The translations under genes and the position numbers were made by a program. A DNA stretch of 64,000 nucleotides, taken from Bryum argenteum. Lineage: Eukaryota > Streptophyta > Bryopsida > Bryales > Bryaceae. Below, in pieces: positions 1-64,000 of the stretch. Position 1 is the first letter of the stretch, and every line of letters starts with the position of its first letter. The stretch spans positions 3,736,648 through 3,800,647 of the forward strand of contig CM073329.1 of the NCBI GenBank assembly GCA_037043015.1. Direction: 5' to 3'. The notes beneath the pieces were generated by a model. The model ran no database searches, was not told the origin of the DNA, and saw only the letters and a program-made list of their open reading frames with translations.

Positions 1-2265
1 AAACTAAATCCTCGGATTCTCCCTTACTCTCACTCTCAACCTCCTCATCACAGCCATCTCCATTCTGATCCACACAAACTGTAAGCTCATTGCAAGCAAC
101 TACAGTCTCAGTCTCAACTTTCAGCTCTTCTTCCTTCCTTTTGAACTCCATCCGCTTCAACTTCTCCAACTCATTTGCTTTGATATCATCACGCCAGTCA
201 TCAACTTCCTCATCATCGTCGTCTGTTCGATCAGACCATTCCTTAACGTGTAATACTCTAGCTTTGGTTCTGAAGGCGCCGATCTGATGATCAAGCTCGA
301 CGGACGGACTGGGCTTTGCATGATCAGAGACTGGACTTTGGCTGTGGCTCCGAGATGGAGGAGTACTGGGTCTTGGTTGCGGGGATCGAGAGCGTCGCCG
401 GCGGCACCGTGTGAAAGAAGGACTGCAAGATCGGGATCGAGAGCGAGACCTGCGACTTCGGCTACGACTTCTGCTGCTGCTACGGCGTGAGCGATTACTA
501 TACTGTATCGTGCTCCAGCTATACTCTCCGCGACCCCTGTAGTAACTTCGTCGACTGCTGCGTCCCCGGTAGCTGAGATACTCCCTGGAGAGTCCTGGCG
601 ATGGCCGTGAAGAATCTCGCCTGTACCGTATCGGTGATAGTGAAGCTGAGCGATCCCTGTGGCACACAAAAGAAGACTAACCTGTAAGATCTTGAACTTC
701 TCACCTAAACCTCTGAAATTTTGTTACAATGGCAATATCTCCTCAAAGGTGGCTCGTGGAATTTAGCCGAAAGAGAGGATGATATCATATGAATTGTGAC
801 ATAATAGAGAAGGAATGGGTGCTCCCTAGAGTTGCCAGTTTGGATGATGTATAATAACACATGCCACTAAAACAGAACTTTGTGTCAAGATGGCAATTTT
901 CGTTTGTCAAAAATGACACTTACAATGCAAATGGAGTTATTCCCCATTGACCTAGCTATTGTAAGTATGCATTGTCCTTGCCTATTGTAGGACAATATCT
1001 TGAAAGATTTTATATACAGCAGCAGCAGCAACGTAATGCAAACCAACATTGTCATTCATCAGACACAATTTAGATGAGATGTACATTTGATACATTGATA
1101 GCGTCTTAGATGTCCATCTCATTTAAATTGTGTCTGACAAATGAATAGAACTATTGTCTAATAAGACAACCTTGATGCAAACTTCAGTCCAAGCAACACT
1201 TGAACTAGAATTGCAGAGATACTACCTCTTGATTCCAGAAGCAGGGTGAAAGCATGAACACTGATGGCGGTAGCTATGAGTCGATTGATCGAACTAATTC
1301 AGTTTGATTTTGGGATTTTCAAGCATTGATGTATGCTGCTATTTGAACCGGGTGCTTGGTTTAATTGCAAATGATGTTTTAGAGTGGAGAGATAAGAAAA
1401 GAGAGAGCTCACAACAACAAAATTAATTTACCTTCGACGACACTTGTTGTTGTCGTCGTCCTCTTCAACCTCCGGTTCGTTTCCTTTCAGTTGTTTGCTA
1501 ATCTCGGCAGCTCGAGCAGCTGCCATCTCCTGAGCAGATTTCACTGTGGCTGCTCGAGCTGCTGCTTGTTGCGAAGCCATCACCTGCCATTCAAACATAC
1601 CGTATAATGAGTATAAATACTAGAAAACATTTCTTAACATTTCTTAAATGCTGCAATTGTCTAAATTACAAGCTTTTTGAAGAAATTGATGCTTTGGTGT
1701 TGTTAAAGTAAGGTAAATTTGTTTGAATCAAGACTTTTGCAAGTCTCATTTTAGTTTAGAGTTCTTGCAAGCACAAAAGAAATGAAGGTGATTGAAGTAC
1801 AACAAAGTGTTGTGTGCAGAAAGTAGTATTATAAGTCCCAAGAACCTCATATTGTGTTGATTTAATGAATATGATCTTGAGTGAATATTTTCAAAGAATT
1901 TTAAGAATCACTTCTGCACTCTTAGAAGTCTAGAGAGTAGTTCTTAGCATTTTGGTTTGCAAATTAATAAAGAAATTGGCCGTTTCAAAGAAAGAAAAAA
2001 GTTTGGGGAGTAAAAAGGTTTGGGGAGCTCTAACCTACCTGTTGCATGAGCAAAGCTTGTTGGAATTGAAACTGTTGCATAGCCACTGCCTGATGCATCA
2101 TCATCATTTGTGGAGGCACTTGTTGGTTCTGAACTATAGTGCCCACACCCCCAACACTTTGCTTTAGCATGCGTGCGGCCTCTGAAAGGTGAACATTTGT
2201 AATGCTTCCAATATTCATGTCTTCTACAAGTGTAGTGATAGTCGACGTTTTCGTGTCAAGACCTT
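1..2265 (-). CDS. RS-domain splicing/RNA-binding protein (SREK1-like, similar to plant IRR), C-terminal part, cut by window edge
   Basis: Three exons on the minus strand join with matching phases: 2265-2039, 1583-1432 and 656 to beyond base 1. All have GT-AG borders. The first encodes a segment with SEAARMLKQ followed by Met/Gln-rich sequence ending FQFQQALLMQQ. The second gives an alanine-rich helix (ASQQAAARAATVKSAQ, then AAARAAEISKQLK). The third begins with a long RS domain (many RS/SR dipeptides and SP sites) and passes into an acidic, Lys/Glu-rich charged tail containing KEWSDRTDDDDEEVDDW. This order resembles plant RRM proteins of the SREK1/IRR type, which bind RNA and influence splicing in the nucleus; that name is from memory of the family. 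The N-terminal exons with the RRMs should lie to the right of 2265. I did not find them in the next several kb, so they are either far away behind a long intron or missing. The C-terminus is off the left edge. Confidence 0.72.
1053..1146. repeat. Short inverted repeat (hairpin) in an intron of the RS-protein gene
   Basis: The left arm (1053-1083) contains cagacacaatttagatgaga. The right arm (1111-1146) is its near-perfect reverse complement, with one base difference in the core and a few inserted bases near the base. About 27 bases separate them. It lies in the intron between the exons ending at 1432 and starting at 656. It could be a very small MITE or a miRNA-like foldback; nothing in the window decides between them. 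Confidence 0.6.
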
Positions 2266-3895
2266 CTGAATAAGATAATTCCTTAGACTTTCATCACTTC
2301 CTTTACATTTTTTTACAAAACCCTAAAATTATCAATTCATAATTCTTCATATATCTTACTGAGTTTGATCACATTCATAGAAGTCCAACCATCATAGATG
2401 GTTTGGTCAACCATTGTTACAAAGAGAAGAACCAAAGAAATTTATAAAAGCACCAAGTTCTAATTTGGCAATAATTAATTTAAAAAATTGCTATTTTTAC
2501 TTATGAAGTTATTTAAGGAAGACTTTGTTGTGAAAATTTCTATACCTTAAAATTAATGCGATTGAAAGGAAAAGCCCAAAAATCCAATAGAATCTTACAA
2601 TTATTGAACCCCTAAATAAGTCATGAACCATCATAATTACAATTGTAAAAAGCATCGATAATCAATTTGTCCTTATTGGAAGTTGGAAGCTAAAAAGAAA
2701 AACAGAAGCTACATAAACAAGAGGAGTTGCAATGCACCTTGTTCAATCAAAGGACTCTCCAAACCCTAACCGTTTTCTTTGCAAATCATGTACAATGGAT
2801 GCACAAAAAAAATATGAAAAGAAAAACAAGGAGAATTGAGAAGTTACATACTGAATGTCAACAAGTTGTATGAGCAATTGGATACCCTAATATACATTTA
2901 GAAGTGATTCTTTCTTTCAAAGGTTCATAGTTTAGTTTTAACCCCTAAACAAGTCAAAATTGGGCATTTTGGATGACAAGCTACAACTTTGAAGAGCCAT
3001 CGTTTTTTCATCCAAAAATTATTGAATTGGATTGCAAATTAAGTCTTATATTTGACATGAATAATGCAAATCCACCCAAGATGGTATACATTGATCGCAC
3101 GCATCCTAGTAAAGGCCACTTCTGTTGTAGGGTTTTCAAATATGGGGCATGTTTATCTTATTGCAAGCCAATTATGTGAAGAAATGAGCATTTTATAAAA
3201 TCTCATGAAATTTTCAACAATTTTGAATAATTTCCCACAAGCGTGGTTTAAGAATAAATTTGAATTTTTTTTCTATTATGAGATATTATATCCACATATA
3301 TATATATATATATATATATGGCATTGGATTTGCAATTATATTTGAATTCTCTCAAAATTCAAGAACTAAATGGTTCTTGAAGAGTCATGTCTCTATCGGT
3401 GAATTTCAACTTTGTTTATTGGGTTCAATTTCAATCCAAATCAAGTTTTTATGGTTAAAATCCTTGCTAAATCCAAGATGTGAGGAAGGTATGGCATTTA
3501 TTCTAGTGCAAGGGGTCTTCTTTTGGATCTTCTTCTCTTAGGTAGATATTGGGACAATTTCCTAAATTTGAAGACCATCATTTAAGCTAACAAAAATTTC
3601 TGATTTTATATGGTACAAGGGTATTCTTGCGGATAGAGCTGAACAACTTTCTAGTTGGTAATCTTTTGATTGCAATGGATTTTTGGCAGTATTTTCCAGT
3701 TCAAAGTGGAAGTGATTGAAACATTGAATCATTGGAACCTTTTTTGATTATTAGTACATCATAATCTAGAAATCTTTGAGGACTCATGACTCAGGATTAG
3801 ATAACCGCTACCTACAATGGATCTATTACAAGATATCTAAATAGATTGCCTTCATTATGATTGTAACTCTTTTGATAATATTATGTTTAAGTGGT
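2266..3895. other. AT-rich region with no supported gene
   Basis: No exon with splice borders or family motif was recognised on either strand. An (AT)n microsatellite lies at about 3296-3320. Short open frames here (for example 2973-3179 and 3260-3541 on the plus strand) have low-complexity composition and no recognisable motif. If the RS-protein gene is intact, part of this stretch is its upstream intron. Confidence 0.5.
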
Positions 3896-4152
3896 AACCT
3901 CAATTCCGTTAAAATAGCATTATTCAGGTAAAATGGCACACCTTAACTTTCTGAACTGTAGTTCAAAAACCATGTGATATAACAGAATTTTAAGGTGATA
4001 TTAGGGAAAATGAGTGACAATGTATGTAAAGAAGTGATATTACAAGAAAAACTGTGATATTACATAATATACCATTTTATATGAGCACAAATGTAAGATC
4101 TAGTGTGACAAGATGGCACATGGCATAGTGCCATTTCAACGGAATTGGGGTT
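3896..4152. mobile_element. MITE-like element with 24-bp terminal inverted repeats
   Basis: The left end contains caattccgttaaaatagca and the right end reads, reverse-complemented, caattccgttgaaatggca. Extended outward this gives 24-bp ends differing at three transitions. The 4-mer tggt flanks both sides (3892-3895 and 4153-4156), a possible target-site duplication. The 257-bp interior is AT-rich and non-coding. Superfamily is not assigned because the duplication is short and could be chance. Confidence 0.6.
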
Positions 4153-4289
4153 TGGTGATATGAGACTTCACAGGTTGTAATTTGTTGATTGGGCTCAAAT
4201 ACTAAATGTTCAAAATATTTGAAAAGCATTGGTTAAGGTTAAGGTTGAATACTAAATGTTCATTTTCACTTGCAAAATTGATATGAGTG

Positions 4290-4680
4290 CCTAAAGTTGT
4301 TCTTTAGATACTTGGGCAGCACGGTGCGGAATGTGGAGGTCCCCAAGCGCCAGCACCAGCACCATCTTGGCTTGGCTTGCCTCCCTCCGTTTGGCTTCAC
4401 GAATGGCTCGATGAAATCAGAAAAAGCTACTGCTACGCATCGCCATTAGCATCAACAATCTGGAAAATTCACGATCGCATGCTTGCTTGCTTGGTGTGCA
4501 AACTTCCAAAACCCCTGTCTGTCGCATCGACTGCATCTCCCCCGAAGAGACCCTCCTCGAGCGTTTTCATGCCTGCCGCCTTTAGCCGCTGCCGCGCGTC
4601 TCCGTTACCTGCCCCTCAACTTTCAATCTTTATAGTAAGGTGCTCAACAATGGGAAATCTATAGGGGTGTTATTAGTGTA
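4290..4680 (-). pseudogene. VPS29: Orphan VPS29 5' leader and first coding exon (retromer subunit fragment)
   Basis: Starting at ATG 4365-4363 on the minus strand, the sequence encodes MVLVLALGDLHIPHRAA, matching the highly conserved N-terminus of VPS29, the metallophosphoesterase-fold subunit of the retromer endosomal sorting complex. The GDLHIPHR segment is the family's first phosphoesterase-like motif. After the second Ala the frame reads Gln, then a possible donor (caa|gtatct); read through, it reaches a TAG stop seven codons after the match. No downstream VPS29 exon was found on the minus strand between here and the RS-protein exons. Upstream of the ATG (4366-4640) the DNA is GC-richer than its surroundings, as expected for a captured 5' UTR/promoter. 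It may be a duplicated or transposon-captured fragment, or the first exon of a gene whose next intron is unusually long. Confidence 0.72.
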
Positions 4681-6590
4681 AGAAATTTTTGTGTTTGGGG
4701 GAAAATAGTAGAAAGATACAGCAAGTGAAAACACCATTTTTGGATTCTTCTACAATGAATCATAAATTTTTGAAGTTAGAATTAAATAAGTGTTCCTAAA
4801 ATGATACCTTAAATCAACACCCTCTTATGGTTGGAGTGAGTAAATGGTATTATAGTACGAGGAAGCTATTGTATACTTGTGAGTGAGATTACTAAAACTC
4901 TATTATTCTACGTGCTCCATGGTAAACCACTCAACTATATGTTTTCCTATAACCCCTCAACTTCTCGTGAGCATTTCTTTTTCAAATACGGTTTTTGTTT
5001 CATGTAAACTTTTAATCTCGTTTTCTTGATTGAAGAAGGCAAGAACTACAATATTTTTAAAGAGTTAGTGACAAATTTGTGTGTCCGAGGCAATTACATC
5101 AAAAAACTAAAGAACTACGACACTATTAAGGGTTCAACTCCAACGTTGACATCTGTCATCTTGGAAGTCGCTGCAAATTACCTTTGAATCAAGAGACCTT
5201 TCTAGAATGTAGTATTCCCTTATTCAAATTGAGAGAATTGTTTCATCATGTCTTGTCCGGCCCTTTATCACAAGTTGAGAAACGGGAAGAATCAATCAAT
5301 CTTGTTTTTGCACTAGATCAGTTCTAGTGACTTGTCCTAGTGATGCAAGTGTGCTTGTTTAAATTGTGTTGATAATGACATCATGATAAATTATTATATC
5401 AATCACTTGTGTTTTAATGATTTTTGATTTGATAAAAAATACCAGAGCTTACTATATTAGTAGAAATTTAAGGAAAGATAAAAAATGTATTGATTAATTT
5501 TGATGTCATTAGAAGGACAATTTAAATAGACAATCTGAACAAGTAAAATACGGAAATCTTTTATATATCATTTTCTACTACTGTTCTTTTGGCTAGTAGG
5601 CCAATGTCTCAAAATTTCTACAAATTTGGGAATTTTTATAAAATGTAAGAGGAGATTTGGATACTTCGAAGGTTTTAATTAAGTCTTCCTCTTTCGCTTG
5701 GATAAGCCACTCACTTTATTCTCTACATTGCCAAACGATTCCCCTAAAGCTTTCCGTTGCATCTTCCTCATTTTCTTACATTGGTTTGTTGCAGTAGTAG
5801 AAAATTACATTAAAAATATTAATTGGTAGTGAATTGTCCCTAGTGACGCAAGACTGCCTAATGCGCTCGTAATGACATCAAATTAAATTCTTATATTTGT
5901 CACTTTTCCTTGAATACTTTATAGTGTAATAAGCAATAACACAACCTCCTATAATAATAAAAGTTTAAAGAAATTTGATAAATGTGATAATTTAATTTCT
6001 TTCTTCTACTCAAACAATGTTGATAAATGTAATTATAATTAGACAAGACAATATTAATTATAATACTATACTCCAATAAACATAATTATTACAGTATCAG
6101 GAAATCTATATTAGATAGCTTGAATGTCAATAATTCAAAATTCTATACATAATACTCAAAATTATTTAAGTTGCACATCCATGAACCTAATAACAAATGA
6201 ATGAAAACATTCTCACTATTTAATTTGAGCCCTCATCGCTTCGTTATTATGATTCTCTCAAAAAGACTTCATTTTGAAATGGAGAGCCAATTTCACCACA
6301 TCAGAAAATGACATACTCCGAATCAATGATCGAGAGAATCTAGTAGTTAAATTGTTGTAGTAAGCCGAATGAAGTTGTCAAATTGATTTTGAAACTGCAA
6401 GATTTCTAGATTATACATACCATCACTACCTACTATACCATTTTCAAACAATTAACATAATTATCAAAAATGCATGAGTAGAATCCGCATATGACTCACT
6501 TAATGTAACAAGTTGAAAACCCTTATAATACCAACCCCTATTATCACTATTACAGATGTAAGGTTTTATAACCTTGAAAGTCATATTCAC
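4681..6590. other. AT-rich intergenic DNA with two diverged copies of an unclassified repeat
   Basis: No gene was seen. Similar segments occur at about 5325-5400 and 5828-5890, both with the pattern tgtcc(c)tagtga(t/c)gcaag followed about 30 to 40 bases later by aatgacatca. They suggest two old copies of one repeat family. The rest is unstructured AT-rich sequence. Confidence 0.4.
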
Positions 6591-7048
6591 TATCACTAAA
6601 TGATGTCATATTATCCGAAAAGACTAAAGGTTGCGCTGGACACATGAGTCATATGGCTCAGAGTAATTTTCACAGATATATCTTTTGGGGCCTCTCCCCC
6701 AATCGCATAGAGGAATCGATAGCCTCTTTTTTGCATTTTGGGTTGGTTAAGGTTAACAATTGGGCTATTGAGACCCTCTTTTCCCCACCCTCTACTCGAA
6801 GCTCCAGATACTTGCAATTGGACTATCACTAAATGATGTCATATTATCCGAAAAGACTAAAGGTTGCGCTGGACACATGAGTCATATGGCTCAGGTAATT
6901 TGCCTGTGCATATATGCTGGCGGGCCCCCTCTCCCCCCAATTGCATAGAGGCAACTGATAGCCCTCTTTTTTGCATTTTGGGTTGGTTAAGGTTAACAAT
7001 TGGGCTATTGAGACCCTCTTTTCCCCACCCTCTACTCGAAGCTCCAGA
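6591..7048. repeat. Direct tandem duplication, two units of about 230 bp
   Basis: Copy one is 6591-6823 and copy two 6824 to about 7048. Both start tatcactaaatgatgtcata and both end in the same cccaccctctactcgaagct segment. They differ by point changes and a few indels, mostly in the middle (tcttttggggcc against gctggcgggccc). Open frames on both strands here are by-products of the repeat. Confidence 0.8.
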
Positions 7049-7939
7049 GACTCTCTTTGTACTCCCATACTCCTTCATTTGGAGCTTTGATACTCTCATA
7101 CATTTCTTTTATTTTATTTTTTAAAACTACTTTTTCCTTTTTTTTCAAAATTTTTTATATTCATTTTATCTTTGAGGTGTTTTGATTTTGGTTTTATATC
7201 TTGTAGGTCTTTGGAAATTTGTATTAATTAGGGGTTTAGGTTTAAACCTTGAACTACTTGTTATCATTGTGTTTGATTTATAGAGAAGATGGAGTCTTCT
7301 TTTCAAACTCAAGTTGTGATAATTTGAATGTTTTTCTCACGCTACTTGACATGGCTTCTTATTATTAGTAGAACTTCTACAACACGTCATGTGTTAAAAG
7401 TATGTAGTTCAGCCTCTTTAACTCTCCATCTTCTTCATCTTTTAGTTTGACTCAATAAAAGAAAAATGTCAAAAGTTATCAGAAATTTTTGGTTGAGCCA
7501 AAGCAATCCATACATTGAAATTATGTAGCGAGAGTAGTTTGGAGATCAAGTGAGAATATGCATCATCAGAAATTCAGGCAATTTTAGTGAATGAGTTTTC
7601 CGCTTTCAACAACTTGTTGGAAATGTTGACTCATTTCTTAAAGAGTAATTGTGAGCACCAAATTAGGCCGCAATTCAAGATTAGATAGAGTGTGAGGTTA
7701 AATTCCGGTGTTCCGGTTCTAACTCACAAGTTGGGCCGTGGGGGGGGTGCAAACAATTTGACTTTCCAAGCAATATACAACCTTTTACCAGTGAATTAAG
7801 AGTAAGACTCCACCAATTGTTAGGTTGGGAGACTCAAATTGCCTTCAATCAATCTCTAGGGCTTTGGGCTCAATTATGGGGATCAAATGAGCCAAACAAA
7901 ACCTCCAAATTGCATCAATTCAAAAGACTACAGCACTAA
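7049..7939. other. AT-rich spacer with no supported gene
   Basis: No coding signal or clear repeat structure was seen apart from T-rich runs at 7108-7150 and a G8 run near 7740. Confidence 0.4.
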
Positions 7940-8110
7940 TCTAGCATATGAAAACTAGAATTGCAATACTAAACATCAACAAGTAAATTCAACCAACCAC
8001 ACAAGCAAATTCAACCAACCAAACAAGCAAATTCAAACAATCAAACAAGCAAATTCAAACAAACATACAACCAAATTCAAACAACCAACAAGCAAATTCA
8101 AGCAACCAAA
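7940..8110. repeat. Degenerate minisatellite, A/C-rich unit of about 22-24 bp
   Basis: The motif caaacaagcaaattcaa recurs about six times with small changes (caac, aatc, catac spacers). Confidence 0.7.
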
Positions 8111-8289
8111 TGAATGCAAAGAACACAATATTTTTTGGGTGACTAAAGCCACCGAATTTTAAAGTAATGTTACTTCTCTAACGACACACACTAAACCAAT
8201 TGCATAAAACACTCAAACATCAAGGAATTGAGAAGAGATGGGCTCCTTTCATATTGCCTCCGGCTACTGTTGGACCCTCCTTCACTCCG

Positions 8290-8700
8290 CTATGGCTTCT
8301 TGTCCGTTGCTTCAAATCCAGTGTGCAAGCTATTCTTGGAAAGAGGACAACCTGATCTGTGTTGTCCCAAGATCTCAGCTCCAGAAACGTTGGAGACCGA
8401 GTGCTACCGTCCTTCAAAGCTCTGCTCCTCCATTCCACGGCTGCAGCACCCCTCCTCCTTCCGACGGCTATGGCTCCTTGTCCGTTGCTTCAAATCGAGC
8501 GTGCAAGGTGTCCTTGGAAAGAGGACAACCTGATCTACGTCAACCCAAAATCTCAGCTTCAGAATCGTTGGAGGCCGAGCGCTACCGTCCTTCAAAGTTC
8601 TGCTGCTTCATTCGGCGGATGAGCTCCCCTCCTCCTTCCAACGGCTATAACTCCTTGTATGTTGCTTCAAATGCAGCGTGTAAGGTGTCTTTGAAAAGAG
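8290..8700. repeat. Tandem repeat of about 178 bp, two and a half units
   Basis: Units start at 8290, 8468 and 8645, each with ctat-(gg/aa)-ct, then ttgcttcaaat. They share aaagaggacaacctgatct and cgctaccgtccttcaaag. The third unit is truncated after aaaagaggact. Overlapping open frames on both strands all derive from this repeat and show no family motif. Confidence 0.75.
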
Positions 8701-8710
8701 GACTTTGAGG

Positions 8711-9274
8711 CGCTCCTCTTCTCCAGAGGGCGTGCGCAAATTCGTCTCGAGCTGACTGCTACGCCCCTCCAAAGTTGGCAGATCCAGCTCCGAGTTGGGA
8801 GATCCACCTCTCCTCCTTCTCCTCCTTCTTCTCCTACCTACACACACTCAAACACCACCACCAAGCACCCCACACCCTCTTTTAACGTATTTTCTTCATC
8901 ATGTAGTTCAAATCATGTCTCTTCCTACAAAAACACTCTCATACTCCTTCTCACCTCACACACAGCAACACACACATTCAAAAAATTCTCTCTCCTCCTC
9001 AAAAAACTTCTAACCCTAACTCCCACCCTCTCTCCCTAGTTGGAGACTTGGATGGGGCGAGTTTCATCTATTTCGCACGGATGAAACTTTGTTCATCCGG
9101 CAGTTCATCCGCAGGGTTTTACCAATTCCCTAGCATATTAACTAGGAGGAAACTTGAGCAATTTATGAATGATAATAAAGCAGTAAAACATAACTAAAAC
9201 ATGTCATGAAACTTTGACGCAATTTAATATTACCAATTTAGAATAGAATAACAACCATCGGGCCATCTAAGTAG
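8711..9274. other. CT-rich then AT-rich spacer
   Basis: A pyrimidine-rich stretch (8800-9040, ctcctt and cacaca runs) is followed by a short segment with gtttcat/atgaaac inverted motifs near 9060-9090. No gene was recognised. Confidence 0.35.
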
Positions 9275-10265
9275 ATCCCTGCAATTATCCTAGAAATTCC
9301 GGAAACCGAAGGAATTAGCCTAAATGCCCCAATTGGGGATTTTGAACGTAAAAATATTATACTAGCGCTTGTAGATAGTGTTTTGAACAAGCGTGAACCG
9401 TTTCGGCGCTGCACAAAGAGAGTTGCTTGTATTCTTTATAGATTAGCTAATGAGTTTAATCCGGTGCATATGGTAAACCGTTTGAACGTAGAAGCATCAA
9501 TCGTAAGGAAATATGTAGACATAGTTGGTGACGTTCTGTCAAATGAGACCAAATTGTTTTCCCATTGCATCTCTATTCCTGCAGGAGAGCGTTTACAAAC
9601 CATTATCCATGATTTTGAGGCTCTTACCGGGATTCCCAATATGTGCGGGGCGATTGATGGTACACCCATTCCCCTGGAGGAGCGGCCCAATCAAGCTGTC
9701 TCATTGGCGTCTCAAGACATTTACAACAAGAAGTTATTCTCCTTCGTTTAGCAAGCGGTATGTGATTCCAAACAAATGTTTTAGAATGGTTGTGCTACTC
9801 AAATGGGTGGTGTACATGATGGTGGTCAATTCAAAGTATCTAGTTTGTACAAAGATTTGAGAGAACATCAAATCTTGCAAACTCCTATTGTAGATGTTGG
9901 TAGTGTATTGCACACCTTTCCTAGTCGGCGATTCTGCTTATTCCATTGGAACCTTTCTTATGAAAAATTATAAGGTTCCTAATGATGAAAACAAAAGAGA
10001 TTTGATTCATCAATGAATTCAACAAGAGTTATAATGAGAAACCGCTTTTGGGAGTTAGAAAAATAGATAAAGAATCTTGAGGCATTTTAATTCCAGATTG
10101 GATGAAGTAGCTAGAATTATAGCGGCTTGTTGTTGGTTGCACAAAAACTGTGAAATGTGGCACGAGGCAGAGCCTTTTGTAGCTAGGGGTGTGGATAGAG
10201 TAGATCCCTTGTTCGATTCCCAACAAGGGGATCTACTTTGGAAACGTCCGTATCCCGATCCATAG
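9275..10265 (+). pseudogene. PIF/Harbinger (HARBI1-like) transposase, degenerate
   Basis: An open stretch to 9751 encodes a helix-turn-helix region and NMCGAIDGTPIPL, where the Asp of AIDGT is the first catalytic Asp of the Harbinger DDE nuclease. A TAG stop after KLFSFV interrupts it. The frame resumes as QAVCDSKQMF and, after another stop, GGVHDGGQFKVSSLYKDLRE. A shifted frame then carries VGDSAY with the second catalytic Asp, and RLDEVARIIAACCWLHKNCE near 10095-10160 is the C-terminal helix of the family. At least two stops and two frameshifts separate the pieces, so no active enzyme is expected. Terminal repeats of the parent element were not identified. Confidence 0.85.
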
Positions 10266-11457
10266 AAAAGGTGAGCGGGCAAAGAGACATGGAGAAGTAT
10301 TGAGAAATCTACTTTTTACTCTATAGGTTTTCAATAACTCAAATCAGTGATGTAATCTTGGTTATGTATTATTTTATGATTATATCATTTTTTTAAGGTG
10401 TTTATTAGCTATTTCAAGATTTAAAAATATTTTTCCTCTTTTTTTATCAAAATTTTATCTATTACTCAAATTCTAGTCACTTAAGCCACTTTATAATAAT
10501 TCGGGTCTTCTATAAATTATTTGATGATTCGAACATATGTATAGGATTCTTATTGGCTATTACAAACTTAAAAACCATCTTCATCATGTTAATTTTTATA
10601 CATTTGCATACATCATTCCTTTCCTAAGCAAAATTAATCTTGAGCACTTCAAGAAAAATATTAGATATTAAAATCCTCATCTTTCCATCATTTTTTTATT
10701 CCCCCATATTCAGATTCTGGATGGTCGACATAAATGGACATGTAGATGGGTTATTTTATTTTTATTTTTTTTATAATCCCATCATATTTATAAGGTTTTT
10801 ATTAGCTAGTTCAAGTACCATAACCTTTTTCACCCTCATTTTATTTCTTTTTCGCCTCCTATTCAAGGTTCAAATGAGTAAAAACTTTTGGAAGGAACTC
10901 ATAGCATATAGATGCGTTGTTCTCAAAATTCCTTAAACATCACAATCATTTCTACAGTGTCATAATTAGCGTATGTATTTGTTATTTATTATTAATTTTT
11001 TTCTTCTCACCTTCTTTATATTTTCTACCAATTATTCAAAGTTTTGGTCGGTAAGAGGTAAGCTAAAGTAATTTGTGAAAAGTAGTTCGGATCTAAAACC
11101 ATTTTGATGCTTCCATAATTTTTATAGAATACTAATTAACTACTTTAAGTATGAAAAACCCTTTCCATTAACCCTTTTCTATTTACCTTAAAAAACCTCT
11201 TCTACTTTGAAATATGAAAAATTAATTTCAAAATGAGATACATAGATTTAATTAGTTAGCTACATGGTTTTAGATTTTTCATGTCCTTATAGGTACCATT
11301 TGAATTCAACACAAAATAGACAAACTTTTATTGATGTTAAAAATACACTACAAAACCAATCCAATTCAAAACAAAAACAAAGGTAGAAACTACATTCTTG
11401 AAGGTTTGCAACAATTGCAAGTCTCTGTAAAATAAAATCCAAACACGTCAACTAGAA
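10266..11457. other. AT-rich spacer, nothing recognised
   Basis: T-rich low-complexity sequence. The frame at 10640-10936 is Phe/Ile-rich with no motif and is not supported as a gene. Confidence 0.4.
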
Positions 11458-12190
11458 TCAAGAAGTAGAAGAATCGTTTTTCTTCGGAATCTCTGCAAAT
11501 AGAGCCGCCATCTGCAAGTTTCCTTCTATAGCTAATTTGCGCCCCTCCTTCTCGTTGTCAATCAACTTCTCTGTCAATTTTAGTTTTATTTTCTCCAACT
11601 CAACAAGACCGGAACTAATTGAAGAAATGACAGTAGCTATGGCATCAATACCTTCAAAAATCTTGCGCTTCTTTTTGTTGGGCCTGCGGTTCACTTGCCT
11701 CTCATATCTAGGAGCCCTAGCAGCCTTAGAGCGGGGAGTGAGATTGGAAGTCGTAGAGGAAAAAAGAGAGGGCGGTAGAGTTTGAAGAATCACATCCTTG
11801 TGACTCATAACATGCTCATGCTTCTTCTTATCCTTGTATAAAAAAGAGCTTCCTTGATCACTGCCATTTGAAATGCCATTGACTTTAGCAGTGCCGGAAT
11901 ACACACAATCAAAAAGGGCAAACCATGAAGTCCATGTTGAAGGTGTCGCTCCGTTCGCTGACTGCTTCTCCTTTTCTTCATGGTATAAACTTCTCATCTT
12001 CCTCCATTCTTCCTTGTTTGTTAGCCGGTATGTAAAGTCTCCTCTGGAAATTGTACATTGATGACATCGGCGAAGTAATCTCAATTCTCCACCTTGAAAG
12101 CCTTTCTTTTATACTCCCAATATTTTTCCTCAACAATTTTGAACAAAAAATGGAGAACTCTATCACTCCATTTTCTCTCATAACTTGCCT
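11458..12190 (-). pseudogene. Myb/SANT-like DNA-binding protein (Harbinger ORF1 type), degenerate
   Basis: Read from 12190 downward, SYERKWSDRVLHFLFKIVEE then KYWEYKRKAFKVEN is a trihelix/Myb-SANT fold like those in plant Harbinger-associated ORF1 proteins. The Trp expected next is a TGA stop. The sequence continues DYFADVINVQF and, after a frame change, KEEWRKMRSLYHEEKEKQSA, the third helix region, then a Ser/Thr-Trp segment (STWTSWFALFD). The C-terminus carries a basic patch (RRPNKKKRKIF), a possible nuclear signal, and a Leu/Lys-rich coiled-coil-like helix. In Harbinger elements this protein assists transposase DNA binding. It lies on the same strand as, and about 1.7 kb downstream of, the transposase relic at 13851-15180, so both may come from one element. 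Confidence 0.72.
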
Positions 12191-12275
12191 TTGGAATCAC
12201 ATTTTGAGTCCCCCAACCTCCCTGGGGCTATCCTCTAGCAGTATCGCCAATAGGCTACCTCCCAAGTCACCCATT

Positions 12276-12277
<2 letters not shown>

Positions 12278-12327
<50 letters not shown>
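12278..12327. repeat. Poly(A) tract, 50 bases
   Basis: Uninterrupted run of A. It may be a retroposon tail or an expanded homopolymer; no flanking duplication was identified. Its exact length in an assembly is unreliable. Confidence 0.9.
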
Positions 12328-12334
<7 letters not shown>

Positions 12335-13850
12335 TGCTCACAATTGAACAAACCCTAGTTACGACTATGAGTCTTCCAAACGTCCCTCGATAGTCTTTGG
12401 AGTCACTAAGGTCTCTAGAGGAGTCCATGTGCACTCACTTGTGGAAGCCTTTTGCAGAGACGGTTTAGATTCACGTTCGTGAGGAAGGGTGTTGATTTTA
12501 GCGTTATTTTTTTTTTACTGTTGTACCTTGCACGTGATTGATTGAGCAAAGTGAGGGAGAGGTAAACAAACGAGAGTTGCGCGCGAAGAGCGGACTCTTC
12601 CGTCCGCCTGGGTTTGAGCAAACGCGGAGACGTCGGAGCTGCACTGAACGCTTTCAAAAGGAGCCGTTTGGCTCATGTGAGGAGACATAGTAATTGATTG
12701 AAAATTTGATTGTTGGTTGTTATGTTACAGTTATGTACTGCAAACTTTGTCGTCACATATGACATGTTATGATTGTTTGTTGTCACTACGAACGGTCAAA
12801 AGATCGCTATCTATAAACATATTTCAATCATTTACTCTTAATCGCTGCGGACAATATGAATCCTATAGTTATAGGATCTTAAATTTCTCTAAGCGTATAT
12901 CTTTAAGCCTAAAAAGATCCGCGCGCCGAAAATCAAGAGATACAAGAATGGAAGGCCGTTTCATGGCTTAGAGGCCGTTTCCAAAACCCTTAAAATTATA
13001 TCTCTAATAAAAGAATCATTTCGCCTCATCAACAACCTTTATCTCCTCATTGGGGACTTAGACGAATTATGAGCGGTAGTGCGAGAAGTCGCAAGGCCTT
13101 GGTCTCCCAAGCCTTCGTAGGTCTCTTATCTTTGAGATGTCCAACGAGAGTTAGGATCTCTATTTGTATAGGATGTTTGGCTGAAATTTGTTGTCAAGGT
13201 AAGATTTGAAGATCAAAACAATCTCCATTGGCTGCAATGACCTCAATTTCCACACCTTCTATGCTCTTATGTATTCCGATTACAAAACATGTTTCAATTT
13301 TCTTAATACATGATGCTGAATTTTTTTCAACAACGTGTTGTTTTTGCCTAATTCTGATCAATTCTACTATTGTACTAATTTTTCACTCTTTTGTTCTAAG
13401 TGTTGATACATGGCTCAAATTGCACATTCGGATGCATGTGGTCATCCATAGATTGAAGTAGACAGTAGAAGCGTGCAAAAAAAAATTCAACATTTTATTC
13501 AAACAATACCGCCCTTATAAGATTGCAAATGGAGGCTCCGGATCATGTCATAAAGAGTGCAAGTTCTATGATGTCTTTCATCAATGGTGGCATTAAATCG
13601 GTACTATTTCCAACCATGTTACATCAATGGCAAGCGATATGTCATTTCAAGTTTCAGAAAATAATAAGGAGGAAGTGAAGAAAGTACTTATTTCAGCAAG
13701 AGACTCTACCTCTTATATATAACAAACCAAAATTTGCAAAATCAAACCCTCACTATCTTCGCTCAAATGGTGAAGAATTCTACTATTATGGTTAGAAATT
13801 TCAAGGAAACAAATGCCTTGTTACAGAAAGTAGAAAGACAAATGGACCGC
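12328..13850. other. Spacer with no supported gene
   Basis: No coding family or repeat was recognised. Short frames at 12415-12657 (minus), 12717-12971 and 13228-13461 (plus) lack motifs. Confidence 0.4.
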
Positions 13851-15180
13851 TTAATTGATAACCTCTGTATTCCACTCTTCCTCACTCTCCATGCTAGGAA
13901 AGAGGATTTTATCCTTTTTCAACAAATGTGCTTCCCAAAAAGATTTGGGCATCAATTCATGTGATTGAGTTGCTTGAATCAATAAATTCTTGACTCGTGT
14001 TTCTTTCTCCAATCGTCTCTCTTGTAACTTCGTATTGTCAACTTCTTCAAAGCCATATTTGTTGTCGTTCTTTGTCGTATCTTCGATTTCCTCCATTGAC
14101 ATATCTATCTCACCCAAACCGCCTTATCTCCCGTGCTCCTTCTAACGCACCATTAAAAATATCACCTTTCTCAAATTGTTTCATCACGCGAGAGTTCTCT
14201 CTCTTCATCATTTCTTCACTTTCCCTCGCCCAATTATCGTCAACAGTTCCTTATGAATGATACTCAAATTATGCAAACATATGCGAGTGGTCACTAAAAA
14301 TGAAATATACCTGAAAGACATCTTTATCTTTTTCAAAAGGATTTTCCAATGCCTCTTTGAAATCCAAAATTCCTTCTCCAGGGACATTCTAGTAGAGAAT
14401 TTGATAAAATTCCAATGTGTCTTGGCTCTTGGCAAACCCTCATTTTTCCCTTTAGAAAGAGAATACAACCACATCCTCATGGCATAAGCGACATCACCTA
14501 CAAGTTTTTAAGGTGCTAAAAGTCCAGTCATGAATTTCTTCCCAATATGTGAATCTTGAAACGAAGTCCAATCATAGCATCTATTCGTCCACTAGAAATT
14601 ATAATCCCAAAACTGACATTTAGCATCCACTACTCTTTGGAGAAACATCAAATAAAATTTCTTTCTATAATAAGAAGTAGTAGGGTCTAAAGGAAGGGCT
14701 ATGGTACAAATATGACTACCATCTACTGCTCGTATTACACAAGGAAGGTCCCTTAATTCCTCAAATTCTGCGGCAATTCTCGTTAATGTATCCGCGGTTT
14801 GTTTTTCAATTACTAATGGTTTTAGATGTTTTTCAACCGCCACACCAAAGTCCTGAACAATAATAGAAACCGTACTCTCATGAATCCCATTATTTCAGCA
14901 CATCCCCGCAAAGTGTTCCGACTACAAAGTCTACGAAGAGAAATAGCAACTCGGGCTTCAAGAAAAATTGCACATCTCATGTTTGTATTTACCCGATATA
15001 ATGAAGGAGCCAAAACACGACACAAATGTTTTCGGGAAGTAACCTTGAATGTTGTCCAAACAAATGTAAGGTGTAGCTCCCAAACTATTGATTCTCCAAA
15101 AAGAAAAAGGTTGTTCTACCCTGCATCCAAGCATCTTGTGCCACCCTTGAAACGCCACCGCCTTCCACCATGATGGCATA
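13851..15180 (-). pseudogene. Second PIF/Harbinger transposase, different subfamily, degenerate
   Basis: Read right to left: EARVAISLRRLCSRNTLRGC (near 14900-14960) is the N-terminal helix-turn-helix region. A frame change leads to VEKHLKPLVIEKQTADTLTR and LPCVIRAVDGSHICTI, with the catalytic Asp in AVDGSH. After a gap, VGDVAYAMRMWLYSLSKG (near 14490-14430) holds the second Asp. KEFWISKRHWKILLKKIKMS carries the Glu region, and RICLHNLSIIH is the C-terminal signature. Stops and shifts break it into at least three frames. The open frame 13851-14117 downstream is acidic and may be a C-terminal extension or unrelated. It is clearly diverged from the 9.3-10.3 kb relic (AVDGSH against AIDGTP). Confidence 0.83.
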
Positions 15181-16094
15181 CATTATAGTCATGGCACTAT
15201 AATGTTGGGCCAAGGCCAATTGTTGCAAAATTGCAACCATGAATAAAACATGCTAAACAGCCATGAAGATAACAAGTGCAATTACCACCTATGCCTTCTC
15301 TCATCCATCTTTACCAAAGATAAAGAGAAAGATGAAGATAGGTCGATTTTGTCAAAAAAAAAAAAAAAAGATCTTATAGCCTCTAGAAACAGCCCCAAGG
15401 ACTTTACACATAGAAGAATTGGCCCCCACTTTACAGATTTTACAATGTGTTCTCCAAGCAGCGCATGGACTCGAAAAGTGAGTGAATTGGCTTGGAGATT
15501 CGTTGGCCTGTACTCCCTATGTATAGCGTCCCTTATAATTTGGAACCGGGCAGCTATGCATTTTATATGTCATACATATACACATAGTTTATATCAATGA
15601 TCACAATTGGATAAAGACTTTCATCAATAAATGCACCTAGGGTTGCTCATGTTCTTCATGTCTCCAAGAATTTGTGCCTCCTTGCAAGTATGATATAAGC
15701 GCTCACTCTAAAATTTGTGAAAAAAACTCGATAATATACTTAAAAGCATATCAACCATAGTAGCCTAAAACTCTCGATACCATTGAGAAAAAAAAATCGG
15801 AAACGGACCCAATTAGTGTATAAAGATAGAGCATTAATTTCTTACAACCAAGCTAAATTTAGATTGGAGAGTTATTTGTGGATCTCCGGGGGTAATTTAG
15901 ATAGGAAAGTTTTTCATGTTCTTGATAACATTTCACTTTTCATTATTGAAACAAAACAATAAAATTATCCCAGATTTTCATAAATTTATTTGTAGTGTTC
16001 GCTCAATTCAAATTGCTCTTAACCCTTAAACACCCAAGCAAGCCCAACATACTTGCTACTGGGTGTATTTCCCACAGTGCTAAGCGTTTAAGGG
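15181..16094. other. Spacer with no supported gene
   Basis: An A-run lies near 15355-15369. A small foldback at about 16025-16085 pairs cccttaaacaccca with tgggtgt and cgtttaaggg. Nothing else was recognised. Confidence 0.4.
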
Positions 16095-16203
16095 TAAGGT
16101 AGGAGTCCTGAAAACCGTCTGAATTTCAGCTTTGCATACTTGGAACAGTGGTGTAAAATTTTAATTATTTTTCGATGGTCTGCAAAGCTAGTGCAAATCC
16201 ATC

Positions 16204-16236
<33 letters not shown>

Positions 16237-16557
16237 ATTTTTTGAGTAATCCTATAATTTCCTGTGAATTTTTGAATCTCGAGTCTTAGGAGTCTTACTA
16301 CCCGAACATAGAGTCTTTGGCTTTTTGCAAGGTTGTATTCGAAAAGTGTGGATTGAATGTCCCAAAATGAATTAAAATAGGTTTAGAACCGACATAGGAG
16401 TTGTCTAAAACCGTTCAAAGATGCAAGGAGGGAGCTAAAAACAGTGGATGGTTCCCAAAACCTGTCAGTTTACCATGAACGGACGGTTCTACAGCCCCTA
16501 CCCATAAACCTACTGTGCGGTTTTTGGGGCTGGACGGTTTTCACGACTCCTACCTTA
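16095..16557. mobile_element. Element with 25-bp terminal inverted repeats
   Basis: The left end starts taaggtaggagtcctgaaaa and the right end, reverse-complemented, starts taaggtaggagtcgtgaaaa; both continue ccgtc, with one mismatch in 25. The interior is non-coding, with several related accgtc/gacggt motifs and a 30-base poly(A) run at 16206-16235. No clear target-site duplication was found, so the class (MITE or TIR relic) is open. Confidence 0.65.
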
Positions 16558-17204
16558 ATTGCTTTTTGTATTCACAAGCTAACTTTGGTTCTCTACATTT
16601 TTTTTCTTTTTCTTTTTCTTTGAACCAAATTATGAAATAATCAATTGACAAAGCCATTATTCCGTAATTTTATGTTGTAGTTTTTTAATTTAAGAAGCCA
16701 ACAAATGTATAAAATGTTTGAGAAATACATCAATGTCAGGTCATAAAAATCAACTCCTTTTAGATTATTATTTTTTTTCGAGAGCTGCCCGTAGAGAGAG
16801 AGGGAGAGGGCCAACAGTAATGTAGCCATCCGACATGCCTATGGGGTCCCACTTTTGGGCACAATAAAAACAAGTGTTACTGCAGCTGGCCATTCAATCA
16901 ATGCAGCCACTACGTTCACAGCAGAGCCAGGTAAACATCCCATTTAAAGCATCGTTGAATCAATAAAATCCTTAAACAACACTCTTCCACTGACTTTTAT
17001 TTTTTTAATGAAGATTCCAATTAATCCACATTGATAGCCTAATAAAAATATTTTACTATAGTCATGGGTATTTTTGAGGTTGCTGCGTAATTACTCTTTA
17101 CTTCTGGAAGATGAGTTGGTTGGTGCAAGCTCTAAATGGACACCTTGGAACATTGGAAGTGTTTATTGTATTTTTTATATGACATACCCTCTCTCGGAGC
17201 TCTG
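16558..17204. other. AT-rich spacer
   Basis: No gene or repeat was recognised. A short GA-rich run lies at 16793-16810. Confidence 0.4.
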
Positions 17205-18217
17205 TATAAAGAGGCTACGAATAGGGATTGAGGCAAATTGTACGTCCCCGCCTTAGCCTAAGGGCAGCTCGTAGCACGTTGTTGAGGGTTCCGCCTCCGG
17301 CCTTCCGAGCCTCACTCCCGTTGTGCCTTCTAGTCACGCTGCTTGCTCTTATCCTGTGCTCCCGCGCTCACTTCTCTTACCAATGCCCACGAGCGCTCTA
17401 AGGAAGTAAAGAAGGCTCGAAAGCATGTTTTTCTTGTGTCCTCAAGCATCTCGTTTCCTTAATCCAATCAAACTTCAATCAAATAACCATGCTCTCATCT
17501 TAGCTGGCATAATTCTCACCAAGTTATGCAATTATACTTAAATTGTGCTTAAAGGAGACACAAAATAATTTATCGCCAATGAAATTGGTGTCTTGGGCAA
17601 TGCATGCATTGTTGATGTCTATAAAGCACTTCATGAACAACTCAATTAGTTTTGCTTAAGACAACAATTTCTATCTACGATAGCAATTTCTGTTTGCGAC
17701 AACAATTTCTGCTTGCTCAAGACATTTATTTCTGTTGTGGAGGAGGATTTCTACTACTCTAATATTGTCTTTTAAGATTCTTATCTGTAAGAAGTTCCGT
17801 CATCTGGAAATTTTTGTTCACAACTAACTGTAGATGCACCTCATGATACAACTTGTTCAATAGCATTTTGTTGGGAAGAAGTCGACCTACTTTTGAGGAC
17901 AACTCGGGACAAAGTCTTGGATTTTGCGCTTCCTCGGTGGTCAAAGCTTCTTGAAGTTCCATCTTAATTGTGGATTTTAGATTGAAAAGGAAAGACAAAA
18001 GAGGTCAAATGAGTGGGAGCCTTACGAGCAGGAGTAGTGAGGGCGCTGGTCCAAGAAGTGAGCACAGGAGCAGCGAGCATCGTGACTGGAAGGCGTGGCT
18101 GGAGGCGGAACGCTAGGGAGCTTGCCGCGCAAGGTAAACTCGATCTACAAGCTGCCCTCGTGCGACGACAGGGACATGCAGTTTGCCTAGATCCCCATTC
18201 GTAGCCTCTTTTTATAA
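17205..18217. mobile_element. Foldback-like element with imperfect inverted arms of about 170 bp
   Basis: The left arm (about 17205-17380) starts gtataaagaggctacgaata. The right arm (about 18050-18217), reverse-complemented, starts ttataaaaagaggctacgaa. Further matching blocks follow in the same order: agggcagct(c/t)gta, gttccgcctcc, agtcacg and cctgtgctc. The arms are GC-rich and the 670-bp interior AT-rich. It contains a small direct repeat (acaatttct-type) at 17660-17730 and no transposase. Long diverged inverted arms suit a foldback or non-autonomous TIR element; flanking duplications were not resolved. Confidence 0.68.
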
Positions 18218-20159
18218 ATCTCCCCCTCTCCCTCTCTCTTTAACATTTATTTGTAGTAAACTTGCAAGAATGTCTATACTAGGAAAGTGAAGATTTTAGG
18301 GTTGGAGATTAACCCGAAGTCAAAGCATAAGTAAGGGCCGGTTTACAATATAGTGTAGAAGTCCACTGGTCAAGAAATCAAGAAGAAATCTCAATTGTAA
18401 TTGATTGAAATTGAGGCTCTTGAAATGTAATTTGTTGAAAATGAAATTCTCGACCAACCGTGGCCTTCTTCAGTGAAGTGTAAACCAACTTTAAGTCTGC
18501 AAGGTATTGTGCATGAGGTTACAACAGATTGAACAACTTTCATTCTTAAGTTAAGAAATCATACAAGATTTGAAATGTTAAAAATAAGACTCAAAAGTGT
18601 AATGTTTGGTTGCAATTTTAGTAAAATTCTTAGTGGGCACTTGCACACTTACTGAGGCATGGGGGGGGGGGGTAGATTCCCTCTTGGACCTATTTGAAAT
18701 CGATTTTTTTGTTTTGATATCAAAAGTAGGAAAATTTTGAAGTTGACTCTTATTTTTTTAATAGTTTTACTTTAAAAAAATATACGTACTTTTTAAGATA
18801 ATATGGCAACACATGATATAGAGACACATGGTTTTTAGCTTGTTTTATGTAGTAAACTTTGTGTGGTATCCTATTGTGTAGCAAAAGAAGAACCCCTGAC
18901 TAGGTTGGTCCAAATCGATTGACTTATCCTTGAATGTATGCCTAGGGTTTATAACAAATGTGGTACAACTACTAACCCCACTTATGATGAACATTCTTTT
19001 ATACATATATATCCACTCAAAGTAATGTAGGATCTTTGTTTAGTATACTTGGCAACATATAGAATACACCAAAATGTTAATTATCATCTCTAATTGTTTC
19101 AAATCCCCGCGAAAAGAATATTTGAAAATCTTCTAATGTTGTTTAGTGGAAGCACTTAGTAAATTCTAAAACTGGAGTAGAAGCAAATTAATTGAGTATA
19201 TCAAAAAGAGGGGACTTATGTAGATATATCAGATATGTGCATGACAAATATGTAATATTTAGAACACAAGTATATGGATCTATGTTTTGCAATGTTTGTT
19301 ATTGTGTATTAAACATTTTGATGCAGAGGTTCATCAAACACACCAAAATAGCACAACACAACACTTGAGAAATAAAATGGTTACCTCATGGCCATTTGAA
19401 TACTAAATAGGTTGTTTTGTCGTGTGGGCATAGCATCGAGGATAGATCAAATGAACACTATATTCACGCGAACCCATAGGACTCTTATTCTTTTCCTTTC
19501 TAACAAGAAATGGTTAATTAATTTTCACTCTCTGAGCCCTCAAATCTTGAAAAGCTTTACCGTCCTCTCTCGTCAATATTCAAACCCATGTGGTCAAAAC
19601 TTACAATTTTCTATACCAATAGTAGATTTCATGTTTGAAATCAACAATGCAACAACAATATCTTGTTCATTTATTTCAAAAGCAATTGGAAGTACAAATA
19701 TTAAGCCTATCTCATCACCGATTCTTAAAACTAGGCTATCAAAAACTTGTGAATCCACGTAGCTAGATCATTACATGGATAAGCTTGATCATCAAATGGT
19801 TAAGAATACAAAAAAATTTACTATGATACTAGAGTAGTTTACATTTTCACCTCATCTACAACCTATGCATGGAAATGGAGAAGCACAACTCATACAATAT
19901 TGCAAAAGTTGCCTTTTTTGTAAAGGGATACCCAAAAAACTATTTGAAAAATATGTTAGAATCTCGTGGGTGTAAAGGGATAATCTATATTTAGGAAGAG
20001 TACTTGGAGTGTGAGTGATCATGGCTGCGGAGACTTGAATTGCTGCCCGTGAAATATCATAGTTGCCATCATAAGTACGGGCAGGCAGCAAAAGGTCAGC
20101 TTAGAATGACACCAACCCATCCACAAACGGGAAAGGACGTCAGAGGCAACTATCATCCA
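18218..20159. other. AT-rich region upstream of the RhoGAP gene, no supported gene
   Basis: It contains a G12 run at about 18661-18672. The 116-codon plus-strand frame at 19412-19762 has no recognised motif, start context or splice borders and is not accepted as a gene. Promoter elements of the RhoGAP gene may lie at its right end. Confidence 0.4.
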
Positions 20160-20905
20160 ACTACATTCATCACCGCACGTCAACGTCCCCCTCCCCACAT
20201 TCCCCCACCGCGGACGCGCGTCCGCGTTCACACCCTTCTCGCACCCTGGCTTGCTCCATCCAATGGCCCCAGCGTAGTGGTCGCGCGATCTGCTGCCATT
20301 CCATCGCCGACGCCGTCCCTCCCTCGCTTCGCAGATCCCAGTTTCCGGAGCATTGCCCAAGAATTTCTCTGGAGATCTGACGCTCGCTAGCTTAGCCCCC
20401 CTTCCTTTTTCTGGTATGCTCGCTTGCTCGCTCGCTCGCTCATTCCCATTTAAATTTTTTTTGGGTTGTTGGTTTTCCTCCCCTAGAAACAAAACTCATG
20501 AGATGGAAACATGAGCAAGGGTTTGATGAGACCAGGGTTTTAGATCCATGGGGTTAGGTTAGAATAGAATGCGAGAGTGGGAGCTCTCCGCGCACAATGT
20601 GGTAACAATACGAAGGGGTGTTGTAATCTAGGGCGGAAAATATGGTTTGGTTTCGCTATGGAAGAAGACTAGGGTGCGGAATGTGAGAGAGGAGATCGCT
20701 CGCTACGATGTGAAGATAGCTGGACCGTATTTTTCGGACAATGGGGGGAAGACAACGCCAATGTTGCTGCAACAATGAAACCCAGGAAAAAGTTGTTAGG
20801 GCACCTCAGCATTATTATGGCGTTTGACGCCAATGATCATCGATTTTAGTTGGGAGTGTTTTTCCAACGCCCAACCCCCCTTCTAACACCCTGGCGGCCG
20901 AAGAG
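20160..20905 (+). promoter_or_regulatory. Promoter and 5' leader of the PH-RhoGAP gene
   Basis: A GC-rich, pyrimidine-rich block (20165-20410) sits in AT-rich surroundings. It contains an 18-base perfect palindrome cgcggacgcgcgtccgcg at 20209-20226, a CCAAT motif near 20259, and a gctc repeat at about 20421-20440. A possible leader intron starts at ttctg|gtatgc near 20413. The transcription start is not determined. Confidence 0.5.
20209..20226. promoter_or_regulatory. 18-bp perfect GC palindrome
   Basis: cgcggacgcgcgtccgcg equals its own reverse complement and lies about 700 bases upstream of the RhoGAP start codon. A dimeric transcription factor site is possible but unproven. Confidence 0.5.
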
Positions 20906-23900
20906 ATGTCCGCTGCAGTGAGCCCGACTCCATTTGACCGCCCTGCCCGAACTAGTAATCGCAGCAATAACTTGGTGAGCTTGTTTTTCGAGGATCTGCA
21001 CCTCTGCATTGCATGTTTTCGCTCTAGATCTGCCACCTCAAGCACACAAATTAGGTCATCATTAATCCACTCAAAATTTGAATACTCACTTCCGAAGCTC
21101 AATAGCTCGCTTTCATTGATCTGCGGAGCCATTTTAGAAACCCTATCTTTCCTGCAGTAAATGGAAGTTTTGACGCTTTTTAGGGCATATGATTCTTGTG
21201 AGTAGTGATTACATTGGAGTACTTAGAATTTTGAACTCAATCATAAGTCCGCTGTGCAGGTTTACAAGAGCGGGCCACTCTACATCTCATCGAAAGGTGC
21301 GAATATCTTTGGAAATGAGGATGAATCATTGTTACAGTTTGGTGGAGATAATCGGTTACTGAGATTGGTTTAATGGCTACTCAGGTTTAGGTTGGAAGTC
21401 ATGGAAACGACGCTGGTTCATTTTGACTCGAACGTCACTAGTGTTTTTCAAAAATGACCCGGTGAGTATCAACGTGCATATCCATATCAAGTCAATGTAA
21501 GGTTATGATCGGTGACTATTTTGAGAGGTAGGGAGAAGCAGCAGTTTCTGATCTGTGATGATTTGGGTGCAGAACACATATCCCTCGAAAGGGGGTGATA
21601 TGAACCTGACGCTTGGAGGAATTGACTTAAACAACTCCGGCAGGTAATCATCGACTTTATTGTACAGAATCAATTAGTGCCCTCGCAATAGCAGTTGAAC
21701 TAATCACCTATGATGGACATGTGAACAGTGTGCTTGTACGTGCGGAGAAGAAGTTGCTGACAGTCTTGTTTCCGGATGGAAGGGCTTTCACTTTGAAGGT
21801 GATCACTTGTTTTTTGATCCATTTATAACTAGGTGGTGAATGATTCAATTGCATCAATCGTTAAAGTATCTCATTTCGGTCAGTGCTTAAATGGAATCTC
21901 TAGAGCAGTTGAGACACGATACATGGATTCAGGGTTTAAGAGATGACAGATGTCACAAACAGTCTGTTTTCATCTATGAAGATGGGTCCGGTGTCCACAT
22001 GTGGAAACTTGGCTAGTTTGACTTCTTTCTGGTTCTTAACGTGGTTATTGTACTTACAGGCGGAAACAGTTGAAGATGTGGACGAATGGAAAGACGCATT
22101 GGAGCGAGCTCTTCAGGCTGCCCCGAATGCTTCGACTTTGAGTAATAGTCCAAGCTTTCAGACTGAGGCTCTTGAGTCTCTCGATGGGTCTTCGGAGCAA
22201 GGTGGGTCTTGGCCGTTCAAGTCTCATTTCGAACTGTAGGGAAGTTGATTTTAGTGTTCACTATCTAGACCTCAAAATCGCCTGTGTATTGACAGGTCTC
22301 ATAGGAAGCCACCGGCGACCCGTCAGATCTATGGTCGTTGGACGACCAATCTTACTAGCCTTGGAAGATATTGATGGAAGTCCATCGTTTCTGGAGAAGG
22401 CTCTTACGTTCATCGAGACACATGGTATGCCATTCCACTTGCGTTTGTTGCATCGAACGCACTTTGGCATTCACTAACGTGATGCTTTCTGTTCACAGGT
22501 GTCGGAGTGGAAGGTATTCTGCGGCAATCTGCGGATGTTGAAGATGTGGAGCGACGAGTCCGTGATTATGAACAAGGTTTCTTGCTGTGTGTGTTGTTGT
22601 TTCTGGCACTTGGTGATAAGCAAAGTACAAACAGCTGACTCTTGTTATCCATTTACTCATGTTTCAGGGCGGAATCAGTTTTTATCTGATGAAGATGCAC
22701 ATGTCATTGGCGATTGCATCAAGGTTGGATTTCTGACGTCTTTCGATGTTGTGAAAAAGATTTCTTCTTCAAGAGTAAAGGCCTAACTTGTAGTTTTTTG
22801 TTGGGAGCAGCATGTGCTGAGGGAGTTGCCGTCATCACCAGTTCCTACACCATGCTGCACAGCACTTCTCGAGGCTCAAAGTAATAACACCTCATTGCAC
22901 ACTGATTCAAACTATCGTCCTTGGTGCAATCTATTGACATTTTTTTTATGTGCGCAGGGTTAGAGGGTAAGGGGACTCGTATCCAATCAATGAAGGCAGC
23001 TGTTACTGATACATTTCCTGAGCCTAATCGACGACTTCTCCAAAGGTAATGAGAAGTCTGAAGCTAGTAGCTCTTACTCTGAAGCTGATCTTGTTCTTGT
23101 GTTACTTTTGTCTTACCCAAGGTTGTGCTGTTTTGCAGAGTTTTGAAAATGATGAGAACAGTATCAGCACACACAGATGACAATCGAATGACTGCGTCAG
23201 CTGTTGCTGCATGTATGGCTCCTCTGTTGTTGCGTCCTTTGTTGGCTGGTGAATGCGGACTGGAGGATGAGGCCGAAGTTAGTCCGGACAATGCTGCTCA
23301 GCTCCTGGCTGCTACGGCTGCTGCTAACAATGCGCAATCCATTGTTACCACTCTGCTTGAAGAGTATGACCACATTTTCGAAGTAAGTCACTCTTGCTGG
23401 CTCTCATTTGTTTACATTTTCAATGTTTCCTTGTTTCACTTGTATGTCCTGGCTTCCTATATCGAATATATTGCTATGCTTATGGATCTTGCTCAATTCG
23501 CATTTATTCCTCTGCAGGATTATGGTTTACAGCGTGCCCCGCCGTCTCCTCAAATATACGGAACGCTCGAGGCAAGCGAAACCGAAGCATCATCTGACGA
23601 AGAGGATGATGAAGGATTGCACGCAATAAATGAAGGGGAAGGCAACTTTCACGATGCGGCAAACGATTTACAGGAAGAGGGTGACGACTACAACGAGCGT
23701 GCACTTTCGGGCACTCTCAGCGAAAGCAGTGGCAACCTTGGCAGTGATGTTTTCGACTACAAGGTGTTTGAAGGTGGGGATTCCGACAACGAGTGCTCAG
23801 GAGGATTTGGTTCTTCAACTGTGAGACCCAAGGGGAGCACCAAGGCTTGGTCAACGCGCTCTGTGCAACTAGGAAGTGAGGACCAGAATCACTTGCCCTC

Positions 23901-26380
23901 AGTAACTGTGGACAACGGTGTGTTCAACACGAATATTGCTGGAGCTCGAGGTCGGTCCTCTCCATGGAGAGATGGCAGGCTGTCACCACCCATGAACACA
24001 CCGCAATCTGAGAAGACCAGCAATAACAACACTGTCACCAAGCCGCTGGCCTCGACGTCCATCAGCAAGCGAACATCTCTGTGGGGTCTTACTGCAGTAC
24101 GTGCACATCTGAGATTATCACCGCATGAACTTCACTGTTGCATGTTACTCACCAATCTTTATTGAAACTGTCTGAGCAATGAATTCGATTCGCAGGTGAC
24201 TAACAAGAGTGCAAATTCGGATGTCAACGATTCATCTGGAGAGGAAGAGTAGGTTCTCCACAACCTGGTTGTTGTTACATTCTTGGTTTATGATGGCTTA
24301 GCCTGAAGCTTATGAGTACTCTATGCTGATCCTGATTTTATTGTGGTGTTTGTTCCTTGACCCGTAGATTGGCCATCCATCGATTGGAAGTAACCAGGAC
24401 TGATTTGCGGAACCGGATTGCTAAAGAGGTATGCTTCTCTTATGGATTATGGTTTTTGCTTGTACCTTCTTTCATGTTTCTCACGAATAAGTTCGGGTTG
24501 CTTGCATCATACAGTAGCAGTCAGTCATTTCTAGATGTGTACATGTTAGCAACCTCCAGTTTCACCTACAGGGGAAATCCGAAGTACCTTGTCAGAAGGA
24601 ATTGTAAGTATCTTGTCTTTCTTCTTGTATCATTATGGTCGTCGTCAGTGTGACTAAATTGTGTCGTTTGGAATCTGCAGGCAAAAGGTAATGCAATCTT
24701 ACAAGCCAGTTTGGAGAGAAGAAAGCAAGCTTTACACGACCGTCGGCTCGCACTTGAGCAAGATGTATGTTCCAACCACCAATCTTGCAACTAATGCCAT
24801 AATCTAAGCCTCTCATTTGTCATGTAGGCTTGTGCAGTAACTCAAGCCGTTGTGAAGCTTTCTGACAAAGTGTGTTATGCTGGTGTGTGGTCAGGTGGCA
24901 AGATTGCAAGAGCAGCTCCAAACTGAGCGAGATTTAAGAGCTGCTCTGGAAATTGGGCTTAGTATGTCGGCCGCTCAGTTATCTGGTGCCCAGTCTCTTG
25001 ACTCCAAGGTAAGTTGAAGATGGCCGGTCTCAATTTTGGAGTCGTTACCTTAATCTAGACCACATTATGTTGCCTATTCAGTATTTTCTGATGTAATCTC
25101 GTCGTGCCGTTTGTAGACAAGAGCGGAAGTGGAGGAGATAGCCGTTGTGGAAGCTGATGTTGCAAGGTTGAAGCAAAAAGTTGCTGAGCTGCACTTGCAG
25201 TTGAACCAGCAACGCCAACAGCAACACGGGATGTCGCTCTCAGACTCTAACGAGCGTCAGCAGCGAGTCAAAAGTCTGCAAGCTCAACAGTAAGCTTCTG
25301 TGGGTGTGGAGGCACTAGTTTTCTATCAGCGTCAGAAACAGTTTACATCACATCATTCATCTTGATTGGTATCCAACTGAGCCGTTTTGAATGTTCTTGC
25401 AGAAAAATTCTGCAACAAGAGCTTGATTTGACATTAGCCCTTTGCCATCACGAGAAGCAGAAGAACGAGGTTATACTCCTTCTCCTTTTCACGTCCTCTG
25501 AAACTCCCTCAGTTAATTTGATTATTTGCTGATACTGTCTGCATTTATTGCAGAATGTCGATGGAATGGGTGCTCAAGAAGACACAGCTGCACTTGAGCA
25601 TGTAGTGAATCAACAACGTAATGCACTTGCAGAAGCAAAGGTACGTGGACGGGAAGAGCACGCAATTTGCAGAGTAATAGAACCATGTTTCCTCTCTGAG
25701 TATGATGTTGACTGGCACTTAGTTGTGGTTGGGTGCACATGCAGGAGGCTCTCATGGCCGAACGAGCTCGAGGTTTGAGCATGCAACGGCGAAGCAGCCC
25801 TCCACATGAACTATCTGGAGTGAGTGACTGGAGAACGCTTCGTCCACCTGCAGGGCCGTCAGCCGCTGGTCGCCAGTTCGCTTGGAGAAATCAGCCTGAT
25901 CCCTCCAACCTCTCTGAAGACATGAAGCTTGCCAGTTCGGACTGATCGAATCGTTAGAAACCATGCATCCTGGTGGGAAACGCCTTCATCTCGACCTCGA
26001 GGTACGCACTCAATCCAATCCATATCAATCTGTTGCACGACGTCCATCTTGTTTAGAATCAATCTACACAGTACTCCGTAACGTCTATATAAATAGAAAC
26101 TCAAAACCTTAACAATTAATGTGAATCAGTCGTTTGAATTCCTTGACTGATGTGAGAATGTGTGTGGGTGCAGAGCGGCAACACAAGGATACCAGTGTCA
26201 CATCGGCAACCACCCACAGCGTCAGCGGCACTGGTGGAGTTAACCACACGGCTGGACTTCTTCAAGGAGCGGCGATCGCAGCTGATGGACCAACTCAACA
26301 GTCTGGATCCAAGCTTAGTGCCCACCACTCTCAGCGGCCATGACTTGATGCCAACGTCTCCATCGAGAAGAAGCCCGTGA
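20906..26380 (+). CDS. REN1: PH-domain Rho GTPase-activating protein (ROP GAP, REN1/PHGAP family), 22 exons
   Basis: Exons: 20906-20974, 21260-21296, 21385-21461, 21573-21643, 21729-21798, 22060-22201, 22296-22424, 22499-22576, 22668-22723, 22811-22880, 22958-23045, 23139-23382, 23518-24096, 24196-24248, 24368-24428, 24681-24764, 24895-25008, 25117-25289, 25403-25469, 25554-25640, 25745-26001 and 26174-26380. All have GT-AG borders and the phases agree, giving about 937 residues. A PH domain (about 24-145) has VYKSGPLYISSKGLGW, WKRRWFILTRTSLVFF and LTLGGIDLNNS. The RhoGAP domain (about 175-370) has the catalytic Arg near residue 207 in GVEGILRQSADVEDVE, and AACMAPLLLRP. An acidic Ser-rich linker, a long coiled coil (exons 15-20) and the conserved C-terminal TRLDFFKERRSQLMDQL follow. 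The family speeds GTP hydrolysis on plant ROP GTPases at membranes in polar growth. Exon 21 is one base short: after MKLASS the frame hits TGA, while the next frame reads LIESLETMHPGGKRLHLDLE and joins exon 22 in phase. The start ATG (20906) is chosen because its exon ends in phase with exon 2. Exon 19 contains the left boundary of the tandem array. Confidence 0.95.
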
Positions 26381-27050
26381 ATGAGTAGAATGATGAATTG
26401 AACAGTCATTTTTTTTGTCTTTCTCTGTTCTTGCAAAATTTTCTGGTAGCTGGATTGTGTAGAACTATCAGTTAGTCAGTCAGTCAGCTGTAAAATGTTT
26501 TAGTGTAGGAGTTGCAAGGAGATCGCTAGAACATCCATTTATCTCCTCATGTGGGATTGGATTTCAAGTGGACCCAGTGATCATCCTCAGTTGAAATTGG
26601 GAGCCAGCCAGTTCCAGGGTCGGTCAGATTGACATTGATTACAACAGTTAGTAGCTTTTAGCATTGGAAGCACCTTGTATAGCATTGCATTGGGGTGGTG
26701 CAAGCCCTCTCGTTTCATTTCATGAATGTTTGTTTCGGAGCCGTCTTTCATTCAATCCCTTCAAATCTCTTCATTCTCTCCAGTACACTTCAGTGTCCTT
26801 GTAGTATTTTTCTACGGTTGTTGTGTACCTACATTGTTTTGTCATGCCATTTGTATGTGTTCTTGTTTTATAATGATTACCGCCTGTAAGTCATGCAGGA
26901 TTTATGGTCATATGGATCAAGAAACTAGGTCATACGCATGGATGCATCGTGATTTTGCAGTACAGCATTTTGCAGTGCAGCACCCTCCAGATGATTTACG
27001 AATTCAGTTGTGAGGGTTATCTTTCAATCGACTTTAGACATTGCCCGTGC
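26381..27050 (+). other. 3' UTR and downstream flank of the RhoGAP gene
   Basis: After the TGA at 26378-26380 come T-rich sequence (tcattttttttgtc), a cagtcagtcagtcag run at about 26473-26488, and taaaatgtttt near 26490. The 3' end is not fixed by sequence. This segment is repeated in all later units, with differences mainly at CAG/CTG. Confidence 0.5.
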
Positions 27051-27302
27051 ACTCAAAAATGATCCGATTGTGCGGTACAACCAATTGGGAGTCTACTACG
27101 TCTTCAACCACATGGGAGTCTAGTACGTCTTCAACACAAATTTACACATCAACGAATAGATATAAAATATTTCTACTACCGTACTTCAAACAATATCAAT
27201 GAATAAGTGTTAGTATACATTGCTTCAATTTGATGTTGAATATGAAAATTTGAAATGAGCTTACAAATGTGTTCTCATCATTTTCATTTTTATCATAATT
27301 AT

Positions 27303-28129
27303 GGGTGGAAGCACACTTGGGTGGATCAAAAAGTACGTTACGCCCTCTAAATCTTGTAAATTTGCTTGTTCAATGGCCTTTCTTGGACCCCTATACATCT
27401 TAAAGTACCAAATTTTTTTGGATTCAGCTAAAAAGAGTGATGAAGTGGGCAAATCACTTGACAATTTTTTCAAAAATATTAGGAACATCTTGTAATTTGC
27501 ACTTCTTGCTTTTTAGAAAAGTACGTTACAGCAGTCAAAAATGTTACAAAGTACTCCAACTTGGTAAGATTTGAGTTGCAAAGTACAAAAATAATTATAT
27601 GGTTAGAGAGAGCACCTTCTAAGGTAACGTATGTAAGTTGTATCATTACTTTCCAAAAACTCATCCTTTCCTCACAATTTTTAGCGATCAAAGGGCACAT
27701 TTTTTGACATGATGTAATTTAGTCAAAAATTAAACTTTTTAGGTGGATTTTTGTGCATTCCACCATATTCATACAATCCCCACGTGGGGCATTTGTACCA
27801 ACTCATTGTTTTTGGCACCAAAGGCTACTTCTAAGGAATCAAGATATGGTACTTAGCATGTACTCTTTGTACAATATTAAAAACTTCCGATGGGGATAAT
27901 TGTCATTATTGTGACTTTTATCACTAGCCCACAACCAAGTCTAGTAGTCCCCTTAATTCTCTTTAATTCACTATGATTTTTAACACTCAATGCTTCCTGT
28001 AAACCTTGTTTATTTGCAAATTAAGATTTCTAGTACCTAAAGTACCCATCAAAATTGGGCGTTGACTTTTGGTACTTCTTGAGTACAAGTATTTGTCCAA
28101 AAGTGATCCACCCTAGTATGCTTCTACCC
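27303..28129. mobile_element. Non-autonomous inverted-repeat element, 827 bp (unit 1)
   Basis: The left end is gggtggaagcacacttgggt then ggatcaaaaag. The right end, reverse-complemented, is gggtagaagcatactagggt then ggatcactttt. Ends match at about 26 of 31 positions. The interior is AT-rich with several gtac-containing motifs (aagtacgttac twice) and no transposase. tat on the left and tta/tat on the right are possible short target duplications. Confidence 0.7.
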
Positions 28130-28159
28130 TTATCAAGTTTATAATCATCAAGGCCTGCC

Positions 28160-28520
28160 TTTACTGGATTTAAAATACAATCGGTCACAATGTGCTGTGA
28201 GTAACAATCTTTTGAAGTATTTCATTACTTTGTGATGAGTCCAAAATGAGCATTAAATAGGGATTATTTGAGTCCCGACCTTTCTATTGATTGGATTTGA
28301 AATTTATCATTTTTATTATGAGATAAACATTATTAATTAGAACAACATATTAATTTACATAATTAAAAAAGCGGCTTTTTAGTCCGCGCCCAAATGGGTC
28401 AATTACAATATGGGGTTGTTATCATATGAATCAGACTCATCCAGCCCGGTTGGATTTATAACACATTCAACCACAATGAGAGTAACAATTTTTGAAGTAT
28501 TTGATTAATGTTTTGTTTCA
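28160..28520. repeat. Imperfect direct repeats about 285 bp apart (unit 1)
   Basis: ggatttaaaatacaa and agtaacaatctttt-gaagtattt (about 28167-28225) return as ggatttataacacattcaa and agtaacaatttttgaagtat (about 28450-28515). They are two diverged copies of one sequence, present in all units. Confidence 0.55.
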
Positions 28521-29241
28521 AGAACTTTGTAATTATGCCATTCTTAATCTAGTGAGCAGGGATAGTAACTAAATATATTTATTTTACAAATTATATCATA
28601 ATTATTGAGGGGCTCACTAAGATGAAGGGCTGTAAGTAGTATTTCAACTTTGTTACAAGTGAATAATCGAATCAATAAAAAAAAAAATCAGTCAATCCCT
28701 GACCATAACCATTTCAATTCAATCGAAATTGAAGAATATAAAGTTCTCCATGGCCAGGAAATTTCTTTATTAGCGCTCATGACTTAAATTATTTTATTGG
28801 GCACCTGAAAAAAGTGATCACAAATTAAATGGTTGAAGCTCATTCTTCCTTCGAAGTGCACAACATGTTGAATGTCTCCTTTCCACTCAAAACTTCATTT
28901 CGTGTGTAGCCACGCTACATGACTTGTTACTTTGAAGTTCTTTATGATTTTTATTTTTTACTAAGCAAATTAGTACTTTTAGCAAGAAAGGGGTTAAATT
29001 TTTTTCAACGCAAGTAGTAAATTCTTTAATCTAAAGTAAAAAGTTATACTTGATTATATGATTGTGGATTATGAAACTTTTCATTGCTTGCGGTTGGAAA
29101 TAGTGAATGGAATTTAATCCATCCCTTGCCGATTTGATTCTCTGTTATGATCTCCACACATCGAAAGGAATCATAAAATTCAAATTCATCAGAATGATTA
29201 TTTGAAATACTTAATTGAAACTCATTAACTTCTTCTGTTAT

Positions 29242-29415
29242 CACTGCATTATTTTTTTTTTTTTTTTTTTTGAAACAAATTGAGACACCTCAATTGCAAG
29301 TAAAAAAATAGGTTACAACATGGTGGCCCCTGGCCGGGATCGGCCAGGGCAGGGCCGACACAGGACTGAACCATACACATACAGGAACGACTAGGGTTCT
29401 GCCACTGCATTATTT
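29242..29415 (-). mobile_element. SINE-like retroposon with 13-bp target-site duplication (unit 1)
   Basis: The element (29255-29402) lies in minus orientation: its 3' poly(A) appears as a T run at the left end. It is flanked by cactgcattattt on both sides (29242-29254 and 29403-29415). Read on the minus strand it starts near tggcagaaccctag, a possible A box, and carries ggttcagtcc about 35 bases later, which matches the pol III B box. In unit 4 the same site reads ggttcgatcc, the canonical form. At about 148 bp with an A tail, it fits a SINE. It encodes no protein and inserted before the array was amplified. Confidence 0.75.
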
Positions 29416-31335
29416 AATGTTCGTTGGGTCGGTTAGTAAATCTTCTTCTGCAGATCTACCTAACTTAGTTTGAAGCATCCCCAAATTCCTGCACCAATCA
29501 TTCCTATCATGCGAAGTTACCTTGTTTGGTGTCAAAGTTGATACTTTTATGCGGTTTTTGAAAAAGTAACCTTCACATTCTTTTTTCTTTTTCAAAGATT
29601 AGTTCCAACAATTGATGCCCAATTGGAACTTCAATATTAAAAAGAAAACAATCTTATGTGTGCACTCGTCGGCAGGTGCATGTTGACTAGATCAAGTGTC
29701 TCCAAAGTTTGTTACTCTAAAGCTTTTGATTGGTTTTTGTTTTGTTCATTCCCATTTTTTCATTATTTGAATTCTATTGTCTTGCTTGATGGTGCCATTG
29801 GAGGCAAAGGCGTGTAACAATGAGGTAATTATACAAAGCATGGGCCCCATCTTCTTGAATGCCATCAATGATATGGTGCCCGAGATAAAAATACCCTTTC
29901 TATATTCTTTAAAATTTATGTCAATGTAAGATTGAGCCACGTAAGTCTAATATGATTGTAGAAGCAAATTCTTGTTGAATGATGTTTAATGACCCAATTG
30001 ATAAGTTTTTGTTGTAAGTTGGAACCTTATTGGAACTTTGGAAGTCAAACAAATAATGTTTGTAACTCAAGAAGGTACTCTTCTGTGAGCACTTTCTCTT
30101 GGGCAACGTACTCAACCATCAACCATCAATGTGGCCCTTGCCCAACTAAGCTTTTGGTATGTTTTTCTAGTCGTTGAGCCTCAAAGCTTTATTTGATTGT
30201 TCAACCGTCCGATGTTGTGTATGTAGTTCTTTGACACTCTTGATTTGTGAAACCACTTCTTAAGTTTGATTAGTGATCATTATAATATCATACACTATTA
30301 ATCCTAAATCAACCTTCTTATTCATTCATTGAACTCAAATCTCCTGGACTACTTTCAATCAGTCTTTATTTTGAGCCAACGTTGTCAAACCGCAGCCGCG
30401 CCCGGAAACACTTGTCCGCCTGTTTGCTTGTGCGTTTACCTCAACACGCTTGATATGGCTAAGCTTTAAGGGGATCAAACCGGGCGGGCATGCCGCTCGC
30501 CAAGGACAATGGTCCGTCCGATCACCTCAACACGCCCGATATGACATGACCTTGTTTTGAGCCTCAAGTTTGAAGACATTGTCAACAAATCCTAAGGATG
30601 AGCTTTGTCAAATGATATATTCATTCTTATAAATCAAACAAGACAATTATATCATAAATAGGGTTATTGGTCAACCAACTTTAAGATCTTATTGTTATGA
30701 GTTTGAAATCTTAGAATCTTCTTTTGCTATTGCTCCATTTTGTACTACAAGACCCATAATTATGAGAGACTTCCATTGACTTGAAAGAGCTTGGCCCAAG
30801 TTGAAGCCTTGAAGGGTTAAGGAAAAGAGTTGACTTTTCAAGAGTAAGTGGTTTTGAACTTATTTTATTCTTTCGGAAATGAAAGTGTTTTACTTTTTAC
30901 TTACCAATTAAGTAACTATGAGAAGTCTAATTAACACCCAACACCTAAACGAAAATCTAATCTTCATAATTACTTCTAGAAGTGGATATGGCGTTTAAGA
31001 ACAAATAAGAGAGGAGCATAGTATTCCCTAATTAGTGGCGGTCAACCTCCTCCACCCATTGAACACCCTTGACCGTCACTTTCATTATGAAATACGTATG
31101 GTACTAGAATACGTACATCATATACGGAATTGACGCCGCCACCGGATCGACGACGATGGCGATGGCGGCGGCATTTAGTGGATGATCGACAGAGGCGGTG
31201 ACCGGTCACGTCGTCACTGTAAATAATTGGGCGGGAAAACGGATTTGAATTTGAATGGGACCTATTTGAATTGGCGCCTCAATCGTTCGAATGCTGGCAA
31301 ACTCAAGAGTGAGGCTGAACAGCAGTCGGTCTCAT

Positions 31336-31626
31336 TCATGATCCACTCGATCGATGCTTTGGTTCCGGACGTGTAGATTGTTGGAAGTCATTCACGGAGT
31401 GACGCTTTGATTCGGTCGTCATGTAACCGGAAGGATTGGTGATGGTCGAAGAAGACGACACTTCACTCATTAGGAATACTTGCGCAGGCACTTCTTCCGT
31501 CGGGTCAGGAGCTTCTGGCTGCATTTGTCTCTGCCGGCATATGTGAAATAATTCTCGCTTCGATCTGATGGATCGATTTGTCAAGTGCCAGCAATCCCGG
31601 TCGCGCGCGAGTCTATGTAGGTACAA
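31336..31626 (-). other. Conserved open frame of 96 codons in unit 1, coding status uncertain
   Basis: It starts MYLHRLARDRDCWHLTNRSI and ends RPEPKHRSSGS. Units 2, 3 and 4 have corresponding frames (41130-41420, 50947-51240, 60744-61037) whose middle differs through a compensated frame change (SEVYVFFDHHQSFWL). No family is recognised. Conservation is not evidence of selection, because the units are nearly identical everywhere. It could be an exon, a fortuitous frame or a relic. Confidence 0.25.
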
Positions 31627-31957
31627 ATTAACACTCTCATACGTAAACAGTGTTCAAGTATAATTTATCACTTGGTGTTCGTGAAGATCGACTTTCTGGA
31701 GAATTGAAGGGTTAGAATTCTAAAACATGCCTGCCTGTCGAAAACGTTAGTCGATCATAGTTAGCCAGTAGGTTGTTGATCGCAACTGGCATTCAGATAT
31801 TAAGTGGAACCCGAACTTGGGGTGCGTTACACGAGTTCTCTACTCCGCTAGCGATCGACATTCGGGTTGCATGCAGCCCAGAAATTGAGATTGAAGTTAC
31901 TTGTATGCATGTCATCGTAGTTGTATCTTGAGTCTCATCCCCCGGTTTGCTCTGAGT

Positions 31958-32952
31958 GAATTCGAGCCCCGTGACGTGTGCACACCATAGAGGAGCATGC
32001 CAACTAGTTGTAGTTCATTGGATGAAATGCTATGTTTTGTTTTTGAGTTTAGACAGTCGCTTGAAAACGAAATCAATGGTCATCTGCATATATTGCTTAC
32101 GGCGATCGAGTGCATGCACGGGATAGATATGAGCCTCGAATTATGCGAGGAAATTTTTTTCGTCATTATCTCCAACTCGGCTGTAGTCACTCACTCTCAT
32201 GTTTGCTAGCAAGACGGTCCGCGTGCCGAGGTTGAGGTCTTGAACCATGCTACGAGGTACCGAAGTCCGTTTGATCACGATCACAGTCATGTAGATGGGC
32301 ATGTAAGTATAATTATGACGATGTAGAGCTTGATGTAGATTACTGAAGCCTATGAATTGCAAACTGTGGTCGTCGGATTAATCCGTGTGCACTCTGTTCG
32401 ATCCTACAGAGTACAGACTGGTTCCAGGATTCTTTAATTCCGTGGGACTAATGATGACCAGCCATGAGAGAATTCGAGTCCCGTGTGCACACCATAGAGG
32501 AGCATGCCGATGAGTTGTAGTTCATTGGATCAAATGTTATGTCCTGTTTCTGAGTTTAGACAGTTCCTTGAAAACGTATTCTATGCTCATCTGCATAAGC
32601 TTACGGCGAGTGCATGGATTGGATGGATATGAGCCTCGAATTCACCGAGAAACTTTCTTCGTAATTATCCCCGACTCGGCTGTAGTCACTCACTCTCATG
32701 TTTGCGAGCAAGACGGTCCGCGTGCTGAGGTTGAGGTCTTGAACCATGATTGTCACTATTAACTACGAGGTACCAAAATCGTCAATTCCGATGGGCAGTG
32801 GATGTAGAGCTTAGATGGGTAGTAGATGTAGAGCTTGGTTTAGAGCACTGAAGCCCATGAATTGCAAACTGTGGTCATCAGATTAATCCGTGTGCACTCT
32901 GTTCGATCCTCTGCATCGGTTCCAGGATTCTTTCGTGGGACAAATGATGACC
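31958..32952. repeat. Older internal duplication, two units of about 510 bp (unit 1)
   Basis: gaattcgag(c/t)cccgtg starts at 31958 and 32470. Shared blocks include cacaccatagaggagcatgc, ggatatgagcctcgaatt, gcaagacggtccgcgtgc and ggga(c/a)(t/a)aatgatgacc. The two halves differ by ordinary substitutions and indels scattered in all contexts, unlike the differences between the 9.8-kb units, so this duplication is much older than the array. Confidence 0.82.
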
Positions 32953-33361
32953 CCGGTTTCGGTAGTAATCCCTTCCAAATGAATGCTCGGCCAAGGACTC
33001 ACGGAAGAGAGAGCGATGATCTCACGAATTCATACATGAACCGAGATGTTGTCGATCATAGCATTACAATGAAATCGAGGTACGACGTACGTGTTGAGAC
33101 GTGAGCTTTCTTTTCCGGCCGTCAATCACATGGCTCGATTTGAGGTGAATTGCGTGGGCCGCATGCCCATGAACGAGGTTATGTATGCAATGGAAACCCA
33201 GTACCGTTACAGAACTGGTGGAGACGCATGTTCTGGCCCTACTTGACCTTACACCACGCGCTCGCGATTATTAATATTTGTGAAACATGATAGTTACCAG
33301 TGGGCACCTCTGTAACTTTGATTGTTGAACTTCGACGCGGAAGGAGCCATTTGAAGCTTAG

Positions 33362-33436
33362 CTAGTGCGGAGATACCAATGCGTAACTAGTGCGGAGTTA
33401 TCAATGCGTAACCAGTGCGGAGTTACCAATGCGTAA
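33362..33436. repeat. 25-bp tandem repeat, three units (unit 1)
   Basis: c(t/c)agtgcggag followed by (a/t)ta(c/t)caatgcgtaa, three times head to tail. There are no spacers, so it is not a CRISPR. Confidence 0.88.
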
Positions 33437-34458
33437 CTACAACTATATCTGTAACATCAAACGTACTGGATTCGTTAACTTTCTTTCCGTCGACCATATG
33501 ACGACGACGACCCTTGTGGTGCTGTTTCGGTGCGTCCAGCCACTGGAGCTTTCATTGTTGGTGGAAAGGGGAATGTCAAGTTGCAGGCGGCCGAGAACAA
33601 CCCTTAGTACATTGTCGTCGTTATTAGCTTCGAGGCAAGCTACTACTGTGCAGCAGCCGAGTTTCGTTTCACACACATGTGCAATTTTTAGAGAATACCT
33701 CGGATTTTCGGATATGGCAAAGAAAAGTTCGGATGTGACACCAACAAGTAAGGGGAGTAGTGCGAGCTTTTGTTGTAGACTTGAAAAGCAAGCGATCGCA
33801 CAACCATGTTAATATCGATACACTTAACACTGTCTTACTCCACGCTCAAGGTTCCAAGTTCAGATAGTATCATGAATGGCAATTCGAGCTAGCTTGTACC
33901 CCCCCTTTCGGGTAGAATTCCAAAGCATTCAAGGTAACTAAGGCGAATTCATATGATTGTGCGGTATCCTGATTCTTTCGGGGGCATTAAAAAATCTTAA
34001 GAAAAAAACAAAAACAGGGGTCTCGTGGATCATTCTGTTAAATTCTAATAAAGTGTTGAAGCATGAAATTGAGCGTGTTCAATTTCCTGAAGCATTCTTC
34101 CAAGAAGCTTGTGACCAAATAATCATGCACGATTACCATTCCGAAAATAACAGTTGAATGTTGTTCTGAATTATGAGTTTTAGAACTCTTTCTTTGAAGA
34201 TAAAATACTGGAGGTTCGCAATTGGTATTCATGAAAAGACGAAACCTTGGAAGGGGAAATTTGTGAAATTCAATAAATCGGTCTCGTGAACTGGAAGTTT
34301 CAACAAACAAGGTGAATCATAGTATTTGTCAATATGGTACCTCGGAATTGGGTCACTTTTATGAGAAAGGCTCTGAAACTTTAAGTAAAGCAATTAAGCA
34401 GGGTTCATTTTGATATGCACCCCTAGGATTAGTAAGTTTCAAAATGAATGCATTTTCA

Positions 34459-34546
34459 TTGCAAAAAGATTCCAAATTCATAACAAATCCATAGCAAATT
34501 CTTTGCAAAAAGATTCGAAATTCATAGCAAATTCATTGCATTTTGC
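34459..34546. repeat. 44-bp tandem duplication (unit 1; present in all units)
   Basis: ttgcaaaaagattc(c/g)aaatt followed by cata(a/g)caaat occurs at 34459 and again at 34503. AT-rich, non-coding. Confidence 0.7.
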
Positions 34547-34836
34547 TTTCATTTTTATTGCACTTTCAAGGATACTGATCAGGATCATGGTGGTCCGAAA
34601 AGAAGAAAATCGGTGATGATTTGTATGGCTAAAGAACTGATTGCCTTCCTAAAACCGAAAGTTTGAGCAATTTGTACATCGGAATTCGTCGATTCTCTAC
34701 ACGTAGTATCGATTGTAGTTTGAAACTAGTTAGAAGATATTCATCAAATGGATTACACAATTTAAAATGGGTTGACCGCTCCCAAAACCAAAAAGTAAAA
34801 CCAAAAAACATAGCAAATTAAAGAGCATTAGAGATT

Positions 34837-35230
34837 GTGAGGGCTCCACTTACAGCGACAACAATGACCACTGGCACGCCGGCTACGGTAGGTCAACTAC
34901 CAACCTATGCTATAGCTTCTAAAATATATATATCCAGCCTTAGTCCTTTTCTCGGACATCCCACCCCCTTCATCACTCCTTGCATCTCCCCCGCACGCAC
35001 ATCCAATCTTGCTTCCCGTACATTTTACTCCACACGCTTCGCCAATCTTCAAAGATTTCCTAGAACTTCATTCCGGAATGATCAGGCTCACAACCCACAC
35101 CGTAATCTTCCAAACAATACGTTCACCCATCGGGCTTTACACAGTCATGATTGGGGCACCACATGTGATACACTGGTCATCCATGGAATCTGGACATTCA
35201 AGGTTATATCTGCTTGATTTGACGTTATTT
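34837..35230 (+). promoter_or_regulatory. TATA/CT-rich promoter-like block directly upstream of the RhoGAP 3' fragment in unit 2
   Basis: aaaatatatatatccagcc near 34921, a TATA-like motif, is followed by a pyrimidine-rich stretch (ccacccccttcatcactcct) resembling a plant core promoter and leader. An open frame starts at ATG 35081 (MIRLTTHTVIFQTIRSPIGL) and runs to the junction. The same block precedes units 3 (44638-45030) and 4 (54455-54848). It is probably the 5' end of an unidentified gene truncated by the duplication breakpoint; its function is unknown. Confidence 0.4.
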
Positions 35231-36166
35231 AGCCCTTTGCCATCACGAGAAGCAGAAGAACGAGGTTTATTCCTTCTCCTTTTCACGTCCTCTGAAACTC
35301 CCTCAGTTTATTTGATTATTTGCTGATACTGTCTGCATTTATTGCAGAATGTCGATGGAATGGGTGCTCAAGAAGACACAGCTGCACTTGAGCATGTAGT
35401 GAATCAACAACGTAATGCACTTGCAGAAGCAAAGGTACGTGGACGGGAAGAGCAAGCAATTTGCAGAGTAATAGAACCATGTTTCCTCTCTGAGTATGAT
35501 GTTGACTGGCACTTAGTTGTGGTTGGGTGCACATGCAGGAGGCTCTCATGGCCGAACGAGCTCGAGGTTTGAGCATGCAACGGGCGGCGACCCTCTCCAC
35601 ATGAACTATCTCGGAGTGAGTGGATCGAGAACGCTTCGTCCACCTGCAGGCCGCCACCACCTGGTCGTCGCGATTCGCTTGGAGAAATCACCGATCCTCC
35701 AACCTCTCTCAAGACATGAAGCTTGCGATTCGGATCGATCGAATCGTTAGAAACCATGCATCCTGGTGGGAAACGCCTTCATCTCGACCTCGAGGTACGA
35801 CTCAATCCAATCCATATCAATCATTTGCACGACGTCCATCTTGTTTAGAATCAATCTACACAAGACTCGTAACGTCTATATAAATAGAAACTCAAAACCT
35901 TAACAATTAATGTGAATCGGTCGTTTGAATTCCTTGATCGATGTGAGAATGTGTGTGGGTGCAGAGCGGCAACACAAGGATACCCGATGTCACATCGGCA
36001 ACCACCCCACGGCGTCGGCCGCATGGTGGAGTTAACCACACGGTGGACTTCTTCAAGGAGCGGCGATCGCGGTGATGGACCAACTCAACAGCCGGATCCA
36101 AGCTTAGTGCCCACCACTCTCGGCCATGACTTGATGCCAACGTCTCCATCGAGAAGAAGCCCGTGA
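35231..36166 (+). pseudogene. Headless 3' fragment of the PH-RhoGAP gene (unit 2)
   Basis: It contains the end of exon 19 (35231-35264), exon 20 (35348-35434, intact: NVDGMGAQEDTAALEHVVNQ), exon 21 (35539-35794) and exon 22 (35965-36166). Exons 21 and 22 have small indels at CAG/CTG positions that break the frame. In the RhoGAP frame a TGA lies just left of the junction (TGA CGT TAT TTA GCC), so it is not an in-frame fusion to upstream sequence. PH and GAP domains are absent. If the indels are assembly errors, the true fragment would still encode only part of the coiled coil and the C-terminal tail. Confidence 0.9.
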
Positions 36167-37085
36167 ATGAGTAGAATGATGAATTGAGCAGTCATTTTTT
36201 TTGTCTTTTCTGTTCTTGCAAAATTTTTAAGTAGTTGGATTGTGTAGAACTATCGTTAGTCATCGATCGGTTTGTAAAATGTTTTAGTGTAGGAGTTGCA
36301 AGGAGATCGCTAGAACATCCATTTATCTCCTCATGTGGGATTGGATTTCAAGTGGACCCAGTGATCATCCTCGATTGAAATTGGGAGCCGGCCGGCCTGT
36401 GGTCGGTCGATTGACATTGATTACAACAGATTAGTAGCTTTTAGCATTGGAAGCACCTTGTATAGCATTGCATTGGGGTGGTGCAAGCCCTCTCGTTTCA
36501 TTTCATGAATGTTTGTTTTGGAGCCGTCTTTCATTCAATCCCTTCAAATCTCTTCATTCTCTCCAAGACACTTTCGGTGTCCTTGTAGTATTTTTCTACG
36601 GTTGTTGTGTACCTACATTGTTTTGTCATGCCATTTGTATGTGTTCTTGTTTTATAATGATTACCGTAAGTCATGCAGGATTTATGGTCATATGGATCAA
36701 GAAACTAGGTCATACGCATGGATGCATCGTGATTTTGCAAAGACAAAGATTTTGCGGTCAAAGCACCCTCCGTGATGATTTACGAATTCAGTTGTGAGGG
36801 TTATCTTTCAATCGACTTTAGACATTGCCGTGCACTCAAAAATGATCCGATTGTGCGGTACAACCAATTGGGAGTCTACTACGTCTTCAACCACATGGGA
36901 GTCTAGTACGTCTTCAACACAAATTTACACATCAACGAATAGATATAAAATATTTCTACTACCGTACTTCAAACAATATCAATGAATAAGTGTTAGTATA
37001 CATTGCTTCAATTTGATGTTGAATATGAAAATTTGAAATGAGCTTACAAATGTGTTCTCATCATTTTCATTTTTATCATAATTAT

Positions 37086-37913
37086 GGGTGGAAGCACACT
37101 TGGGTGGATCAAAAAGTACGTTACGCCCTCTAAATCTTGTAAATTTGCTTGTTCAATGGCCTTTCTTGGACCCCTATACATCTTAAAGTACCAAATTTTT
37201 TTGGATTCAGCTAAAAAGAGTGATGAAGTGGGCAAATCACTTGACAATTTTTTTCAAAAATATTAGGAACATACTGTAATTTGCACTTCTTGCTTTTTAG
37301 AAAAGTACGTTACAGCAGTCAAAAATGTTACAAAGTACTCCAACTTGGTAAGATTTGAGTTGCAAAGTACAAAAATAATTATATGGTTAGAGAGAGCACC
37401 TTCTAAGGTAACGTATGTAAGTTGTATCATTACTTTCCAAAAACTCATCCTTTCCTCACAATTTTTAGCGATCAAAGGGCACATTTTTTGACATGATGTA
37501 ATTTAGTCAAAAATTAAACTTTTTAGGTGGATTTTTGTGCATTCCACCATATTCATACAATCCCCACGTGGGGCATTTGTACCAACTCATTGTTTTTGGC
37601 ACCAAAGGCTACTTCTAAGGAATCAAGATATGGTACTTAGCATGTACTCTTTGTACAATATTAAAAACTTCCGATGGGGATAATTGTCATTATTGTGACT
37701 TTTATCACTAGCCCACAACCAAGTCTAGTAGTCCCCTTAATTCTCTTTAATTCACTATGATTTTTAACACTCAATGCTTCCTGTAAACCTTGTTTATTTG
37801 CAAATTAAGATTTCTAGTACCTAAAGTACCCATCAAAATTGGGCGTTGACTTTTGGTACTTCTTGAGTACAAGTATTTGTCCAAAAGTGATCCACCCTAG
37901 TATGCTTCTACCC
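37086..37913. mobile_element. Non-autonomous inverted-repeat element (unit 2 copy)
   Basis: Same ends and interior as the element at 27303-28129; nearly identical apart from homopolymer and CTG-site differences. Confidence 0.7.
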
Positions 37914-39031
37914 TTATCAAGTTTATAATCATCAAGGCCTGCCCGGCTGGATTTAAAATACAACTGGTCACAATGTGCCTGTGAGTAACAATCTTTTTGA
38001 AGTATTTCATTACTTTGTGATGAGTCCAAAATGAGCATTAAATAGGGATTATTTGAGTCCTGACCTTTCTATTCAGATTGGATTTGAAATTTATCATTTT
38101 TATTATGAGATAAACATTATTAATTAGAACAACATATTAATTTACATAATTAAAAAAACGGCTTTTTTTAGCCGCCCCAAATGGGTCAATTACAATATGG
38201 GGTTGTTATCATATGAATCTGTAGACTCATCCAGGCCCGGTTGGATTTATAACACATTCAACCACAATGAGAGTAACAATTTTTGAAGTATTTGATTAAT
38301 GTTTTGTTTCAAGAACTTTGTAATTATGCCATTCTTAATCTAGTGAGCAGGGATAGTAACTAAATATATTTATTTTACAAATTATATCATAATTATTGAG
38401 GGGCTCACTAAGATGAAGGGCTGTAAGTAGTATTTCAACTTTGTTACAAGTGAATAATCGAATCAATAAAAAAAAAAAAAATCAGTCAATCCCGACCATA
38501 ACCATTTCAATTCAATCGAAATTGAAGAATATAAAGTTCTCCATGGCCAGGAAATTTCTTTATTAGCGCTCATGACTTAAATTATTTTATTGGGCACCTG
38601 AAAAAGTGATCACAAATTAAATGGTTGAAGCTCATTCTTCCTTCGAAGTGCACAACATGTTGAATGTCTCCTTTCCACTCAAAACTTCATTTCGTGTGTA
38701 GCCACGCTACATGACTTGTTACTTTGAAGTTCTTTATGATTTTTATTTTTTACTAAGCAAATTAGTACTTTTAGCAAGAAAGGGGTTAAATTTTTTCAAC
38801 GCAAGTAGTAAATTCTTTAATCTAAAGTAAAAAGTTGTAACAGTTATATGATTGTGGATTATGAAACTTTTCATTGCTTGCGGTTGGAAATAGTGAATGG
38901 AATTTAATCCATCCCTTGCCGATTTGATTCTCTGTTATGATCTCCACACATCGAAAGGAATCATAAAATTCAAATTCATCAGAATGATTATTTGAAATAC
39001 TTAATTGAAACTCATTAACTTCTTCTGTTAT

Positions 39032-39203
39032 CACTGCATTATTTTTTTTTTTTTTTTTTGAAACAAATTGAGACACCTCAATTGCAAGTAAAAAAATAGG
39101 TTACAACATGGTGGCCCCTGGCCGGGATCGGCCAGGGCAGGGCCGACACAGGACTGAACCATACACATACAGGAACGACTAGGGTTCTGCCACTGCATTA
39201 TTT
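39032..39203 (-). mobile_element. SINE-like retroposon (unit 2 copy)
   Basis: Same insertion and target duplication (39032-39044 and 39191-39203) as in unit 1. Confidence 0.75.
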
Positions 39204-41755
39204 AATGTTCGTTGGGTCGGTTAGTAAATCTTCTTTCGCAGATCTACCTAACTTAGTTTGAAGCATCCCCAAATTCCTGCACCAATCATTCCTATCATGC
39301 GAAGTTACCTTGTTTGGTGTCAAAGTTGATACTTTTATGCGGTTTTTGAAAAAGTAACCTTCACATTCTTTTTTCTTTTTCAAAGATTAGTTCCAACAAT
39401 TGATGCCCAATTGGAACTTCAATATTAAAAAGAAAACAATCTTATGTGTGCACTCGTCGGCAGGGTGCATGTTGACTAGATCAAGTGTCTCCAAAGTTTG
39501 TTACTCTAAAGCTTTTGATTGGTTTTTGTTTTGTTCATTCCCATTTTTTCATTATTTGAATTCTATTGTCTTGCTTGATGGTGCCATTGGAGGCAAAGGC
39601 GTGTAACAATGAGGTAATTATACAAAGCATGGGCCCCATCTTCTTGAATGCCATCAATGATATGGTGCCCGAGATAAAAATACCCTTTCTATATTCTTTA
39701 AAATTTATGTCAATGTAAGATTGAGCCACGTAAGTCTAATATGATTGTAGAAGCAAATTCTTGTTGAATGATGTTTAATGACCCAATTGATAAGTTTTTG
39801 TTGTAAGTTGGAACCTTATTGGAACTTTGGAAGTCAAACAAATAATGTTTGTAACTCAAGAAGGTACTCTTCTGTGAGCACTTTCTCTTGGGCAACGTAC
39901 TCAACCATCAACCATCAATGTGGCCCTTGCCCAACTAAGCTTTTGGTATGTTTTTCTAGTCGTTGAGCCTCAAAGCTTTATTTGATTGTTCAACCGTCCG
40001 ATGTTGTGTATGTAGTTCTTTGACACTCTTGATTTGTGAAACCACTTCTTAAGTTTGATTAGTGATCATTATAATATCATACACTATTAATCTTAAATCA
40101 ACCTTCTTATTCATTCATTGAACTCAAATCTCCTGGACTACTTTCAATCAGTCTTTATTTTGAGCCAACGTTGTCAAACCGGGCAGGCCGCCCCCCCGGA
40201 AACACTTGTCCGCCCTGTTTGCTTGTGCGTTTACCTCAACACGCTTGATATGGCTAAGCTTTAAGGGGATCAAACCGGCGGGCATGCCGCCGCCAAGGAC
40301 AATCTGGTCCGTCTGATCACCTCAACACGCCCGATATGACAGCCTTGTTTTGAGCCTCGAAGTTTGAAGACATTGTCAACAAATCCTAAGGATGAGCTTT
40401 GTCAAATGATATATTCATTCTTATAAATCAAACAAGACAATTATATCATAAATAGGGTTATTGGTCAACCAACTTTAAGATCTTATTGTTATGAGTTTGA
40501 AATCTTAGAATCTTCTTTTGCTATTGCTCCATTTTGTACTACAAGACCCATAATTATGAGAGACTTCCATTGACTTGAAAGAGCTTGGCCCAAGTTGAAG
40601 CCTTGAAGGGTTAAGGAAAAGAGTTGACTTTTCAAGAGTAAGTGGTTTTGAACTTATTTTATTCTTTCGGAAATGAAAGTGTTTTACTTTTTACTTACCA
40701 ATTAAGTAACTATGAGAAGTCTAATTAACACCCAACACCTAAACGAAAATCTAATCTTCATAATTACTTCTAGAAGTGGATATGGCAGTTTAAGAACAAA
40801 TAAGAGAGGAGCATAGTATTCCCTAATTAGTGGCGGTCAACCTCCTCCACCCATTGAACACCCTTGACCGTCACTTTCATTATGAAATACGTATGGTACT
40901 AGAATACGTACATCATATACGGAATGCACGCCACCGGGACCGACGACGACGATGGCGGCGGCGGCATTTAGTGGATGACCGACAGAGGCGGTGACCGGTC
41001 ACGCGGTCACCTGTAAATAATTGGGCGGGAAAACGGATTTGAATTTGAATGGGACCTATTTGAATTGGCGCCTCAATCGTTCGAATGCTGGCAAACTCAA
41101 GAGTGAGGCTGAACAGCAGTCGGTCTCATTCATGATCCACTCGATCGATGCTTTGGTTCCGGACGTGTAGATTGTTGGAAGTCATTCACGGAGTGACGCT
41201 TTGATTTCAGTGCGTCATGTAACCAGAAGGATTGGTGATGGTCGAAGAAGACGTACACTTCACTCATTAGGAATACTTGCGCAGGCACTTCTTCCGTCGG
41301 GTCAGTAGCTTCTGTCTGCATTTGTCTCTGCCGGCATATGTGAAATAATTCTCGCTTCGATCTGATGGATCGATTTGTCAAGTGCCAAGAATCCCGTCGC
41401 GCGAGTCTATGTAGGTACAAATTAACACTCTCATACGTAAAATGGTGTTCAAGTATAATTTATCACTTGGTGTTCGTGAAGATCGACTTTCTGGAGAATT
41501 GAAGGGTTAGAATTCTAAAACATGCCTGCCGTTTGTCGAAAACGTTAGTCGATCATAGTTAGCCAGTAGGTTGTTGATCGCAACTGGCATTCAGATATTA
41601 AGTGGAACCCGAACTTGGGGTGCGTTACACGAGTTCTCTACTCCGCTAGCGATCGACATTCGGGTTGCATGCAGCCCAGAAATTGAGATTGAAGTTACTT
41701 GTATGCATGTCATCGTAGTTGTATCTTGAGTCTCATCCCCCGGTTTGCTCTGAGT

Positions 41756-42750
41756 GAATTCGAGCCCCGTACGTGTGCACACCATAGAGGAGCATGCCAA
41801 CTAGTTGTAGTTCATTGGATGAAATGCTATGTTTTGTTTTTGAGTTTAGACAGTCGCTTGAAAACGAAATCAATGGTCATCTGCATATTAAGCTTACGGC
41901 GATCGAGTGCATGCACAGGATAGATATGAGCCTCGAATTATGCGAGGAAATTTTTTTCGTCATTATCTCCAACTCGGCTGTAGTCACTCACTCTCATGTT
42001 TGCTAGCAAGACGGTCCGCGTGCCGAGGTTGAGGTCTTGAACCATGCTACGAGGTACCGAAGTCCGTTTGATCACGATCACAGTCATGTAGATGGGCATG
42101 TAAGTATAATTATGACGATGTAGAGCTTGATGTAGATTACTGAAGCCTATGAATTGCAAACTGTGGTCGTCGGATTAATCCGTGTGCACTCTGTTCGATC
42201 CTACAGAGTACAGACTGGTTCCAGGATTCTTTAATTCCGTGGGACTAATGATGACCAGCCATGAGAGAATTCGAGTCCCGTGTGCACACCATAGAGGAGC
42301 ATGCCGATGAGTTGTAGTTCATTGGATCAAATGTTATGTCCTGTTTCTGAGTTTAGACAGTTCCTTGAAAACGTATTCTATGCTCATCTGCATAAGCTTA
42401 CGGCGAGTGCATGGATTGGATGGATATGAGCCTCGAATTCACCGAGAAACTTTCTTCGTAATTATCCCCGACTCGACTGTAGTCACTCACTCTCATGTTT
42501 GCGAGCAAGACGGTCCGCGTGCTGAGGTTGAGGTCTTGAACCATGATTGTCACTATTAACTACGAGGTACCAAAATCGTCAATTCCGATGGGCAGTGGAT
42601 GTAGAGCTTAGATGGGTAGTAGATGTAGAGCTTGGTTTAGAGCACTGAAGCCCATGAATTGCAAACTGTGGTCATCAGATTAATCCGTGTGCACTCTGTT
42701 CGATCCTACAGACTGGTTCCAGGATTCTTTCTGTGGGACAAATGATGACC
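41756..42750. repeat. Internal 510-bp duplication (unit 2 copy)
   Basis: Halves start at 41756 and 42267, as in unit 1. Confidence 0.8.
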
Positions 42751-43162
42751 AGCGGTTTCGGTAGTAATCCCTTCCAAATGAATGCTCGGCCAAGGACTCA
42801 CGGAAGAGAGCTGATGATCTCACGAATTCAGACATGAACCGAGATGTTGTCGATCATAGCATTACAATGAAATCGAGGTACGTACGTACGTGTTGAGACG
42901 TGAGCTTTCTTTCTGGCTGTCAATCACATGGCTCAGATTTCAGAGGTGAATTGCGTGGGCTGCATGCCCATGAACGAGGTTATGTATGCAATGGAAACCC
43001 AGTACCGTTACAGAACTGGTGGAGACGCATGTTCTGGCCCTACTTGACCTTACACCACGCGCTCGCGATTATTAATATTTGTGAAACATGATAGTTACCA
43101 GTGGGCACCTCTGTAACTTTGATTGTTGAACTTCGACGCGGAAGGAGCCATTTGAAGCTTAG

Positions 43163-43237
43163 CTAGTGCGGAGATACCAATGCGTAACTAGTGCGGAGTT
43201 ATCAATGCGTAACCAGTGCGGAGTTACCAATGCGTAA
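43163..43237. repeat. 25-bp tandem repeat, three units (unit 2 copy)
   Basis: Same three units as at 33362-33436. Confidence 0.88.
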
Positions 43238-45030
43238 CTACAACTATATCTGTAACATCAAACGTACTGGATTCGTTAACTTTCTTTCCGTCGACCATAT
43301 GACGACGACGACCCTTGTGGTGCTGTTTCGGTGCGTCCAGCCACTGGAGCTTTCATTGTTGGTGGAAAGGGGAATGTCAAGTTGCAGGCGGCCGAGAACA
43401 ACCCTTAGTACATTGTCGTCGTTATTAGCTTCGAGGCAAGCTACTACTGTGCAGCAGCCGAGTTTCGTCACACATGTGCAGCTTAGAGAATACCTCGGAT
43501 TTCTCAGATATGGCAAAGAAAAGTTCAGATGTGACACCAACAAGTAAGGGGAGTAGTGCGAGCTTTGCTGTAGACTTGAAAAGCAAGCAGATCGCACAAC
43601 CATGTTAATATCTGATACACTTAACACTGTCTTACTCCACGTTCGAAGGTTCCAAGTTCAGATAGTATCATGAATGGCAATTCGAGCTAGCTTGTACCCC
43701 CCCCCCCCTTTCAGGTAGAATTCCAGCATTCAAGGTAACTAAGGCGAATTCATATGATTGTGCGGTATCCTGATTCTTTCGGGGGCATTAAAAAATCTTA
43801 AGAAAAAAACAAAAACAGGGGTCTCGTGGATCATTCTGTTAAATTCTAATAAAGTGTTGAAGCATGAAATTGAGCGTGTTCAATTTCCTGAAGCATTCTT
43901 CCAAGAAGCTTGTGACCAAATAATCATGCACGATTACCATTCCGAAAATAACAGTTGAATGTTGTTCTGAATTATGAGTTTTAGAACTCTTTCTTTGAAG
44001 ATAAAATACTGGAGGTTCGCAATTGGTATTCATGAAAAGACGAAACCTTGGAAGGGGAAATTTGTGAAATTCAATAAATCGGTCTCGTGAACTGGAAGTT
44101 TCAACAAACAAGGTGAATCATAGTATTTGTCAATATGGTACCTCGGAATTGGGTCACTTTTATGAGAAAGGCTCTGAAACTTTAAGTAAAGCAATTAAGC
44201 AGGGTTCATTTTGATATGCACCCCTGGGATTAGTAAGTTTCAAAATGAATGCATTTTCATTGCAAAAAGATTCCAAATTCATAACAAATCCATAGCAAAT
44301 TCTTTGCAAAAAGATTCGAAATTCATAGCAAATTCATTGCATTTTGCTTTCATTTTTATTGCACTTTCAAGGATACTGATCAGGATCACAGCTGGTCTGA
44401 AAAGAAGAAAACTGGTGATGATTTGTATGGCTAAAGAACTGATTGCCTTCCTAAACTGAAAGTTTGAGCAATTTGTACATCGGAATTCGTCGATTCTCTA
44501 CACGTAGTATCGATTGTAGTTTGAAACTAGTTAGAAGATATTCATCAAATGGATTACACACCGAGAAATGGGTTGACCGCTCCCCAAAACCAAAAAGTAA
44601 AACCAAAAACATAGCAAATTAAAGAGCATTAGAGATTGTGAGGGCTCCACTTACAGCGACAACAATGACCACTGGCACGCCGGCTACGGTAGGTCAACTA
44701 CCAACCTATGCTATAGCTTCTAAAATATATATATCCAGCCTTAGTCCTTTTCTCGGACATCCCACCCCCTTCATCACTCCTTGCATCTCCCCCGCACGCA
44801 CATCCAATCTTGCTTCCCGTACATTTTACTCCACACGCTTCGCCAATCTTCAAAGATTTCCTAGAACTTCATTCCGGAATGATCAGGCTCACAACCCACA
44901 CCGTAATCTTCCAAACAATACGTTCACCCATCGGGCTTTACACAGTCATGATTGGGGCACCACATGTGATACACTGGTCATCCATGGAATCGGACATTCA
45001 AGGTTATATCCGCTTGATTTGACGTTATTT

Positions 45031-45973
45031 AGCCCTTTGCCATCACGAAGCGGAAGAACGAGGTTTATTCCTTCTCCTTTTCACGTCCTCTCGAAACTCC
45101 CTCGGTTTATTTGATTATTTGTCGATCACATGCCGCATTTATTGCGAGAATGTCGATGGAATGGGTGCTCAAGAAGACACAGCTTGCACTTGAGCATGTA
45201 GTGAATCAACAACGTAATGCACTTGCGAGAAGCAAAGGTACGTGGACGGGAAGAGCAAGCAATTTGCGAGTAATAGAACCATGTTTCTCTCCGAGTATGA
45301 TGTTGACGGCACTTAGTTGTGGTTGGGTGCACATGCGGGGAGGCTCTCATGGCCGAACGAGCTCGAGGTTTGAGCATGCAACGGCGCGACGACCCTCCAC
45401 ATGAACTATCTGGAGTGAGTGATCGAGAACGCTTCGTCCCACTGCGCAGGCCGTCACCGGCTGGTCGCGATTCGCTTGGAGAAATCACTGATCCTCCAAC
45501 CTCTCTCGAAGACATGAAGCTTGCCGATTCGGATCGATCGAATCGTTAGAAACCATGCATCCTCACGGTGGAAACGCCTTCATCTCGACTCGAGGTACGC
45601 ACTCAATCCAATCCATATCAATCATTTTTGCACGACGTCCATCTTGTTTAGAATCAATCTACACAAGACTTCGTAACGTCTATATAAATAGAAACTCAAA
45701 ACCTTAACAATTAATGTGAATCATCGTTTGAATTCCTTGATCGATGTGAGAATGTGTGTGGGTGCGGAGCGGCAACACAAGGATACCAGTGTCACATCGG
45801 CAACCACCCACGCGTCGGCCGCACCTTTGGTGGAGTTAACCACACGGCCGACTTCTTCAAGGAGCGGCGATCGCGGTGATGGACCAACTCAACGACCGGA
45901 TCCAAGCTTAGTGCCCACCACTCTCGGCGGCCATGACTTGATGCCAACGTCTCCATCGAGAAGAAGCCCGTGA
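45031..45973 (+). pseudogene. Headless 3' fragment of the PH-RhoGAP gene (unit 3)
   Basis: Exon 19 end, exon 20 (about 45148-45236), exon 21 and exon 22 (stop near 45973) are recognisable. Splice acceptors are disturbed: ttgcag|aatg reads ttgcgagaatg, and acatgcagga reads acatgcgggga. Every disturbed acceptor contains a CAG in the intact copy. Confidence 0.88.
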
Positions 45974-46902
45974 ATGAGTAGAATGATGAATTGAGCAGTC
46001 ATTTTTTTGTCTTTCTCTGTTCTTGCAAAATTTTTCAGTATTTGGATTGTGTAGAACTATCAGTTAGTCATCAGTCATTTGTAAAATGTTTTAGTGTAGG
46101 AGTTGCAAGGAGATCGCTAGAACATCCATTTATCTCCTCATGTGGGATTGGATTTCAAGTGGACCCAAGTGATCATCCTCGATTGAAATTGGGAGCCGGC
46201 CCGGTTCAGTGGTCGGTCCGATTGACATTGATTACAACAGATTAGTAGCTTTTAGCATTGGAAGCACCTTGTATAGCATTGCATTGGGGTGGTGCAAGCC
46301 CTCTCGTTTCATTTCATGAATGTTTGTTTTGAGCCGTCTTTCATTCAATCCCTTCAAATCTCTTCATTCTCTCCAAGACACTTCCGAGTGTCCTTGTAGT
46401 ATTTTTCTACGGTTGTTGTGTACCTACATTGTTTTGTCATGCCATTTGTATGTGTTCTTGTTTTATAATGATTACCGCCTGTAAGTCATGCAGGATTTAT
46501 GGTCATATGGATCAAGAAACTAGGTCATACGCATGGATGCATCGTGATTTTGCAAAGACAAAGATTTTTGCGGTGCAAAGACCTCTCCAGATGATTTACG
46601 AATTCAGTTGTGAGGGTTATCTTTCAATCGACTTTAGACATTGCCCGTGCACTCAAAAATGATCCGATTGTGCGGTACAACCAATTGGGAGTCTACTACG
46701 TCTTCAACCACATGGGAGTCTAGTACGTCTTCAACACAAATTTACACATCAACGAATAGATATAAAATATTTCTACTACCGTACTTCAAACAATATCAAT
46801 GAATAAGTGTTAGTATACATTGCTTCAATTTGATGTTGAATATGAAAATTTGAAATGAGCTTACAAATGTGTTCTCATCATTTTCATTTTTATCATAATT
46901 AT

Positions 46903-47729
46903 GGGTGGAAGCACACTTGGGTGGATCAAAAAGTACGTTACGCCCTCTAAATCTTGTAAATTTGCTTGTTCAATGGCCTTTCTTGGACCCCTATACATCT
47001 TAAAGTACCAAATTTTTTTGGATTCAGCTAAAAAGAGTGATGAAGTGGGCAAATCACTTGACAATTTTTTTCAAAAATATTAGGAACATACTGTAATTTG
47101 CACTTCTTGCTTTTTAGAAAAGTACGTTACAGCAGTCAAAAATGTTACAAAGTACTCCAACTTGGTAAGATTTGAGTTGCAAAGTACAAAAATAATTATA
47201 TGGTTAGAGAGAGCACCTTCTAAGGTAACGTATGTAAGTTGTATCATTACTTTCCAAAAACTCATCCTTTCCTCACAATTTTTAGCGATCAAAGGGCACA
47301 TTTTTTGACATGATGTAATTTAGTCAAAAATTAAACTTTTAGGTGGATTTTTGTGCATTCCACCATATTCATACAATCCCCACGTGGGGCATTTGTACCA
47401 ACTCATTGTTTTTGGCACCAAAGGCTACTTCTAAGGAATCAAGATATGGTACTTAGCATGTACTCTTTGTACAATATTAAAAACTTCCGATGGGGATAAT
47501 TGTCATTATTGTGACTTTTATCACTAGCCCACAACCAAGTCTAGTAGTCCCCTTAATTCTCTTTAATTCACTATGATTTTTAACACTCAATGCTTCCTGT
47601 AAACCTTGTTTATTTGCAAATTAAGATTTCTAGTACCTAAAGTACCCATCAAAATTGGGCGTTGACTTTTGGTACTTCTTGAGTACAAGTATTTGTCCAA
47701 AAGTGATCCACCCTAGTATGCTTCTACCC
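46903..47729. mobile_element. Non-autonomous inverted-repeat element (unit 3 copy)
   Basis: Same ends and interior as the copy in unit 1; carried along by the tandem duplication. Confidence 0.7.
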
Positions 47730-48849
47730 TTATCAAGTTTATAATCATCAAGGCCTGCCCGGCTGGATTTAAAATACAACTGGTCACAATGTGCCTGTGA
47801 GTAACAATCTTTTTGAAGTATTTCATTACTTTGTGATGAGTCCAAAATGAGCATTAAATAGGGATTATTTGAGTCCTGACCTTTCTATTCAGATTGGATT
47901 TGAAATTTATCATTTTTATTATGAGATAAACATTATTAATTAGAACAACATATTAATTTACATAATTAAAAAACTGGCTTTTTAGCTGCTGCCCCAAATG
48001 GGTCAATTACAATATGGGGTTGTTATCATATGAATCTGTAGACTCATCCAGGCCCGGTTGGATTTATAACACATTCAACCACAATGAGAGTAACAATTTT
48101 TGAAGTATTTGATTAATGTTTTGTTTCAAGAACTTTGTAATTATGCCATTCTTAATCTAGTGAGCAGGGATAGTAACTAAATATATTTATTTTACAAATT
48201 ATATCATAATTATTGAGGGGCTCACTAAGATGAAGGGCTGTAAGTAGTATTTCAACTTTGTTACAAGTGAATAATCGAATCAATAAAAAAAAAAATCAGT
48301 CAATCCCTGACCATAACCATTTCAATTCAATCAGAAATTGAAGAATATAAAGTTCTCCATGGCCAGGAAATTTCTTTATTAGCGCTCATGACTTAAATTA
48401 TTTTATTGGGCACCTGAAAAAAGTGATCACAAATTAAATGGTTGAAGCTCATTCTTCCTTCGAAGTGCACAACATGTTGAATGTCTCCTTTCCACTCAAA
48501 ACTTCATTTCGTGTGTAGCCACGCTACATGACTTGTTACTTTGAAGTTCTTTATGATTTTTATTTTTTACTAAGCAAATTAGTACTTTTAGCAAGAAAAG
48601 GGGTTAAATTTTTTCAACGCAAGTAGTAAATTCTTTAATCTAAAGTAAAAAGTTGTAACAGTTATATGATTGTGGATTATGAAACTTTTCATTGCTTGCG
48701 GTTGGAAATAGTGAATGGAATTTAATCCATCCCTTGCCGATTTGATTCTCTGTTATGATCTCCACACATCGAAAGGAATCATAAAATTCAAATTCATCAG
48801 AATGATTATTTGAAATACTTAATTGAAACTCATTAACTTCTTACATTAT

Positions 48850-49020
48850 CACTTTGCATTATTTTTTTTTTTTTTTTTTTTGAAACAAATTGAGACACCT
48901 CAATTGCAAGTAAAAAAATAGGTTACAACATGGTGGCCTGGCCGGATCGCCGGGGAGGGGGCCGACACAGATGAACCATACACACACGAGAACGACTAGG
49001 GTTACGCCTTTGCATTATTT
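48850..49020 (-). mobile_element. SINE-like retroposon (unit 3 copy)
   Basis: Same insertion. Both flanking duplications read ctttgcattattt where units 1 and 2 have cactgcattattt, and the GC-rich middle is scrambled (tggcctggccggatcgccgg). Confidence 0.72.
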
Positions 49021-51571
49021 AATGTTCGTTGGGTCGGTTAGTAAATCTTCTTCTGCAGATCTACCTAACTTAGTTTGAAGCATCCCCAAATTCCTGCACC
49101 AATCATTCCTATCATGCGAAGTTACCTTGTTTGGTGTCAAAGTTGATACTTTTATGCGGTTTTTGAAAAAGTAACCTTCACATTCTTTTTTCTTTTTCAA
49201 AGATTAGTTCCAACAATTGATGCCCAATTGGAACTTCAATATTAAAAAGAAAACAATCTTATGTGTGCACTCGTCGGGCAGTGCATGTTGACTAGATCAA
49301 GTGTCTCCAAAGTTTGTTACTCTAAAGCTTTTGATTGGTTTTTGTTTTGTTCATTCCCATTTTTTCATTATTTGAATTCTATTGTCTTGCTTGATGGTGC
49401 CATTGGAGGCAAAGGCGTGTAACAATGAGGTAATTATACAAAGCATGGGCCCCATCTTCTTGAATGCCATCAATGATATGGTGCCCGAGATAAAAATACC
49501 CTTTCTATATTCTTTAAAATTTATGTCAATGTAAGATTGAGCCACGTAAGTCTAATATGATTGTAGAAGCAAATTCTTGTTGAATGATGTTTAATGACCC
49601 AATTGATAAGTTTTTGTTGTAAGTTGGAACCTTATTGGAACTTTGGAAGTCAAACAAATAATGTTTGTAACTCAAGAAGGTACTCTTCTGTGAGCACTTT
49701 CTCTTGGGCAACGTACTCAACCATCAACCATCAATGTGGCCCTTGCCCAACTAAGCTTTTGGTATGTTTTTCTAGTCGTTGAGCCTCAAAGCTTTATTTG
49801 ATTGTTCAACCGTCCGATGTTGTGTATGTAGTTCTTTGACACTCTTGATTTGTGAAACCACTTCTTAAGTTTGATTAGTGATCATTATAATATCATACAC
49901 TATTAATCTTAAATCAACCTTCTTATTCATTCATTGAACTCAAATCTCCTGGACTACTTTCAATCAGTCTTTATTTTGAGCCAACGTTGTCAAACCGGGC
50001 AGGCCGCCCCCCCGGAAACACTTGTCCGCCCTGTTTGCTTGTGCGTTTACCTCAACACGCTTGATATGGCTAAGCTTTAAGGGGATCAAACCGGGCAGGC
50101 ATGCCGCTCGCCAAGGACAACTGGTCCGTCTGATCACCTCAACACGCCCGATATGACAGCCTTGTTTTGAGCCTCGAAGTTTGAAGACATTGTCAACAAA
50201 TCCTAAGGATGAGCTTTGTCAAATGATATATTCATTCTTATAAATCAAACAAGACAATTATATCATAAATAGGGTTATTGGTCAACCAACTTTAAGATCT
50301 TATTGTTATGAGTTTGAAATCTTAGAATCTTCTTTTGCTATTGCTCCATTTTGTACTACAAGACCCATAATTATGAGAGACTTCCATTGACTTGAAAGAG
50401 CTTGGCCCAAGTTGAAGCCTTGAAGGGTTAAGGAAAAGAGTTGACTTTTCAAGAGTAAGTGGTTTTGAACTTATTTTATTCTTTCGGAAATGAAAGTGTT
50501 TACTTTTTACTTACCAATTAAGTAACTATGAGAAGTCTAATTAACACCCAACACCTAAACGAAAATCTAATCTTCATAATTACTTCTAGAAGTGGATATG
50601 GCAGTTTAAGAACAAATAAGAGAGGAGCATAGTATTCCCTAATTAGTGGCGGTCAACCTCCTCCACCCATTGAACACCCTTGACCGTCACTTTCATTATG
50701 AAATACGTATGGTACTAGAATACGTACATCATATACGGAATCTGTACGCCGGCCACCGGGGACTGACGCTGACGATGGCGGCGGCATTTAGTGGATGACC
50801 GACAGAGGCGGTGACCGGTCACGCGGTCACCTGTAAATAATTGGGCGGGAAAACGGATTTGAATTTGAATGGGACCTATTTGAATTGGCGCCTCAATCGT
50901 TCGAATGCTGGCAAACTCAAGAGTGCTGAACAGCAGTCGGTCTCATTCATGATCCACTCGATCGATGCTTTGGTTCCGGACGTGTAGATTGTTGGAAGTC
51001 ATTCACGGAGTGACGCTTTGATTTCAGTGCGTCATGTAACCAGAAGGATTGGTGATGGTCGAAGAAGACGTACACTTCACTCATTAGGAATACTTGCGCA
51101 GGCACTTCTTCCGTCGGGTCAGTAGCTTCTGTCTGCATTTGTCTCTGCCGGCATATGTGAAATAATTCTCGCTTCGATCTGATGGATCGATTTGTCAAGT
51201 GCCAGCAATCCCGGTCGCGCGCGAGTCTATGTAGGTACAAATTAACACTCTCATACGTAAACAGTGTTCAAGTATAATTTATCACTTGGTGTTCGTGAAG
51301 ATCGACTTTCTGGAGAATTGAAGGGTTAGAATTCTAAAACATGCCTGCCTGTCGAAAACGTTAGTCGATCATAGTTAGCCAGTAGGTTGTTGATCGCAAC
51401 TGGCATTCAGATATTAAGTGGAACCCGAACTTGGGGTGCGTTACACGAGTTCTCTACTCCGCTAGCGATCGACATTCGGGTTGCATGCAGCCCAGAAATT
51501 GAGATTGAAGTTACTTGTATGCATGTCATCGTAGTTGTATCTTGAGTCTCATCCCCCGGTTTGCTCTGAGT

Positions 51572-52568
51572 GAATTCGAGCCCCGTACGTGTGCACACCA
51601 TAGAGGAGCATGCCAACTAGTTGTAGTTCATTGGATGAAATGCTATGTTTTGTTTTTGAGTTTAGACAGTCGCTTGAAAACGAAATCAATGGTCATCTGC
51701 ATATTAAGCTTACGGCGATCGAGTGCATGCACAGGATAGATATGAGCCTCGAATTATGCGAGGAAATTTTTTTCGTCATTATCTCCAACTCGGCTGTAGT
51801 CACTCACTCTCATGTTTGCTAGCAAGACGGTCCGCGTGCCGAGGTTGAGGTCTTGAACCATGCTACGAGGTACATCAAGTCCGTTTGATCACGATCACGA
51901 GTCATGTAGATGGGCATGTAAGTATAATTATGACGATGTAGAGCTTGATGTAGATTATGAAGCCTATGAATTGCAAAAGCGTGGTCGTCGGATTAATCCG
52001 TGTGCACTCTGTTCGATCCTACAGAGTACAGAGTGGTTCCAGGATTCTTTAATTCCGTGGGACTAATGATGACCAGCCATGAGAGAATTCGAGTCCCGTG
52101 TGCACACCATAGAGGAGCATGCCGATGAGTTGTAGTTCATTGGATCAAATGTTATGTCCTGTTTCTGAGTTTAGACAGTTCCTTGAAAACGTATTCTATG
52201 CTCATCTGCATAAGCTTACGGCGAGTGCATGGATTGGATGGATATGAGCCTCGAATTCACCGAGAAACTTTCTTCGTAATTATCCCCGACTCGGCTGTAG
52301 TCACTCACTCTCATGTTTGCGAGCAAGACGGTCCGCGTGCTGAGGTTGAGGTCTTGAACCATGATTGTCACTATTAACTACGAGGTACCAAAATCGTCAA
52401 TTCCGATGGGCAGTGGATGTAGAGCTTAGATGGGTAGTAGATGTAGAGCTTGGTTTAGAGCACTGAAGCCCATGAATTGCAAACTGTGGTCATCAGATTA
52501 ATCCGTGTGCACTCTGTTCGATCCTACAGACTGGTTCCAGGATTCTTTCTGTGGGACAAATGATGACC
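51572..52568. repeat. Internal 510-bp duplication (unit 3 copy)
   Basis: Same two-part structure as in unit 1. Confidence 0.8.
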
Positions 52569-52981
52569 AGCGGTTTCGGTAGTAATCCCTTCCAAATGAA
52601 TGCTCGGCCAAGGACTCACGGAAGAGAGCTGATGATCTCACGAATTCAGACATGAACCGAGATGTTGTCGATCATAGCATTACAATGAAATCGAGGTACG
52701 TACGTACGTGTTGAGACGTGAGCTTTCTTTCTGGCTGTCAATCACATGGCTCAGATTTCAGAGGTGAATTGCGTGGGCTGCATGCCCATGAACGAGGTTA
52801 TGTATGCAATGGAAACCCGATCACGATTCTGAAGCGGGTGGAGACGCATGTTCTGGCCCTACTTGACCTTACACCACGCGCTCGCGATTATTAATATTTG
52901 TGAAACATGATAGTTACCAGTGGGCACCTCTGTAACTTTGATTGTTGAACTTCGACGCGGAAGGAGCCATTTGAAGCTTAG

Positions 52982-53056
52982 CTAGTGCGGAGATACCAAT
53001 GCGTAACTAGTGCGGAGTTATCAATGCGTAACCAGTGCGGAGTTACCAATGCGTAA
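52982..53056. repeat. 25-bp tandem repeat, three units (unit 3 copy)
   Basis: Same three units as at 33362-33436. Confidence 0.88.
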
Positions 53057-54848
53057 CTACAACTATATCTGTAACATCAAACGTCTTTGGATTCGTTAAC
53101 TTTCTTTCCGTCGACCATATGACGACGGCGACCCCTTGTGGTCTTTGTTTTGGTGCGTCCCACCACCTGGAGCTTTCATTGTTGGTGGAAAGGGGAATGT
53201 CAAGTTGCGGCGGCCGAGAACAACCCTTAGTACATTGTCGTCGTTATTAGCTTCGAGGCAAGCTACTCTTGTGCGCAGCCGAGTTTCGTCACACATGTGC
53301 GGCTTAGAGAATACCTCGGATTTCTCGGATATGGCAAAGAAAAGTTCAGATGTGACACCAACAAGTAAGGGGAGTAGTGCGAGCTTTCTTTGTAGACTTG
53401 AAAAGCAAGCGATCGCACAACCATGTTAATATCTCGATACACTTACTTGTTTGTCTTACTCCACGTTCGAAGGTTCCAAGTTCGAGATAGTATCATGAAT
53501 GGCAATTCGAGCTAGCTTGTACCCCCCCCTCGGGTAGAATTCCGGCATTCAAGGTAACTAAGGCGAATTCATATGATTGTCTTGATATCCCGATTCTTTC
53601 GGGGCATTAAAAATCTTAAGAAAAAAACAAAAACAGGGGTCTCGTGGATCATTCATTAAATTCTAATAAAGTGTTGAAGCATGAAATTGAGCGTGTTCAA
53701 TTTCTCAAGCATTCTTCCAAGAAGCTTGTGACCAAATAATCATGCACGATTACCATTCCGAAAATAACGAGTTGAATGTTGTTCGAATTATGAGTTTTAG
53801 AACTCTTTCTTTGAAGATAAAATCTTTGGAGGTTCGCAATTGGTATTCATGAAAAGACGAAACCTTGGAAGGGGAAATTTGTGAAATTCAATAAATCGGT
53901 CTCGTGAATGGAAGTTTCAACAAACAAGGTGAATCATAGTATTTGTCAATATGGTACCTCGGAATTGGGTCACTTTTATGAGAAGGCTCTCGAAACTTTA
54001 AGTAAAGCAATTAAGCGGGGTTCATTTTGATATGCACCCACAGGATTAGTAAGTTTCAAAATGAATGCATTTTCATTGCAAAAAGATTCCAAATTCATAA
54101 CAAATCCATAGCAAATTCTTTGCAAAAAAGATTCGAAATTCATAGCAAATTCATTGCATTTTGCTTTCATTTTTATTGCACTTTCAAGGATACTGATCAG
54201 GATCACAGCTGGTCTGAAAAGAAGAAAACTGGTGATGATTTGTATGGCTAAAGAACTGATTGCCTTCCTAAACTGAAAGTTTGAGCAATTTGTACATCGG
54301 AATTCGTCGATTCTCTACACGTAGTATCAGATTGTAGTTTGAAACTAGTTAGAAGATATTCATCAAATGGATTACACACCAGAAATGGGTTGACCGCTCC
54401 CAAAACCAAAAAGTAAAACCAAAAAACATAGCAAATTAAAGAGCATTAGAGATTGTGAGGGCTCCACTTACAGCGACAACAATGACCACTGGCACGCCGG
54501 CTACGGTAGGTCAACTACCAACCTATGCTATAGCTTCTAAAATATATATATCCAGCCTTAGTCCTTTTCTCGGACATCCCACCCCCTTCATCACTCCTTG
54601 CATCTCCCCCGCACGCACATCCAATCTTGCTTCCCGTACATTTTACTCCACACGCTTCGCCAATCTTCAAAGATTTCCTAGAACTTCATTCCGGAATGAT
54701 CAGGCTCACAACCCACACCGTAATCTTCCAAACAATACGTTCACCCATCGGGCTTTACACAGTCATGATTGGGGCACCACATGTGATACACTGGTCATCC
54801 ATGGAATCTGGACATTCAAGGTTATATCTGCTTGATTTGACGTTATTT

Positions 54849-55783
54849 AGCCCTTTGCCATCACGAGAAGCAGAAGAACGAGGTTTATTCCTTCTCCTTT
54901 TCACGTCCTCTGAAACTCCCTCAGTTTATTTGATTATTTGTCGTCTTTATGCGCATTTATTGCGAGAATGTCGATGGAATGGGTGCTCAAGAAGAAGACA
55001 CAGTGCACTTGAGCATGTAGTGAATCAACAACGTAATGCACTTGCGAAGCAAAGGTACGTGGACGGGAAGAGCAAGCAATTTGCGAGTAATAGAACCATG
55101 TTTCTCTCTCCGAGTATGATGTTGGTGGCACTTAGTTGTGGTTGGGTGCACATGCGGGAGGCTCTCATGGCCGAACGAGCTCGAGGTTTGAGCATGCAAC
55201 GGCGGCGACCCTCCACATGAACTATCCGGAGTGAGTGATGGAGAACGCTTCGTCCCCTGCGGGGCCGTCACCGCCGGTCGCCGATTCGCTTGGAGAAATC
55301 ACCTGATCCTCCAACCTCTCACGAAGACATGAAGCTTGCCGATTCGGACTGATCGAATCGTTAGAAACCATGCATCCTGGTGGGAAACGCCTTCATCTCG
55401 ACCTCGAGAGTACGCACTCAATCCAATCCATATCAATCTGTTGCACGACGTCCATCTTGTTTAGAATCAATCTACACAAGACTCGTAACGTCTATATAAA
55501 TAGAAACTCAAAACCTTAACAATTAATGTGAATCGGTCGTTTGAATTCCTTGGGCGATGTGAGAATGTGTGTGGGTGCGGAGCGGCAACACAAGGATACC
55601 GATGTCACATCGGCAACCACCCACGGCGTCGGCAGCGCTGGTGGAGTTAACCACACGGTGGACTTCTTCAAGGAGCGGCGATCGCGGTGATGGACCAACT
55701 CAACGATCGGATCCAAGCTTAGTGCCCACCACTCTCGCGGCCATGACTTGATGCCAACGTCTCCATCGAGAAGAAGCCCGTGA
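54849..55783 (+). pseudogene. Headless 3' fragment of the PH-RhoGAP gene (unit 4)
   Basis: Same remnant exons as in units 2 and 3, with acceptors altered (ttgcgagaatg, acatgcggga) and several indels at CAG/CTG. The 197-codon open frame at 54627-55220 crosses the junction in a frame different from the RhoGAP frame in its first half and is considered fortuitous. Confidence 0.88.
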
Positions 55784-56703
55784 ATGAGTAGAATGATGAA
55801 TTGAGCAGTCATTTTTTTGTCTTTTCTGTTCTTGCAAAATTTTTTAAGTATTTGGATTGTGTAGAACTATCGGTTAGTCGATCAGTCGGTGTAAAATGTT
55901 TTAGTGTAGGAGTTGCAAGGAGATCGCTAGAACATCCATTTATCTCCTCATGTGGGATTGGATTTCAAGTGGACCCAGTGATCATCCTCGATTGAAATTG
56001 GGAGCGGCCCGGTTTCAGGGTCGGTCAGATTGACATTGATTACAACGATTAGTAGCTTTTAGCATTGGAAGCACCTTGTATAGCATTGCATTGGGGTGGT
56101 GCAAGCCCTCTCGTTTCATTTCATGAATGTTTGTTTTGAGCCGTCTTTCATTCAATCCCTTCAAATCTCTTCATTCTCTCCAAGTACACTTGGTGTCCTT
56201 GTAGTATTTTTCTACGGTTGTTGTGTACCTACATTGTTTTGTCATGCCATTTGTATGTGTTCTTGTTTTATAATGATTACACTTTGTAAGTCATGCAGGA
56301 TTTATGGTCATATGGATCAAGAAACTAGGTCATACGCATGGATGCATCGTGATTTTTGCGATCTGACATTTTGCGGTGCGGCACCCTCCGGATGATTTAC
56401 GAATTGATTTGTGAGGGTTATCTTTCAATCGACTTTAGACATTGCCCGTGCACTCAAAAATGATCCGATTGTGCGGTACAACCAATTGGGAGTCTACTAC
56501 GTCTTCAACCACATGGGAGTCTAGTACGTCTTCAACACAAATTTACACATCAACGAATAGATATAAAATATTTCTACTACCGTACTTCAAACAATATCAA
56601 TGAATAAGTGTTAGTATACATTGCTTCAATTTGATGTTGAATATGAAAATTTGAAATGAGCTTACAAATGTGTTCTCATCATTTTCATTTTTATCATAAT
56701 TAT

Positions 56704-57530
56704 GGGTGGAAGCACACTTGGGTGGATCAAAAAGTACGTTACGCCCTCTAAATCTTGTAAATTTGCTTGTTCAATGGCCTTTCTTGGACCCCTATACATC
56801 TTAAAGTACCAAATTTTTTTGGATTCAGCTAAAAAGAGTGATGAAGTGGGCAAATCACTTGACAATTTTTTTCAAAAATATTAGGAACATCTTGTAATTT
56901 GCACTTCTTGCTTTTTAGAAAAGTACGTTACAATGATCAAAAATGTTACAAAGTACTCCAACTTGGTAAGATTTGAGTTGCAAAGTACAAAAATAATTAT
57001 ATGGTTAGAGAGAGCACCTTCTAAGGTAACGTATGTAAGTTGTATCATTACTTTCCAAAAACTCATCCTTTCCTCACAATTTTTAGCGATCAAAGGGCAC
57101 ATTTTTGACATGATGTAATTTAGTCAAAAATTAAACTTTTTAGGTGGATTTTTGTGCATTCCACCATATTCATACAATCCCCACGTGGGGCATTTGTACC
57201 AACTCATTGTTTTTGGCACCAAAGGCTACTTCTAAGGAATCAAGATATGGTACTTAGCATGTACTCTTTGTACAATATTAAAAACTTCCGATGGGGATAA
57301 TTGTCATTATTGTGACTTTTATCACTAGCCCACAACCAAGTCTAGTAGTCCCCTTAATTCTCTTTAATTCACTATGATTTTTAACACTCAATGCTTCCTG
57401 TAAACCTTGTTTATTTGCAAATTAAGATTTCTAGTACCTAAAGTACCCATCAAAATTGGGCGTTGACTTTTGGTACTTCTTGAGTACAAGTATTTGTCCA
57501 AAAGTGATCCACCCTAGTATGCTTCTACCC
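56704..57530. mobile_element. Non-autonomous inverted-repeat element (unit 4 copy)
   Basis: Same ends as the other copies. The internal cagcag (about 27532 in unit 1) reads caatga here, another CAG-site difference. Confidence 0.7.
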
Positions 57531-58642
57531 TTATCAAGTTTATAATCATCAAGCAAGGCCTTGCATTTGGATTTAAAATACAACTGGTCACAATGTGCTG
57601 TGAGTAACAATCTTTTGAAGTATTTCATTACTTTGTGATGAGTCCAAAATGAGCATTAAATAGGGATTATTTGAGTCGACCTTTCTATTGATTGGATTTG
57701 AAATTTATCATTTTTATTATGAGATAAACATTATTAATTAGAACAACATATTAATTTACATAATTAAAAAACTGGCTTTTTAGCTGCTGCCCCAAATGGG
57801 TCAATTACAATATGGGGTTGTTATCATATGAATCAGACTCATCCAGGCCGGTTGGATTTATAACACATTCAACCACAATGAGAGTAACAATTTTTGAAGT
57901 ATTTGATTAATGTTTTGTTTCAAGAACTTTGTAATTATGCCATTCTTAATCTAGTGAGCGGGGATAGTAACTAAATATATTTATTTTACAAATTATATCA
58001 TAATTATTGAGGGGCTCACTAAGATGAAGGGCTGTAAGTAGTATTTCAACTTTGTTACAAGTGAATAATCGAATCAATAAAAAAAAAAATCAGTCAATCC
58101 CTGACCATAACCATTTCAATTCAATCAGAAATTGAAGAATATAAAGTTCTCCATGGCCAGGAAATTTCTTTATTAGCGCTCATGACTTAAATTATTTTAT
58201 TGGGCACCTGAAAAAAGTGATCACAAATTAAATGGTTGAAGCTCATTCTTCCTTCGAAGTGCACAACATGTTGAATGTCTCCTTTCCACTCAAAACTTCA
58301 TTTCGTGTGTAGCCACGCTACATGACTTGTTACTTTGAAGTTCTTTATGATTTTTATTTTTTACTAAGCAAATTAGTACTTTTAGCAAGAAAGGGGTTAA
58401 ATTTTTTCAACGCAAGTAGTAAATTCTTTAATCTAAAGTAAAAAGTTGTAACAGTTATATGATTGTGGATTATGAAACTTTTCATTGCTTGCGGTTGGAA
58501 ATAGTGAATGGAATTTAATCCATCCCTTGCCGATTTGATTCTCTGTTATGATCTCCACACATCGAAAGGAATCATAAAATTCAAATTCATCAGAATGATT
58601 ATTTGAAATACTTAATTGAAACTCATTAACTTCTTCTGTTAT

Positions 58643-58820
58643 CACTGCATTATTTTTTTTTTTTTTTTTTTTGAAACAAATTGAGACACCTCAATTGCAA
58701 GTAAAAAAATAGGTTACAACATGGTGGCCCCTGGCCGGGATCGGCCAGGGCAGGGCCGACACAGGATCGAACCATACACATACGGGGAACGACTAGGGTT
58801 ACGCCTTTGCATTATTTAAT
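58643..58820 (-). mobile_element. SINE-like retroposon (unit 4 copy)
   Basis: Same insertion. The left duplication is cactgcattattt; the right one reads cctttgcattattt. The B box is canonical here (ggttcgatcc on the minus strand). Confidence 0.73.
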
Positions 58821-61377
58821 GTTCGTTGGGTCGGTTAGTAAATCTTCTTCTGCAGATCTACCTAACTTAGTTTGAAGCATCCCCAAATTCCTGCACCAAT
58901 CATTCCTATCATGCGAAGTTACCTTGTTTGGTGTCAAAGTTGATACTTTTATGCGGTTTTTGAAAAAGTAACCTTCACATTCTTTTTTCTTTTTCAAAGA
59001 TTAGTTCCAACAATTGATGCCCAATTGGAACTTCAATATTAAAAAGAAAACAATCTTATGTGTGCACTCGTCGGCGGTGCATGTTGACTAGATCAAGTGT
59101 CTCCAAAGTTTGTTACTCTAAAGCTTTTGATTGGTTTTTGTTTTGTTCATTCCCATTTTTTCATTATTTGAATTCTATTGTCTTGCTTGATGGTGCCATT
59201 GGAGGCAAAGGCGTGTAACAATGAGGTAATTATACAAAGCATGGGCCCCATCTTCTTGAATGCCATCAATGATATGGTGCCCGAGATAAAAATACCCTTT
59301 CTATATTCTTTAAAATTTATGTCAATGTAAGATTGAGCCACGTAAGTCTAATATGATTGTAGAAGCAAATTCTTGTTGAATGATGTTTAATGACCCAATT
59401 GATAAGTTTTTGTTGTAAGTTGGAACCTTATTGGAACTTTGGAAGTCAAACAAATAATGTTTGTAACTCAAGAAGGTACTCTTACGTGAGCACTTTCTCT
59501 TGGGCAACGTACTCAACCATCAACCATCAATGTGGCCCTTGCCCAACTAAGCTTTTGGTATGTTTTTCTAGTCGTTGAGCCTCAAAGCTTTATTTGATTG
59601 TTCAACCGTCCGATGTTGTGTATGTAGTTCTTTGACACTCTTGATTTGTGAAACCACTTCTTAAGTTTGATTAGTGATCATTATAATATCATACACTATT
59701 AATCTTAAATCAACCTTCTTATTCATTCATTGAACTCAAATCTCTGGACTACTTTCAATCGAGTCTTTATTTTGAGCCAACGTTGTCAAACCAGGCAGCC
59801 GCCCCGGAAACACTTGTCCCCTGTTTGCTTGTGCGTTTACCTCAACACGCTTGATATGGCTAAGCTTTAAGGGGATCAAACCGGGCAGGCATGCCGCTCG
59901 CCAAGGACAACTGGTCCGTCTGATCACCTCAACACGCCCGATATGACAGCCTTGTTTTGAGCCTCGAAGTTTGAAGACATTGTCAACAAATCCTAAGGAT
60001 GAGCTTTGTCAAATGATATATTCATTCTTATAAATCAAACAAGACAATTATATCATAAATAGGGTTATTGGTCAACCAACTTTAAGATCTTATTGTTATG
60101 AGTTTGAAATCTTAGAATCTTCTTTTGCTATTGCTCCATTTTGTACTACAAGACCCATAATTATGAGAGACTTCCATTGACTTGAAAGAGCTTGGCCCAA
60201 GTTGAAGCCTTGAAGGGTTAAGGAAAAGAGTTGACTTTTCAAGAGTAAGTGGTTTTGAACTTATTTTATTCTTTCGGAAATGAAAGTGTTTTACTTTTTA
60301 CTTACCAATTAAGTAACTATGAGAAGTCTAATTAACACCCAACACCTAAACGAAAATCTAATCTTCATAATTACTTCTAGAAGTGGATATGGCAGTTTAA
60401 GAACAAATAAGAGAGGAGCATAGTATTCCCTAATTAGTGGCGGTCAACCTCCTCCACCCATTGAACACCCTTGACCGTCACTTTCATTATGAAATACGTA
60501 TGGTACTAGAATACGTACATCATATACGGAATCTGTACGCCGGCCACCGGGGACTGACGCTGACGATGGCGGCGGCGGCATTTAGTGGATGACCGACAGA
60601 GGCGGTGACCGGTCACGCGGTCACCTGTAAATAATTGGGCGGGAAAACGGATTTGAATTTGAATGGGACCTATTTGAATTGGCGCCTCAATCGTTCGAAT
60701 GCTGGCAAACTCAAGAGTGAGGCTGAACAGCAGTCGGTCTCATTCATGATCCACTCGATCGATGCTTTGGTTCCGGACGTGTAGATTGTTGGAAGTCATT
60801 CACGGAGTGACGCTTTGATTTCAGTGCGTCATGTAACCAGAAGGATTGGTGATGGTCGAAGAAGACGTACACTTCACTCATTAGGAATACTTGCGCAGGC
60901 ACTTCTTCCGTCGGGTCAGTAGCTTCTGTCTGCATTTGTCTCTGCCGGCATATGTGAAATAATTCTCGCTTCGATCTGATGGATCGATTTGTCAAGTGCC
61001 AGCAATCCCGGTCGCGCGCGAGTCTATGTAGGTACAAATTAACACTCTCATACGTAAACAGTGTTCAAGTATAATTTATCACTTGGTGTTCGTGAAGATC
61101 GACTTTCTGGAGAATTGAAGGGTTAGAATTCTAAAACATGCCTGCCTGTCGAAAACGTTAGTCGATCATAGTTAGCCAGTAGGTTGTTGATCGCAACTGG
61201 CATTCAGATATTAAGTGGAACCCGAACTTGGGGTGCGTTACGAGTTCTCTACTCCGCTAGCGATCGACATTCGGGTTGCATGCGGCATTTTAAATTGAGA
61301 TTGAAGTTACTTGTATGCATGTCATCGTAGTTGTATCTTGAGTCTCATCCCCCGGTTTGCTCTGAGTGAATTCGAGC

Positions 61378-62358
61378 CCCGTACGTGTGCACACCATAGA
61401 GGAGCATGCCAACTAGTTGTAGTTCATTGGATGAAATGCTATGTTTTGTTTTTGAGTTTAGGCAGTCGCTTGAAAACGAAATCAATGGTCATCCGCATAT
61501 TAGCTTACGGCGATCGAGTGCATGCACGGGATAGATATGAGCCTCGAATTATGCGAGGAAATTTTTTTCGTCATTATCTCCAACTCGGTTTGTAGTCACT
61601 CACTCTCATGTTTGCTAGCAAGACGGTCCGCGTCGTGCCGAGGTTGAGGTCTTGAACCATGCACGAGGTGCGAAGTCCGTTTGATCACGATCACGATCAT
61701 GTAGATGGGCATGTAAGTATAATTATGACGATGTAGAGCTTGATGTAGATTATCGAAGCCTATGAATTGCAAAGCGTGGTCGTCGGATTAATCCGTGTGC
61801 ACTCTGTTCGATCCTACTGAGTGCTGGGTGTTCCAGGATTCTTTAATTCCGTGGGACTAATGATGACCAGCCATGAGAGAATTCGAGTCCCGTGTGCACA
61901 CCATAGAGGAGCATGCCGATGAGTTGTAGTTCATTGGATCAAATGTTATGTCCTGTTTCTGAGTTTAGACAGTTCCTTGAAAACGTATTCTATGCTCATC
62001 TGCATAAGCTTACGGCGAGTGCATGGATTGGATGGATATGAGCCTCGAATTCACCGAGAAACTTTCTTCGTAATTATCCCCGACTCATTTGTAGTCACTC
62101 ACTCTCATGTTTGCGAGCAAGACGGTCCGCGTCTTTGAGGTTGAGGTCTTGAACCATGATTGTCACTATTAACTACGAGGTACCAAAATCGTCAATTCCG
62201 ATGGGCAGTGGATGTAGAGCTTAGATGGGTAGTAGATGTAGAGCTTGGTTTAGAGCACTGAAGCCCATGAATTGCAAAGCGTGGTCATCATTAATCCGTG
62301 TGCGCTCTGTTCGATCCCTGGTGGTTCCAGGATTCTTTACGTGGGACAAATGATGACC
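61378..62358. repeat. Internal 510-bp duplication (unit 4 copy)
   Basis: Same two-part structure, with more CTG-site changes (for example gtctttgaggttgagg for gtgctgaggttgagg at about 62132). Confidence 0.8.
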
Positions 62359-62767
62359 GGCGGTTTCGGTAGTAATCCTTCCAAATGAATGCTCGGCCAA
62401 GGACTCACGGAAGAGAGGCGATGATCTCACGAATTGAGACATGAACCGAGATGTTGTCGATCATAGCATTACAATGAAATCGAGGTACGTGCGTGCGTGT
62501 TGAGACGTGAGCTTTCTTTTCGTTGTCAATCACATGGCTCGGATTTCAGAGGTGAATTGCGTGGGTGCATGCCCATGAACGAGGTTATGTATGCAATGGA
62601 AACCCGATGCATCGTTCTGAATCGGGTGGAGACGCATGTTCGGCCCTACTTGACCTTACACCACGCGCTCGCGATTATTAATATTTGTGAAACATGATAG
62701 TTACCAGTGGGCACCTCAGAACTTTGATTGTTGAACTTCGGACTTGAAGGAGCCATTTGAAGCTTAG

Positions 62768-62841
62768 CTAGTGCGGAGATACCAATGCGTAACTAGTGCG
62801 GAGTTATCAATGCGTAACGGTGCGGAGTTACCAATGCGTAA
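62768..62841. repeat. 25-bp tandem repeat, three units (unit 4 copy)
   Basis: Same array. The third unit lost one base where the others read ccagtgcgg (a CAG): here it reads cggtgcgg. Confidence 0.86.
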
Positions 62842-64000
62842 CTACAACTATATCGTAACATCAAGCGATTGGATTCGTTAACTTTCTTTCCGTCGACCAT
62901 ATGACGACGACGACCCTTGTGGTGCTGTTTCGGTGCGTCCAGCCACTGGAGCTTTCATTGTTGGTGGAAAGGGGAATGTCAAGTTGCAGGCGGCCGAGAA
63001 CAACCCTTAGTACATTGTCGTCGTTATTAGCTTCGAGGCAAGCTACTCTTGTGCGGCGGCCGAGTTTCGTCACACATGCGAAATTTTAGAGAATACCTCG
63101 GATTTCTCGGATATGGCAAGAAAAGTTCAGATGTGACACCAACAAGTAAGGGGAGTAGTGCGAGCTTTGCTGTAGACTTGAAAAGCAAGCAGATCGCACA
63201 ACCATGTTAATATCTGATACACTTAACACTGTCTTACTCCACGTTCGAAGGTTCCAAGTTCAGATAGTATCATGAATGGCAATTCGAGCTAGCTTGTACC
63301 CCCCCTTTCGGGTAGAATTCCAGCATTCAAGGTAACTAAGGCGAATTCATATGATTGTGCGGTATCCTGATTCTTTCGGGGGCATTAAAAAATCTTAAGA
63401 AAAAAACAAAAACAGGGGTCTCGTGGATCATTCTGTTAAATTCTAATAAAGTGTTGAAGCATGAAATTGAGCGTGTTCAATTTCCTGAAGCATTCTTCCA
63501 AGAAGCTTGTGACCAAATAATCATGCACGATTACCATTCCGAAAATAACGGTTGAATGTTGTTACGAATTATGAGTTTTAGAACTCTTTCTTTGAAGATA
63601 AAATCTTTGGAGGTTCGCAATTGGTATTCATGAAAAGACGAAACCTTGGAAGGGGAAATTTGTGAAATTCAATAAATCGGTCTCGTGAAATGGAAGTTTC
63701 AACAAACAAGGTGAATCATAGTATTTGTCAATATGGTACCTCGGAATTGGGTCACTTTTATGAGAAAGGCTCTGAAACTTTAAGTAAAGCAATTAAGCAG
63801 GGTTCATTTTGATATGCACCCCTGGGATTAGTAAGTTTCAAAATGAATGCATTTTCATTGCAAAAAGATTCCAAATTCATAACAAATCCATAGCAAATTC
63901 TTTGCAAAAAGATTCGAAATTCATAGCAAATTCATTGCATTTTGCTTTCATTTTTATTGCACTTTCAAGGATACTGATCAGGATCACAGCTGGTCTGAAA

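Follow-up and report, generated by a model that had tools for sequence, protein, structure and literature searches.

The window, a stretch of 64,000 nucleotides of Bryum argenteum DNA, holds an intact RhoGAP gene whose tail enters a tandem array of four units of ~9.8 kb (25421-64611), followed in the extended sequence by a partial fifth copy of 1.8 kb at 64612-66399 (Table 1). The preliminary description had counted four units; four are full, and the partial fifth is an addition to that count. Units 2 to 4 are 96.6 to 97.4% identical to unit 1. Within the gene, frames are open in exons 23137-23382 and 23518-24096, which carry 17 and 22 CWG (that is, CAG or CTG) sites respectively, and the former matches Pfam RhoGAP at 26.5 bits against a cut-off of 24.5. 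The two final exons, in unit 1 (25554-25640 and 25745-25945, the latter ending in the stop), are likewise both open. The gene is probably of the PH/RhoGAP/coiled-coil type (REN1/PHGAP), which would include a PH part.

Ribosomal DNA was ruled out as the identity of the array, the window being free of Rfam matches at the gathering score. Nor was a coding transposon or virus found in the unit: of its 45 open frames between stops that reach at least 85 aa, 10 were run against Pfam with 0 hits and one further ORF also gave 0 hits, and one 7980-base stretch had no match in a phage collection. For 5S rRNA, 46 matches were listed.

Table 1. Features of the array and of the gene that runs into it
Feature	Coordinates	Strand	Remarks
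RhoGAP gene, intact, tail entering unit 1	20906..25945	+	Pfam RhoGAP, open exons; start approximate (ATG placed by eye)
Unit 1	25421..35211	+	opening 1650 bases nearly clean (69/70 CWG sites kept), block-wise damage further on
Unit 2	35212..45011	+	copy of gene tail damaged: 28/70 CWG sites kept
Unit 3	45012..54829	+	copy of gene tail damaged: 23/70 CWG sites kept
Unit 4	54830..64000	+	truncated at window end (continues to 64611 in extended sequence); copy of gene tail damaged: 25/70 CWG sites kept
Block damaged in units 1 (9/9 CWG) and 2 (5/9)	30485..31156		unit positions 5065-5736; units 3 and 4 clean
Block retaining 10 consecutive CWG sites in each of the four units	32394..32591		unit positions 6974-7171
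Block damaged in units 1 (9/9 CWG) and 4 (8/9)	32934..33159		unit positions 7514-7739; units 2 and 3 clean

A MAFFT alignment of the four units contains 648 variable columns, which we grouped into 226 clusters. With two bases of context, CAG or CTG is present in at least one unit in 150 of these, against 28.4 expected if clusters of the observed lengths were put in random places. The other 76 comprise 25 homopolymer-length differences, 12 clusters with CCG/CGG only, 11 with another CG and 28 of other kinds. Counted by column, 518/2368 positions at most four columns from a CWG vary, compared with 130/7552 elsewhere, and 201 of the 259 CWG sites vary across the four units. The preliminary description, all 14 of whose quoted strings were found (13/13 given coordinates falling within four bases of a match), held that differences between units fall almost only on CAG/CTG. 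The concentration is borne out and contexts are not evenly affected, but 'almost only' is slightly too strong, because homopolymer length, present as a companion difference in 25/226 clusters, forms a clear second class.

More than five columns from any CWG, variation was seen at 10/94 CCG/CGG and 10/146 other CG sites, and in 1.7% to 12% of sites in the ten other trinucleotide contexts tallied (lowest CTA/TAG, 3/179; highest GAC/GTC, 15/125); windows of five equal bases varied in 23/101 cases. In the raw cluster count CCG/CGG words are enriched too (92 against 24.1), since the wrong words often contain them. Once CWG sites, homopolymers and their surroundings are excluded, the number of substitutions between any two units is 15 to 24 in 6290 columns, and that of differing columns, gaps counted, is 30 to 53.

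The wrong words have a characteristic form. Most are CpG-like, CAGT becoming CGAT and CAG becoming CGG, CG or CGAG, and some are stretched, as where ACTG becomes CTTTG. Among 206 comparisons in which a CWG is lost, 136 gain a CpG, 114 change length and 6 are of deamination type. Deamination-type changes are somewhat commoner by other counts (16/216 changed five-mers, 65/677 changed CWG sites), but C-to-T (G-to-A) changes, the mark of a deamination or RIP footprint, do not predominate at CWG in the array, in agreement with the earlier remark that C-to-T decay is not the pattern.

Could these be nanopore miscalls with a source other than 5-methylcytosine, such as N6-methyladenine in CAG, or a weakness of the caller at CAG/CTG that is independent of methylation? 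As CAG and CTG are mutually reverse complementary, the affected contexts would be no different with N6-methyladenine in CAG, and the weak effect on CCG is in keeping with such a source. Most lost words, however, gain a CpG, as expected when a 5mC signal passes for methylated CpG, and in silenced plant repeats it is 5mC in CWG, not N6-methyladenine, that is standard. We therefore regard this source as improbable.

The start of unit 1, which holds the tail of the RhoGAP gene, offers a reference that we took, over its first 1650 bases, as truth for the other four copies. Exon 25745-25945 has an open frame and 13/13 CWG sites in unit 1, whereas units 2 to 5 match it at 2/13, 4/13, 3/13 and 5/13 of these, with 8, 4, 5 and 6 runs of indels respectively; premature stops arise in units 2, 4 and 5. 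Two observations count against reading these changes as errors: the last exon of unit 3 is frameshifted yet unstopped, and exon 25554-25640 is the same in unit 2 as in unit 1, with 3/3 CWG sites. Across the 1650 bases, 142/216 CWG cells in the four copies are changed relative to unit 1; away from CWG the figures are 8/48 for CCG/CGG, 9/252 for other CG, 13/1216 for CHH and 38/2140 for the remainder. These counts omit cells touching 34 columns in which all four copies stand jointly against unit 1, and which may be real differences. CMT3-type chromomethylases methylate CHG with a preference for CAG/CTG and more weakly at CCG, targeting repeats and sparing active genes, and the weaker CCG/CGG effect, from a small sample, fits such CWG-preferring methylation. 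The clean tail of unit 1 could mean either that the gene is unmethylated or that it was polished.

Several features set the array apart from ordinary tandem-duplicate divergence, which is tree-like with few indels, even though most of the events remain substitutions. For the 65 CWG sites that divide the units two against two, the four-gamete test is failed by 1216 of 2080 pairs. Where a site is lost in at least two units, the strings differ at 72/93 sites after widening to invariant flanks. CWG errors are partly independent from copy to copy. Outside the tail this independence is not full: the numbers of sites lost in 0, 1, 2 and 3 units are 66, 58, 42 and 3, where 60.3, 72.4, 30.7 and 5.3 are expected.

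The losses are moreover arranged in blocks. Outside the gene tail, the same unit is hit in succession 98 times, compared with a shuffled mean of 37.1 (reached in 0/5000 shuffles), and in windows of 24 sites the loss along the unit ranges from 7% to 82%, neither extreme being reached in 5000 shuffles. In the clearest block nearly every CWG is damaged in one unit and clean in the others, and the set of damaged units switches abruptly, at intervals ranging from some tens to some hundreds of bases (Table 1). Lone deviants outside CWG and homopolymers follow the same blocks, 32/36 of them lying in units with CWG damage within 120 columns, as against 43/108 for the other units. Homopolymer deviants show no significant association with damaged blocks (11/16 deviant units damaged nearby, others 25/48, p 0.38).

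It had been suggested that the raw sequence itself records which DNA is heavily methylated. Under a copy-specific version of this suggestion, damaged blocks would be methylated in that unit and clean blocks unmethylated, which would accommodate both the strong non-uniformity of damage along the unit and the nearly clean gene tail of unit 1. We consider it unlikely, if the least unlikely of the alternatives weighed here. First, the set of damaged units shifts abruptly, over short distances, among near-identical copies. Second, most lone non-homopolymer deviations outside CWG also fall in damaged units, which is directly predicted by patchy polishing. The switching has the look of uneven polishing by short reads, so the sequence does not map methylation directly; taken with the placing of the lone deviants, this switching leaves clean CWG sites uninformative, and only damaged ones hint at methylation.

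Other repeats of the genome allow a comparison. In a second, unrelated array (G000:C9:8026553-8027868), 8/10 difference clusters lie at CWG, with 0.7 expected, and the kinds of wrong word are those of the first array, ACTG against CTTTG included. A milder CWG excess was found in other repeats as well: in dispersed pairs 118/300 CWG sites are changed, and in six comparison repeats the clusters at CWG number 3/10 (1.5 expected), 5/20 (3.4), 6/13 (2.4), 0/1 (0.1), 8/32 (3.8) and 11/29 (3.9). As these also over-represent CWG among their differences, we rejected CWG excess alone as proof; the diagnostic features are the wrong forms and the indels. Indels make up 56/728 events in 17 same-genome pairs of dispersed repeats, against 571/1926 in the array (six unit pairs summed), and for the dispersed pairs closest in identity, at 97.4% and 95.6%, 0/32 and 1/29 clusters contain indels.

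These comparisons bear on two mutational readings. A real CWG mutator, for instance cleavage and error-prone repair at CWG, might diversify the copies with the observed specificity, indels and CpG-like products, and its action would be seen in two unrelated arrays. Yet the near-absence of indels from the closest dispersed pairs speaks against it, and unit-specific blocks of damage beside clean copies have no simple mutational reading, so that we hold it to be very improbable. Still less probable, to the point of being almost negligible, is genuine mutation, whether methylation drove C-to-T deamination at CHG or a RIP-like process was directed at repeats. CWG is indeed part of CHG, and in the dispersed pairs 45 of the 118 changed CWG sites are of deamination type. 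In the array, by contrast, such changes are few, length is altered in over half of the comparisons that lose a CWG, and the sites are homoplasic rather than tree-like.

With high confidence, then, we conclude that nearly all differences between the units are errors of sequencing and assembly and not differences in the DNA, probably nanopore misreads at CHG-methylated CAG/CTG that short reads polished patchily. What the analysis shows is the specificity for CWG, the form of the wrong words, a partial independence between copies, the intact tail as reference, the second array and the block mosaic. The sequence of events may have been as follows. The array would be a recent duplication, silenced as a repeat and carrying 5-methylcytosine at CHG, mainly at CAG/CTG. 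Native DNA was presumably read on nanopores with a caller aware of 5mC only in CpG, for which reason methylated CAG/CTG would be rendered as CpG-like or stretched words in reads and consensus alike. Short reads would then have fixed most of the genome, but near-identical copies probably received them unevenly, and some copies would therefore have been corrected and others not, block by block. The preliminary description had proposed that nanopore base-calling erred at modified CWG sites of a silenced repeat beyond the reach of short-read polishing; motif, forms and second array support this well, and the blocks suggest that polishing was patchy.

Such errors matter because they exaggerate the apparent age and decay of the repeats. 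An apparent divergence of ~3% would over-age duplications and mark copies as broken pseudogenes, and work on tandem-repeat variation, gene conversion, CHG depletion or paralog evolution could go astray in other plant assemblies of similar making. Comparing CWG words with a clean twin provides a simple test to flag such regions. A more speculative prospect, which we find somewhat doubtful, is that archived plant assemblies lacking raw signal hold a one-sided yet readable record of CHG methylation, with clean twins as truth set. If so, changes from CWG to CpG-like words in unpolished near-identical repeats would mark CHG-methylated DNA of the sequenced plant, and a clean twin, such as the gene tail beside its four damaged copies, would supply an internal standard for training a decoder, one per assembly.

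How does this compare with known systems? In one bacterial study the error motifs were reportedly Dcm/Dam. Methylation-driven nanopore errors in bacteria reach the consensus and shrink with a taxon-trained caller (Wick et al. 2019, cited in PMC7501810), and plants were absent from the training of nanopore callers of that time (PMC7501810). The likeness lies in methylation-caused errors that persist in the consensus; the present case differs in its CWG motif, its CpG-like words, the mosaic in near-identical tandem repeats and probable short-read polishing. Among titles and abstract openings listed, with few subscription journals covered, none describes CWG-to-CpG consensus errors in plants, and the available part of PMC10962732 yielded nothing on CHG. 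Errors in calling telomere repeats by nanopore are attributed to similar current profiles of the repeat words (PMC9414165); these too are systematic, sequence-specific miscalls into other words that may change length, whereas here a modified base is indicated by the motif and by the cleanness of the gene tail. For the maize A188 assembly from nanopore and Illumina reads, ~96.4% of potential errors lay in transposons and other repeats after Nanopolish and Pilon (PMC8188678). Residual errors in repeats are common to both cases, and here, where the maize passages give no breakdown by motif, they are mostly at CWG. Finally, our pattern resembles CMT3-type CHG methylation in favouring CAG/CTG over CCG and in affecting a repeat, with the difference that here the methylation would be read from sequencing errors alone.

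At its start, every unit of the tandem array repeats the tail of the gene directly upstream. This gene carries a RhoGAP domain (Pfam) and we take it to be of the REN1/PHGAP type; two checked exons are open frames holding 17 and 22 CAG/CTG (CWG) sites, and its last two exons are open in unit 1 up to a stop at 25945. The fifth, partial unit is 91% identical. A 501-base probe matches five copies in the genome (259 Mb, 25 contigs), namely those of this array, a count that is a lower bound. Neither Rfam in the window nor Pfam among 11 array ORFs tried gave any match. An internal duplication of about 490 bases, about 80% identical, lies within the 9.8 kb unit (31975-32459 and 32482-32952), with an equivalent place in other units. 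Elsewhere, plant-type telomere words are abundant (runs of four CCCTAAA units match at 224 places forward and 997 reverse), and 5S rRNA gives at least 46 matches at single scattered places over 11 contigs, among best candidates scored, such that arrays are possible.

Extent of the array and blocks of damaged (altered) or intact CWG words within its units
Feature	Position	Description
Head-to-tail array	25421 to past the window end; last copy ends at 66399 (extended sequence)	four full units of 9782-9818 bases and a fifth of 1.8 kb
Damage block	unit positions 5065-5736	unit 1, 9/9 CWG sites; unit 2, 5/9
Damage block	unit positions 7514-7739	unit 1, 9/9 CWG sites; unit 4, 8/9
Damage block	unit positions 8046-8979	unit 3, 24/28 CWG sites; unit 2 clean throughout
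Damage block	unit positions 9168-9341	unit 1, 7/8 CWG sites
Clean block	unit positions 6974-7171	ten consecutive CWG sites kept in 4/4 units

The strings quoted in the preliminary description are all present in the sequence, and its claim that unit differences concentrate on CAG/CTG is borne out: alignment of the four units yields 226 difference clusters, 150 of them touching a CAG or CTG where 28.4 would be expected, and 518 of 2368 columns within four columns of a CWG are variable, against 130 of 7552 elsewhere. Away from CWG, variable sites amount to 10/94 for CCG/CGG, 10/146 for other CG, 1.7% to 12% for ten other trinucleotide contexts tallied, and 23/101 for windows of five equal bases. 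The difference-prone context is CWG, not CHG at large, and the observation stands.

As unit 1 is the coding version, it was taken as truth. In its first 1650 bases it keeps 69 of 70 CWG sites, with 28, 23 and 25 kept in units 2, 3 and 4; when the first 1.8 kb of all five copies are aligned, the numbers kept out of 72 are 69, 27, 22, 28 and 32 for units 1-5. Relative to unit 1, 142 of 216 CWG cells are changed in the other four copies, as are, away from CWG, 8/48 CCG/CGG, 9/252 other CG, 13/1216 CHH and 38/2140 remaining cells, all counted outside cells touching 34 columns where the four copies agree against unit 1. These unanimous columns lie in the gene-tail alignment (25421-27070), and some, for example unit positions 13, 53 and 241, look like true differences between gene and copy. 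Of the 13 CWG sites in the last coding exon, units 2-5 share 2, 4, 3 and 5 with unit 1; they show 8, 4, 5 and 6 indel runs there, with premature stops in units 2, 4 and 5 and a shifted frame free of premature stops in unit 3. In the penultimate exon they share 3, 1, 0 and 1 of 3 sites, and unit 2 does not differ from unit 1 at all.

The altered words take characteristic forms. CpG was gained in 136 of the 206 comparisons in which CWG is lost, and length changed in 114, while 75 further comparisons differ yet retain CWG; among 216 five-mers changed relative to unit 1, the corresponding figures are 128 and 84. Deamination-type changes number 6 and 16 respectively, and C-to-T decay is, as had been proposed, not the pattern in the array. 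CAGT becomes CGAT, and CAG becomes CGG, CG or CGAG; CTG becomes TG, CG, TCG or CCG, and ACTG in some cases CTTTG. We infer that a base caller taught 5mC in CpG alone would render methylated CWG as CpG.

The losses are also not tree-like across the units: the four-gamete test fails for 1216 of 2080 informative pairs, and of the 93 CWG sites lost in at least two units, 72 show differing strings. Outside the gene tail, sites lost in 0, 1, 2 and 3 units number 66, 58, 42 and 3 (expected 60.3, 72.4, 30.7 and 5.3), a distribution close to, yet short of, full independence, in a between-unit comparison to which a CWG lost in 4/4 units is invisible. The differences between units are well explained as an artefact.

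Outside the tail, losses also run in unit-specific blocks (see table), damage being more mixed in the remaining stretches. Consecutive losses hit the same unit 98 times, against a shuffled mean of 37.1, and none of 5000 shuffles was as high. Among differences confined to one unit, the deviating unit also has a damaged CWG no more than 120 columns away in 32 of 36 non-homopolymer cases outside CWG, against 43 of 108 for the other units (p 2e-7), whereas for homopolymer differences the counts are 11/16 and 25/48 (p 0.38); the test covers clusters with a 3:1 split, save two lacking a nearby CWG. This is most simply read as short-read correction that reached the near-identical copies patchily. Under patchy correction, a damaged site means 'probably methylated and not corrected' and a clean site carries no information. 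This corrects the earlier suggestion that the raw sequence records methylation, which would hold at most for damaged CWG.

The signature is not peculiar to the main array. Among repeats in 200 kb sampled elsewhere in the genome, a second tandem repeat of 484 bases on the same contig (CM073329.1, 8026553-8027868) shows 10 difference clusters between two full copies, eight on CWG (0.7 expected), and its altered words are of the same kinds, ACTG/CTTTG included. In six comparison repeats, CWG clusters number 3/10 (1.5 expected), 5/20 (3.4), 6/13 (2.4), 0/1 (0.1), 8/32 (3.8) and 11/29 (3.9), the last two repeats being 97.4% and 95.6% identical with 0 and 1 indel-bearing clusters. A slight excess at CWG is therefore unremarkable, and what sets the arrays apart is the forms of the words and the indels. 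The 17 dispersed pairs look ordinary, with 56 indels among 728 events, a total that omits eight rows of nearby repeats, one of them the second array; the six array unit pairs have 571 among 1926. CWG is changed in 118/300 and 677/1310, of which 45/118 and 65/677 are deamination-type. The comparison region also holds a (GATA)n satellite of about 3.1 kb (8048604-8051717 of the contig; extent from self-matches, 80 bases inspected). Within the window, a two-copy, 240-base repeat at 6589-7052, 91% identical, has indels in 5 of 10 difference clusters and CWG in 3 (1.5 expected), and is possibly a weaker instance of the same artefact.

In the portions available of the literature on nanopore error or methylation, no description was found of the CWG-to-CpG wording or the block mosaic. 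Of these sources, as far as their accessible text goes, PMC10849370 and PMC8514461 concern methylation calling in all contexts, PMC9414165 reports other systematic word-level miscalls, and PMC8188678, on a maize assembly built from nanopore and Illumina data, assigns about 96.4% of potential errors to repeats. To that extent the type of artefact is already known from the literature, and the present case is an instructive caution for plant repeat genomics.
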